DNA of 64,000 nt from Ischnura elegans. Lineage: Eukaryota; Arthropoda; Insecta; Odonata; Coenagrionidae. The DNA lies in the NCBI RefSeq assembly GCF_921293095.1, contig NC_060247.1, positions 109,945,111-110,009,110 on the forward strand, written 5' to 3'. The translations under genes were made by a program, and so were the position numbers. The notes beneath the pieces were generated by a model. The model was given only the letters and a program-made list of their open reading frames with translations. It did no database searches and was not told the DNA's origin. Below, one piece after another: positions 1-64,000 of the stretch. Within the stretch, counting starts at the first letter, position 1, and each line of letters opens with the position of its first letter.

Positions 1-30
1 TTTCGGCGTTACTTGGTGGAACGATGAAAT

Positions 31-241
31 TATCATGGTGAGACCAAACACAGTACTATTCCACAAACTTTTATTTTAACAGTCTACTAGTTTCAACGTT
101 TACACCGTCATTATCAAGACTAACATTGGTTCGTCTTGATAACTCTTGTTAGTCTTGATAATGACGGTGTAAGCGTTGAAAATAGTAGACTGTTAAAATA
201 AAAGTTTGTGGAATAGTACTGTGTCTTGTCTCACCATGATT
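31..241. repeat. Fold-back (long inverted repeat) element
   Basis: The left arm (about 31-124) is repeated in reverse complement at about 149-241, with a loop of about 24 nt. Both arms contain the complement of TAGACTGTTAAAATAAAAG and end near ATCATGGTGAGAC. A few mismatches separate the arms. No ORF of interest lies inside. This is most simply a MITE or fold-back transposon copy, and the family is unknown. Confidence 0.85.
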
Positions 242-1029
242 CTGTAATGTACGTAACTTAGAATTAACGAATAAAAGCAAACCAGAATTTATTAGTAAAT
301 ACATTCCAGGTTTTAAAGCTTCTCTAGCCAAATGTAATTTTAAAAGGAAAATAAAGTCAAAATCTGATTAAATATGGAGCAAATTCCATGTCATGTGCGC
401 TTTGATGAGTGCGGGTGTAATAATTCTTTCCGTAATTCATGTACCCACACACTATCTAACCATTATATCAACTGAAAATATCCATAATTTCACCTGAATC
501 CTTAGACTACGTAGCCAATTACCTCATCAAGAATGAGGCAGAAGATGTTAAGAAATTAGTAATTAATCTGCTCGAGAAGTATATTAGCGCGACGTGAGAG
601 TTTTGAGTAGGCATAGGCTTTCATCCTAACAAATTGTTAGAGGTGGAATGGAAATATTCCTGTAACGAACCTTCCGGAAAAATACCTTTCTTATGCTATC
701 GCTACTGTAGGACCTACTAATGAAGTGCATTTTAAAAATGATGCTCTTTGAGTGAAAAATGCCTGCTCTCAATTGATCAAGCCATGTAACGCTGTCAAAT
801 TTATCCGGAGTCTCTAGCCTGAGGCATAAAAATCCTGTGAAGCGGAGCTCTTTGTTATGTCATATTCCTTTAATAAAACAGCAGCTTCGGCAATTATTAT
901 TTTTTGGGTCATGCATTATGTAAAGATAAACTTTAACGAAGGCAAATATTAGAATTTTTCATACTGATAAATCATTGTTGTCATATGATTGAACATATTT
1001 ATTAGTTTTTTAATATATCAATACGATTT
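242..1029. other. AT-rich spacer, nothing recognised
   Basis: No exon matching the neighbouring gene family, no long ORF and no clear repeat was seen here on either strand. Confidence 0.5.
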
Positions 1030-1690
1030 TTCAAATAAATTGGCACTTGAGGAGACCTAATTCATAGAAAAATCTAAAATTATGTGAAGAAGTCGGTGTA
1101 ATCTCACCGAAAATGATGAAATGTCTATTCGACATCGTCCTCCTGGATGACTTCTTATGGTCCTTTTAAAAAATATATCTTGATGTTTTAAGTAAATAAA
1201 TCGCTATTTGGACTGGTTTGCTGTAACTCGTTATAAGTACTTCCCGCTGCAAGGCTTTCGCTAGGAATGATCCTCAATGAAAGTGTATCCAATATCTCGC
1301 ATCCTCTGAGGTCATGATCTCAATGCGTCTGGCTAACGACTCACCAAGAATGCATGCCCTCGCTTTGAAAATACTGAAATCCTTAAGTCTGTCGATATTA
1401 GCAACTCGCCAAGGAAGCAAAGTCCAGTAATAACATCAAAGTTTTCACAATATCTAATCTATAGAGAAGAATGATTTTTTTTCTATTTACTTCACAAACG
1501 ATGTGGGAAATTTTCGAGCTGACAGTTTTTCACTACTTAACACTATATATACCTACGTAGAAAAAAACTTCTCACAGCTTCTTCGGATACGTGAAGAGAT
1601 GTGCTGACTTCTCTCATTTCTTAGGTATTAATGTTGTTGCCATTGTCTTTCCTGTTCTCGCGTGGTTAGCTACACATTTAATTTCTAAGA
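1030..1690 (+). repeat. Copy A of a diverged direct duplication
   Basis: This stretch aligns collinearly with 3870-4545. Shared anchors are ATGATGAAATG (about 1115 and 3959), CATGATCTCAA, the GACTCGC/GACTCACC region, AAAGTTTTCAC and TTCTCGCG followed by GGTT and CACATT. I judge identity by eye at roughly 60-70 percent with indels. No conserved reading frame joins the copies, so it looks like an old non-coding duplication or two copies of a dispersed repeat. Confidence 0.7.
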
Positions 1691-3869
1691 ACTTGAGATA
1701 TTAATGCTCAAACCTTAGATGAAGTGTAAAAAAGGCCTCTTTGAGTGGCTGTATAGTAACAGTAAATTTAGAACTAAATTGGGAACCCCAATTTAAATAT
1801 TACTGCGGAAATTTTAAATTTTAAAAAGGTATCGTGGTACTTCTATAATGAGTTATCTTTAAACTATGCAAAGGTTCCTTCTGATTAACTTGAGTGGAAA
1901 TTAATTTATTGATAGAATTTAACTTCCGTTAAACAGCGTCCAATAGACATTTAAAATCAGTTAATCAGCTCTAACGCGTCAACAGCCAATATGAACAGGA
2001 TAATCATCTTGCCAGCAAGATGGTATATTCTCCATGTGCCGTAAAAATGGGGTTGATTGGTGTAAAAAAATGCTTCTAAATAAATCACTTGCTTTTTATA
2101 GGTACCGTATCTTGGGTACATTGCTTCTCGGAAACTATCTACAGTCTTGTCCACCATGCCTTAAACTTCCTAGTGTGATATTATCTTTGATTTTTCAAGT
2201 CTTGAAGTATCTGCAAACAGAGCGGACATCATTTACATCAAGATTGGCGCTGCAGATGCCATGAAATCATTGCTCGTGTGATCGAATTAGCCCTTTATAA
2301 TTAGATTTCCTTAAGAAGTAATTAATTACACATATTTAGGCATTATATCATTGCGCAAAGTTATTTATGGTAAACTGATGAAGACACAGAATACTTGAGG
2401 TAAACGACTCTTGACGCTGAATGAAAAGGACAGCATTATTTCAGACGCTAGCCAGCTACATAAGCTCATGGAGTTTGAATTGATTGAAGCGCTAGATAAA
2501 ACATTATTTAGAAATCTCGGGGAAAAATTATGGCTTGCGATTACACCAACGTTCGGGTTGCGCTTGATGAGGCGTCATTCAAGTGGCTACTCTTGATTGC
2601 CGTCTTGGTATCAGCTCCAGATAATTATAGCATGGGTTTCTATGACTTTGATCAAAACGATCGCGGTCTAACCTTCGTTGAGAAGATTAAAAAAAATTTT
2701 ATTTGCTCGTGTGAGGAGAAAATTATGACTTAATGGGCTTCAAATGGTCTAATAAGAGATGTAGGCAACTAAGCTTAGATGATCAAATCATCTAGTATAC
2801 ATGTCCTTGGGCTGGGAGAGTCCTTAACCATCGATGAAATTAATCACAAGGGAAGTGATGAAATCTCAGTACGCGGTCGTTCACTCTGGCTGAAAACGCA
2901 ATACTTTGAAAGAATTGTGTACATATATAGAAGGGAGACAAAGGTGACGACGAAATTAGTTTTCTTCAATCAGCCATTTTGTCGTCACTTTTACCTCTAC
3001 AATTTGCAAAGGTCTTTGCTCATTTTTCGCGAGTAAATGGTGCCACTGCAGTTCTAGATTATTTACTCGTTCACATTAGTTCATTAGCCAAGATTTGTGA
3101 CGAACATGATCCTCGCCCGTGAAATGTCTTTTAAAGGCCGGGACAAACGTTCACATACGTAGGCAAGCCGTCTCCGATCATGTTTACTTGTATTTTATGC
3201 TTTGGTACATAAGACAGTCACGGAGAATAATAATTGCGCACATCACAATTGATTAGCCATTACTTCTCTCATTTACCAAATTTATAATTTAAAGGAACGT
3301 CTACCCCTGAAAATTCGCGAATTTTCAGCAGTTGCCTTCATTGAAGAAAGAAATCCCTCACAAAAGCGTGAACAATATGAAAACCATGTGAGGCCCATGT
3401 GCGAGGTCAGGAGTGGCTGTTTATTATAAGCCGTGAACTGGTCGGCAAGAAATCTTGACGTCATTCACTTATTTCTGCAAGAGTCAAGGCCGGTTAATTT
3501 TTGGCCGCGAATAACTCCGGAGAAAGGCGACGAATCAAAAATGGAGAATATATCGGTCTCTTTATTGTATAACTTTATCATAATCGATAATTGTAATAAA
3601 ATGGTAAACAAGATCATTCTTTTAATCCTTGTACACGTGAAATTCTTCGTAAGTACATGAATTATTAATGAATATTTATATTTATAATCAATAGCACTAG
3701 TCCAGCGCCCTTTCATCTGGGATGCCGCCTATTGTTTACCTCGTATTTTGGTGTGTAGGTACTAGGGTTGGGCTTCTGTACCTTCTGTTTAATCCAGAAT
3801 TACCTCGTGCCATCTCGTACCGGTATTCTTTAACTCGATGGAAATATGTTTTGGTAATATTTTTAAATT
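1691..3869. other. Spacer between duplication copies
   Basis: It contains several short chance ORFs without recognisable domains or splice context. No RNA gene or mobile element was recognised. Confidence 0.4.
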
Positions 3870-4545
3870 TATCAACGTAAAATCCCAAATAAATTTTCAT
3901 TCGAGGTCACAAAAGAAGCAGAAATATAGAATTAGTTTTATAGTATTCTCTCCAAAAATGATGAAATGCCTTTTTGAATTTATTCACCTGAATGGCTGCG
4001 TATTGTTTATAAAATACATTTTATCTTTTAAGTATCAGAAAGGTTATTTGGGCTCCATAAATTTGCTGTTACATTTGTCTCTATCACTTGTTATAAATAC
4101 TACTCGTCTTCAGACTCTAAAAATTATCCTTAATGCACGTTTTGCAATGGCTTACATCCATTGACGTCATGATCTCAAGGTCTCAGGAGAACGACTCGCG
4201 GAGAATACATGACTAGGTTGAAACGTATAAAATCTGAAAGACGATTGATATTTTCAACGAGGCGAGAAAGCGAAGTCTAGTAGTAACTCAAAAGTTTTCA
4301 CCTACCCCGCACGCATTATTATTTTCTCTAGTTACTTCAAATAACATGTGTTTAGTTTTATAAATGAGAATTTTCCGAGTCGAGTCGACTTTACAGCAAT
4401 ATATGCGGACATAAAAATTACTTTTACTTAGCGTTTGCGGATATGGGCTGGCTTAGTTAATTTTTGGTGGTTTATCGCCAATTCCCTATCTATTCTCGCG
4501 CGGTTCTCTGCACATTCCATTTCTGGCAACTTCATGGCATGCAGA
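3870..4545 (+). repeat. Copy B of a diverged direct duplication
   Basis: Direct-orientation partner of 1030-1690, offset about 2.85 kb. See copy A for the anchors. A 108-codon ORF at 3838-4164 overlaps the unit but its frame is not kept in copy A, so I treat it as chance. Confidence 0.7.
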
Positions 4546-5448
4546 TTTTGACTTAACATGTTTTAGCTATCTATATATGTATTTACTTCTTAAGCTGACG
4601 ACTCCGTGTTCTAGTATTTGCATGAGATGGATATGAGGGAGTTAGTCCATAGTTACTAGGATCTTCTGTATTACTTAATATTAAAAATAAGGGTAACTTG
4701 CGCTATTTTACAATATTGAGGGATTAGATACTCCGCGAGATATTTTAAAAATATTTATATAAAGAACGGTGCTATTTCAGTTCCTAGGTATTCATGAACT
4801 CCGGTGGGACTTCGAACGGTACCAGGGGATTTTTTGGGGTCGATTAAAGGTAATTTTCTATCCCGAGACAAGAAATATAAATACACTGCATTCGATTAGC
4901 ATACAAAATATGAGGGTTAGCGGTATTTTTTCAGAGGTAAGGATATGAAGACGTCTTGAAAGATGGAGTTAAGGACATTCGCTTTTTCTAAGCTGTCGCT
5001 GTCGCTAGGTCTTTCTTCATCGCCGTATTTGAGTGACACTGCCATGTATTTATTACCTTGAACCTCCTCACGTACTGTTGCACCAAAATACCTTCATGTA
5101 TTCATCTAAACTTTCACAGCATCTCCTTGGTCTTATCTTCCTATTTCTTGGACGCTGTTGCTGCTGATGACTCTGTGCAAGGGTTTCGCATTTGACCACC
5201 TCGTGGACCATGCCCACCTAGCTGCCGAGAACGACACCCGCCCTTTGCGGACGGGTATCATTCGATGAGTCTCCGAATGATATTTCTTTGCGACTGGTTC
5301 CATCAGTGTTAAATCAATCAGGTTATATCAGCAGAGACATTTCCGTCACATGCATATTGGAGTTTAAAATACTGCTTTGCAATGTAAATAAATTAATATT
5401 TATAGATAAAATGAACACACATACACAAGAACAATAGTATCGTAAAAC
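4546..5448. other. Spacer downstream of gene 1
   Basis: Nothing was recognised except the poly(A)-signal candidate that follows at 5449-5454. Confidence 0.4.
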
Positions 5449-5454
5449 TTTAAT
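5449..5454 (-). terminator. Candidate poly(A) signal of gene 1
   Basis: The minus strand reads ATTAAA 75 nt after the gene 1 stop codon. It is the nearest recognisable polyadenylation hexamer, but the call is positional only. Confidence 0.35.
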
Positions 5455-5528
5455 ATTCAAATGAGTACTACATCAACACATAAAATTTTCAAAAGTAATT
5501 CAGATTAATTGAAGCTATCATACATGCA

Positions 5529-8500
5529 TCAGAGTGTACGTTCACTATAATTTAAAGCTAAAGTTAAATTAAAACTGCTTTCCTCGAGTTGCAACAGATA
5601 CTTTGAGCATTGTTCAGTGTTCCTCCATTTGTTAATGAGTATTTGGGCTGAGGTTTTCATTTCCAGCGAGCACTTTTCGGTATCCTTCTCTGCGCACGTC
5701 AAGAAGTCTAGGTATTTCCTGAAAAAAAAAATATTTATCCTATATGATATAGTAGGGCATGTCACTGTTATTTACATTTCAATGTCTACGAAAAATTTGA
5801 TTTTGAATACGGGTCAATGAAATAGCAGCACTGCTGTCACCATAGATGTTTCTGATGAAGGCATTAGTAATTCCAACTACCGTTCACTGGTGAAGCTAAG
5901 GATACCCCATTTTGTTTTATCAAGGGATGAAGTAGTATACGTAATTTTTTCTTCAACGACATCACAGCAATACCTTTTCAATTCATTTCCGCGAAGAAAG
6001 TTTATTGTATCCGTAACATTAAAGTGTAAAGTCTTTATAACAGCTTATCAAAGATAATAATCACCCATTGCGTTATAAAAAATTAGGTTGAGCTGATAAT
6101 AATTGGCTCAAATGAAATTAAAAAGTTTAAATTATTAAGTCGGTTAAATATTTTTATTAAAGTATATCTTCTCTGAGTGCCCGTCCCACAAGTTTAAGTG
6201 TCAGTACTATATTTACTCATGAAGCAGTATGGCCGTGATTAAACGAAATTGGGTTGAATTTTACTAATACTATTTTATGGAATTTAAGGAATACACTTGT
6301 AAATTTATTATATTATTTTGATTTTTTCATTGCTATTACAATCATAGAATTGGCACACTGAAGCCATGCATTCTTTTCCGATCCATAACTAGATTTCTCA
6401 ATCTCAACGAGGCTATTCTTCCCCAAATCCTTTTTGATCTGTCCTAGGTACATGTCCCTTGGTCCTCCCCTGGGGAATGGCCGATTTTTTCCTCCATTTT
6501 ATATCCAACGTTATTGCTGTTTTACGTAGAAAATAGAAATATTATTACAAATGTGGCCATTTTAATCTTAGCCCTTGTTTCTGTTAAAACGCCATCAGTA
6601 CATTCCCTTTAAACGGAAATATAGCAAGGTGTAGTAGACGAATGCTTCATCCAAATTTTCAGGGAAATACATTTTACCCACCGTGAAGGAGGGTACTCGT
6701 TTTTATCAATTTATGCATTCTTCTGGACAGAATTCTCCTGCAACAATTGAGTCCTTCCTTAAGAAAGCAGACCTAAAGTAATCTCCCCTGCCTTAATCAA
6801 AAAAAGACTAAAAAAAAAATTCTGAAAAACCTTCATCAGCGATGTCTTTCATGTCTGTGTAAGATGTAGGCTTTTTTTTTAAATTAAGATGAAGGCTTTA
6901 ATGTTGCTATGATTACCTTTACTAAACGGGTCGTGATTCTGGTAGTCCATATGTAAAAACTACTCGGAATGGGGACAACTGACAGCTTGCGTCGGGGGAA
7001 ACGTTGTCAGAGTCCTGCCCTCATTATGTTGATGAAATATGCAATTTACCATCTGCATGTTTCGTCAGCCTCGGAATGGAGGAAAATTTCCGATTCATTC
7101 CAGATGCACGCTAATGGGAAACAAAAAAAGACGCGGTAGGTCAATAAGGCGTCCGCATTCATGGAAAATGTTAGGCTGACTTCTCTTTTATACATGAATG
7201 CCTCCTCAAGAAATCTCTATGATTGTAACCTTAGAGTAGGGATAGGTAAAAATTGGGTAGCTAACACTCTGTTTGGTATACATGTGTGCCCATCATATGT
7301 ATCGCTTGACGTGGGAAATTAACGCGACAGTTCAAAGTGTCACGCTCCGCAATCTTCTTCAATGTCCTTGAGGAAGCTGTAATTGATAAAATCGCATTGT
7401 GGAGAAGCAATTCGTGTTGATTATACCGCAATAATACTATATTTTGACGTAGAAGCTACACACTCATGATTGATCGATCATTGTTGAAAATTTAGGGACG
7501 TATTAAATTGAAGCGCAATAGACTAAAGTATTTTTTGCTTTAATCAAATATGAAAAATCACTATGATTACCTTGAATGATTATTCTTGGCACTCAAATGT
7601 GAAGCAACAATGAACCGATTCGCTTACCGTACGCAGGTCACGAGACGAAATATCACGTTACTACTGAGACTTTCGAGGTGTGTTGGTACCAAGTTAGTGA
7701 CGTCATCCGCCTGCACTCATCCTTACTCTAAGATTGTATTCAAACAAATAGATTCCCTGTATTTTTTGGTACATGTACCGTCGTTGATGGTTTGCGGAAT
7801 TCACTCATGATGAATGAAAATTGAACTTTGTTTTTCCACACATATCTATTTAATCACGACCGCGGTTTCGACGCACTGCGGCGCGGTCGAATATATGTGG
7901 AAAAACAAAGTTCAATTTTCATTCACATGTGCCGTCACTAATTTTCAGTTATATTAGAATGATGGGTGAATTATATTTTTCATACTAAGCCCACTTGCCG
8001 GCAAATGAACTGCTTGGTGTAAGGATCATTTTCTGAATTTACGAAGTCACAGTAAGCTATCCTGGTAAAATCGTGTGCACCCTCAAAATGAGACTTGCAC
8101 TCATGCCAACTGCTTGTCAGGCAATCGCCTTGATCTTCGTCAAGAAATGCTGGAAATAAAGCGGAAGATGTTTCTGAAGTTTTCCCCAGATAGAAATGAC
8201 ACTAAAACACACTATAATCACCGCAGTTATATTCGACAAGATTGCTTTGCAAGTTTTTGTGGAGTAATTGATGAATAGTCTCCATCTTTAGTGTATCCAC
8301 CGCGTAGGGCTACTGGCAAAACTGTCGTCACAACCAATGACTCCTGTGCGGTGGCACCCAGAGGATTGAGTGTTTTCTTATTTAGGAAGGACTAACAATC
8401 TGACAGCTTCCGAAAGACAAAGATATTTATTTGAGATGTATGTATAAAGTATGTCTATCTAACGATTTGATCGTTGAATTATTCTTCCTCATAGAATAAT

Positions 8501-11500
8501 CCTCCAAGGTCGTTAGATTATTAATTGCGTAAGCTTAGTTTCGCTGTTAGTAGGACCCGCCCGCCTAGTGACGGTGCGGGATTCCTGATCCCTTCCCTTT
8601 CTTCCCTGTCCCCTCCCAGGAGGCGTCGTCGGGCTCCTATCGCGGCGGCGCGGGCGCCTCCTTCCTTGTTCCTTCACGTCCTTGCCCTCCTGGGTGCAGA
8701 GGAGAAAAGCTAGCGCTTACAGTCCCTGCCCCAGGAGTGTATCCCCGCGAACCCACCCCAGGGTTTCGTTTCCATTGTATAAAGTATGTCTACTGGTACC
8801 TGTGATCAACTCAGCATCATTCTCACAAAGTGTCTGAAGACTCATCTCGACCAATTCCCTGACGAACGGAACCATTTGAGCCGATTTATTCGAGAGGGAA
8901 ATGAACAATCCCTCTGATTCGCGTATACACCTCAGTACTTCACTCTGCTTCCTGAAACAAAAACCGGGATATGATGTAAAATATGATTATCATCCATGAT
9001 AGATCGTCTGTTTTTTCGAGTATGCAAAATTCTCGGAGGAAAAATCATTTGCCTTGACCGGGATTCGAACCCGTACCTCCCGATTCGATCCCGATTCGTA
9101 TTTTCTGGAACGGCCAAGGTGTCTTCTTCCCTTACCTTGTTTTGTTTCCAATCCCGGTTAAGACAAATGATTTTCCTCTCTTTCGAAGTTTTACAGTATA
9201 AGTGTACATTCGGTTGATTTTACAGAGGTAATACGCTGCCTAGTACCCGGTTATTCTTGAATAACGCCAGAATTTAAATTTCAATCAGTAGGTGGAATTC
9301 TGTCATTGATTATTCTTAATCTCAGAAAAATTTATAATTCAGAAGAATACCTACTTCTGGATCCACCTTAGTCCACCACATGATTTAATCAACCAGTATT
9401 TTCCCAAATGCGATTATCTTAAGATACTGCTTTTTCTAAGCCAAAACTTTTATTTCATAATTTGCCAATGGTCTCAAACAAATATTACTTTTAAAATGCT
9501 AGAAAATTGATGGTACGGAAGCAAAATAATTAGCGATAGAAGAAGCATGAAAAAATTAGCTGGAGAAGAATCTGAGTTATGGTGACAATGGATGAAAAGA
9601 AGATTTATACTTTCCAGCCGGAGGTTTAACTAAAAGAGCTATAAAATAATCATTCAAACATACGCTTTACTATGGTGATTACGCTTATACGATGACATCA
9701 GCAGTGGAATGAAGGGTAAAGGCATTTAAAATGTGGTGCCGCAGAAGAATGATTATAATGAAATATATCTACTGAGAGAGAAATGAGGAAGTCTCAAGAA
9801 GATTAGAAGGGAAGAGGAATCTCATAAAACTGAAAAAAAGGAATCACTTAATAAACCATAGTTTGAGGCGTGAAGACCTGGTGAAAACTATCTTGGATTG
9901 ACAAGTGGATGGCATGAACGGAAAAGAAAGATCTCACATAAAATATACATCTACAAAGTACCCCGCAGCCGCCTAAAAGGCGTGTAGCAGGGGATGTTAG
10001 GACACCAGCCGTCTGCGCATAAAAAATGAAGTGCCCTAACGAAGTTGGGACTAGCATTTATTAAAGTCCTATGTGGTTCGGGGGAAAAACGAAGTCCCAT
10101 ATCTATCCGTTCGGCAAAACACCTCTCTTAATTTATCGCTTCTATCGGACCTGGAAATATAGTGAGGCTCTTATATTATGTTCTTCCTGTCGCTCTTAAA
10201 GGTATCCATTCTCAATTGTTCAAGCAATCTAAGCCTAGCGTGCAGCCTCTAAGTATCCAGGGGCTCCCAGCCTCATTCACTTAAAATCTGCGTAATGCTG
10301 TCAATACTCCCGTAGCAGGTTTTGACAAATCGCGCAGCCTTCCTTTGTATTTTACTCAGTTCGCGGATTAAGTCTTCCTGCACCGGATCCCATACGCTCG
10401 CAGCATATTCAAGGTGCGGACGGACGAGTGCGAAATTCTTTTCACTTTCTCATCCGAAAATCTTCCCACAATACGTTAGACGAATCCTAATTTCTTTAAG
10501 GCTATGCCACAGATATTCCTTATATGTGGCCCCCACGATAGGTTTGAGGTTATCGTAACTCCTAGGTACTTCACTTCTTCTGTTGCCTTTATTTTAATAC
10601 CATTCACAGAATAAACATAGTTATAGTTGGACGATAAGTTCCGTAATATATGAGACAAATAATCAAGGATGCGAAAGAGGAGAATAGCTTGAATCCGAAA
10701 ATAGTTTCAGATTGGAGAATTGAGTGGGATGCTTTGTCAGACCAATCTAACGTTTGTTGATCTGTGGTGATCATGATTATTTGAGATGCGTGAAAACAGC
10801 AAATGCGATCGTAGATGCGATGTGCGCAAATAAATGCAACATAGATGGGATGATTGGACTTTGATGATATTTTTGCGCAAATTTGCCTTTTCGACTGCAA
10901 AATTCGTACATTTTGTGCCGAGCGCAGTTTAAATACTCCTCCGACACTCACCGCTTAAAGCATGTGAGCGACTGGCCAACTGCTAATTGGCTGGGACTCA
11001 ACGTAGTAGTTAACTACAGATGGGCGCAGGCAAGCTACACCTCCGCCACTAAATGTCTTATTCCTTAATTTATTATTGTCCTAATACATTCCCACTGTCC
11101 CTATCTGGGATTTTTCTTCCTCATAGGAAAATCTCCTCGGGATGGTGGAAGATTAATTGCATTTGCTTGGTTTCGCTATTTAGTGGGCCCTTTTCGCTCT
11201 GTAGCGTTAAGGTGTTTTTCCCCGTCCCCTCCCTTCCGTTCCTATCCTTTTCCCAGAGGCTTCGGCGGGCTCCCATCGCGGCGGCGCCTCTATCCTTTTT
11301 TCTTCCTCTCCAGCCCCTCCCCGGGTGATCGGGCGTATAAGCCACGGGCTTGGTTCCTGGCCCCGGTGTGTTGTACCCTTAAGAGGGTTCGCCTTGAACC
11401 ATCATGATTCTTGTCCTAATACAAAAATTTTAAATGTTCTGTATTTTATCATACAACTGTGTTTCACTACATTTTATCATCAATCTACCTCATTATGAAA

Positions 11501-14500
11501 ATAGACGATATAAAATGCGATAAGCTGTTATTGAAAGTGCGATAAAATAGAAATGAAAGTGCGTCTTTCACGCATCAATATTGATGATTCAGTTTCTAAA
11601 TAGTGTACTGCAGAATAACGAATTTTCTTTATGTGTTTAGGATAGTGAGGATCAAAATTGGAAATGCAGGAAATGTTTTAATAGAAGAAATTCATGTGCC
11701 ACTAGCTAATCAAATATTGAGTAATTTCAAACGACACTTTAAATTTGGAACGCTTCCTAAACCAATGAAGGTGTCTTTTCTCACTTACCTGCATAAGTGC
11801 TTGCAATACAGGCATTTTGTCTGGTTGTACATTGACATTGTCACGTTAACTTCTTCATCGGAAAAATCATGATCAAAGCAGCTCCTAAAGATTCTGGTCC
11901 TTTCCTGAAATAATAATGAATTTGTAAATAGTTTGAGAAGCTTTTTACTGTGAAATAACTTGAATTATGTCGTATTGGTGATTACTTGCTTTCAGTTGGT
12001 GTAATAAATTAGTTTGTAACGGGTGTCTCTCGTCGGGTTTGCAAATTCAGCCTAATTCGACTAGAGGCCCGTCCACCACGTAAGCACGCGGATAGCTAAC
12101 AGTGGAGTAAATAATAACAAGAAAACAAATAAGATAATAAGCAACGGAAAAAAAATTAAAGGTACTATCCAGGGTTTCTAATGACTTTGAAGAAAACGAC
12201 ACGTTTCAATAATAGCTGTTACAAGCCAAGGTAAGATATTTATTTCTCCAACTATTTTGGATATTTGGCAGCACACAGAAAGAACGACAATTTTAAAATA
12301 CATTCTCGCCTCATCGGCTAATATAGCAATCCTAATCACAAAATAATGTTTTCCCCCAACTATTTTAATATTTGGCAGCTCACAGAAAGAACGACAAATT
12401 TACAATACATTCTCGCCTCATCGAGGCCTATAGAAATCCCAACCACAAGGTAAAGTTTGGCATAAGGCGCACGTGGTCCCGAAGACCTGACATAAATGCA
12501 CATGAATTGGAAACAGCAAGGAACACAAACCAAAATCAACGCTAAGAATTTAGATCCCAATAACGGGCACGTAACAGAAAATCACGAAAAGCAAAATTGA
12601 ACATTAGAAATCATCAAAGCCCTTTAGCCACATACCTCAATCCCTCACTCACACACACACACTGGTTTGAATTTTTAAGCACACTTGATGGAGAGATGTG
12701 GACTCCTGAAAGTTCGTAGGCCAAAGAGAGCTTTTTCGTGGCGAGCTCTTCTCTCTAGCATTTCCCTCACAGAGGGCAGCAGCAGCGTCGCACACTAGCA
12801 GACGCTTCATTCCGGTGGCACATACACCTGCGCGCGCCTCCTCGCCGGCGGGAATCCAAACTGGGCGCTCTGGTTAGTCTGCGCCATGCGTTAGCCTGAC
12901 CTTTTCTCTTGCGGTGGTCAGCCGTCAGAAGAAGAAGGCGGGTATCGCCCAGACCACGGCCAGGGATGACCAGTCCCTCTGCCGCGGACCCGTGGATCGC
13001 CGATGTCCTGAGTGCTCACAAACCTCAAATACATGCACACAACTTTATAAAAAAAACAAGACACACTTGATTATTGACGTACGTGGCTATCGGATTTGAG
13101 TTTATTCCTCCCAATTACAGAGGCAATGAACTTAGATAAAAAAAATACGAAATCTAAAGAAAATAATTTGTGGCTGAGATAACAAAAGAAAATAATTTTT
13201 TTTTCTTTGGAGCAAAATAGATACAATATATTCACACATTCCAAAATAATAACAGAGTGCATTAGTATTTACAAAAAAAAACTTAACATTCCTCTAATTG
13301 CTTTACAATCAACATAAGGCAATAGAAACAAAATAAATATAGCTTTTTATCCTAACACCTCCCACCTGCTCCTTTGCCTCCGAACTTTCGGGATTCATTC
13401 TCCAACTTTTGAGGGTTACAAGTTTAGTTTAGCAACTTACATTTTTCGATAAATATATATTGATCAAATTTTTATGCATTTGTCATCATCATGTTTACTG
13501 GCTATCAAATTCCGGGGAGGAACTTAATCCCTTACCATTTGCTATTCAGGGTGACGTAAATAGTCTTTATAATAAGCAAAAAATGATGATGAAATGATTT
13601 CTAAGAGTAAGGTGCTTTATGCTATTACTTTTTCATAACTTAAAGTTGACAAAGTTATGTTAAATGTATTCAAGACGATATCAGAGTGATTGCTTTATTA
13701 ATATAGATTGGTAACAATATTGGAAAGAAGTGTTTCCAAAAATGAAAACACTGTTCCTTAATTCAATTGATCACTCGCGGATCTTTTTTTGTACTTACGA
13801 TTTCAAAAGGGGTAACAAAAAGGAATATTTAGAAGTGATATGGATTAAATATAATTTTTCATAAAAGATACAGTGTCCGGCGTCATGCGGTGGAAATCTC
13901 TATTTAATAAGATATATATAATTTTTCAACCCATGAATTTTAGAATTCATTATCTGGCCTCTATCTAGTAAAATGGGTGGTTAACATATGAATAAACTAC
14001 TTACTTGCAGTATTTATTAAATTGAAATGACGTTTAGAAGTAAAAAAATGATAAATTAAGCAACTTTATTTGAACCGGGGATTTTATATCCACCATATTC
14101 AAAGTATCCTTGAAGTAAATAAGAGATAATCTATCTTGAACTGAAAACAGCATGGATTTTTGCTTTAATGAGAATTTGAAGCAATGTTTAATAGTTTCTG
14201 CCACATAAAGTACTTATTCATTAATGGTTGCTTTAAATTATGCTAGTGCACTCGTTTTCCTTGGCACAGTGAACTAATAAACTATTTTGCTCACCTGAAC
14301 CTGGTTTTGACAGTTCAACGAGTCTTCACCAATATTACCAGATGGAGCATTGGTGCTACATAGGATATGAGTTGAAAATACCATTACAGCACCTGTTAGG
14401 ATAAAATGGGAATTCAGACGGTGATTAGGTAGTCAGAGGATATATCATCTCTTTTTTTTCGAATTTCTCCAGAATCCATTTCTATTGATCTACTCACATC

Positions 14501-17010
14501 TCAATCTCGAGGTAGTTTGCTGTAAATATCCGGCGAGTTATCGTCTTGATCCGAAGGATATTTCGATGGAAACCCAAGCAAAAATCTTACCAAATGATTG
14601 CCATTTTTCGACTTAAGCCACGTACTTAAGCATAGGCCCATCGTTATGCTAAAACACTGTCATTTTTCCGTAGAGTGCCGCCAAATAAGTACACTTAACC
14701 GTTTGTCTTTAACATCATCTCTATGCAACAGTTTTCATGTCAATGAGTTAGAATGTGCGTCAACTGTGAGCACGTTAATAAACTTCAGATTATAAGGTTA
14801 TCAGAACGCATTTGTTTCGTATGAAAGTTGTTTGTGTTAAATCTACGAAAATTAACGAATAATTTTGAGAGCTGGTACAAAGTTGAGTATAAAAGGCAGA
14901 GAGCGAAAGCATTATTAAAACATTGCTTAATACATTCACTGCGCTATTATTCTTATTATTATTATTGTTCAGCCAAAAGACCGTGCAACTTATTTATTGA
15001 AACTCATTTCCCAGAAGATCATGAAACTCATTGACGGATTTAATCGAAATATTTACTGATGAGGAATTGTCCGTTTATTTTAATTTTCAGTTGGATGATG
15101 GAAAATAATAAATCTCCATGCGTCTCCACGCCTACGCTTCGATACAGTCATTAGTTATGGGTCAAACAATGGTAGTCTGCGTTGATATCCCTTCGCACTT
15201 ATTATGAGGCAATCTAGAGAGTAAGTCCGAGTTTGTCCCAAGATAACCCGCCATCACAAAAGAAACCAATTTTATCGCAGACAGATGATGGCGGCACTAT
15301 AACTTTGTCGAATTAATTGTTTCTCCAGTAGCGTGTAACGGAAGAGAATAGCATTGCCAAACTGCCTGTTCCACAGACAGGTTGACTCTGCTACGCAACC
15401 GGTCTATTGCCTTGTCGCCAATCGTTGTGGAGCAGTTGCCTGTCATAGTGTTGCACCTGTTGCTGTCTTTGTACTTGTTCCTGTTCATGGGCGTACCCAG
15501 TGAGGTGCAGGGGGGGGAGGGGCAGCTGCCCTCCCCCTAGAAGTAAAAATCGCAAAAGCCTTGAAGAAAAATTAGTACTGAACTGAAACGGAAGTATTCA
15601 ACAAATTTTCTTTAAGCCAAAGAGAAATTGAAATACATTTATATGAGATAGGTAACTAAAATAAAACTATTTTTACCACAAGGAAATAATCTCATACATT
15701 CCATGGCTTCTCCCCCCCTAAACCATGGCTTGCCTATCCCCCTAAATCATGGCTCCCCCCCCCCCTAAGCCACGACCTGCCCGTCCTAGGTACGTCCTTG
15801 TCCTGGTTGCTGTAGGGAGACAGGAATTGATGCGGCTTTCCGCTGCTTCTCTCCCGTTATGTGGGCTGTCTGTTTTTGATTCCCCTTTGCACTCTTTTTT
15901 TTTTACCCGCAACAATACGCAATGTCAAATTACTGCTCTGGGCCAAACTTTAAAATGTACATACAAAACCTCATCCCTATAGAACTTGGTGTGATTGAGA
16001 TAGACCCTGAAGTGTGACCGGGCAAAATAGAGAAAGACTGAAAAACTGTGATCTTAATACTAGAATTTCGTTCGCGATACAACCTGCGTCAGAGTATTAG
16101 TAAAGCAACGCTGCACTGCAGTGGCGAACTAGGAATATGCTTTGGGAGGCATGAGGGGCCTAGGGCGCAACTTCCCCCTCCAAGCAATCGTGATCCGAGA
16201 AAATGTTTGAAAAATGACATGCCTGGAAATGCATTTTACATCATTTTGGTACAAAAAAATTATTTTAAAGTTTAAATTTCAAATAAAGGCAATAGTTTCA
16301 TAGTAGTTTTTTTTTCTCTGAGGCTTTGGGGGGGATCTATCCCCCTCATCCCCTCCCATAGTAAACTCGGGTGGGAATCCCTGTCAGACCGTAGATTGAA
16401 AAATAGACTAAATCTTTTAGATATATTCAAGAGCAGTGTCTTTTCTAACGAAGTTAGCCATATCTTACGGACGCCAGCATAATACGGAAGATCATATCAT
16501 ATAAGTGTATAAGAGGGATGGACTGTAGAACAGACAGATTTAGAATGTCTTTTTTCCACGATCAATGATAGATTATAACGGCAGCGATAAAACTCATAAA
16601 TAGATGAGATGACTTTTAATGTAGCCTACTAACCTTTGTAAAACTTAATGCATGTTCTGACGAACATTTCTCGGGTTTGCATCCAGGTTAAAGCTTTTAT
16701 GCAAGTGGATGTAAACCCGAGAAATATTCATCAGGAGTATTCACCAGGAAAAAATTAAATCGCTTATTAATGCATGTTTATTATTATTATTTCAAACAGT
16801 ATATGGTAGTATAATATGCGTGACGTATTTTGTACCCTGTGGTGTGCATGCTCTAATTGCTTGCTGCATGCTGGTGATTGATCACCCCCTGCCAAAAACC
16901 CTAGAGGTGGCTCGCAGGGTATTATGTAGATGCATGTAGTTACGCCAATGCTACACTTAAACTAGGATTAGGCTCTTACCGAAAACAATCAGGAGATGGT
17001 ACGAAGTCAT
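5529..17010 (-). CDS. Gene 1: secreted Cys-rich protein, DUF1397-like, six exons
   Basis: Six coding exons on the minus strand: 16980-17010, 14295-14392, 11789-11904, 8800-8951, 7999-8149 and 5529-5718, phases 1-0-2-1-2, 738 nt, about 245 aa. Exon 1 (MTSYHLLIVF) and the start of exon 2 (GAVMVFSTHILC) form a signal peptide; an in-frame Met at 17025 would add five residues. Exon 3 carries a CxxC and ends HLC. Exon 4 has the conserved sequon SNKS before MVPF, then LCENDAEL. Exon 5 has spaced Cys and ends FIC. Exon 6 has TC, KC and QCSKYL. Other sequons are NVT and NQT (exon 3). The intron after exon 5 starts with GC (GCAAGT). Exon 6 is about 15-22 codons longer than in paralogues and adds NLT and NYS sequons. 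The introns hold SINE-like and GC-rich repeats, LINE pieces and tandem duplications. Exon structure is supported by paralogues; the DUF1397 (27-kDa haemolymph glycoprotein) name is inferred from Cys layout and size. Confidence 0.8.
6350..6530 (-). mobile_element. LINE C-terminal remnant (weak)
   Basis: Minus-strand translation gives scattered residues like the extreme C-terminus of RTE/L1-type pol (a basic stretch, then SLRLRNLVMDRKRM) with stops. It lies in intron 5 of gene 1. It is short and decayed, so it could be chance. Confidence 0.3.
7810..7925. repeat. Fold-back repeat, TTTGTTTTTCCACA family, copy 1
   Basis: ATGAATGAAAATTGAACTTT at 7810 and onward is inverted at 7893-7925 (arms about 34 bp, one small gap). 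The loop contains CGGTTTCGACGC. It shares arm and loop motifs with the larger palindrome at 53420-53578, including the outer ACTCATGATGAAT. It lies in intron 5 of gene 1. Confidence 0.8.
8460..8785 (+). repeat. GC-rich dispersed repeat, copy 1
   Basis: Collinear with 11090-11400. Both run ATTCTTCCTCATAG, then GATTAATTGC or a close variant, TTTCGCT, a pyrimidine-rich block, and CGGGCTCC then ATCGCGGCGGCGC. GC content is much higher than in the surroundings, so GC-rich ORFs here are spurious. It is a possible SINE or non-autonomous element, in intron 4 of gene 1. Confidence 0.65.
9030..9188 (-). mobile_element. tRNA-derived SINE fragment in an inverted repeat
   Basis: GGGATTCGAACCC at 9060-9072 is the reverse complement of a tRNA/SINE B box. 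The segment is itself a partial palindrome: about 9034-9064 is inverted at about 9149-9184 (AATCCCGG, AAATGATTTT). It lies in intron 3 of gene 1. It is not a tRNA gene because no cloverleaf can be drawn. Confidence 0.6.
9690..9905 (+). mobile_element. RTE-like LINE pol C-terminal fragment
   Basis: Plus-strand frames read KAFKMWCRRRM, then after a stop ERNEEV, KRNLIKLKKRNH and HSLRREDLVKTIL. This matches the usual C-terminal end of RTE/L1-like pol proteins (FEMWCWRRM, NEEVL, HxLRxxxLLK). It has stops and shifts and is dead. It lies in intron 3 of gene 1. Confidence 0.6.
10070..10660 (-). mobile_element. Jockey/CR1-like LINE pol C-terminal fragment
   Basis: Minus-strand frames give VKYLGVTITSNLSWGPHI, then LEYAASVWDP, KIQRKAARFV, and RLLEQLRMDTFKSDRK near the 3' end. 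This is the thumb and C-terminal part of APE-type non-LTR reverse transcriptases (the YLGV and YAxxVWxP motifs are diagnostic). Several in-frame stops and frameshifts show it is dead. It lies in intron 3 of gene 1. Confidence 0.8.
11090..11400 (+). repeat. GC-rich dispersed repeat, copy 2
   Basis: Direct-orientation homologue of 8460-8785, with the same order of motifs. Overlapping open frames on both strands here are a by-product of GC-rich sequence. It lies in intron 3 of gene 1. Confidence 0.65.
12238..12470 (+). repeat. Two-copy tandem repeat, unit about 115 bp
   Basis: The unit at 12238-12351 is repeated at 12352-12470. Both contain CCAACTATTTT, ATATTTGGCAGC, CACAGAAAGAACGACAA and ATACATTCTCGCCTCATCG. 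It lies in intron 2 of gene 1 and shows no coding potential. Confidence 0.85.
12646..12662. repeat. (CA)n microsatellite
   Basis: A short CA run, about eight units, just before a GC-rich block. Confidence 0.85.
12720..13030. other. GC-rich island in intron 2 of gene 1
   Basis: A sharply GC-rich stretch (CGCGCGCC, GCCGGCGGG) inside AT-rich intron sequence. A short plus-strand ORF (12914-13099) with a CRG/PEC run overlaps it but matches no family I know. It may be part of a transposon or LTR. Confidence 0.4.
15486..15780. repeat. G-run / C-run terminal-palindrome repeat, copy 1
   Basis: Runs GGGCGTACCCAGT...GGGGGGGAGGGG and ends in C-rich CCCCCCCTAAGCCACG. Similar GTGGCGTAGC-type ends with G and C tracts occur at 16115-16370, 18603-18900, 33545-33815 and 35715-35900. 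It is probably a short non-autonomous element family with complementary ends. Confidence 0.5.
16115..16370. repeat. G-run / C-run repeat, copy 2
   Basis: Begins AGTGGCGAACTAGGAATAT and ends in a G-tract followed by CCCCCTCATCCCC. It resembles the repeats at 15486, 18603, 33545 and 35715. Confidence 0.45.
16659..16732. repeat. Short inverted repeat around CTCGGGTTT
   Basis: About 26 bp at 16659-16684 is inverted at 16707-16732 with a loop of about 22 nt. A related piece (AAACCCGAGAAGTATTTATT) recurs at about 17386, suggesting a dispersed element. Confidence 0.7.
16836..16936. repeat. CACCCCCTGCC dispersed repeat end
   Basis: Contains GATCACCCCCTGCCAAA and CTCGCAGGGTATTATGTAGATG. The same motif forms the terminal inverted repeats at 28518-28885, and a shorter trace is at 9955-10000. 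Confidence 0.55.
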
Positions 17011-17465
17011 CAGGTCAGCATTCATATGGCCTCTCTGCAGCGGGCGTATCTCGAGAACTGCCTTGCGAGCAATGCACGAGATGGGTGGCTGTATCTGGAG
17101 CTGCATTCATGTGATCATCTCACGTCTCGTGAATTGGTTTAAGTGGCAGTGAAACGAGGACACTGCGTTGAAGGATGTCAATGATGCAATAGGGAGTTAT
17201 TGCACTTAAAAACTTAAAGGGGAGCGATTCATCTAGACTCAGATTCGCGTCCGTAAACATTTTAAGTGCAGTTTTACCTCCGATGAATGCTTTTCCGGTG
17301 TCAGGTGATCGATCATCAGACCTTGGGGTGTAAAAAGTGTCCTAACGGAAATTTGGCATCCGCCATGCAGACCATAACCCGGTGGGAAACCCGAGAAGTA
17401 TTTATTAGGTTAAAAACTTAAAGATGTCAATTTCAATGAAATGGGGAATTAGTAGGAAAAGTTAA

Positions 17466-19566
17466 TCTATATATATATAAAAGAAAGTCGAAAATCGTGT
17501 TAGTTAGAACACTTATAACTCGAGAACGGCTGCACCGATTTCAATGAGATTTGGTTCTTTGGATTCGTCTCAGGCGGGGTTAACATATAGGCCATTACAA
17601 AAAGGATAATTTCACACAAAAAATTCATCTCTTTCCTATGGACATGCTTTTAGGAGTTATAGTAACACAACAATTGATAAGTCGGTCAAAACTACAAATT
17701 AAATAATTTGTTTTGTTTTTACCACTTTAATAACTGAATTTAGTAACATTATAACATTTTAATTACTAAATATTCAAAATATTAATTAAATTGAAATTAC
17801 ATTTAAAAAATTTAATTCGAGCTGATTGTAATCCCAGCCGTGGCCCAGCTCGAGTTGACACTTCACTACCGTGTTTGTAAACAAATCTCCAAGCAATTGT
17901 TGACAAACGGTAATGTCCGTGTTCCTGTCGAGGAATCGGGTAGTTTTAACTCATTTCCTTGGAATGATTGCAAATTAGTTTCAGTGAGCTCATCAACAAA
18001 GAGTTCCAGAATATGATTGATCACCAAAAGAATCAAAGATGGTTGATTTAGCGAGCAATGACGAAGATGTGGATGACTAAAACGAGGTAAATTCAAATAG
18101 TTCGTACTCTGCATGGATTCGAATCTTTTAAATGTGTAACAAACGAAGACGAAATCACCAACTATCTATCTGAATATTTTAAGTCCTTGGACGTACCTGG
18201 CTTACCAAGGCACGATTTACAGAAAAATGTAGTTTCTTTGTTCATGATCTTTCGAAGCCTAAACCAACCATAACTATCCAACGGAACGTGTTTGGTGATT
18301 GAAATAATTGGTAATGAATGTGATTCACGCAACTTTACTCAAAGGAAAATTCAAAGGTGAGGAAGTCCTTATTCCGTAGATTCCATGATCTCAACTCATA
18401 TGCCCTTTTGAGCTTAAACGTATTCAATTTCCAATTCGTGTTGCATTCGTGATAACGATTAAAAAATCGCATGGTCAGTCTTTCAGTTTTTGTGTTGTTT
18501 GTGCTCATGTGCTAATGAAAACCCATGATTTTCTCATGGTCAATTTAACGAGCTATATTCACGAGTCTATAAACCATCCTCTGTATTTCTTCCTTCGCTT
18601 CAAGTGCGTAGCTAGGATAGGGGGTTTTGGGCGCAGCTAATACTACGGGTATGTAGGGTATAGAAAACTCGCTAAGGTAAGCGGGAAGTGTGGGGCCACT
18701 TCCCCCAGACATTTTTTAAGATAAATGATTAAAAATAGTGGGTTTTGCGGCTGTGTGAATAGTTAAATATGTTTTGTTTGTTAGTCATCCGTCCCCCTAA
18801 TATTAATAACAAAATCTTTCATAAAAAATTCTCTAAGCTCTTGGGGGGGGGGGGGTTTATCCCCCAAAACCTCCCCTCGCTGCGTCACTGCTTTGCTTCG
18901 CTATATTTATTTAGCTTCATCCGCTTCATCTTGCGCCTGATAACAAAACAAAAACTATTGTTTATCAGGTGCTTGACGCAAGACATTAAACCCGAATGTG
19001 TAGGGCTCACCGTGGTGCGTTTACGCAGTGCATTTTTTCCAAACAGAGATACTAAAACTGGCGCGCTTTAAATCATTTAATGCGAATGCTGCTTCATAGG
19101 GACTTTTCTTGCACGATTTTGAGCATCAGTCAAGCGTCGGTCTGGGGTTGTGTCAACCTACCCCCTGAATGGGCCAAGTGTATGCAACAGACTTGGACCT
19201 AAAAACATTTTTTTACAGCTAATAACGCAAATAGCCAACAACTGAATGCGTATAATTTTTATTTTATGAACCGCTTTATTAAACCACAATGCCCAAAATT
19301 TCTTGAGCTAAAACGTGAGAAAATTTGTTGAAAAAAATCCGCGTAAACGTGCTCCGATCCACCCTATGTAGATTCAATAAAGAAAATGTCTTTCTGACAA
19401 GCAATTTTGGTACTCATTTACGTAGTTTTATTGAATTTGTATCCTTATTTTATTATAATAAATTAAACATGATTCAAGACGATACAGCCGCTCTTGATTT
19501 ATAAATGATGTAAGTAAACTAAGTTCATTGATTGTTAGGCGGTACGAAGTTCGCCGGGTCAGCTAG
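17466..19566 (+). mobile_element. Non-autonomous Helitron
   Basis: The 5' end is TCTATATATATATAAAAG directly after an A. The 3' end has a GGCG...CGCC hairpin (about 19537-19554), then GGGTCAGCTAG directly before a T. TC...CTAG termini, a 3' hairpin and insertion between A and T are Helitron hallmarks. The GAACGGCTGCACCGATTT block near the 5' end is typical of insect copies. No intact Rep/helicase ORF was found. A G-run repeat (18603-18900) is nested inside. It lies about 450 bp upstream of the gene 1 start codon, so it may have displaced or supplied promoter sequence. Confidence 0.85.
18603..18900. repeat. G-run / C-run repeat nested in Helitron
   Basis: Starts GTGCGTAGCTAGGATAGGGG, contains a G13 tract at about 18843-18855, then C-runs, and ends GCTGCGTCACTGC. 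It belongs with the repeats at 15486, 33545 and 35715. Confidence 0.55.
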
Positions 19567-20116
19567 TTAATTATAAATTTAACTCATAATTTAAAAAGTG
19601 AAAGATAATAAAAAATTGTTTTGAATGTCAAGTCAACTTGAGACCAAGCAAATCTTAAATAAAGGATGTAAATAGCAAATGTTATAACTAAGACTTGAAT
19701 AAGATATCTGTAAACGTAATTAATAGTCTCTAGTCAAATTATTGAGTTAAAAAAACTCATAAATATACAGGAGGGAAAGATTCTATATCCTTCGTCATAT
19801 TTTTTTCCTGTTAATTCTCCACCAATTTTTCTTACCTTTCTCTTCCATCTAACGTAGTTGTACGGCATTGTGATTTCCGGTCTGAGTGACCGACACCATT
19901 ATGTGATATGTTATTTTTGGGAAACTGATAATATAAAATTAAAAACCCAATAAGGAAAGTGATTTAAGCCTGTAAACTGTCTTTTTGTTTCGTATTTCCC
20001 GCCCACACATATGAAATACGCTGGCTAACAAAATAAAATTTGACGTAAATGGACTCAGATGCTCCAGTAATTATTTAAGTCCAATAAATATTAAGAAATT
20101 TTCAATTCAATGTAAC

Positions 20117-20126
20117 TTTATTTATT
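20117..20126 (-). terminator. Poly(A) signal candidates of gene 2
   Basis: The minus strand reads AATAAATAAA about 163 nt past the gene 2 stop codon. Confidence 0.5.
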
Positions 20127-20288
20127 TAAATAAAATGCGTCAAAAGACTACAGCTGTGTGCCAGCAAATATTACGTTGACAATTTTTAAAGCAGGTGGAG
20201 AACGCTTGATGAAGAGTAAGTTCATAAAAAACTTATATTGTATGTATCGATCACGTTCGGCACTCGATACATCGTATCCATAGAAATA

Positions 20289-23200
20289 CTAGTTTTTAGG
20301 ATCATTGTCGAGATACTTGGAACAAGATGTTTCATATTTCCATTTCGATATGATCCTGGTCGCAGCTACTTTCATCTCCTCTGAACACTTGTCAAACTTT
20401 GCTTCTGAGCACTCCATGAAATCGAGGAACCTCCTGAAATGATAAGTTTCCATGAATACCAACCTAGTCAGTGCGCATACGTACTGTTGGAGCCTCATGT
20501 GAATTTTAATTGTTTCAGGGATAGCAGCAGTATTGTTATTTCATTGAATAACGCTTTGGCTAACTGAGTATATGAATGGAAGAATACTAGGGAGTTTGCC
20601 GCGCAAAATGTAAAATAAACTTTTCGTGAAACCAGTAAAAAAATTATATTTTCTCATACATCGCACATAAAAATCGCTCATCAAAGTCGAAGCCATCGAG
20701 GTTCATCAAAGCCAGTGCATTTACATAGGGACACTTGAACATATTTTTTGGAATGAGCATAATTTTTTTAAAAATTCATTAAACAAATTTATAGGCATGA
20801 AGGAAAAGTTAATATTTTCTAGTACAGTGAGCAGTTGATAAGGGGAGATTCAAATACTAGGTATGCACAGATGTTAACAGTTTTTACTTTTGAGGATGTG
20901 TGGGAACTGGTGGAGATTCAAAGAACTCCTCACGAAAGTTAGGAAAGTTTTACTCTATAGAAAATAAAAGGGGATAGTTATAGTATATTTTACTAAAATA
21001 TTAAGTACATAACTAGTATTACACTATAGTATTTTACTGTATTACAGTATTGTAATATATATAGTTTTTTAAATTTTACTATTGAGTAGAGTCAATTTCG
21101 AGAGATAGAATATATAGTATTTAGCGTATTTTTATTAAGTTATTGATAATAAATACTTATGATTGTATCTCAATTATGCCTACGCTTTATACTGGTCTCT
21201 TTGAAATTTAAGATACTCTTAAAAATTATATTAAATGCATGGTTTTTTGGATGGATTAATTGTAAAAGTAATCAAAAAGATCTTGCTTAAGTGAGTAAGG
21301 GAAGGGAGAGATTCAGAAACATCATATTTCGCTTGCGAGGGGGGAGGAGGGATCATAAATGTGTTTGAGCTACTCTTGAACGGTTCCTTATTGGAACGGA
21401 GGCCGATATACCACTGATTGCAAGAATACTCACTGGCAAATGAATTTTTGGTCTAAGTTGTCCTCCTCCGGGAGTGGGTAGTCGCAGATGGCTACCTCGC
21501 TGAAGTCATCCGCTCCACCCAAACTGGATCGACACTCACTCCAAACGTTGGAGAAGCAGGTGCTTTGATCTTCGTTCATGAACACTGGAATCGGAAAGTT
21601 AATCATTTATTACATAATACTGCAAGTATGCTATTTCCTGGTGGTAGCATTAGATTCAAACACATTAGCGATAAATCTACGTATCTTATAACGATGTAAA
21701 GAAGCAGAAAATACACATATGGTGAAAATACAATAATTCTAACGTCATACAGCTAACAAATGAAGATTTACCCAATTTTTAACTCTCCACGATAAACCAC
21801 AGTGTCATCAACCAAGAACCTATGGAGACGTATTCCTAAAAATTGTGGCGTTTGTGGGGAAGATCTTAAAAATCTTCTTCTTCTTCCATCCAGGACTAGG
21901 CTACTAAGCCTGTTCCCACTCCTCATTACCATATTTTTCTTGGTATTAAACACTTCTTTTGCCAATTGGTCGATATAGCACTGCTTTTTTTGGAATTCTT
22001 TCATTTGGCAATCGAAGTATATGCTCATTCCATCTGGTTTTGTATTCTTGTTATTTATCAGTAGCTGCCTGGACACCCAGTTAATCTCTTATTTGAGTAC
22101 AATTTCTAAATTTATCCAATCTTGTGCAGCCTTTCACTGATCTTAAAAAGTTCATTCCAGACGATTCTTTCCGTCTTAGTTCGTTCTGATCCGTAGTGTA
22201 CAGTAAGGACTGCCATCACTTTCACGGGGTTACCCGAGAGGCAAGAGGGCTTCTATTTTCTTCCTTTCTCCTTAGCACTTCCTTATTACTTGCTCGATTA
22301 TTCCATCTTATCTTCATCATTATTCGGTAGCAACAAATTTCAAATGTTTCCACTCTCGGCCTATCTGCTGCTGTCACCTTCTAAACCTCGCACTCATAGA
22401 TAAACATGCTACAGATGAAGTATCTGATGAATCGTTCCTTGTTTACATGCTTTAATTGGGCGCAGTCGAGGGCTTGCTTGAGACCATGTTACGAATGCAA
22501 ATTTGAGGAACCTTCCAGTACATACCGCTTAGTAATTCGGCATCGTTATCACACAATGCACGGATACTCTCCTCCACCAATCCACTCACGAAAGGAACCA
22601 TGACCACCGACTGGTTTGAGAATGACTTAAGATCGTCGGCAGCTTCTCTAATGCATTGGAATATCTCCTCCTGTTTCCTACAAGAAGATAGAAAAATCTC
22701 TTTTCGGTATTTGGCATTGGTAAAGCACTTATGAATGAGGGGGCATTTAAGGGGCTCCATCACCTCCACCCCAAAAACTTTTTTCTCCTAAGGCAACTGC
22801 TCGCGATACATCCGATTGAGGACAATTATTCCAGGGGCGACACTTTTCCGACATGACTCCATAACCCTGTTTTTGCCGAAATACAAAGAATACATAGGCA
22901 TTGAATACAATTTGGTTCGAGGTTGGCAAAAAATGTCGAAGGAATAATTTTATTTTTTAATAACATTTAAAAACTTAGTAATTAATTTTTGGGAAGACCA
23001 AAATTTTCTTTCGTGTAATATAAGCTCAATTATTATTGAAGATTATTTATTAACTGAAAATTTAAAAGTATTTTACTGCATTGGATGCAATCAGCGAATG
23101 TCGATGGAGCCGAAAAAATTGAAAAAAAATCCGGTGGATTTCCATGTTATATTCCTATCGAGAACATAAAATATTAACTAAGTCAATGTCCTCCGTGAAA

Positions 23201-26200
23201 ATCAAGTTTATTCAATGAAAATTATGGAATTTCTTCCATCAATTTGACGGTACATTAGCACAATAAGAAAAAAATGCTATCTAAGCCTTTCTCGACGTAA
23301 ATATCTTGCAATGCTCTTGGCAGTGAAAGAGGTTCCCAACTATTAAGATATTCTAAGTGTTTCCGTGTACGTAATTTGTTTCATATTGTCTTTAGTGCAA
23401 TTCAAAATGCACAAAAAGCTGATTAATTTTTGCACGAAAATTTCACTGTGGAAATATCATTTGCCGTAACCCAGTTCCGGAGAAGAAGCGCCAGCGCTAG
23501 GGCCAAATTTGGAAGCTTTCATTAAAGTAGCTAGATAGCTGACATTAGTTGCACGTGATATATTCATAAAGTAAGGGCCGTTTGGTCACAGGAAAAAATA
23601 TACTCATATGAAACACATTTTAATGGCATTTTTAGTCAGCTAGAAACCTACTCCTCTCTCTACATAATCGCTGTTCACTTATAAACATTTTTCGTACCGC
23701 TGCACCAGCTTCTTTGACTCCTCTGCTTAGAAGCTCGCCGCCTGAGGCTTGAGCCAATTGACAATGCCGTTAAGTTCCCCTTCGGTTTCGAAATGTTGCC
23801 CATCGAGTAACTGTTTCAATCGCAAGAAAAGGAAATAGTTGCTAGTTGCAAGGTTATAATAATAAAAAGCTTTTTTACTACAGACCAGCCAGATCGTGAG
23901 AAGATTCCTGGGTCGGGCATGATCGGACAGTGTAGGAGAGGGTGAATTCCCTTCCTTAACATCCGAGCCTAATCCTAAATTGATCTCGGGATAGGTGAAT
24001 ATTTCCAGCTGGTTTTAATCAGCTGGGAAAGTGCATAAACTCAAAAATAATAATAATAACAATTTGTTTTTATTATACACGCGAATTTAGGACAGCATTG
24101 TCCTCTCTTACAATTAACCTGTTGGACATTCACAAACATCCATACCCTGGACGGTAGCCAAGCCACCCAGGTGGGATTCGAACCCGCGATTTTAAGGTTA
24201 GCGGTAGGGGACCTTACCCCGGCGCCACTGAGGCCGGCAAGGTAAGGACATTAAGGTGGGTGGTGAAAGGTCCCAACGAAAATCTTGAATTTTCTCATTG
24301 GTTTTGTCAGAAGTGTAAGTCCATTTGGTTTAATTTATGAATAACCTTTTTACTTTATAAAAATATGCCTCGAAATACCAATGAGAAAATGCTTTCACAT
24401 TATAATCGACTCTAGGTCCGACAAGAACCAGCGATCTTTGATTTTTGCGACCATTTGTTCGCCGTTTAAGTTGAAAGACTTTTATCTCCTGATTTTTTTA
24501 TCATCTGAAATTAGAATTATGCACCCAAAATTTTCACCATGGGTCGAAATGAATGAAATCTTACCTGGTCTCCATCGACCAAGTAAGTGAATGCAATTCT
24601 CTTTTACGGCTGTATTTGGGACGCGTAATTGAACATTATGGCCGGAATAGTTCAAATACAGTACTGTCCCACATCTTATTGGGTGAAATAAAATTTTAAT
24701 TGAGGTGGGTGGTAGGATGATGGAGAGAAATAACCTTTCTGTGCCTCAAAATCACCATGTGCATCTGGACAGACTCAGCGGCAGTTCGAAGGGTAGCGAG
24801 AATTCTGGCGGTTCAGTTATTGAATTGAAGCCAAAAGAACGGTGCAGCTCACAAGTCATTATTGTAGAATGAACAGTTTTCAAGCTTACATTTAGGGATG
24901 TTAAAGCTGCGAAATTGCTATTTTTTATACAAATAGGCTTAACATGAAGATGCATTTATTGAATGGAGAAATGTCAGAGGGATTAATTTCCCAACTTTGA
25001 ATGTGCACACGCAGAGCGGCTTTTCTGAAAACTTCGCAGAATAGACTTGCGCTATCATTGAATTGACAGCTTCAATTTCATTTTTCCTCATTGAAAGTCA
25101 ATGTAATATAAACAAAAAAAATGTGGGCGTGGGCGTGTGCAAAAAAATATTTTTTGTTATTTAGTTTTTCAAATACTTATTGGACCATATATTTCATACA
25201 GTACGTAGAATGTTTCTTACCTGCATACGTGCTTTGATTTTATGTGATCTGTTTCGTCATGAAGTGCCAACCTCGCATTGATCTTTTCCTCGGTGAATTC
25301 CAATAAAATACATTCCTTCATAATTTCATTCCTTTCCTATGAATAAAATAGATTTTACATTATTGTTAGCAGTGTTAGTAAATTAAATATAAAAGTATTC
25401 ATTCTCATTTTTCTCGTGGTATTTTTAAAGATGGAAAATATTTTTTTTTCCATTTTCTTTATTTTAAAGTCTATCGTTTATACAAAATAAAGGTGTTCCT
25501 GTTTTTTTTACGAAGTGAATAATTTTATAACTACTTTTAAATTTAGGCTGTAAGACATAAGAACAGACTTGGATATCAATGAAACTCAACATTATTGTTG
25601 CATAGAATATATCAGCGGAAAGAGATGAGGAGCGAAAATAAGATAATTATGGTTTCATGGCGATTGATTTATTTACGAATAATTTTATAGTTTCTATGTG
25701 TCGATTGATAGCTTTAAGTACTTTATACCACTATTTTCACGTTTATCACGTGACGTCGGTAGAGAAAAACTCCCAAAGTAGTTCAAAAATTTGATTTTCT
25801 AAACATTAAACAGTGTGTCTAATTAGTCGAAATAACTTAATAAAGTGCGGATAAGGGAGGAGTTCGGGTCCTCTTCAAGTACTAGTATGATTATGGAAGT
25901 ACTTACATTTGCCCTGCTACTGCATTCAATAAACTCGTTGAACGTGGCATCAGAGATGTCCGGTTCCTCAGTTGTTGTTGCAAGAATATGAGTTGGAACC
26001 ACTAAAATAGCACCTGTGGTGACAAAAATTAAATAACGGATGGTTATAAAGTCAATCAGATGGGTACGAAGTAAAACCCAATTTTGCACGAGGACGAATG
26101 TTCTCGTGTGTAATGTTTCCATCGACCAAGATGAGAAAGGAAATATCTCAGGTCAGTGGATACCGATCAAATCCCCTTTAGACCTTTCGGACTGTCTGCG

Positions 26201-26927
26201 AAGATCGCTGATAGACTGATTCCGGCGACATGTTGTTTTCTTCGATCGAAAACTCAAATCCAATGCTTAAAAAACAAGAATAAATTGCATAAATATTGCA
26301 CAAATAAACAAAGTAATAAATTGTATAATTTTTTAAATAAAATTTCGTTTAATTTCTGCAATTCCCATTATAATATTGACAATGGGGGCTTCAGTATATT
26401 TCTCAGCATTTGCCTTCTTCCAACCGCTTTGAAATTTATGTTTACTCTGGGCACGTACGAAGATCATGGTGTGCAGACGAAATACTTCGAATTCCAAAGA
26501 TGAGAAGGAAAATTCTTTATTCAAAGTCAGAAATTTATACGACGGTGCCACTTCACCACGGCCGGATTTTGGGTAATTGTCATTGCCACAGGGTATCTAA
26601 CCGCTGCAGGAACGTTGGGAAGGGACGCTTCGGTTTAAATTTTGCTTGTGTGCGGCGGTATATCGTTTCAACCCAATTTTCGTAACCCATGACTACGGTG
26701 AAATCATTAAATTGAAACCATATTTTAGTAATACTTCGACACAAATCTTTGTTGAATTAATGCTAGTGTCAATAAGATATCGTTTAGGAAAAACCTCGAA
26801 CGCCGGAGAAAGTGCATTTAATTTTTGCTGTTTGAAATTTACATAACACGGCATTTTTACACGGTGCGTGTAAACATTAAAGAAGAAGGTACTCACCAAT
26901 AAATATCAGATGCATTGAAGGCGCCAT
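20289..26927 (-). CDS. Gene 2: secreted Cys-rich protein, DUF1397-like, six exons
   Basis: Six coding exons on the minus strand: 26897-26927, 25907-26013, 25221-25336, 22526-22677, 21434-21584 and 20289-20433. Phases are 1-0-2-1-2, total 702 nt, about 233 aa, with GT-AG at every junction. The start MAPSMHLIFI continues into GAILVVPTHILA, a signal peptide followed by an acidic TTEEPDISD stretch. Exon 3 has KEC and ends HVC; unlike genes 1 and 4 it lacks the CxxC. Exon 4 has FQC, the sequon SNQS before MVPF, and LCDNDAEL. Exon 5 has four Cys and ends FIC. Exon 6 has MEC, DKC and SCSKYL. It is the best-preserved member. Helical spacing with paired Cys and about 26 kDa fits the DUF1397 / 27-kDa haemolymph glycoprotein family (extracellular, function poorly known); this is inference. 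Introns contain mariner, RTE, SINE and TAA-flanked fragments. Confidence 0.82.
22090..22420 (-). mobile_element. RTE-like LINE pol C-terminal fragment
   Basis: The minus strand gives FEICCYRIMMKIRWNNRAS then NKEVLRRKEENR, matching the FEMWCYRRMLKIxWxDRxxNxEVL region of RTE/L1-like pol proteins. Stops interrupt it. It lies in intron 4 of gene 2. Confidence 0.65.
23600..23840 (-). mobile_element. Mariner-like transposase C-terminal fragment
   Basis: The minus strand reads NYFLFLRLKQLLDGQHFE, GELNGIVNWL, then after a stop AEESKKLVQRYEKCL and VNSDYVER. This is the standard C-terminus of mariner transposases (DYFLFPxLKxxLxGxxF...LxxRWxKCIxxxGDYVE). In-frame stops make it dead. It lies in intron 3 of gene 2. 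Confidence 0.85.
23865..24055. repeat. Segment bounded by TAA repeats
   Basis: TTATAATAATAAAA on the left and AATAATAATAATAAC on the right flank about 160 bp that includes GATCTCGGGATAGG. This resembles a short 5'-truncated element inserted in a TAA microsatellite, as for the R4/Dong-like copy at 45095-45870. No coding is visible. Confidence 0.35.
24090..24245 (-). mobile_element. tRNA-derived SINE, family 2, copy 1
   Basis: GGTGGGATTCGAACCCGCG at about 24171 is a reverse-complement B box. GGCGCCACTGAGGCCGGC is the reverse of the A-box end. A related element is at 43885-44010. It lies in intron 3 of gene 2. Confidence 0.6.
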
Positions 26928-27137
26928 TTTGATCAGTAAATTTGAATCCGATACAGAGAAAAGCATGGTAGACTATTCCGTGGAAGGCAAATTGAAGCAA
27001 TGCACTTCGGTGTTCTGAAAACAGATTCAAGTGCACTTTCTGCCTCTCCTGTACTCATAAAAGTGATATTCTGTGAGGAAACATATTGCCCCGTCATTAT
27101 CGAAGATTTGACCTTTTGATTTGAGCGCGAACTAATC
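26928..27137 (-). promoter_or_regulatory. Upstream/5'UTR block of gene 2, conserved with 29277-29485
   Basis: Read on the minus strand, the block contains GATTAGTTCGCG, TCGATAATGACGGG, TTTCCT, CAGAA...ATCACTTTT, AGAAAGTGCACTTGAAT, GGAATAGTCTACCA and CTGTATCGGATTCA before the ATG. The same order occurs upstream of the plus-strand first exon at 29486. A GTTATATC TATA-like run lies just outside. It probably covers the core promoter and 5'UTR; the transcription start is not determined. Confidence 0.7.
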
Positions 27138-28517
27138 ATAGATATAACAGCCTCTTAACGGAAACCAATGGCATTCAATACTACTGTACCCGTACAGCCA
27201 CCGCTCTCCTTACCGACACTCTGTCAATATTTTTCTATCGTAATTACCTAACCTAGTCTAACGTATTATATGGAACCAAGTCAAATACCGCTCTCCCGCC
27301 AATCTTACCAACCACAATCTTGCCGAGCTGCATCGTGCATTGCTTTTCTCAATGTAAATTGTGCGTCTTGCAACAATTTAGTAATCTATGCGTCACACAT
27401 GCATTTATGCATGGCAGTTAAAATAGGGAGAGAGATTTATTTTAGTTAGTTTATCGCGGTTAAGATAAAATGATAAAGGAGACAATTACTGTAAACTATA
27501 ATTCCTGTACTTGGAAGGGTGATCACAGACTCTGTCGTTCTTCATAGCGTAAAACGTCTGTATACTTAGAAATAATTTAGCAGACTACACATTATTTCAT
27601 TTTTTATATTGCAGTGAAAGGGATATTGCTTAGGTGATATGAACTGTCGCACTTTTTCGTATATGAAGAATCAAATGAAATGTCGGATCATATTATTACG
27701 ATATCATTCATAAATTCGCTAGAACGCTTTTGACACTTTGCGTAGAATGCTCACAAATTGCATGCAATGGCTGTCAATTTTTTTAGTCATTTTAAACATA
27801 ATTTTTATTCGCCATCTCACTAAACCATTTTTTCAATTTTTCTTTCTTGTTACTTGGTCAATGTCGTTGCGGCAGTGGTCTTTCGTACTTCTTCTTAGCT
27901 TCAATATTGAAAAATCATGGAATGTAGCCTTTTTACTAAGGATTCATCTAGCCCTGATATCTGAGGAAGTTTTTGAAAGAGGCATTGGGAGAAAGGTTAG
28001 GGAATCGATACATTTAAGCCATCAAATTCAACCGATATCATTTTAGCCCCTGTGGAAATTATTTTTGGTTGCCAATTCATATGTTATTCATCACGCAGTG
28101 CGGCAAAGAATATGATAGTCATTTCTTCGTAAAATTAATGGCTAATAAAATGAGTGCGAAAAATCCACAGGGAAATCATTCGCCTTGATCGTGTTAAATT
28201 AATAAAATGAATTAAAACCTAAAATAATTTTAACAGGGGATAAATTGATGTGGTTTAAATTTTGGCTGCTGCTTCTCGGAAGTCAAGAACCGGTTATGAG
28301 ATACGAAATATTTTTATCTCTCTCCAAATCGCGTGCACACACTCATGGATTCGTCGCTAATACGGCTATATCGAATTTTATGTGAGATGAAGGGGTTGGG
28401 TGAGTGGAGAAAATGTCCCGACTTTTCAAGCAAAATCATGTCTTGTCCACACCCTATATCATAAAAGAATAAAATTACTTTGTTCTATTTCACGCTTTAT
28501 TTTAAATAGCACGACCA

Positions 28518-28885
28518 GGGTTTCAGCATCTACATCTATACAATACCCTTCGAGCAATCTCTGGGGTGCTTGGCAGGGGGTGACCAATCTCCAACATGCA
28601 GCATGCAAGAGGACCCCCACATGCACACCGCACGATCATAGAAATACTAAGCATGCTAGCGAAATATGCGCGCTTTTTCTTAAAAAAAACTTTCCTAACA
28701 GATCAAGCTAATCGTAAATTGGGATTCGTTAAAATAGTGATGGAAAATTGGGACGAAAAAGTGAGAGAAATCAGCTCCTTCTAATCTAAATGATGTGGGC
28801 ATGTTGGTATGTTGGTGATGGTTCACCCCCTGCCAAACACCCCTGTACGTCACTGGCAGGGCAATATGCTGATGAGTCACTCGAA
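28518..28885. mobile_element. Fold-back element with CACCCCCTGCC ends
   Basis: GGGTGCTTGGCAGGGGGTGA near 28563 is inverted at about 28823-28848 (TTCACCCCCTGCCAAACACC). Homology between the ends extends about 60-100 bp. It lies in the head-to-head spacer between gene 2 and the plus-strand first exons. Its interior shows no convincing coding. Single ends of the same family occur at 16836-16936. Confidence 0.7.
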
Positions 28886-29276
28886 CTCAGGACCTCTCTT
28901 TGGGAGAACACATACGCGAAATCTATCGAAAGGGTAATTGTAAATTGTGGTTTTTAATGAGTGTACACCGGAAACGCGACGAAAAGTTCAAATAAGGAAA
29001 CTATATGTCTTTATTTTTCCCTAATCTGGAGTGTGCGGCTATCTTTTGGGACCCATTTGAGATTGGGCTGATTAGGAAATCCAGAGCTATAAAGATTTGG
29101 TTAGCTGGGGGATGTGTTGGCAGGGGTTGTGTGCGAAGGGAGAAGGGTTAGCGGAGGATGGGTTGATAGGGGGTGAGTGGGCTGGGGGTCTGGGGAGGAC
29201 ATTGGTCTGGTGTCATAGTGAAGGGCTCAGTATGCCGAATGTCATCTATCACATTTAGCTCGGTTTCTTTTTCCAG

Positions 29277-29485
29277 GATTAGATCGCGGTCAGCTCAAAA
29301 AGTAAGAAATTCGATAATGACGGGCCAACACGTTTCCTAACAGAAAATCACTTTTTTGAGTTCACTAGACCGAGAAAGTGCACTTGAATTTGTTTACAAG
29401 TCACCGGAGTGCGTTGCCTAAGTTACCATCCACGAAATAGTCTACCACAATGTCCTCTATATCGGATTCACCTCTACCGATCGTC
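29277..29485 (+). promoter_or_regulatory. Upstream block of first exon 29486, paralogous to gene 2 promoter
   Basis: Reads GATTAGATCGCG, TTCGATAATGACGGG, TTTCCTAACAGAAAATCAC, AGAAAGTGCACTTGAAT, AAATAGTCTACCA and CTATATCGGATTCA, the same sequence and order as upstream of gene 2 but inverted in the window. The length match (209 versus 210 nt) means few indels. This is strong evidence that the two first exons descend from one duplicated promoter. Confidence 0.7.
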
Positions 29486-29516
29486 ATGGCGTTTCCGGTT
29501 CATCTGATCTTTTTTG
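29486..29516 (+). pseudogene. Isolated first coding exon of the same family
   Basis: ATG starts MAFPVHLIFF and a phase-1 GT donor (GTGAGT) follows at exactly 31 nt, as in every family member. HLIF is shared with gene 2. No exon 2-6 could be found before the next first exon at 32022. It is either the stump of a deleted gene or an alternative first exon spliced to the exon at 37873. An upstream in-frame ATG at about 29450 falls in the block that is untranslated in gene 2, so I prefer 29486. Confidence 0.6.
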
Positions 29517-30599
29517 GTGAGTACATAATTGCAAATGAAAAATTGCATTCGTGATGATATAATCCCTAGAAAATCATAACTTTTCAATGCTATTCCTTGC
29601 GATTAGAAATAGTTCGTTGCATGTATTTTGAATGAACGGTTTGCTCCTCGCTAAAGGAAACACTGAGCATTTGAAAATCAACTAAATTGTTCCCAAAGTG
29701 ATATCATAAATTAAGATTCTTCCCGGTGGACTCTTCTACTTACTCCTTTTGCCAAAATGGCACAATGTCATGAGCTTTCGCTATGCCTGCACGTGATATC
29801 TTATTCAATTGCTATTTGCTATCATCTGAAAGGTTGAGAAATAATGTGCGACGAGTTCAGGTTACTATAGTAACGAACAACTCGTGACACCACGTGTCGA
29901 TTATCCGCTGACCTTAGGCTGTGTTGACGTGGTTTATACTTCTTCCTTATCACCGCATGCATTCCTTATCGGACTTGCTTTTCCATGGGTGCAGATGGTC
30001 AGTGTGGACCCCTTATTAGCGTCCCCTTTTATCAAGAAATTTGCACAGAATTATGCGCTCTTCAGAAATACCGTAGGCCTATATCTACCTACTACACCGG
30101 AAGCCGCCTCAATAGAATTGTAGCGGTGCTAAGCTACGTCATTTAAAGGTGATAATCGCCGGCAACGTATTATTCAGCCATGTTGAAGGAGTGACTGGAT
30201 GCAAAGAAAAATGACCGTGTTACCTGCAGACAAATTTCAATGGAGAGTTGGTATTGCCGTGTACCCCAATCGAAATGGATAACACTGCTCTCTCAAGGAA
30301 ACTTTCGAGAGGAATTATGGCAGGAACTCTTTATTGAAATTCTCTCTTCTGACGTTTAAAACGAGTACATGTTTTTCGTATTGGAATATAGATTTGTTTA
30401 TCTTCAAATATAAACAGTTGTAAACTTCACGCCTATTTTATTGCCAGTCACCACAATATTCAGCTTGGATCCATTTTCTAGGTATAGGACACTTAATTAT
30501 GACCTGCCGAAACACGGGTCGATTAGCACTAAAATACATGTAGACCTAACAATTATGGTTTAATATTAAAATCAGCGATTTAGATTTTAACGTGGTATT

Positions 30600-30785
30600 A
30601 TAGCCGAATAGCCGAAACCGGTAATAAATAGAAACTGTGTATTTTGTGGAAGTAACAAAGTGTTTTCATTGTTAATACCGGTTTCGGCTAATACAACCAT
30701 TTTCAAATGGTGTAATAGCCGAAACTGGTAATAAATGGAAACTGTGTATTTTGTGGAAGTAACAAAGTGCTTTCATTGTTAATAT
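30600..30785 (+). repeat. Two direct repeats with GCCGAAACCGGTAATAAAT
   Basis: About 80 bp at 30607-30690 (AGCCGAAACCGG..., GTATTTTGTGGAAGTAACAA, TTTCATTGTTAATA) recurs at 30715-30783. Between them ACCGGTTTCGGCT is the inverted complement. Arrays like this are typical of Penelope-like element ends; no coding is nearby. Confidence 0.8.
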
Positions 30786-32657
30786 GGAACCCTTCCACCA
30801 CGTACATGCTTCAAGTATTGATTTAATTTCGAGTGGTATTATGGGTCAAGGATTAAGGTCAGTTTGTATTCTCATTTTTAGTCCAAATAAAAACGTTGAT
30901 TTCCAGGAATTTTTCAAAAATTAATTGCAATTTGTATTTCCAACAATTTTTGACTGGCCATTCTCAGTGAAATTTTCAAGTGTCTTACTTCTTTTAAATG
31001 GGCCTAAATTTTTTTGTCACGGAGTCATTTACTTACGCAACGACATTGTGGTTGTATTAGGAAATGGATGATCACAGTACTTCAATCTTAGAAATTGTGA
31101 ACTGCATCCCTCCAAGCTAGTCCCTTCAGTTTTCCTTATTTTTCCTTGCACCTTTTTAATCTGAGCCAAGTACTTACCTCACGGTATTCATCGTGAATTT
31201 CTTCCCCCCATAACGGTCCCTACGTAGTTGCAATGTCCTGTTGCTTAGCGTATACAGCGGGTTATTTTCTGGCGCACGGTGCTCTACTATTGCGCAAAAG
31301 TTTATAATTAATATTCAAATGTATAGACATGTTCATAGCATAATACGCTTCTTCAAGTGTAGGAAAACTGTAAAAAAAAAATACTGTGTGAAAATTCTTC
31401 CATATAGATTTCCGTGCGTTTAATAACTAATTCACATGCTAATATTAATTTTATTCGAAAAATCACTTACAATTCACACGATTTGACATATTTTTCGCAA
31501 TAGTAACTACTTGCAGAATGTTAGAGTATTACATTACATTTATAAAACGCACCATTAGACAAACTAATCAATGGAGTTTGTTACTTTTATAATTTCAGAA
31601 GTTCCATTTCTGTTGACTTGACCCACAGGCAAACGTCATTTTATCTCTAATTTGTTTTTATTTTTCTTTAAATCTATAATTAAATCCCCAAGATCTTTTT
31701 TTTATGCGACCTCAGCGTCCCCAGTTCATGGTCGCTTAATTTTTTATTCTGTTAAAGCTCATCTATTGTAGATTTTGACTCTAGCTTTTCCCGCAATCTA
31801 TTTAATTAATCTATCGTCCCAATATTTTAAAATGCTAATGTCAAAGGTTTTCGGATCACGACGGAAAAATGTGCCCACACGATCACCAAGTTGCCCTTTC
31901 GTATCTGATAACGGAACCGAGGCGTTGGGAATTCCAAATTTATCATGCCCAAAATTAATTCACTTCCACGCTCCTGTCCTTTAGTGATTTGATTTAGGTT
32001 AGTGGGTATAGGCGCGCTAAAATGGCTTTGCGTGGATTGCCGATAATTTTCGGTAAGTACTGCATGATGTTATTGTTTTTGAAGATAAATGTGAATTTTG
32101 ATTTGACCAAGGACTGAGTGATCCCTGAATATTTGAAACTGCGCCATTCACATTCACAGTGCTGCAGTTCTCGGATTTGTGTAGTACTATATTAGGCCAC
32201 AATTTCACCCTTTCCAAGCCAGTAATTTCCTGATATATTTCTCCTATCTATCCCTATTTATTTGCCCTAAGTTCTTTGTACATAAATATTGAATAATCAC
32301 CGAAAAATGATAAGACGAATAGCTGTCATCATTCCTGTTAGTGGCAATGAACACCGATGCGCGCCAAGTGCAACTCCGCGCCAACTGCTTCCCTGAGACT
32401 ATACTGTTCCGGACTCACTTCTCTCAGCATGAAAGTAATACCTCTGTGTCAAAATCTTGTATCTCTGGAATTCATCGGGAGATTAATTTCAACAGGGAGC
32501 CTAAATAGCTTTTATACGCGATCTTATCGAGGAAACGAGTGTAGTTTTGGGCCTGTGATTGAAATATCATCGATTAATATGCGGATGGCTGGTAATGTAT
32601 ATAAATTATTGAATATAGATATGGATAGCTGCTGAATAGAGAGCCTTAAATGGAACC

Positions 32658-32671
32658 CATATATATATATA
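32658..32671. repeat. (AT)n microsatellite
   Basis: A short TATATATATATAT run in the spacer or intron of gene 3. Confidence 0.8.
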
Positions 32672-33544
32672 TCTCACGTGTGGTCGTATTTTTTGTTTAT
32701 TGTTGACTAATTGTTCGTTAAAAAAACTAACGCTGTCACCTTGAAATTTTTAGGTTAGGTCGAATAGGTGTTTTTCAAAGTTTCTGTATCTAAAATGTCA
32801 AAAATAACAAATTAGTGGTAAAATTTTCAAATTTGAGATTTATTTTTAGGTGCTCTATGCGTCACCAAAACAGATCAGTGAAGGGATGCGAGTCCTCTTT
32901 AAGTGGGAGGTGATCAAAGTAAAAGAACTGGATGTATACATCGACGTTTAAAATACTTTACTGTGAGGCTAATACCGCAGTGGGCTCTATCCTCTAGTAT
33001 CCCTAAAACGATTCTGATTGAATTGCTGTAAATGGGTAATTTTTTTAACTGCCTAAAAAATATCATCACAACCGCTTGGTTAATGATCATCCGATGCTAT
33101 TAATGGTGTCTATAAAATTAAATAACGATAGCTTTACCTGAGGGATCTCTTACCTTGAGATCACCTTGTTCCAAGATCAGGGTCGGCACCTATAGAAAAA
33201 TATTGTATGGCATATCACTAAATTAAAAAAAAGAGTATGCTGAGGTTATATCTATTTTAAATTAGGGTGAAATTTCTTCAGTTCAAAATGTAATAGTCAT
33301 TGTTTCAACACGATGTATCGCTTAATTTTGCTATGAAATGCAGAATGTATCAATACTTAATAATAATGAGAGCGGCATGTTTGTCCTTAGTTCTCCATAA
33401 GTCCTCGTGAGATATAACGGACATCGGTGGGCGGTGAAACTCAACCATTCCCGCTCATCAATATGGTGACTAATTCTTCGCAAGGTGGACGAGCGTTAGG
33501 AGATACTATACGGCCATTTGAGTTTTTCTTTTCATAATGCGTAT

Positions 33545-33815
33545 CAGGCGCGCCGCCGACTTACCGAAAATATTTGGGGGGCCCAAACCGGGGATATTGC
33601 CCCGGGAAATTTTATAAGTAATGAATTTTAAGTTTTTTAAAGAATTTTAGAAGAGTCATATGATCAGCATTAGATCCCTGATAACTCGAATCTCGATATC
33701 AGAACACTCCTGGGAAAATCGACAAGCCTGACACATTTTTTCCTCGCACCCATTACGAATTTTTGAGGGGGCTCGGGCCCCCTCAGACCCCATGGAGTCG
33801 GCGCCACTGCGTTAT
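33545..33815. repeat. G-run / C-run repeat, copy 4
   Basis: Runs GGCGCGCCGCCGACTTACC...GGGGGGCCC and ends GGGGCTCGGGCCCCCTCAGA followed by GGCGCCACTGC. It has the same character as the repeats at 15486, 18603 and 35715. Confidence 0.5.
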
Positions 33816-33968
33816 AGACGTCGTTCGACAATATCTTGACCTTGTACTCGCAAATACAGCAACATACTAAATTTCTTATTAGATGAACTTTCTTCACCTA
33901 ATCACCATCCACTTGCACTCTCAATTTCTTAATTCATTTACAATTATTGAATTAACTCGAGTCACGGA

Positions 33969-34282
33969 GGAGACCTGGTTGGTGTGGTGGCTAGTGTGTT
34001 GGCTTCACACGCCGTGGGCTCGGGTTCAAATCCCGGCGGAGGGTGAGAATTTTCGTAGACTGCCCGATCCCTACTTGAAAGGTGCGTGGAGAACATTTCA
34101 AGTGCAACACTCCGTCCGTCGGATGGGACGTAAAGCCGTAATCCCTTAGCGCCTTTCGTTAAGAGCAGGCTAATGCCAACGCCGGGTTTCTCTCCACCCT
34201 ACCTTACCTACCCTTCCCTCATGGCGCAAATGACCTCAGCTTTTGGTCCCCTCCTCCGAATACCATACCATACCATACCATT
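33969..34282 (+). mobile_element. tRNA-derived SINE with perfect 10-bp TSD, copy 1
   Basis: Flanked by GAGTCACGGA at 33959-33968 and 34283-34292. The A-box region is GGTTGGTGTGGTGGCTAGTG and the B box is GGTTCAAATCCCGG. The body has CACTCCGTCCGTCGGATGGG and the tail is (ATACC)n. It is about 314 bp and collinear with 46118-46422. It is a recent insertion into gene 3 intron or spacer sequence. Pol III transcription is expected from the boxes. Confidence 0.92.
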
Positions 34283-34354
34283 GAGTCACGGAATTCGATG
34301 AAAAACAAAATTACAGACCTAAGTTTAAATTTCATCAGAAGCTAATCTGATAAT

Positions 34355-36412
34355 GAGCGTTTCTACGTAACTGTCATACTAGGGTTCAAAAATTCAATTT
34401 GAGGTAAATGGACCGTTCAAAGTCCTAACATGGTGTAAATATTCCAAATTTTAATAATCCGTACCTGTTTCTCCCCATACTCCAACCATTTTTTACAAAA
34501 ACGCCGCGGAATTGAGCACTTGTATCACATGAGCAAATGATTCCGTTTACAGAGCCATTATATTACTGAAGATTTCGCAACTAAGATAAGATTTTTCTAT
34601 GAAAATTTACAGTTAACCATTCTCCCCGTGCGCGTGCTCCCCAATCATGACTGTGTCTTACCAATCCATTTCATCAATACTTGAAAGCCACATGTTCACG
34701 CAGAGGAATGTAACGCAACAGTGCGTCGTTTTGGTGTCAGTCAGTGACGATTGACATACATTTTTTTCCGCTGACCAAAATCGAGGGATGCGGGAGATAA
34801 ATCGTTTCGTATCCAAATCAAGTCCATCCCAAGGATGAAAGATCAGAATTAAAAAATTCCCCAGAATTCACCGTTTTTGTTCCTGAGGGCCGTCACTGAC
34901 TGACATTTTAACCTGTGGTATTGCTCAAGTTTCAAATTTTGGTGCGTGCGCTTCATTGGCCCCGATTGGTACACTAAATTCGTGGCATAATATGTTCCTC
35001 GAGTAATAATGTTATATCAGTTTTATTTTTCTTGGTAAATTGTTTGTTTATGCAGCGGAATATTTTATTTTTTTGCCAATTGTTGACTTCAGCATGCCGC
35101 GTATCATCGTCACCTTCATTGTCGTCGCGTCGCTTCGGTACGTTTGTTGTGAAAGCGGGACATAGGAGCAGAATGATTGTTGAGATCTGAAATCCCTAAT
35201 TGTAACATATGTCAGGATTTATTAAGATGGCAAAGACGGGAGCAGAGAGACAGCGCGAGCATCGTGAGAGGAAAAAGTAAAGAGGTGAACGCGAGGAATT
35301 AAACAGGAAGAATAGAGAGCGGCAATGAAGTCGTAACAGATCATGGAAAGGGTGGTGTTGATGTAGTTGGGGGCAAAGGCAGAAACATGACCTGGGAAGC
35401 TTTTAAGTCGGGTTCTCCTGTAATAAATGCAGTATGAGTGTGTAATTAAAACAGCATGAAAATAAAATTTGCAGAGATCCCTGTACACGGCATTTCTGCC
35501 TCCAATGAAATGCTGGACTAACAGTGGCACGGCATTTCACCCATTTGGAACACACTCTATGTTCACCATGTGGAGTTAGTTGCTATAAATATAACTAAGA
35601 TGTCTCCTTACGCAATAGATCATAGTGCTAGGAGTACTCACCATTTTAAGCAAGAATATAGAAATCGAAGCAAAATTACTGGATAAAATACATACTATGT
35701 GCTTATGTTTCAGTGGAGTAGCCAGGAATTTCGTTCAGGGGGGGTCTAACACGGGGAAAATGTTTTAAAAACAGGGTACTAGGTAGAGGGTTCTAAACTA
35801 ATTTTAACACTTTTCTCTGGAGGAAAATAATTGTGTTTTTCTTTTGTGAAAATAATTTCGGGGGGGGGGGGGGGGTCCGGACCCCCTGGCTATGCAACTG
35901 TATTGTTTCTTTTAAATAAATTTCTGTGTTCAATATACATTTATTTTGCAATGCTCATTCCATGAAAAAGAAAAGTTAACACGCATCAAATCACATGTGT
36001 CAGTCAGTGACAATTCCCGTCAGTCAGTGACGCTCCATTTTTATGGCCAAAGAGAGGAAACCATTACTAACACAAAGTCACGATTTTGTATACGTTTGGG
36101 CAACACTTAGAACTATTTTAAGTATTTCGTGGATTTTATTTATCTTGCATAATTTCAGAGCAATGCGAAGAAATGTGACAACGTCACAAAACGGAGTTTC
36201 ATTTTTGTCAGTCAGTGACGACGACTTTGAAGTTTAAAATCTCCGGTTCTACTGGGGTCACAGGGTGGTACCAAGGCCAGTGTATGCTTTCACTAACTTG
36301 TTTTTGGTGTAATCCTCCAGAAAGTTCCTAAATTGATTTGTATTAAGTCAAAGGGGAAATACATGAACAAAAACAAGGTGTAACGGTCAGTCAGTGACGC
36401 GTAGAAACGCTC
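34355..36412. mobile_element. TIR DNA transposon with TAAT TSD and repeated GTCAGTCAGTGACG motif
   Basis: GAGCGTTTCTACG at 34355-34367 is inverted exactly at 36400-36412. TAAT lies outside both ends (34351-34354 and 36413-36416). Inside, GTCAGTCAGTGACG occurs at 34736, 36019, 36207 and 36386 on plus, GTCAGTCAGTGACA at 35999, and the reverse complement at 34891-34904. The motifs sit near both ends, as transposase-binding subterminal repeats do. No transposase ORF is visible. A G-run repeat (35715-35900) is nested. The superfamily is not assigned; a 4-bp TSD is unusual for the common ones. Confidence 0.85.
35715..35900. repeat. G-run / C-run repeat nested in the TIR element
   Basis: Runs GTGGAGTAGCCAGGAATTTC...G17, GTCCGGACCCCCTGGCTATGC. 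The ends are complementary (AGCCAGG / CCTGGCT), giving a short terminal palindrome. Confidence 0.7.
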
Positions 36413-36499
36413 TAATAGGGAAAAACGGTTGATGTAACCACATCAACAACTACTTCTTTTGACATCGCGTATGAATAATCTGCGTGATTCGTCTGAACT

Positions 36500-36648
36500 G
36501 ATACGAATGAACATAGTGCGTTGTGCAGCTGTTACCAGGATCAGGTTGGCAGCCGCTAGACCTCGGAGCATAAGTACTGGGCAAAGATTGTTTGAGCAAT
36601 TGAGAACAGATGTCTTCCAGAGCGAAACGGAGAACATCATCTAAGAAA
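36500..36648 (+). mobile_element. Jockey/CR1-like LINE extreme C-terminal fragment
   Basis: The plus frame ends QRLFEQLRTDVFQSETENII then a stop, similar to RLLEQLRMDTFKSDRKNII in the LINE fragment at 10070-10660. It sits just outside the TIR transposon. Confidence 0.45.
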
Positions 36649-36964
36649 TACGCTGTATTTCCATGCTCGGCAGAAACGGTAAAAATGAGGCCGCTTGCAG
36701 TGTATTATGTTGATGTTGATGAATATCAGCAAGAGCAGTTGCTTCGCTGATTTGTTTCATAAATCACATTCGTTTTCTACAGTGACGGTAAATGTGCTGT
36801 GAAAAAGTAACCGAGCTCAATTACATTTACTTTTTTAAAAAAAGGTAATCAAATAAGATTACAAATTAATTTCTTAATTAATTGTTTTAAAAAGTAATCA
36901 GTAGAATTAAAATTACTTCTTTTAAGATTGTCCACTAAGGAGACCACTTGCCAACTGTCGAACA

Positions 36965-37480
36965 CTGGTCACAGAAACCTATGAGCGGCTTTTGTGCAAA
37001 AAATATATTGCAATAAAATTATTCCTGATTATGCTTTGAGTAAGAAAAGAGATGTGGTGTCAAATAAGGGTATGTGTGCTTCGCCTGTAATATTATTTAG
37101 AGCATGAGCAGATTAGCGTCGTGTGTGTAATTAACGTTTTCCCCCTATAAACATTTTTCACCAGCATTAACACTTCTTTCTTGTTTTACTTTTATTTCAT
37201 CTCACCGACGCGCCGTAAAAGTATTGTGCTTTCGCAAGTAACTTTGCATCCATTAATAAAGCCCAGTGAAAATATAAACGTACTGGAAGGGAAAAATTCT
37301 CCATGCATACATTTTACCTTAAATATTACCTCTGAGGACGTGTCCAACTAATACACTCTATTTTGCGCGTCCTGCCGGGATAAAAAAATTCTATTCTTAC
37401 TAATGAAATATTCGCATTTTTTTCATCGGTTTTTATGCCAGATTAATTATACATATTTCTCAATAATGTGTAATTGATTA
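36965..37480 (+). repeat. Dispersed repeat, copy 1 (partner at 47795-48135)
   Basis: Collinear with 47795-48135: CCTATGAGCGGCTTTTGT, GCAGATTAGCGT, CCAGCATTAACAC, TTTCGCAAGTAACTTTGCAT, CCATTAAT. Its right part (37336-37470, GAGGACGTGTCC... to TTAATTATACATAT) also resembles 40140-40290. It could be a TE family or remains of a segmental duplication. Confidence 0.75.
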
Positions 37481-38764
37481 ATAGAAATTTCCAAAGTTGC
37501 AACTTCCGTATAAGCACTGTAACATCACAAGGGGTGTAATATTTTGAATCCATTACTCGTAGGCTACATCATAAGGATGGCTGAGCCTGAAAATGCAAAC
37601 TATGGCACTCAGGAATTCCAATTTATCTGTAGATCTAGTGAAAACGGTAAAGTAAAAGTAGATTACTAGCAAGTAACGATTACAACGAAATTAACGGTTA
37701 CTCTTTCACTGCAAGGAGTACACTACATGTTAATACTACATTTCGTAAAGAGGAAACGGTACAAGTCATCCGATTGTTACTGTTCGATTACTTAACAACC
37801 CTGGTTTTCTACTGCCACGTTATCTTTCTAAAAAAAATATGGTGAAGCATGGCTCAAAATTTTGTTTTCCAGGTGCGTTCTTGGCTATCTTCTTGGTAGT
37901 GCTATGTGATCCAATACCGTCATCAGAGGACGACCAGTAATTTTTGCAATGTCGAACCAAGGTGCATGTGAGTACTCGCCAAGTTTCTACTTAAAAAAGC
38001 GGCAATGCACTCTACCATAACTATTTTTGTCTTTCTTGTTTATTTTAAGTAAGAGGCACAATATGAACATTTCCTTGCATGAATAGTTTAGAAATGTTTT
38101 TCACGCACAGCATTCGTAATTCATCTACTCTCCTAAACCTCGGAAATTGAAATATACCCTTCGGCCATTTAAAAAATCGAGGATTCAGTAAAATTTAATT
38201 TTATAAAGCTCTTTTTTATGCAGAAATGTTGTCTTCACTGTAAAAATTACAATGAAATTCACCAATTAAATATTTTTTCCCGTGGCGAGGTGAAGAAGAC
38301 GACCGTTTCACCATTTTTATTGTTTTTCGCGTGTTCTTCTTCACTCTTTCGACCGTAGAAGCTAAACGTTTACGAATGAACGTTGATAAATGATTCATTA
38401 TTATAGCCAAATAAACAATGAGTAAAAAGCTACATGACACGACCCTATGGAGCTTCGGCAGAATTTCATACAAATGCTTAAAATACAGCGTTCTGCCTTT
38501 TTACGGAGATATTAGGTTCTTGTTTAAAGGGAACAATTTTGTATGAACACAAAAATGAGAGTCTTTCCAATCTAAAACTTCTGTCACGCCACATTTCTGT
38601 ATCCTCCAAAGAATTTTTTATTTTCAAATAGCGTTAAAATTATGATTTCATTATTATTTTCTCCTGTTTTCCTCCGCTTTGATGATATCTTCTTGGAACT
38701 CTTTTGTTATGCTGTCCTGTAAGTTTATCGCTCACAACTAGTAAAGGGGTTCAAAAAAGGCTAT

Positions 38765-39932
38765 TCGGGCTTCCAGCCGGGTGGTCTCCCTCCATTCTGC
38801 CGACGTTTCGGAACACGAGTCGGGTTCCATCCTCAGGGCTAATGGTGAGTGGATGAAGTTTGCCAGCTTGTTTACTTTTCAGTTGGTTGTGAGGTCTAAA
38901 GTGATTGGCTCGGAGGCAGCCAATCTTATTTTCTTAAGTGCCGGTTTCCATGCATTACTCAGTGAATACCCTGTGTCACGATTGAGGGTGTTAGTTGCCA
39001 GCCGGATCTCGATGGATTCCTTAACCAGTCTTTTCCAGAAATCAGTCTCGCGGCATAGAATTTTCACGTCATCCCACTTTACCCTGTGATCGGATTCAAT
39101 GGTGTGTTCTACAACCGCGGATTTTTCCGGTTGGCAGAGCCTAAGGTGTCTCTTATGTTCTTTTATCCTTGTATTGATAGTTCTCCCCGTTTCCCCCACG
39201 TAAACCTGCCCACACTCACAAGGAATTTGGTAGACCCCTGGAGTTTCAAAACCACAAGGATCCTTCGCTTTAAGAAGTAGATCTCTTAGTTTGGAGCATG
39301 GTTGGAAAACGGTGTCAATACTTTGTTTTTTGAGGATCCTTGAAATTTTCCCGGACACCGTAGACACATAGGGAATTTTGGCAATAGCGATGGGCTTTGG
39401 TCTTTCTTCCTCCTTTAAAGAGCCTAGATTTTTAATGCTCCTTTTTAGGGCCGAGTGTATCTCCTCATTACTGTAGCCATTTTGCTTGAAGGTGGTTTTC
39501 AGATGTCTTATCTCTTTTGGCAGGCTTTCTTGGTCCGCTATGGCTTTGGCTCGATGGAAAAGGGTGGACAAAACTGCTCTCCGTTGGGCGGGGTGGTGAT
39601 GACTTCGCCCATTTAAATAGAGGTCCGTGTTGGTCGGCTTGCGGTAGACGCTGTGACCGAGCGTACCGTCGTTCTTTCTATGGATAAGGATATCCAGAAA
39701 CGGGATTCGGTTGTCTTCCTCGATTTCCATCGTGAATTGTATATTTGCATGTCGACTGTTCATATGGCTCAGGAAATGTTGTAAACTCTCCCTCCCATGA
39801 GGCCAAATGATAAAGGTATCGTCGACATAGCGATAGAAGCATCTGGGCTTGAGGGTTGCAGATGAAAGTGCTTCTTCTTCGAAAGACTCCATGAAAAAGT
39901 TGGCTATTATAGTAAAGGGGTTGATTTAATGA
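38765..39932 (-). mobile_element. Penelope-like element, 5'-truncated: RT fragment plus GIY-YIG
   Basis: An open minus-strand frame from 39932 to the stop at 38879 reads NPFTIIANFFMESFEEEAL, then CFYRYVDDTFIIW (RT motif C, YVDD), IPFLDILI (motif D region), VYRKPTNTDLYLN, and a C-terminal GIY-YIG domain, GVYQIPCECGQVYVGETGRT followed by RIKEH and downstream SAVVEH. This RT-linker-GIY-YIG order defines EN-positive Penelope-like elements. The N-terminal RT half is missing at a truncation near 39932. The 3' flank carries CGACGTTTCGG and CATCCTCAGG, typical of PLE terminal repeats. The remaining about 351 codons have no stop, so insertion is recent. It lies between exons 2 and 4 of gene 3. Confidence 0.92.
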
Positions 39933-40229
39933 TATTAGGTGTAATTATTTCTATGTTTATACCTATGTACTCTTAGATTTTGTAAAAGTATTTTTTTTGT
40001 TAAGTCCTTCAGAAGTAAATATCTTTCTGAATCTAAATCTAAATCTACGACTGAGGGATCTACACAGAGAGAAAATGTTCTCTTAGACTAAGAGAAAATT
40101 ATCTATTTTCCTAAACTATGGCATCTTTAAAGCGATTTTAGATTCTGAGGACTTTCCATTATGAACGTGTCCTACCAATGCTATCCATCTTACACATTCT
40201 GCCGAGCTGAAAAAAATGCTATTCATGCC

Positions 40230-41075
40230 AATGAATTATTGCATTTTTCCCCTCGATTTTCATACTATATTGATTAAACATATAATTATATATAGGGCAT
40301 TTATAATTTGGAGACATGAGACGATTATCAATGGATTATTCTTTAAATTGGAATATTTTATTGGGAGTGATTTCCCATAATATGGCACTTCAAATTGTGC
40401 AAGTCTGCTGAACAACGTCAATGTTAACCCCTTATCGTCACATAATCAGAAAAAGTTACTTCCTTCAGTTTAAAGGCTTGGTCCATCAAAAATAATGCTA
40501 AATTGTCCTACTAGTGACTTTAAATTTACATGGAGCATTTTGTAGATTTCCCTGGCATCTTATTTCCTCCCGACTTGGACTTCTTTCTTCGCAATCAAGC
40601 CTACTCCCTTTCATTCTCTCTAAAAAATCCAATACTCCTCTCGATTTCTAGCTAAAAAAAATTCCCTTTAACACGGATTAGCGCAGAGCTGCCTCTGGGA
40701 GAAATTCAATTTCAAGACTTTTCATTAAAAAAATGAGATAATTTTCGACTCAATCATAACTATTATGGCAGCTACATGTTTAGCTCTTAAACATTACAGC
40801 CCAAAAAATGTACAATATAAATCTTTCCTGAAGAGAGCCGAAAATTTATACATCATTGATATTACTTAGAAGCAATATTGGGGATATATACTAGCCATAC
40901 CCTCACCCGATCAGTACTCCCTCCATACGTATCATGGGAAATCACTCCCAGTAAAATATTCTAAATAAAGGAATAATCAGTTGATAGTCGTCTCATGTCC
41001 CCTAATTAGGAATACCCTCTTGAGAAATATAGGTATAATTAATCTGTTATAAAAACCGAGGACGTTCTGTCTTGA
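40230..41075. mobile_element. Element with long terminal inverted repeats
   Basis: GACATGAGACGATTATCAAT...GGGAGTGATTTCCCAT (to about 40382) is inverted at about 40931-41000. Weaker similarity extends outward to about 40230 and 41075. The outer left part also resembles 37336-37470. No transposase was recognised. It sits in the enlarged exon 2 to exon 4 interval of gene 3. Confidence 0.7.
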
Positions 41076-41811
41076 ATCACATACTAATGAGTAGATTTTG
41101 TTTACCCGTTGGGGATAAACTGAACAGTTTAAAACCGTTTTAAATCTGTTTGAACACCAATGGCTGTCATAATACAATATTTCTTTTACAAAAGACTTTA
41201 ATAACTCTTTTTCTTTTTATTGCAGCTGATAAGTCTTAGTATTTTTCCACACATTGCGTTACTTAATTTTTCAAACGTAGTTCAAATTTTATTTCTTGGA
41301 TAGCACTAGATCTAATCTATAAATATAGTAGTATAATTTGTTTGAGGCTGTATGCATTCCTATACATGCCATGTAAAAAGTATTCTGTAATTGTGCATGT
41401 AGGGAATTAATTTATATTATTATTAATTTACCTTCATTTAGTGGGTATTACTCATTTAATATTACGCATATATGTATTGATAATATGAATTTTATTTTTC
41501 ATAAGCGTATAATGCAAGGCTTTGAAACCTGTATGACCAAGGTCTATGAAATGGATATGCAAAATGAAACGCTTCGACCATCAAGCGAAGAGGGATGCTC
41601 GACGTGTAAACTCATGTGCAGGCAAGCAATCACATGATGTAACTTCAGTAGTTTGTGTTCCACTCAAAGCATATGCGCTGCATGAAAACATTTTTATGCT
41701 TTTGTAACATGGTAACAACGTATATTTGCAATTCCAATCGCTCATTTGAGTTTTTTCCTCGGTTTTATACGCCAGAGTGCACGCTTTTTCCAACATCTTC
41801 AAATAGTAACG

Positions 41812-42362
41812 GGTGTTTCAAAATGGATAGCGAGATTTCAACGCTTTCTAATATTTATTGCACCAAACCCACGATTATAACTTGGATCAAAATGAAAGAG
41901 TGACTAAATGAAATCCTACAAATGTTCAATCTGAATAACATCCACCACACGGCACACGTCAAGGCGATGTTAGAGTTCTTCCCAAACCTATATTAGCGTC
42001 TCTTGAGTAATTTTTGCAGCAGCTACTTCAATCCTGTTTCTTGATTTGGGAAGGTCATCGGTTGGGCACGGATGTTATTATCACAGCCGAATTTAATGCG
42101 GAACTTAAGTTGCACGGTAACTGCATGTTCCCTCTTTTGAAAACCCCAAAGCACAACAAAATATTTCTGTTCGCGAGTCGTCATCTTTGCTACTAGTGCT
42201 TTCTAACAGATGGAAGTGGAGACATTGGTCTACATAAGCATTGTTGCCATCAAAACACTACTGTCTGAGTTACACTTTCGTTTGATGCATCATTTGTTGC
42301 TGACAGTTCACGGTAATAAATATTATACAGCTTTAAAACTCCTCTATTAATTTTGAAACACC
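41812..42362. mobile_element. Short TIR element, GGTGTTTCAAAAT ends
   Basis: GGTGTTTCAAAAT at 41812-41824 is the exact inverted complement of 42350-42362, giving a 551-bp element. The interior has no intact ORF. It is probably a non-autonomous DNA transposon of unknown family. Confidence 0.65.
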
Positions 42363-43884
42363 TGGTATTTTTTTAGGTAATTGTACTGGTAAGAAACGGA
42401 GATACTTAAAATGGCGTGACTTAATTAAATTGGTTGGACAATTAAAGGTGAGAAAAACTGAATAAACCAGGAGGAAGAGTTGAGTTGATGCTAAGAATAT
42501 AATTTATTTCCGGGTCATTTCTTTTCTCTCTAGTTTCCTTATTTATCTAACGGGATACAAAACGGGATGGTCCTTCTATTATTTTATTCTAAATTTTATA
42601 ACTTATTACTTTTAAGTTTTATTATAGTAATTATAAAAATGATAGAATGACCACGTTATGGTAGAACTGTCATTTTAATAATTTCCCAAATAAGTTGGTA
42701 AATGGATAACTTTTGTCTTTCTTGGATACTTTCTGTCGAATATCTATCTTAAGTTGATAAAAGTGATCCATTATAGTAAAAATGTCAATCCCGATTATTT
42801 TACATTGATGATGGAATAGTATAAACACGGTAATTGTAGCTGGGAACGTCTTCCCTTCCCTCAGAAAAATTTGCAAAGTGAAAAATAAAAAAAAATTCAC
42901 TATTAAATAAACATTTCATCAGAGATTAGGCTTGATATGAGTCCCGAGAAAGTTAAATTTAAAGCATTTTCTGGGGAAGAAAAAGAAACACTATTGAAAT
43001 TGGGGTACCCCAATAGACCCTCTTAGCCAATTTCTCTGCCTACGTCCATGTCAACACTTCCAGTTACCTACATTGGTTACAGAAACGTTTGTTGATTACA
43101 ATGAGGACGTGACGTAAGTCCACGCATGCTCACTTTTTAAAATCTCTGTGAATCCATATCATTCGACAACTTAGTAAATTTTTAGTCAAATATGACTATT
43201 TAATTAATATCCTGTTGTATGGTTTGCAATTTATTTGCGAATATTCTTATCAAATGTCGCCAATTTAGCTAGAGTATGGATATCGTTCCGAATTTTCATT
43301 TAGAAGTTAAAATTCTTTTTATTTTTTTCACAGGAACATTGATGCCGTCTTACAGTGCTTGCGGAACGCAGAGGAATCTCTAATATCCGTCTCAAATAAG
43401 TCACAAACCATGGTTCCATTTCTGGTTAACATGATTGATGAAGCATTTCATGCAGGTTGTGAAAACAACGCAGATATAATGATTGGTAAAAATTTTGAAT
43501 CTTAATTTTATATTTGTTCTTTAAATGTTAATTTAATCGCTCAATGATATTAGGAGGTCTAGAAGGGAATTTTAAAACTTTTCTCCTACGAACATCTACC
43601 TGAAAGGGCTTATTTGGCAACCATTGCAAAACTTTTGCTGTCGCAGATTCCTTTGCAATTAAGAATCATGGAAACGCCAAAAAGTAGTGATTATCTGGAT
43701 ACTGAAACAAAGTGATTGTCAACGAGTTGACCTCGTGAAGGTCCATAGATAGTAATAATTGAAGCAACTGAATTAATTTTCCACACTTTTTAAATCTCAC
43801 TCGACCCATTTCAATACTTATTTGTTTTATTTATTTTCTTATTTATATCAATTACCCCCGAAAACAGCAAAATGTGACCTTTTA

Positions 43885-44030
43885 CATCGAGAGTTTATGC
43901 AGCCAACCACAAACGAAACACCCATGTCCTGGAAGGGGCAACTTATCCAGGCGGGACTCAAACCCGCGGTATGGTAGGCGAGGACTTATCCCCGCCGCCA
44001 CCGACGCAGACAATAGGCATAATTTTCAAG
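43885..44030 (-). mobile_element. tRNA-derived SINE, family 2, copy 2
   Basis: GGCGGGACTCAAACCCGCGG is a reverse B box. GTCCTGGA...ATCCAGGC and CCGCCGCCACCGACGC match the order seen at 24090-24245. It lies in intron 4 of gene 3. Confidence 0.6.
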
Positions 44031-45094
44031 AGCAGTGTCTTGAAAATGATGCGTAAGCATTGAAACCGGTCGAGTAAGATTAAAAAGAGTGTGGAAAATT
44101 ACTACACCTGTTTCAATTATCACTGAAATATAACTTTAACAGGCTTCAAAAACTTCCTTACTGCCTTTTCGTATCTGTTTGGCCCAAAATTTGTTTTTTC
44201 TTCCTATAGGGAAGATGAAAATCCCACCCTCCTACCCAAAGTTGTCCCTCCCTCACCCTTCAAGGGCCGCATTCCTTCCCCAGTTGCTGTCAAACCCTCT
44301 TCCTAAAGTACCTTCTGAGAGTTCTGGTTAACCTTATCGTTTGGCATACACAACCACACGTTACGCTGATAGCCGGCCACGTAACCAGAAATAAATAAAT
44401 CGCTGACTCAAGGAGTTTGGAGTCCAAGTTCATGGGAAAATATCTTAAAACTTCCTTCCCGCGCACCTCTCATGCACTGGACCATAGCACGTGCTTGAAA
44501 GCACCAATAATCAGCTTAACTTGATCTACAATTCACTTGATGACGAAGGAGAACGGTCACACTTGAAAATTTACGAGCCATCTCCAACGGGCGGAACATT
44601 TAGCGGTCATCGCCATGTTTAACCGTCTTTGTGCCATCTCCTTGGATTGGCACTGGCGAGAAATGCCAAAGGTATTTTAATTTAATGTAACATCTTCGAA
44701 AAAAAAATTTGTAGTATCTTTTTTTGGCATGTCAACATGATGTTTTTTTATTTCACTCCCGTTATTAAAATTTTTAACCGTATAATTAATCCTGATTTTT
44801 CATTCAAGTGCTTAGCCACTGCATAATTATTGTTTTTTTTTTGCTGATTTGGTGCTATGCGGACATGTATTGTGTGAAATTTTTGGTGGAAAATTTGGTG
44901 CTACGGGGACATATATTTTGCGAAAAATGGTATTTTGAAGGCTTTTTAAAATTTTTTGGTACTTACTATTTCGTTATTTATTTGGGGTTATGCATATTAT
45001 TGTGTCTTAATTTACTTCCTAAATTTATGTTAACACCCGACTTCATGGTCGACTTGTAACTAAATATTTTAATAACAATAATAATAATAATAAT

Positions 45095-45870
45095 GCCCGG
45101 TTAAAAAGAGGTGAGCTATATAAGGAAATTAATGGAGGGGACAATGGTAGCTATTCAGGACAGAGTAATTGGTACGAAGAATTATAGGAAATATATAATC
45201 AAAGACGGAAGCATATTAAATGACTTATGCCGTAAATGTAATGCAAAGAGTGAGACGATAGAACACATAATTAGCGAATGTACGAATTTAGTTGGTAATG
45301 AATACACCAAAAGACACAATAGTATATGCAAAATTATTTATTTAGAAATAGCATATGTTACCGGATTAAAAATGGATCATGAACCATATTACCTGTTCAC
45401 CCCTGCTACAGTGCTGGAAAATGAAAATTACAAATTAAACTGGGACAACACAATTTACACAGACAAGCCTGTTCAGCATAACAGACCGGACATAATCTGG
45501 ATTAAAAAAAAAGAAAAGCAGACCTTTATAATTGAAATAGCAGTTCCGGCTGACCACAACCTTAATAAGAAAAACGAGGAAAAGAAACAAAAATATCAAG
45601 AACTCGCAAGGCAAATAAAAACTATTTGGAAGCAGGACGTGATCACCATCATCCCCATAGTAATATCATCAACAGGAATAATAAATTCATCACTTAATTT
45701 TGGAATTGAACAATTAAAAATTAAAAGAAACACAAATATAACATTCAAAAATCTGTAATACTGGATACATGTAGAACAGTTAGATTGTTTTTAAATCAAT
45801 TGTAACTTGAGGCAGCGTCTTGGCAAGGCCCGACACTGGCAGACCTCCAAGTAAATCTTGTGGAAAAATA
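45095..45870 (+). mobile_element. 5'-truncated R4/Dong-like LINE in a TAA microsatellite
   Basis: One open frame to the stop at 45756-45758 (about 215 codons from 45111, entering without its true start). It carries CRKCNAKSETIEHIISEC, a C-x2-C...H-x4-C knuckle, then RPDIIWIKKKEKQ and IIEIAVPAD, a PD...(D/E) restriction-like endonuclease core, then a charged KxxKYxEL helix and IIPIVISSTG. This is the C-terminus of RLE-type non-LTR retrotransposons. The copy is bracketed by TAA repeats (45071-45094 and about 45867-45885), the target of Dong-like members of the R4 clade. It lies in intron 4 of gene 3. Confidence 0.85.
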
Positions 45871-46036
45871 AATAATAATAATAATAATTGTAAATTGGAA
45901 TAATCAAGTACCCCAAAGCTGGTATTTGAGTATGTGGCACTTTTCGGCTGAGAAGGAAAAACCGATGTATCATCCCGCGGCACTGAGAGGGTTAATAAAT
46001 TCGGTACAACGGGTACCATTTGAAATTCCATGCTAA

Positions 46037-46060
46037 TTAAAAAAAAAAAAAAAAAAAAAA
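46037..46060. repeat. Poly(A) run
   Basis: About 22-23 consecutive A residues between the TAA-targeted LINE and the downstream SINE. It may be a retroposon tail. Confidence 0.8.
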
Positions 46061-46117
46061 ACTCGGCGGTGACCCAGATATCACTTCCATTTGCAGTGGT
46101 TCGTGAAATATCAAAAG

Positions 46118-46422
46118 GGGGATCGGGTTGGTGTGGTGGCTAGAGTGTTGGCTTCCCACCCGGTGGGCCCGGGTTCAAATCCCGGCAGTGGCAGAGAATT
46201 TTCAGAGGCTGTCCGGTCCCTGCTTGAATGTTGTGTGGAGGACATTTCAAGCGCAACACTCCGTCCGTCGGATGGGACGTTAAGCCGTGGTCCCCTTGGC
46301 GCCTTTCGTTAAGAGCAGGCTAACGCCGACGCCGGGTTTCTCTCCACCCTTCCTTCCATACCCTTCCCTCATGGCGCAAATGACCTCAGCTGTCGGTCGC
46401 CTCCTCCAAACACCATACCACC
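46118..46422 (+). mobile_element. tRNA-derived SINE with perfect 10-bp TSD, copy 2
   Basis: Flanked by ATATCAAAAG at 46108-46117 and 46423-46432. Same A box, B box (GGTTCAAATCCCGG), body and ACCATACC-type tail as 33969-34282. It is inserted about 190 bp upstream of exon 5 of gene 3. Confidence 0.92.
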
Positions 46423-47794
46423 ATATCAAAAGAGATCTTATTCCTTCGTCACCTCGAAATCAAGATATTCTGATCGATGGCTCTTATGAATTCGCACCTA
46501 ACCGTAAATTAATCTTTGCGTTTAATTGAGTGTCAGTCACTTCCCTTTTAAATGTTGCAATAATTTGAAATAAACAATCTTCTCATATCGATTTTATCGT
46601 TTTTTTTCAGCAATTGCCGACGAAGGAAACAAAGAGTGCGTGCAAAGTGACTGGGCAGCATGCTCAACTCATCTCAATGGAATGGACAGTTGGCATAGCA
46701 TATTCTTCTGTGATCACTCAGACCCAGAGAAAAATTCTATAACGCCTAAGAGCTATTGCCAGTAAGTACATCTCTATTGGATTGTGCGTAACTGATATTG
46801 ATTTAGGACGTTTGAAACATCATTCAACAGTGCTGTCGGTCGGTCAGAAATTATGGCGAGGGAAGACCATTTTTGTGGCCGTCAGTGAATGTGGTGCTTC
46901 CGATCATAAGATGATGATCATAAGTGATGATATTAAGAGATGCTCTAAAAAATGTTGTAAAATTTCTCTGCCTCCTGGATCAAACTCTCAAAGGCTTTTC
47001 TATTTGGAGTTAATTTGTTACTTTGGCCTCACCGTTTTACACAGGTCTGAAAGCGACTGAGTTGCCCTGAGCCTAGTCTCAGTCTATCCCACTTTGGTGG
47101 GCTTTCAGGAAGTCAAGTGCCCCCTGCCATTGTCCACTAAAATATTTGGGCGTGTCTCTCAGTCGCAAAGATATTTGAAATTAAATCGACTAATTGAAAG
47201 TTTATAAAGCTTATGAATGTTGGCGAATCGCAAAATCCTCCTTAAAATTAGTCTAATTAATCATATAATATTTCATAGCACATTTTAATATTTCAGGAAA
47301 ATACTTACATCTCTGGAGTGCATCAAGTCACAATCAGAACAGTGCTCACAACACATAAAGAGGGTTGTTCCACTTCTTCTGCTTAAATTACGGAACTCCA
47401 CCACGTGTTCCAGATATTACTGATATTGAAGATCTTATTGTCATTAAATCATCAAATTTGTTCTAGACTCATGGGAGCGAGTTAGGTGGAAAAGAACGTT
47501 TGGAAGAGATCGACGATCTTGGTTTGTTGTAATTTTTAGATTCGAAGAAATCGCTTAAGTAAATTATCCACCAAAGCTGTTTTTTTTAACTTTAAACAGT
47601 AAATGTTCTCTAATTGTTGTGTTATCGTATATTTTTGTACTCGAATTCTTGTTTTCATTGACAATTCCTGCATTAAATGCATGCATTTACATGAGAAAAG
47701 ATATATCTATAGAATCTCCAGGAAATGGACGTGAGTACTGATAAGAGGTAAATATTTCTATGTTCAATCATGTAATGCAGCATAAGTGTAGAGC

Positions 47795-48135
47795 ATACAA
47801 AAGCCTATGAACGGCTTTTGTACTCAAAACTATGTTGTAATAAATTTTTTTCTGATTTTGCTTAGAGTATGAAAAGTGATTTTGTTTCGATGTAGGTGTG
47901 TGCTCCGCATGTAAAATTATTGAGTGCATGTGCAGATTAGCGTTGTGTGTAATTACGGTTTTCCCTCACTAAATATTTTTAGCCAGCATTAACACCTCTT
48001 TCTAGTTATGCTTTTGTTTCATCACACCGCCTTTAAAATTATTGGGTTTTTCGCAAGTAACTTTGCATCCATTAATGAAGCCTGGTGAAAACATATACGT
48101 ACTCGAAGGAAAAATTCACCATGAATATATTTAAC
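47795..48135 (+). repeat. Dispersed repeat, copy 2
   Basis: Direct partner of 36965-37330, offset about 10.8 kb, with the same motif order. I judge about 75-80 percent identity by eye. Confidence 0.75.
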
Positions 48136-50370
48136 CTTAATTAACTGGATTCAACCCCCGGATTCTCAAGCGATGGTGAACTGTGCTGTAGGCCGGCCCT
48201 TATTTTTCAGAATTGAGAAAAGTAAGGTTTCTCTAGTCTAAAAAATGATCCCAATGAGGTTTATATTCACGTGCTAAAATGGTGGTTGCTTCATTCTTAG
48301 TTTGCTTTGGCATCCAATTTTTAGGATACGTTGGAAACTGAAAGGTAAGCCTTTATAAGCTTGTATATATTTCAATCAATTTCAACTCATATTTTCAGAT
48401 TTTTATTGGAAAAAAACAAATTTTTTACGTCATATTCATAGTTTCAGCCGTAAATACACTTGTCAAAGTTGAATTATCGCTCTAGAAAATGTTTTGTATC
48501 TTTCGTTGAACAATGAAGATACAGAGAGAAAATAATTAAATTAAAAAATATTCATTATGAAATATAAGTTATGTGTCGCGGATTATTTTGTAACAAGATT
48601 TTGACGGAATGAAATCAAGCAGTAGAATAATATTCCGACGCACTCTGTACGAAGAATTTTTTCCCGAAATATCTAAGGAAGTGGAATCAAAGATCTAGGA
48701 CAGATGAGCATTTCAAAAGGACGTTGCAGCAGGAATTGAAAGTCCCTCCGGAGGTATATCAAAATGTTCCTCTCGCAAAAAGTTAGTGCAAATGATTGCC
48801 GTGAATGCAAAGCTGGCAAATATATGCAATGAGTAGAGAAAATGATTAATTAATCTCAATAATCATACATTTAAAGGTGGAGTTTAAATTCAGTATTTCA
48901 TTTCAGACAAGATGAAATTACGTGTAAGCACTTTCACTCTCCTAACGAAACAAAGTGTCTGCATCCACGACCATCAAATTTGGCTAATTGGATACTATAA
49001 GGATGTACATATTGGCAATTAGAAAATGCCATACTATGATAAATTTTAATTCACATTTACTAGAACATGACAAACCCGAAATTTCCGCTTCCAGACTTCA
49101 GCCGCTGATTAATATTTCTGAAATTTATGAACGTACTATAATCGTGGAAATATGATGGATATAACAATAGTTATTTCTGCGTAAAAATTATAATTTTGAT
49201 CAGGATATGAATAGCTAAAGGCTTTATCAAAAGGAAAATAAAGAGATAAAGCTTTAAAGTAAGAAGCAGATTTACTTACGTGACTGAGAGACCAAATGGA
49301 TCAACACAGAACGTTAGCCAATCTCCATTTATAGGAATTTATAGTCATATAAGAGAGACATATCGGTTATGAATTTGACGTGAACAACTTTTTACATTTC
49401 TCTTTTCATTCCGTTTATTGAATTGACATTTCAGTTATATTTCTTATGATCATCGATATACAATATCTAATTTGCATGCAAAAGTCATCACATGATTTTG
49501 TATATTAATTATGGGTTTATCATGATACTAAAAATATTAGAAAATATTTAGCAACAGTTCCAAGAATGGCAGTAACTGCAACATCGTAGTAGGATACCTG
49601 GTAGTAACAACCTATTATAACTGTGATTACCTGATGAGTATTATTACAATCGCAGTGTAATATTAGACATTTGCAATTGATTTATATGCACTATAATAGT
49701 GGATTCCATGTCGTTAAATACTATCTCCGAATTTCGAAATGGGCAAACAACAATTTTATACTAATTACAGAGTATAGATGCAAAGAAACGATTTTTTCGA
49801 AAGGGATTGCTTGCTTATGAAATTAAATTAAAGGGCGAGGTACTTTATTCAAATATGTGACAACGTAAGTAGCTAAAATAGCTGCAGTATGTTTTTTCCA
49901 GGTTTTTAATAAAAAAATGAAAACAATCGTGAGTGACATTAAACGCTAGTTCTCACAAAAGGGTAAAAGGAATCACCCTTTATTATTTTAATTAATGTGT
50001 ACGTCGCCTTTTCTTCGTACTCCAAAAATTTTATGATCAAGGTTTATTAAGATTTTCCGGTGAGAATCAAGAGCCAATTTCTACAATATTGTGTCTAATA
50101 TCGTCTGAAAGTGATGACTACAGCGAGGACAGGAATACTTTTCAATTTACCCAACTCCCCTCAACCCTTCCTTCTCCCCTCACTTTCTTTCTCTTCTCAC
50201 TCAAGAATAATGGGCTGCAACACATCTTTCCCGAGCAACGACATAGCAGATGGTTACACGGGGTTTGAAAAATAGTGCCGCGAAAATTTAACCCAGGGTA
50301 GCTGATGCCAGCCGAAAAGGTCCCACGGTTTGGCCCTGAGAAGGAAGGAAGAAAGAACTACCAGGGCCAC
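48136..50370. other. AT-rich intergenic stretch
   Basis: No exon of the cluster family, no ORF with a recognisable domain and no clear repeat was found on either strand. Confidence 0.5.
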
Positions 50371-50414
50371 GAATCAAGTCCGAGACTTATTCGCTTCGCC
50401 GTCTCGGGGGAACA

Positions 50415-52728
50415 GCCATTGGACGGATAGGAACAAAAGAAAGCCTTATTAAGGAGAGGAACCAACTCAGATGTGCCTACATTCGCACAAGGGATCCCCT
50501 GTTTCACTGTAAATTTAAATCACACAGGAATAAAGTTAAGTCACTCATCAACAGTACCAAGCGCCAATTCTACTCCAATGTATTCACCAAACCAATGCAC
50601 TCTAATACTGCCTGGCAACATCTACGGCAACTTGGTCTACTGCGGCAGAAAGAAGGCCTGACTATCAATGACTTCTCATTAAACCAGTTCAATGAATATT
50701 TTACAAGTCTCACCAGCGGTGATCCGAATGGATCAGCGCAGCATATTACTAGTATTGAACCGTTAGTCCCATACAACGACAGAAACTTCTACTTTACGCA
50801 TAATACTCCTGATCTTCTGACCAAAGTGCTACGTCGCTGCAAGTCATAATCCCTGGGTATCGACGAAATATCAATAGACTTTATAAATAAGGCTGGCGAC
50901 GTCTTGGTCCCCGTCATCCTTGAAATTTTTAATCATTCTTTATCCACATCTGTTAATCCATCTATGTGGAAGTCAGCAATAGTTCTACCAATTAAAAAAA
51001 ATGAGAAATCCCTCTTCACCATCTAATTATCGACCTATTTCTCTACTCTGCTCATTATCTAAAGTTCTCTAGGAACTTGTTCACCAACAAGTCATTGATT
51101 ACCTGATTAAAAATAACAAATTAGGCCCCTACCAGTCTGGTTTTCGAAAGAACCATAGCACTCAATCCGCCCTTCTGAAAATAACTGACGACATTCGTCT
51201 GGCCATTGATAGAAAATTGGTTACAATTTTGGTCCTTTTTGATTTTAGCAAAGCGTTCGATCGAGTAAAGCATGCTACACTCCTCGCTAAGTTTGAAATT
51301 CTCTGCCTCTGTTCTGAACTGGTTTCACTCTTATCTCACAGACCGTAAACAGGCTGTCAAGGACTCTGTTGGAAACTTGTCCTCATGTTTGCCAGTTAAG
51401 CATGGTGTTCCCCAGGGGTCAGTTCTTGGCCCACTTTTGTTTGAAATTTACATTTTGGACCTTCCAAAAACATTAAAACACTGTAAATATATGCTATATG
51501 CCGACGACCTACAAATTCATTTTCAATGCCATCTGCATGATCTCTTCGATGGAGTAACCCAAGTCCAGTGTGATGCTAAGGCTATCTCCTCAATGGTAAA
51601 AGACAACCAACTAACTCTGAATAGTACAAAAACTAAAGCAATAATAATTGTTAGTTCTAAATTCATAAATAAAATTAATTGCGATATCATACCGCGCATA
51701 GAAATCGATAATGTTACTATTCACTACTCTAACGTAGTCAAGAATCTGGGAATTCTTATGAATACCAATCTCACCTGGCATGATCAAGTCAACCACATTT
51801 CAAATCGCATTAATAGCATCTCGTATCAGCTTAAAACCCAGAAACAAGTCTTACCAACTCATACAAGGACGAATTTAATTAATGCCTTAGCATTTTCCCA
51901 TTTAGACTATTGTTCCTTGGTAAATGGGGATCTAACTGAAGAACTTAATGAGACACTTCAGATGACCCAAAACTCTTGTATTAGATTTATTTTTAACCTC
52001 CGCTACGACGAACATGTGTCCTCTTAGGGGGAAAAACTATCCTGGTTGCCTGTCAAGGAAATACGTAATTATCTGCTTTGTGTTTTCTTATTCTCCACCT
52101 CAGAACCAAAATACCTAATAGATATGTTCGAACACCAACCAAAGCCCCGCACTATGAATACTAGAAGCGCGTCGTCCGACTTTTATTGCCCCACCCACAG
52201 AACCACCAAATACCATCACTCCTCCCTCGTAAGCTCAACAAAATGATGGAATTCCCTCCCCATCAACTTAAAGAATATTTCAAATGTCCAGTCCTTCAAA
52301 CCAAAACTTCATTCTCACCTTTCCCGCAAAACATAATTCAATAATCAACAATCAAATAGTAATCCCAACTTCAATACCCAATAGAATTTGCGGTGGTTTT
52401 CCTCTTTTTTCTTAAATATTTTCTGGTATATTATTCATTAAATGTTATAAAATGATAAAATTTTATCAAGTGTCAAATTTTTTATTTATTATTATGTTAA
52501 AAAAACCTTATTGAATGACATTTTTAAGTTTTCACGCTTCCATTAAATTCAACTTGATAACCGAAAGTGTATTATCTACTGTAAAATGCTATTTATCTAT
52601 GTTTATATGTAATTCTCGTATAAAGAATATGTAATAAACTGTATTATGTCTGTAATCTGCTCACCACTTATGTACAATTGTGCTCTTAGGGGTATTGTAC
52701 CTAGAGCAAATAAATATTATATTATATT
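50415..52728 (+). mobile_element. Decayed APE-type LINE (Jockey/CR1-like) ORF2, 3' part
   Basis: In order: RNQLRCAYIRTRDPLFHCKF, then [99 protein letters not shown] and [12 protein letters not shown]. These are the fingers, palm (D and YADD) and thumb motifs of a non-LTR reverse transcriptase of the Jockey/CR1 superfamily. The longest frame is 51272-52027. A stop after KS near 50847, a shift near 51000, a stop near 51070 and another shift near 51290 inactivate it. It ends AAATAAATATTATATTATAT. The APE domain is absent. Confidence 0.9.
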
Positions 52729-52739
52729 CATTCCCAAGA

Positions 52740-53419
52740 TATCGCACTGAGAGTAAGCGCGCGTCACGCCAGTCAGACCCTTGTGGTGGCACCCGCGAGG
52801 CAAACTCTTAGTTTTTGTTGATCATTTTCACTCCTCGTACGAGCATAATTTTTTTCGATAACCTTTAAATCGATTTAAATTCGCTATACATTGTATATCT
52901 TTCTCATTGAACAAGGTCTGGGTTTTAACTCATGATATTTTATTGCTTTGCGCCAGGAAAAGGCGTAGTTAGTTGAGAGATAACAGAAGGGTGACGCTAA
53001 TGAGGATCGGATTGCAAGGGGGGGGGGGAAATATTGGCGAGAGCACAGGGCACTATAGTAAATGGTACATCATGGGTCCGGGCGTTGGCGATTCGGGAAT
53101 AGGCATGTTTTCCCGGGATCTGATTGCAAAAATAATTTTCAGAATTCATTTTCTCACCAAATGGGACAAAACTGGGGAGCGTCCCAAAAGAAATTCGAAA
53201 ACTTTAGAAATTAGGACCACCCTCTCGCAGGCGTCTTTTTTGCATGCCCTAAATCTAACAGTATTGCCGCCTGGATCTTAGTACTGCAGGAAATAAGTTT
53301 AATCTGTATCTCCATCTGCACCAGAATAATGCGGTAGGCATCAGAATGAATGGTCCAAGCTTGGTGAGACCTTGGTAAAGTTGATGGTTTGAGGCGTTAC
53401 TGAGTGGAACTTACTCATG
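52740..53419. other. Spacer, nothing recognised
   Basis: Contains a G10 run near 53020 and short chance ORFs. No gene or repeat of known family was seen. Confidence 0.4.
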
Positions 53420-53578
53420 ATGAATAAAAAATTTAAACTTTGTTTTTCCACAGAATATATTTATAATTACACGACCATGGTTTCGACGCTCCGCGTCATT
53501 CTCAAGTCGCGTCGAAACCATGGTCGTGTAATTATAAATATATTCTGTGGAAAAACAAAGTTTAAATTTTTTATTCAT
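53420..53578. repeat. Perfect 70-bp inverted repeat, TTTGTTTTTCCACA family, copy 2
   Basis: 53420-53489 is the exact reverse complement of 53509-53578, with a 19-nt loop containing CGTCATTCTC. The arms contain ACTTTGTTTTTCCACA and GACCATGGTTTCGACGC. It is related to the shorter fold-back at 7810-7925. The GTTTCGACGC...TCATTCTCAAG motif is reminiscent of Penelope-like terminal repeats. Confidence 0.92.
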
Positions 53579-53750
53579 TGGTGAGACCTATTTTCTGCCA
53601 CACAATGGACGAATCGCGTCGATATGTCGAGCCGTGATGCTGCTGTTATCCCTGTACTATGTGCAGCAGGCAGGGGTTTAAGATGAGGCGAATTAATGAA
53701 TCAATGGGGAATAAATCATAAAATAATTGTGTTCAAAGATATAAATGACA

Positions 53751-53756
53751 TTTATT
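53751..53756 (-). terminator. Poly(A) signal candidate of gene 4
   Basis: The minus strand reads AATAAA about 159 nt after the gene 4 stop codon, at a spacing similar to gene 2. Confidence 0.5.
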
Positions 53757-53914
53757 GTCGAAATCATTTAACAGCTACAAATTGAAGAAATCTGAGGTTG
53801 AACAGATTACAATAAGCGAGGGTTTATTGAGACTATTATTGGTTAAATATGCTGCAGTACCAGGCCACTAAATCTCATGTTTACATAGCTGATTTGATAT
53901 CATTTTTTGTGAAA

Positions 53915-56900
53915 TTATCTCGAGCAAAAAGACGAATTTCTCCATATGGACATGACTTGAGCGACAGATGTTTTAAATTCCTCCGGACACCTTCTGGTTT
54001 CTTCCTCTCCGCATTCAAAGTATTTGTTAAATTGCCTGCAATGAATAATATTTTGAGTAAATAAACACATTGGACCGGCAAAAAAAGTTACCCAAAATGA
54101 GGTGACCACGATTCTCTAGGGATTATGCCAACGGATATTTAAGAAAAAAATTAATAATAAACTACACTCTAAAGGCCGAATTCATAGTATCATCGTAACT
54201 GTACGCTAAAGTTCGTCTTGATTAAAACCTTCAAATTGGTCAAGGCGAGTTTATTAGGTATCCGAATTCAAGGTCAACAAATAAGCCAGTCTTGACGAAG
54301 ACGTCTTGATTAAAAAGCGGAATTAATAATAAGCACATTCTTGAAACAATCTTCGTCAACAAAATACTTATGACTTGTCTACGAATACGTCCCTAACTGT
54401 CAAGTAACTAATTAAAGCCTTTACCGTGTAGGAAAGATTTAAAATAACCCTTACATTAGCGATATTTTTATGATAGTATAAAAAAGTTTTGATTCGAAAA
54501 AAATTGGTAATAGGAAATATAAGTCTTCAAGAGATTTTTTGATTTACTTCCCATTCATACTCGGGGTGGTGGTTATATTGTAATTCGCCTTAGGCTTAAG
54601 GTCCTTCTATTTTCTAACTCTTAGTGGCATGAGGACTGTTTTCATGTTTTGATTTATCACTTGATTTAACATTAGCACATTGTACCTTGCTGCCTCTATA
54701 TAGATATTATGTCATTTGTAGGTGGAGTAGGTATTACTCCGGTTAAACTCCCGTCATCACTTTCGAAATTTAAGAAAACACCGAGTGTTGTTAGTGAGTT
54801 TTTCCCTGTTTATCAATTAGAAGAAAAATCTCAGTAGAGAACGGTCCGGGGCTAATTATAAATTTGGAACACGGAAAATATTTACCACTGTCTATTGGTT
54901 CGCAGTACCTTGTAATCAAAAGGTATAAAAATATTCAATGTCAGACAGAGCCAAATGTCGAAATGGTGCGAGTAATATTGATTATACACCCTGAAGATTT
55001 CAAGAAAAATATATAAGTTTCAAAAGATCTGTCACAAAGACGAACGGTCAAGCAGGATGTATACGTCTTCATAAGGCAACTGATAGCTTGACAGTCAAAG
55101 ACTTTGGCAAATAAATCATCTTATACCATACTCACTCGCAAATGAATTGCTTGGAGAAAGGATCCAGCCCCGGTTTGCCTGTGAATTCGCAAAAACCGAC
55201 GAGGTCTAAGTCCACATATCCTTCCAGATGATGCCCACAAGTGGTCCAGGGTCTGTTAAGACATTCCCGGTTTTCTGCGTCAAAGAGCACTGCGAGTGCA
55301 ACAGCAAGGAATAGAGTGAGAGAAAAAGAGAAAGACAAAACATGTGAGTGACAGAGATGGGCTACGATAATTTCTCTACCAATGCATTCACGGTCCGCTC
55401 AATGAGTTTCCCTCAGTGCATATTTATCTCTCGCGCAACGGCAACGCCGGATAATGGTGCTTTTTCAATTATTTGATTTTCGCATCCATTATATGCTGTG
55501 GTCCTAGGGCATTTAACCTGCTGCCACATTCCTCATTCGTTCCGCTGGGAAATCCTTTGTGGACTCTGGATACTGAATAGAATATCGTTTCAGGAACCTA
55601 ATGTCGACACACTCATCAAAATTAAAAAAAAGGCATTAAATGTATTGATTGATTGAACTTTTTAACGCATAATTATTATTAAGTCCCTTGGAATTTTATG
55701 TTTTTATTAATTTTATTGACGTGGTAATAAAGTGAAGTGGAGCATAGTGGCCCTTCGGACAGTGGGAATTAGATTTCTAGCAACTACATGAAAAAAGGCT
55801 GAAAATACCTTCATTATTGTAGTCCATTTTCGAGTTTACTGCAATGCGAAATGAACATTTATCCTTCAATATTTCGTTCATCCTGCTGGGAATGAGACTA
55901 TAACGCTTTTCATATAAACCTCAAGGAATAAAAGGCCATCCCACGTAGTACTGAAATTTAAAATGAATAATAGTATAATCCTTTTCAGGTATCTTTCTGA
56001 TTGGCCCAGTTGTGCATCTTCGGGCGTTTCGAGCATAGTCGTGGCAGGAAGGCTTTACTTCGTTGCACATTTCAAATTGTGCAAGTAAAAGCCCCATGAA
56101 AAACTGGCTTTAGTGACAGTGACTTTGTAAGCTCGACTACCATTGCTTGTGCCACAATATATGTTTGAAACGAAAAAAAAGCACTTGTGTGGATAACCGT
56201 TTTGTGTAATCTGCCTTGGAGTAAGATGGCTTAGTGATTAACCAGCAGCTGTATCGCATAGACACAATCAGGAAACTCGTTGAACAATCCCTGTATTATT
56301 TAGATTTTTATATGAATTAAATATATCCAAAGTATATTTAAGGATAAGAAAAATCGGTACCACTGAGCGATGCAGCATCGTTTTCGCAGAGGGTATGAAG
56401 GCTTTCTTCGACGAAACCTCGTACCAAGGGAACCATTTCCAATGATCTATTCGAAGGATGAGGGAAGAGGGTGTCGACATCCCAAGACTCTCTTAAGCAG
56501 CGGCGTATTTCATCCTGTTTTCTGAAAAAATGTCAATAATTATGTTCATTACTATGGGAAATATGAGAGATAAAAATGGAAAGTGTTTGACTTTGATGGT
56601 ACTAACATAAGTTTCCAAAGTGTCCCGCAAATATTCTCAAGATAATTCTTTGAGAATGTTTAAAGTACTTTGTGTAGTAATATGACGTGAGGTAATAAAC
56701 AGTAGCGATAATACTACGCTACGAACGCGTCGGACACAATCAGAATTAATACAAATAGTGCTTGGGAGCATGAGATGCTCCTACGTACTAACTTTGGTGG
56801 CATTCTAGGCAGGCGTATGGAAATGCGTGGCGGGGAGACAAAAACATCTTTTGTAAACATAGATTTGCATGTATTTTAAAATAAAATGTGTATAATAGTG

Positions 56901-59900
56901 ACTCATACGTTAATTAAAACTAATTTCTCACCTGCATACGTGCATGCAAAAGGGGCATCTGGAATCTTTGTACAATTCTTTGGTCTCACTCAGTGCTTTT
57001 TCGGAGAAGTCATTCTCTAAGCATTGACGTATCACCCACCTTTGAGCCTGGAATTTTTATGTGAAAATCAAAAGGAATGATTACAAAGATTATGTAAATG
57101 AGTTCACATATAGCCATGATAGGGTGAAATAGGGTGAAATGGTGACATGTATGCAGTCAAGTGTTGTTTAGTAATGGAGCAAAAGTAATGGGTTTATTGT
57201 AAGATTACTTTTGCAGTAATTTGTACTTTTAGCAGATGCTTTTTACGTAATGTAATTTTTAATCGTATTTTACTCCGTAAGGCGAAAGAGGATCATGGCT
57301 TTCGTTATAATTGTTACTTTCTCGTAATCGATGGTTTTTAAAAACTAAATTTCACTTATCCGCGGTAAAAGAAAAACATCGTAATTTCCACACTTTTATT
57401 TCAAAAACTCAACTACCGACTAGGATTTCAACATATTTTGTCATGTTCAAGGTGATACAAGGAACACTATCTCAGTATGAAGAAATCATACAACAATTGG
57501 GGCGTAAGTAAAGGTCAGGGTTTTGACGTCATGGTGATGTTTATTTTTAAAAAGTTTAATTAGTACAAAATAAAACATCAATGCAAAGTACATCCGATCT
57601 AATGGAAATTGAGAAATTTTACATAACATCTAATTAAAGCTCTTGTGATTGCAATGAGTAATATATATATGTCAAAATCTAAAATTAATGCTCAGGTATA
57701 ATTGTTAGGAAAATAAAAACGCGGGTATAGTTTTATATATATATTGACGAAAATCAGTTTGGGTGAACAAATGAATGAATGAAGGCCGATGAAATAAAAC
57801 ATGCAACAAGTGGGGCTTGAGTGAAAATCAGGGTTTTGACTTCAGGAGACTTACTCAGCTTGTTTACTCAGTTTATTTACTCAGTTTATATTCATTTATT
57901 TAGTAATGAGATTAGATTAGAGGTAACGTTAACAAAGGTGAGTCGTTACAAAATAAAAAAATCAATAATAGGTACATCCGGGCTATTGGCAATTTCGAAC
58001 ATTTCCACAAAATAAAATGTAAGTACTTATTACACCTATATGCATAGCTCTAAGGATAATTCGAGTCCCTGATTAACATGATTTATTTATAAAAGTTTCA
58101 TCTCTTGTTAAAGGATTTTATGTTGCTGCCTATTAATCATAGGCACAAAGTATTTCATCCTATGTGTTGTTGCAGTAGTTATAAATACATGTTTCACAAG
58201 TTGAATTCCTACTTAAGCAATTACTATCGCCGCATAAGTCCACTTTTTCAATCCAATAATCCACAGTTAGAATGTGTCTCCGGACTGGACAATAGTAAAC
58301 GAAGATCTTACGGTAATTTTACTGATACTTTTATAAAATCAGTATCTTGAACTCTAAATTGATTTTTTTAAGTATCTTTAATTGAGCCCAGCTTCTTTTT
58401 CTCATTACTTTTACCGACACTGAGGATATTATACCGTTTTATACATTAATACTGATCAAAATCTAGCAAATGATTATCAATGACCACAATAACCTTGAAT
58501 TTCTTATCTATATCAAAATTAAACAATATATAGATAGTTTTTGATCCGGATTGGCAATATATTTTTAATTCGGTAAAAAGCATCAATGTAATTATCTCTG
58601 AAAGCTGTATATGTTTCTTAAGATTTATTCCTTTCATCCATGTTTTGTGTCAAATCATGTTCTGTAAATTATCATTCAGGAAATTTTGCAAATTAAAATT
58701 ATGGTAAATAAATGGAAATCAGTTGAAATCAGAGGAAAATGAGAAAATCAGTTGTAAAATCATTAGAAAAATGAATTATTCGAAAATTAGGAATAATTCA
58801 CAGAATACCAGAAACCCACAATATAACCTTCTCGGTCGTGACGTAATCTGCACAAAGTATTCTAGTTTGAATTTTATTCCCGCTTGGCTGATTGAAATGC
58901 CGTCATTGCAAGAAGTTCAGTGCCTCCTGAAAGATGGCAATGTCATAAAGAAGCATTATTTACAGAAATAGCGAATGTCGTTAGTTCACATAAAATTAGA
59001 AAACATGAAATTCAGACCAAAAATTACGGTTGACATATCCCGGGGCTAAGGAGGCTACTTTTTTCTATCGCTACGGTAGACTACCCGATTATTTCATTTT
59101 TATAATACAAATATCAGATGAGTAACGAATCGGAGAGGTGTTCCTATGCAACGATAGGTCTAGTGACAAACGATGAAAATTTTATGAGTATAAATTTGAC
59201 GAATGCGTCGACTTACCTCAGTTCTTGCTCGACAGTCCATATAGCCTTCCATTGGTTCAACAAAAAGAAGATCTTGGTGAGCTAGTGCCGCTGCTAGTGC
59301 TATGGCAGCCCCTGCGAGGTCAGAGTCGTAACTTGAGAATATTGATCGGTGGAATTGTACGGGAATCAATACCACTAAACTATAAACAATAATGCTAAAA
59401 ATATTAGTTTTTATCACAAAATAACAATGTTGTCCTAAATTCGGTTGAAAAAAAAGGTGAAAAAAGATGAAGACGAAATTACGTTGCATCGAGTGGAAAA
59501 ATAAGTTTTCATGCCCTTGAAAAGTTTCGGAGAAGTGTGGTTAGGCTTACAATCTACAAATGATTTTCCTTCCCCAATTGTATCCCTTCCGCCATTGAGG
59601 TCTCAGCCACTAAAAAAATAGTCCCTCTCTGCTCCCGATCACAGTCTTATGTTTTAAGAGTTGAGGACCACAAGTGAACGATATGCAATGGCAGGCAAAG
59701 TTAAAGTAATCTATTTCGAACGAAACCAGAGACCATGCTTAGATTTAAAACTTTTACTTTGATGCACGAGGAAATTTAGGCGGTATATGTCATTAAGATG
59801 TTTGTTAAATTGCGTAAAATTTAATTCCATTAGATAAAAAGACGAAAATAACTCAAACCAACTCATAAATATTTTTCCGTTATATAACCATACAAAACTG

Positions 59901-60286
59901 CAAAATTAGCTTTTACAGAACAACGGCCTTTCAAAAACTGAGAACCGAAGTTTTCGGCTTGAGGCTGCAACAAAAAAGTAAAAAAACCTAAACCTGTCTT
60001 AGATTGCAGAGCTAAGGAAATCAAAGTAAAATTATTTATATAATTGATTAAATTAGAATTATTTACTTGGAATTAAATAAGAAATAATTATGTTTTTAAA
60101 CATTTCGGTAGGAACACATGCTGCATGTGCTTTTAAAAATGCCAATGTAGCAATTTATGCACTAATATCTCTGAATAGAAACTTAGCCTGTCATATAAAT
60201 ACCATTTACGGTGGGATTGAGTTTTGTTTCAATAAATGTAAGACCAATATCTCACCAAAAACAATCAAATGCCTCGTGGTAGCCAT
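53915..60286 (-). CDS. Gene 4: secreted Cys-rich protein, DUF1397-like; exon 3 frameshifted
   Basis: Six exons on the minus strand: 60256-60286, 59217-59311, 56932-57048, 56361-56521, 55136-55289 and 53915-54035, all with GT-AG junctions and paralogue phases. It starts MATTRHLIVF then GAAIALAAALAH, a signal peptide; exon 2 has YMDC. Exon 3 has RQC, then CPFC and HVC, but is 117 nt instead of 116: an A6 run (plus strand T6 at 56997-57002) shifts the frame to a TGA at 56986-56988. With five A residues the frame would run through to exon 4. Exon 4 is three codons longer than in paralogues, with RRC, the sequon SNRS before LEMVPL, and LCENDAA. Exon 5 ends FIC. Exon 6 has YFEC, RRC and FCSR then TAA, two residues shorter than the usual CSKYL. 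It is either a young pseudogene or a homopolymer sequencing error. Intron 2 carries a direct duplication. Confidence 0.65.
57495..58060 (+). repeat. Direct duplication in intron 2 of gene 4
   Basis: 57495-57650 (GGGGCGTAAGTAAAGGTCAG, GGGTTTTGACGTCA, ACAAAATAAAACATCAAT, GTACATCC) recurs at 57805-58060 (GGGGCTTGAGTGAAAATCAG, GGGTTTTGACTTCA, ACAAAATAAAAAAATCAAT, GTACATCC). The offset is about 310-360 bp with small indels. Confidence 0.7.
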
Positions 60287-60604
60287 TTCGGTGGGTGGTG
60301 CTGGTGTCAACTTGAGGAGTGATCACTAGCTTGTGTGCAGCTCCACTGAAAAATTACTTGCACAGGCACTGTAAATTTTGTTGTGACTACGTCCTAAGCG
60401 TTCATACTCAAGGAATGATTTAACTGATCTGAGATAAAAATTGCCATTCGTATATAGCCTTATATTGCTGAGGTCGTGAACTGAAGACCTTATTGGAAGT
60501 TGAATCGAAAGCTCTGCTTCCTGGTTACCACACAAGTGTCTTTGTTGCTTATCACGAATGATGCATTTTGAAGATCATTGGGTATTCATCGCTGAAACTT
60601 CCCT

Positions 60605-60740
60605 GATTAATAATTGGCTTAAATAAACTTCTAAAAATTCTGGCATAAATAAATTTACTGAATTTAAAAAGTTCTTGCTTAAATTTAATTGCTGATTAAC
60701 TTATGAAAATTCTGGCTTAAATAAATTTTCTGAATGCCAC
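60605..60740 (+). repeat. Diverged short repeats GGCTTAAATAAA
   Basis: Three related units: TTGGCTTAAATAAACTTCT, TCTGGCATAAATAAATTTACT and TCTGGCTTAAATAAATTTTC, the last two followed by GAAT. They lie 320-450 bp upstream of the gene 4 start codon. Confidence 0.7.
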
Positions 60741-61089
60741 ATTGAGGCCCGAATTCCGGATCCTGATGTTATCAAATATCTCTCAAATGTGGCGACGGCC
60801 TTGCAGCATTATTTTGCAAGAAAGTTTGAATTTTTAACCATAATGTATTTCATATTTTTTGAATGTGCATGAATCAAGGTAAGTTAAGGCATTCCGGGAG
60901 AGTTAAAGAATTCGAATTAAGTCATCATGAATTTGTCACGAGTAAGGATTTTAATTTAGAATATCAAAAGCGAGGATTTATCGGGGCGCGGGACTTTATA
61001 ATGATGAAAATTATAACTTTCTGTGGATACAATAGTAGTATATTTAACGTATATATACATATATGAATATAACAATAATCGGAGGGAAT

Positions 61090-64000
61090 CTGTTGACCTT
61101 TCCTTAGTGCAAGTGTTGGTGCATGGAATGAGGAAAATAGACAAGGGAGAGGAATACTGTTGGAAACTGTTGTATTTGAAATTGGTGCTTGGAAATAAAT
61201 GAGACTCGATTGGCTTGACCGGCACGCCGCCTACCCCGGCTTCTCAGCTGCAGTCGTTAGCTCGAGGCCAGTTGCTACCCTACCTGCCGCCGAGCCAGTC
61301 GGACTCGCTGAACTGTCAATCACGTGTGTTAAATCATTGAGCCCGGTACACCACAAATGGCGACGAGGATAAACTGTGTGGAAACTAGCGTTATGTAACA
61401 GATCGATAACGGCTAGGATAAAGGAAGTAATTCTGTGTGATCCAGTAATTCTGAAATGGCTGGAGTAATAGGCTCGGTTGGCGAGTTTGATAGTACGATA
61501 GACACGTGGTCGTCGTATGTCGAACGATTTGAATTGTTCGTGGAATGTAACGAGATAAATGCGAGTAAGAAAGTGAGTACTCTCTTAACCGTTGTGGGAG
61601 TTAAAACATTTAATTTGATTCGTGATTTGTGCACGCCGAACAAACCATCGTCAAAGACGTATAGCGAGTTAGTAAAGCTGGTAGAGGACCATCTTTACCC
61701 GGCACCATCATTTATTGCTGAGCGCTACAAATTCAGCAAGAGAAATCAAAATGAGGGGGAGACGGTAGCTGATTACATCGCAAACCTCAAAAAGCTGTCA
61801 ATATATTGCCAGTTCGGGTCTTCCTTAAATGACTATTTAAGGGATCGCCTAGTAAGTGGCATCAGGAATGAGTCGACGAAACAGCGACTACTTGCAGAGG
61901 CCAGCTTGAGTTTCGAGCAGGCAGTCAAGATTGCCAGCTCAGTGGAGGCAGCAGAGAAGAACGCAGCAGCCTTGGCTGTCCAAGGAGTCGACAACGGCGG
62001 CCGAGTACAGCACATCGCATCATGGAGAGCAACGCGAAGGATCAACAACCCTACATCGACCAGGTCAAACTCAGTGTCCAGGGATGGTGGTGTGAAGTGT
62101 TTCTGTTGTGGGCAAATTGGGCATGTAAAGAATCAGTGTAAATTGTATGGTGTTACTTGCCATAAGTGTGGGAAGAAAAACCACATTGCCAAGGTTTGTC
62201 GATCGACGAGTGCGATGACAAGTGCGACAACTGTGCGTAATAATAGTTACGGCTCTTCCAGACCACCAAAATGTAAGTCTTTTAATAAGTCTATGTTAAA
62301 GCCAAAACACAATTTCGTGGGTTTGGAAAAATGTTCCGATACGCCGAGTGCTTTTTGTGTGGGAAATCAAGCTGACGATTTTCACATCGAAGATATTCAG
62401 CGTATGTTTGTCATGTATGAGGAACATATCGAGAAAGTCAAAGTTGACCCAATTGGGGTAGATATTGTCGTTCAGGGTGAAATGACTACGTTCGAAGTAG
62501 ACACAGGAGCAAGTGTGACTGTTATTAGTGATACATTTTACAAGAATAATCTAAGTTCTTGTACGCTTTACCCTAGCGAGTTAAAGCTATGTTCCTATAC
62601 CAATCAACCGATTGTTCCAATTGGTAAAATTAAAGTCAAGGTCAGCTATCAGAATGTAAATAAACTTCTTGATATGTATGTAATCCAAGGGGGATCACAT
62701 CCGTTAATAGGACGTGATTGGCTTAAAATATTGGGCATAGACATTTCCTTCAAAAATAAATCCGATCTGTACGGAATTAGCGATTCAAGTAAAATATTTG
62801 ATAAGTTTGATTTAATGGTTAACAATTTAGTAAAAAAGTTCCCTGAAGTTTTTACCAATAAATTAGGCCAGTACAAAGGCGAACCAGTACAATTAATTCT
62901 TAAAGAGAGTGCTAAGCCGAAATATTTCAAGCCAAGACCCATTCCCTTTTCCTTGAAGTCAAAGGTTGAGAGGGAATTGCAACGTCTAGTGGACGAAAAA
63001 GTGTTAATGCCTGTACGTAGCTGTAATTGGGGTACGCCAATTGTGCCCGTGTTAAAAGCTAATGGTGACATCAGAATCTGTGGGGATTTTAAGGTCACAT
63101 TAAACCTGTATTTGGAGGTTGATAAATACCCCATACCTCGCATTGAGGATTTATTTGTAAGCATGCATAAAGGTAGGCATTTTAGCAAAATTGATTTAAG
63201 CAATGCATTTATGCAATTGACCTTAGAGTCTGAGTCACAAAAGCTTTGTACTATTAGCACACACAAGGGTCTCTTCTCTTATTGCAGAGTTCCCTATGGT
63301 ATTTCGAGTGCTCCAGGTGTATTTCAAAAGGCCATTGAACAAACCTTAGCAGGGTTAGAAGGTACCGTTGTGTTTTTAGATGACATTTTGGTTAGTGCAC
63401 CGGATACTAAAACTCATTATGAGCGATTGGAGGCAGTGTGTAAACGTCTTAGTGAATGTGGTCTAACAGTAAAAAAGGAAAAATGTAAATTTTTTGCAAG
63501 TAAGGTTGAATATTTAGGGTTTAAAATTGATAAAGACGGATTGCACACATCCCAAGATAAAGTAGCTGCGATTGTGAATGCACCCATACCAAAATCAGTC
63601 AATGAAGTTCGAGCATTTATTGGTCTTGTGAATTATTATTCTAAGTTTATTAAAAACATGTCAACCATTTTAAATCCTATGTATAAACTTCTACGTAAAG
63701 ATGTTCCGTTCAAATTTGGCAAAGACTGTCTTTATGCATTCAATGAAGTGAAGAAAATCTTGACGCAAGCACCTGTGTTGGCACACTATGATCCAACACT
63801 GCCCGTGAAATTGGCAATTGACGCCAGCTCCACCGGACTTGGTGCTGTTTTAAGCGTAGTCACTCAGGAGGGTGTCGAAAGGCCAGTTGCATTTCATTCG
63901 CGAACCTTATCTCCTGCCGAGTGTGGGTACTCGCAGATAGATAATGAGGCATTAGCAGTTGTTTTTGGCGTCAAGAAGTTCAACCAATATTTGTACGGAC
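61090..64000 (+). mobile_element. Ty3/gypsy LTR retrotransposon, Mag-like, 5' part
   Basis: A primer-binding-site-like TGGCGACGAGG (61358-61368) follows a sequence ending ACACCACA, which I take as the end of the 5' LTR. The LTR start is uncertain (a TGTTGACC at about 61091 is one option). A single gag-pol frame opens at 61456 and runs off the window. The 3' LTR is outside, so completeness cannot be judged. It lies about 0.8-1.1 kb upstream of gene 4. Confidence 0.85.
61456..64000 (+). CDS. Gag-Pol polyprotein of Mag-like Ty3/gypsy element (partial)
   Basis: Open from ATG 61456 to the window end, 848 codons with no stop. Gag comprises residues 1 to about 210, with a capsid-like helical region. 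Two CX2CX4HX4C zinc knuckles follow: CFCCGQIGHVKNQC at residue 215 and CHKCGKKNHIAKVC after it. The aspartic protease has VDTGAS with Asp at residue 349 and later LIGRDWL. Reverse transcriptase follows: the IPRIED and FSKIDLSNAFMQL palm Asp region, YGISSAPGVFQ, and the catalytic VFLDD at about residue 639. RNase H starts with LAIDASSTGLGAVL (Asp about residue 789). Two knuckles and in-frame gag-pol without a frameshift fit the Mag clade. It lacks any stop, so it looks young. RNase H is cut by the edge and integrase lies beyond it. Confidence 0.93.
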   Translation, partial: MAGVIGSVGEFDSTIDTWSSYVERFELFVECNEINASKKVSTLLTVVGVKTFNLIRDLCTPNKPSSKTYSELVKLVEDHLYPAPSFIAERYKFSKRNQNEGETVADYIANLKKLSIYCQFGSSLNDYLRDRLVSGIRNESTKQRLLAEASLSFEQAVKIASSVEAAEKNAAALAVQGVDNGGRVQHIASWRATRRINNPTSTRSNSVSRDGGVKCFCCGQIGHVKNQCKLYGVTCHKCGKKNHIAKVCRSTSAMTSATTVRNNSYGSSRPPKCKSFNKSMLKPKHNFVGLEKCSDTPSAFCVGNQADDFHIEDIQRMFVMYEEHIEKVKVDPIGVDIVVQGEMTTFEVDTGASVTVISDTFYKNNLSSCTLYPSELKLCSYTNQPIVPIGKIKVKVSYQNVNKLLDMYVIQGGSHPLIGRDWLKILGIDISFKNKSDLYGISDSSKIFDKFDLMVNNLVKKFPEVFTNKLGQYKGEPVQLILKESAKPKYFKPRPIPFSLKSKVERELQRLVDEKVLMPVRSCNWGTPIVPVLKANGDIRICGDFKVTLNLYLEVDKYPIPRIEDLFVSMHKGRHFSKIDLSNAFMQLTLESESQKLCTISTHKGLFSYCRVPYGISSAPGVFQKAIEQTLAGLEGTVVFLDDILVSAPDTKTHYERLEAVCKRLSECGLTVKKEKCKFFASKVEYLGFKIDKDGLHTSQDKVAAIVNAPIPKSVNEVRAFIGLVNYYSKFIKNMSTILNPMYKLLRKDVPFKFGKDCLYAFNEVKKILTQAPVLAHYDPTLPVKLAIDASSTGLGAVLSVVTQEGVERPVAFHSRTLSPAECGYSQIDNEALAVVFGVKKFNQYLYG

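What the first reader, a model, noticed from the sequence alone, without database searches (positions are those of the whole stretch)
5529..60286. Cluster of at least four paralogous six-exon secreted Cys-rich genes
Seen directly: four loci share the order signal-peptide exon (31 nt), acidic linker plus Cys, EC...VC exon, SN(K/Q/R)S-x2-MVP exon, four-Cys exon, and EC...KC...(S/T/F)C terminal exon, with identical intron phases 1-0-2-1-2. Three lie on minus, one on plus. Known families suggest DUF1397 / 27-kDa haemolymph glycoproteins, but the match is by Cys layout and size only, so this may be a distinct lineage-specific family.
Basis: partly seen in the sequence, partly recalled or inferred. 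Interest (0 to 1): 0.75.

Follow-up and report, generated by a model that had tools for sequence, protein, structure and literature searches.

The report
Giant damselfly hemolymph-protein gene cluster
These four look-alike genes are part of a megabase-long tandem array of some fifty genes in the blue-tailed damselfly, all diverged relatives of an insect blood glycoprotein family of unknown function (DUF1397, '27-kDa hemolymph protein') that keep their cysteine framework while much of the rest changes.

Summary
The window holds four paralogous six-exon genes with intron phases 1-0-2-1-2: A, B and D on minus, C on plus. The DUF1397 guess is also right. Gene C and a close copy pass Pfam's cut-off for PF07165; A, B and D match it below the cut-off. 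The genome has one orthodox DUF1397 gene on another chromosome (200.8 bits), and the four introns I could compare lie at the same residues and phases as in the window genes.

The finding is larger than reported. The genome is Ischnura elegans ioIscEleg1.1, and these are 4 of 56 loci counted in a 1.19-Mb array on contig C2 (38 firm, 18 resting on weak hits plus a neighbouring exon). The array is a diverged subfamily: usually 13 Cys, an added CxxC, and an N-glycosylation sequon inside the 'SNxS' motif. Some recent duplicates replace amino acids quickly (dN/dS up to 1.0), yet none of 61 cysteines changed in five independent pairs.

Gene C has an in-frame stop in exon 2 that its two siblings lack: probably a pseudogene. 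Most likely function: secreted, disulphide-braced glycoproteins of hemolymph or gut, perhaps in defence. That is inferred; I had no RNA-seq, no other odonate genome and no RefSeq annotation.

The parts
5529..5718 (-). Gene A exon 6 (three-Cys terminal exon, stop codon)
7999..8149 (-). Gene A exon 5 (four-Cys exon, GC donor)
8800..8951 (-). Gene A exon 4 (SNKS..MVP exon; N-x-S sequon)
11789..11904 (-). Gene A exon 3 (C...CxxC...C)
14295..14392 (-). Gene A exon 2 (hydrophobic start, linker, Cys near its end)
16980..17010 (-). Gene A exon 1 candidate (ATG, 31 nt)
20289..20433 (-). Gene B exon 6 (stop codon)
21434..21584 (-). Gene B exon 5
22526..22677 (-). Gene B exon 4
25221..25336 (-). Gene B exon 3 (CxxC absent)
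25907..26013 (-). Gene B exon 2
26897..26927 (-). Gene B exon 1 candidate (31 nt)
29486..29516 (+). B-type exon 1 with its 5' flank, inverted relative to gene B: orphan, or alternative exon 1 of gene C
   Evidence: inverted-repeat arms 26889-27142 / 29272-29524, 76-78%
32022..32052 (+). Gene C exon 1 candidate (31 nt, GTAAGT donor)
37873..37967 (+). Gene C exon 2, interrupted by an in-frame TAA
41506..41621 (+). Gene C exon 3 (GC donor)
43334..43485 (+). Gene C exon 4
46611..46761 (+). Gene C exon 5
47297..47423 (+). Gene C exon 6 (stop codon)
53915..54035 (-). Gene D exon 6 (stop codon)
55136..55289 (-). Gene D exon 5
56361..56521 (-). Gene D exon 4 (161 nt, three extra codons)
56932..57047 (-). 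Gene D exon 3
59217..59311 (-). Gene D exon 2
60256..60286 (-). Gene D exon 1 (ATG, 31 nt)

Best explanation
The four genes are members of a diverged, expanded branch of the DUF1397 (PF07165; 27-kDa hemolymph glycoprotein) family, lying with some fifty further loci in a 1.19-Mb tandem array of Ischnura elegans. Shown here: common descent, shared gene structure, extent of the array, blocks of genes repeated in the same order, and cysteines held constant while other residues change. Inferred: each intact gene makes a protein of about 200 residues with a signal peptide that is secreted, N-glycosylated and held by about six disulphides. Inferred and less certain: the products are extracellular binding proteins of hemolymph or gut lumen, and unequal crossing-over plus fast change of non-Cys residues in some lineages supplies a varied repertoire, most plausibly for defence against microbes or parasites. 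Gene C is probably a recently disabled copy.
For: Exons and phases. PF07165: orthodox C1 gene 200.8 bits, C 31.0, C sibling 27.8; below the cut-off of 25.7: G01 22.7, B 21.4, G16 21.3, G03 20.2, A 19.3, G15 18.5, D 14.8, R165 14.8, R324 14.5. Introns: in the C1 gene and in A-D the ninth residue of exon 3 is Cys; introns 3 and 5 split the codon right after a Cys and eight residues before the next; intron 4 splits a codon nine residues before a Cys (phases 0-2-1-2; read by eye). Array: 56 distinct exon-4 places, 22 minus and 34 plus, median spacing 18.3 kb. Constraint: 0 of 61 Cys versus 95 of 814 other residues replaced in five independent pairs (Fisher p=0.001); no stop seen where about 24 would be expected under neutrality in seven partly overlapping pairs. 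Exon-4 sequon in 16 of 16 genes of the 264-kb stretch. DUF1397 in print: fat-body-secreted hemolymph glycoprotein, moderately induced by virus in Drosophila and Anopheles (PMC8914287, passages); raised by Fusarium in Galleria (PMC4224417, passages); listed in mosquito and soldier-fly peritrophic matrix (passages) and centipede venom (passage).
Against: Of 18 array-type proteins scanned, 2 pass the PF07165 cut-off, 9 match below it and 7 (G02, G04, G05, G07, G08, G09 and the outlying O121) give no DUF1397 match at E<=1. hhalign of the 14-member alignment with the single C1 protein is weak (probability 27%, E 6.7e-4, 20% identity). GF_recep_IV matches 4 of 14 members weakly (best E 0.0078, below cut-off). 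No tested pair has dN/dS above 1; the four fast pairs pool to 0.80 (pN/pS), not significantly different from 1 (p 0.27), so diversifying selection is not shown. Several pairs are constrained instead: R346/R507 0.05, A/G15 0.16, G01/G03 0.29, R324/R492 0.41 (p 0.02 or less), C/sibling 0.45 (p 0.10). 18 of the 56 places rest on weak hits. No expression, location or ligand evidence was available.
Confidence: 0.8

Rival explanations
1. A separate Cys-rich secreted family that resembles DUF1397 only by Cys count and size.
For: Most members fall below Pfam's cut-off and 7 of 18 scanned give no match; identity to the orthodox gene is about 20%; the CxxC of exon 3 and a fourth Cys in exon 5 are absent from the orthodox gene.
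Against: C and its sibling pass the cut-off along the profile; all four window genes match it; four introns coincide exactly in place and phase with the orthodox gene.
Confidence: 0.05
2. The array consists mainly of decaying pseudogenes, and its fast protein change is loss of constraint.
For: dN/dS of 0.57-1.0 in several recent pairs; gene C carries a stop; an orphan-like exon 1 lies at 29486-29516.
Against: 63 of 63 exons (3-6) modelled in 16 genes of the 264-kb stretch are open with phase-right splice sites (models were chosen to be open), as are the 28 exon hits (16 distinct exons) in right-arm loci; 0 of 61 Cys changed in five independent pairs; about 24 stops expected if neutral, none seen; several pairs are constrained.
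Confidence: 0.12
3. The products are not hemolymph or defence proteins but digestive, salivary, venom-like or reproductive secretions of a predator, as DUF1397 proteins occur in centipede venom and peritrophic matrix.
For: DUF1397 or 27-kDa hemolymph proteins are listed in centipede venom, mosquito and soldier-fly peritrophic matrix and louse salivary glands (passages).
Against: The best-described members are hemolymph proteins. No tissue data for Ischnura were available either way.
Confidence: 0.35

Closest known systems
PF07165 DUF1397 / 27-kDa hemolymph glycoprotein (Manduca, Bombyx, Galleria), and the orthodox I. elegans gene at C1:29793454-29797817
   Same: Length of exons 3-6, Cys at the exon borders, introns 2-5 at identical residues and phases, glycosylation sequons, acidic net charge.
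   Different: About 20% identity; usually 13 Cys in exons 3-6 instead of 11, with a CxxC in exon 3, four Cys instead of three in exon 5 and two instead of three in exon 4; 56 counted loci against one orthodox gene detected; mostly below Pfam's cut-off.
Centipede venom DUF1397 proteins (PMC4379518, PMC5869384; passages seen)
   Same: Same Pfam label; secreted; function listed as unknown.
   Different: Venom-gland products of a myriapod; sequences not compared here.
C. elegans chondroitin proteoglycan 4 domain
   Same: PMC8914287 reports a remote HHpred similarity of DUF1397 to it (passage).
   Different: Not tested here.

Membership tests
DUF1397 (PF07165) | Whole-protein score above Pfam's gathering cut-off (25.7 bits) | tested here: inconclusive
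   Met by C (31.0), its sibling (27.8) and the C1 gene (200.8). Not met by A, B, D and 13 others: 16 of 18 array-type proteins scanned.
DUF1397 (PF07165) | Match along the profile rather than a local one | tested here: met
   C 33-207 of 207, A 35-188, B 37-188, D 36-195, G15 35-207, G01 36-194, G16 73-207; 7 of 18 proteins gave no match.
DUF1397 (PF07165) | Gene structure shared with an orthodox member of the same genome | tested here: met
   Introns 2, 3, 4 and 5 at identical residues and phases 0-2-1-2. Exons 1-2 of the C1 gene were not found, so intron 1 is not compared.
DUF1397 (PF07165) | Secretion signal | tested here: inconclusive
   Exon 1 plus the start of exon 2 give a hydrophobic leader in A, B and D; exon 2 was found in 13 of 15 genes tried. 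Candidates were chosen partly for hydrophobicity and no trained predictor was run.
27-kDa hemolymph glycoprotein | N-glycosylation | tested here: inconclusive
   Exon-4 sequon in 16 of 16 genes of the stretch and 18 of 23 array-type proteins; the modification itself is not testable.
27-kDa hemolymph glycoprotein | Fat-body synthesis and presence in hemolymph | not testable with these tools
   No expression or proteomic data for Ischnura here.

The most novel reading that the evidence does not exclude
Damselflies have turned a hemolymph glycoprotein that is otherwise single-copy in this genome into a megabase repertoire of some fifty disulphide-caged secreted proteins whose surfaces diverge behind a fixed Cys framework: a lineage-specific humoral recognition or neutralisation system.
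Probability: 0.2. Interest if true: 0.75.

Novelty: new variant of a known kind. Interest (0 to 1): 0.5.

Why it matters
DUF1397 is a described hemolymph protein whose function is still given as unknown in the papers seen. A species with one orthodox copy and an array of some fifty diverged ones offers a natural variation experiment: copy number, expression site and fast-changing positions can be set against parasite load, diet and sex in a standard ecological model. The array is also a clear case of tandem segmental duplication in which exon lengths and Cys are kept while the rest drifts.

Tried and rejected
Rejected: unrelated family (shared introns, Pfam score). Rejected: that the four genes are the whole set. 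Considered and not adopted: positive selection; no pair exceeds dN/dS 1, and exon 6 of the fast pairs (1.61) is not significant (p 0.33). Pfam hits GF_recep_IV, DUF5898, vATP-synt_E and others are below their cut-offs; all but GF_recep_IV hit one member of 14. No PDB chain matches the family profile at E<=1. Exons 1-2 of the orthodox gene were not found in the 5 kb upstream. Structure prediction was not run: the tool takes proteins that the DNA gives letter for letter, and a spliced protein is not that. A viral-contig scan with the alignment was not accepted, so no sequence collection outside this genome was searched for relatives, apart from the PDB and Pfam.

Literature: 'DUF1397' is held by 7 papers, none on odonates by title. 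Searches listed no paper that reports this array, judged by titles and starts of abstracts; several lists were capped (8 of 11, 10 of 15, 10 of 208, 12 of 12,464, the last swamped by p27Kip1). Papers were seen as listings and as passages found by term, none in full.

Limits of counts: the 56 exon-4 places were put together by hand from hit lists with E up to 10 and my exon models, and counted. 35 of 56 reach E<=0.001 in one of these, 3 more were confirmed on sequence read, and 18 rest on hits of E 0.0019 to 5 that each have a neighbouring exon on the same strand. The tool says its counts are lower bounds. Only 264 kb of the region was read in full (plus the window); on the right arm I checked exons of 7 array genes and, from the loci, 16 distinct exons of 5 genes, so most right-arm frames are unverified. 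dN/dS: 22 of 120 pairs were printed; the seven pairs share members, the five do not; C against its sibling left out exon 5 because my trimming gave unequal lengths. Exon models were picked to be open, which favours open frames. Exon-1 candidates outside the window are unverified.

Full report
What is there. The window is C2:109945111-110009110 of a 1,722,721,009-base, 110-contig genome. Those figures and the length of C1 (170,575,982 bases) match Ischnura elegans ioIscEleg1.1 (1,723 Mb, 110 scaffolds, longest 170.6 Mb; PMC9975421, passages). Splicing by hand and by script gives four genes: A (minus, 17010-5529), B (minus, 26927-20289), C (plus, 32022 or 29486 to 47423) and D (minus, 60286-53915). 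Each has six exons with phases 1-0-2-1-2. The introns are GT-AG except A intron 5 and C intron 3 (GC-AG).

How many. My exon profiles found 16 genes in the 264 kb that I could read in full (C2:109775111-110039110), 15 with exon 3 (the sixteenth runs past the end), and no member in the first 37 kb. Exon 3 is 116 nt in 14 of 15, exon 4 is 152 nt in 15 of 16, exon 5 is 145-154 nt always in the same phase; 63 of 63 exons could be modelled open with phase-right sites. Protein searches of the whole genome with D, A, C and two other members show the array running to 111.005 Mb. I count 56 distinct exon-4 places over 1,191,965 bases, median spacing 18.3 kb, 22 on minus and 34 on plus: a minus arm, then a plus arm, with four exceptions. 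38 of these are firm (35 by E<=0.001, 3 read directly); 18 are weak hits that each have a neighbouring exon. From loci brought in, 28 exon hits (16 distinct exons of 5 right-arm genes) are open with phase-right sites and usual lengths. Three further exon-4 places lie at 119.7, 121.45 and 121.48 Mb. Matches off C2 were one each on C6 and C10 at chance level.

What family. PF07165 (DUF1397) searched against the genome gives only C1:29.79 Mb at E<=0.001, exon by exon. That gene, spliced, scores 200.8 bits. Among array-type proteins C (31.0) and its sibling at C2:110133840-110138790 (27.8) pass the cut-off. Nine more match below it, B 21.4, A 19.3 and D 14.8 among them; with exon 2 attached A, B and D gave no match. 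Seven of 18 gave none. In a 14-member scan DUF1397 is the family that most members match, 8 of 14. The deciding test is gene structure. In the C1 gene and in A-D, the ninth residue of exon 3 is Cys; the exon 3/4 codon is split in phase 2 directly after a Cys and eight residues before the next; the exon 4/5 codon is split in phase 1, nine residues before a Cys; the exon 5/6 codon is split in phase 2 directly after a Cys and eight before the next (read by eye). Four introns with identical residue and phase, together with the profile scores, make common descent nearly certain. The direct comparison is weak (hhalign probability 27%, E 6.7e-4), which measures how far the array has diverged.

How the array differs. 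The orthodox protein has 11 Cys in exons 3-6; 13 of the 15 array genes with all four exons in the stretch have 13, and B and its relative G08 have 11, lacking both Cys of the exon-3 CxxC. Their joint absence suggests that these two pair with each other (inference). In a tree of 24 sequences the C type groups with the outlying 121-Mb gene and R165 (support 0.99), and A, B and D with their copies group at 0.87.

How it evolves. Recent pairs range from dN/dS 0.05 (R346/R507), 0.16 (A/G15), 0.41 (R324/R492) and 0.45 (C/sibling) to 0.67-1.0 (B/G16, G05/G06, G02/G03, G09/G14). Constraint is significant for R346/R507, A/G15, G01/G03, R324/R492 and G07/G09 and not for C/sibling (p 0.10). The four fast independent pairs pool to 0.80, not significantly different from 1. 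This is not mere decay: 0 of 61 Cys changed against 95 of 814 other residues (p=0.001), and about 24 stops would be expected in the seven pairs, several sharing a member, had they been neutral, against none. It is not proof of positive selection either. Relatives of G09, A and B recur in the same order at 109.937-109.971 and 110.014-110.038 Mb, as expected of segmental tandem duplication.

Gene C. Exon 2 has an in-frame TAA. Two sibling exons, at 110131815 and 110148190, match it at 91 and 94% with no stop. C is therefore probably a recent pseudogene, or the stop is an allele of the sequenced female. Between B and C an inverted repeat (arms 26889-27142 and 29272-29524, 76-78%) carries a second B-type exon 1 with its 5' flank; it is an orphan or has been captured as exon 1 of C.

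How it works. DUF1397 proteins are described as fat-body-secreted hemolymph glycoproteins, moderately induced by viruses in Drosophila and Anopheles (PMC8914287, passages), raised after Fusarium in Galleria (PMC4224417, passages), listed in peritrophic matrix of Aedes and Hermetia (PMC5865745, PMC8035744, passages), and found in centipede venom (PMC4379518, PMC5869384, passages). The array genes keep a hydrophobic leader, sequons and Cys frame. I think the products are secreted disulphide-braced glycoproteins of hemolymph or gut, multiplied to widen a binding repertoire, most likely in defence. The chain from sequence to secretion is well supported; from secretion to defence it is a guess at about 0.4.

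Verdict. I did not see whether RefSeq already annotates these loci. None of the papers listed by the searches made (several lists capped) reports them as far as titles and abstracts show.

Noticed in passing
C2:119703009-119726896 (-) and C2:121476379-121504534 (+): Outlying family members form mirror-image arms: successive exon spacings 1324, 5228, 7798, 9412 versus 1287, 5248, 7715, 9393 bases, about 1.75 Mb apart. An inverted duplication of some 24-28 kb, or an assembly duplicate.
   Followed up: partly
window 26889-27142 and 29272-29524: Inverted repeat of gene B's exon 1 plus 5' flank, head to head (76-78%).
   Followed up: partly
window 38882-39925 (-): Open frame of 348 codons with a GIY-YIG-like motif (recalled) and a weak RVT_1 match (E 0.009): looks like a Penelope-type retroelement.
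   Followed up: partly
window 50340-52024 (+) and 45105-45755 (+): Non-LTR retrotransposon pieces: RVT_1 E 1.1e-14 at 51269-52024; at 45105-45755 only weak matches below cut-off (L_protein_N E 0.0005, zf-RVT E 0.0098).
   Followed up: partly
window 61441-63999 (+): Long frame reaching the end of the window with gag-type zinc knuckles, DTGA and reverse transcriptase motifs (motifs recalled; RVT_1 E 4.6e-5, below cut-off, on a piece): Ty3/gypsy-like LTR element; only described.
   Followed up: partly
window 12248-12448: Tandem repeat, period 107, 1.9 copies, in intron 2 of gene A.
   Followed up: no
C2:109865984-109866069 and 109885791-109885876: Nearly identical exon-2 copies upstream of two different genes (G04, G05): one may be misassigned or part of a truncated copy.
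   Followed up: no
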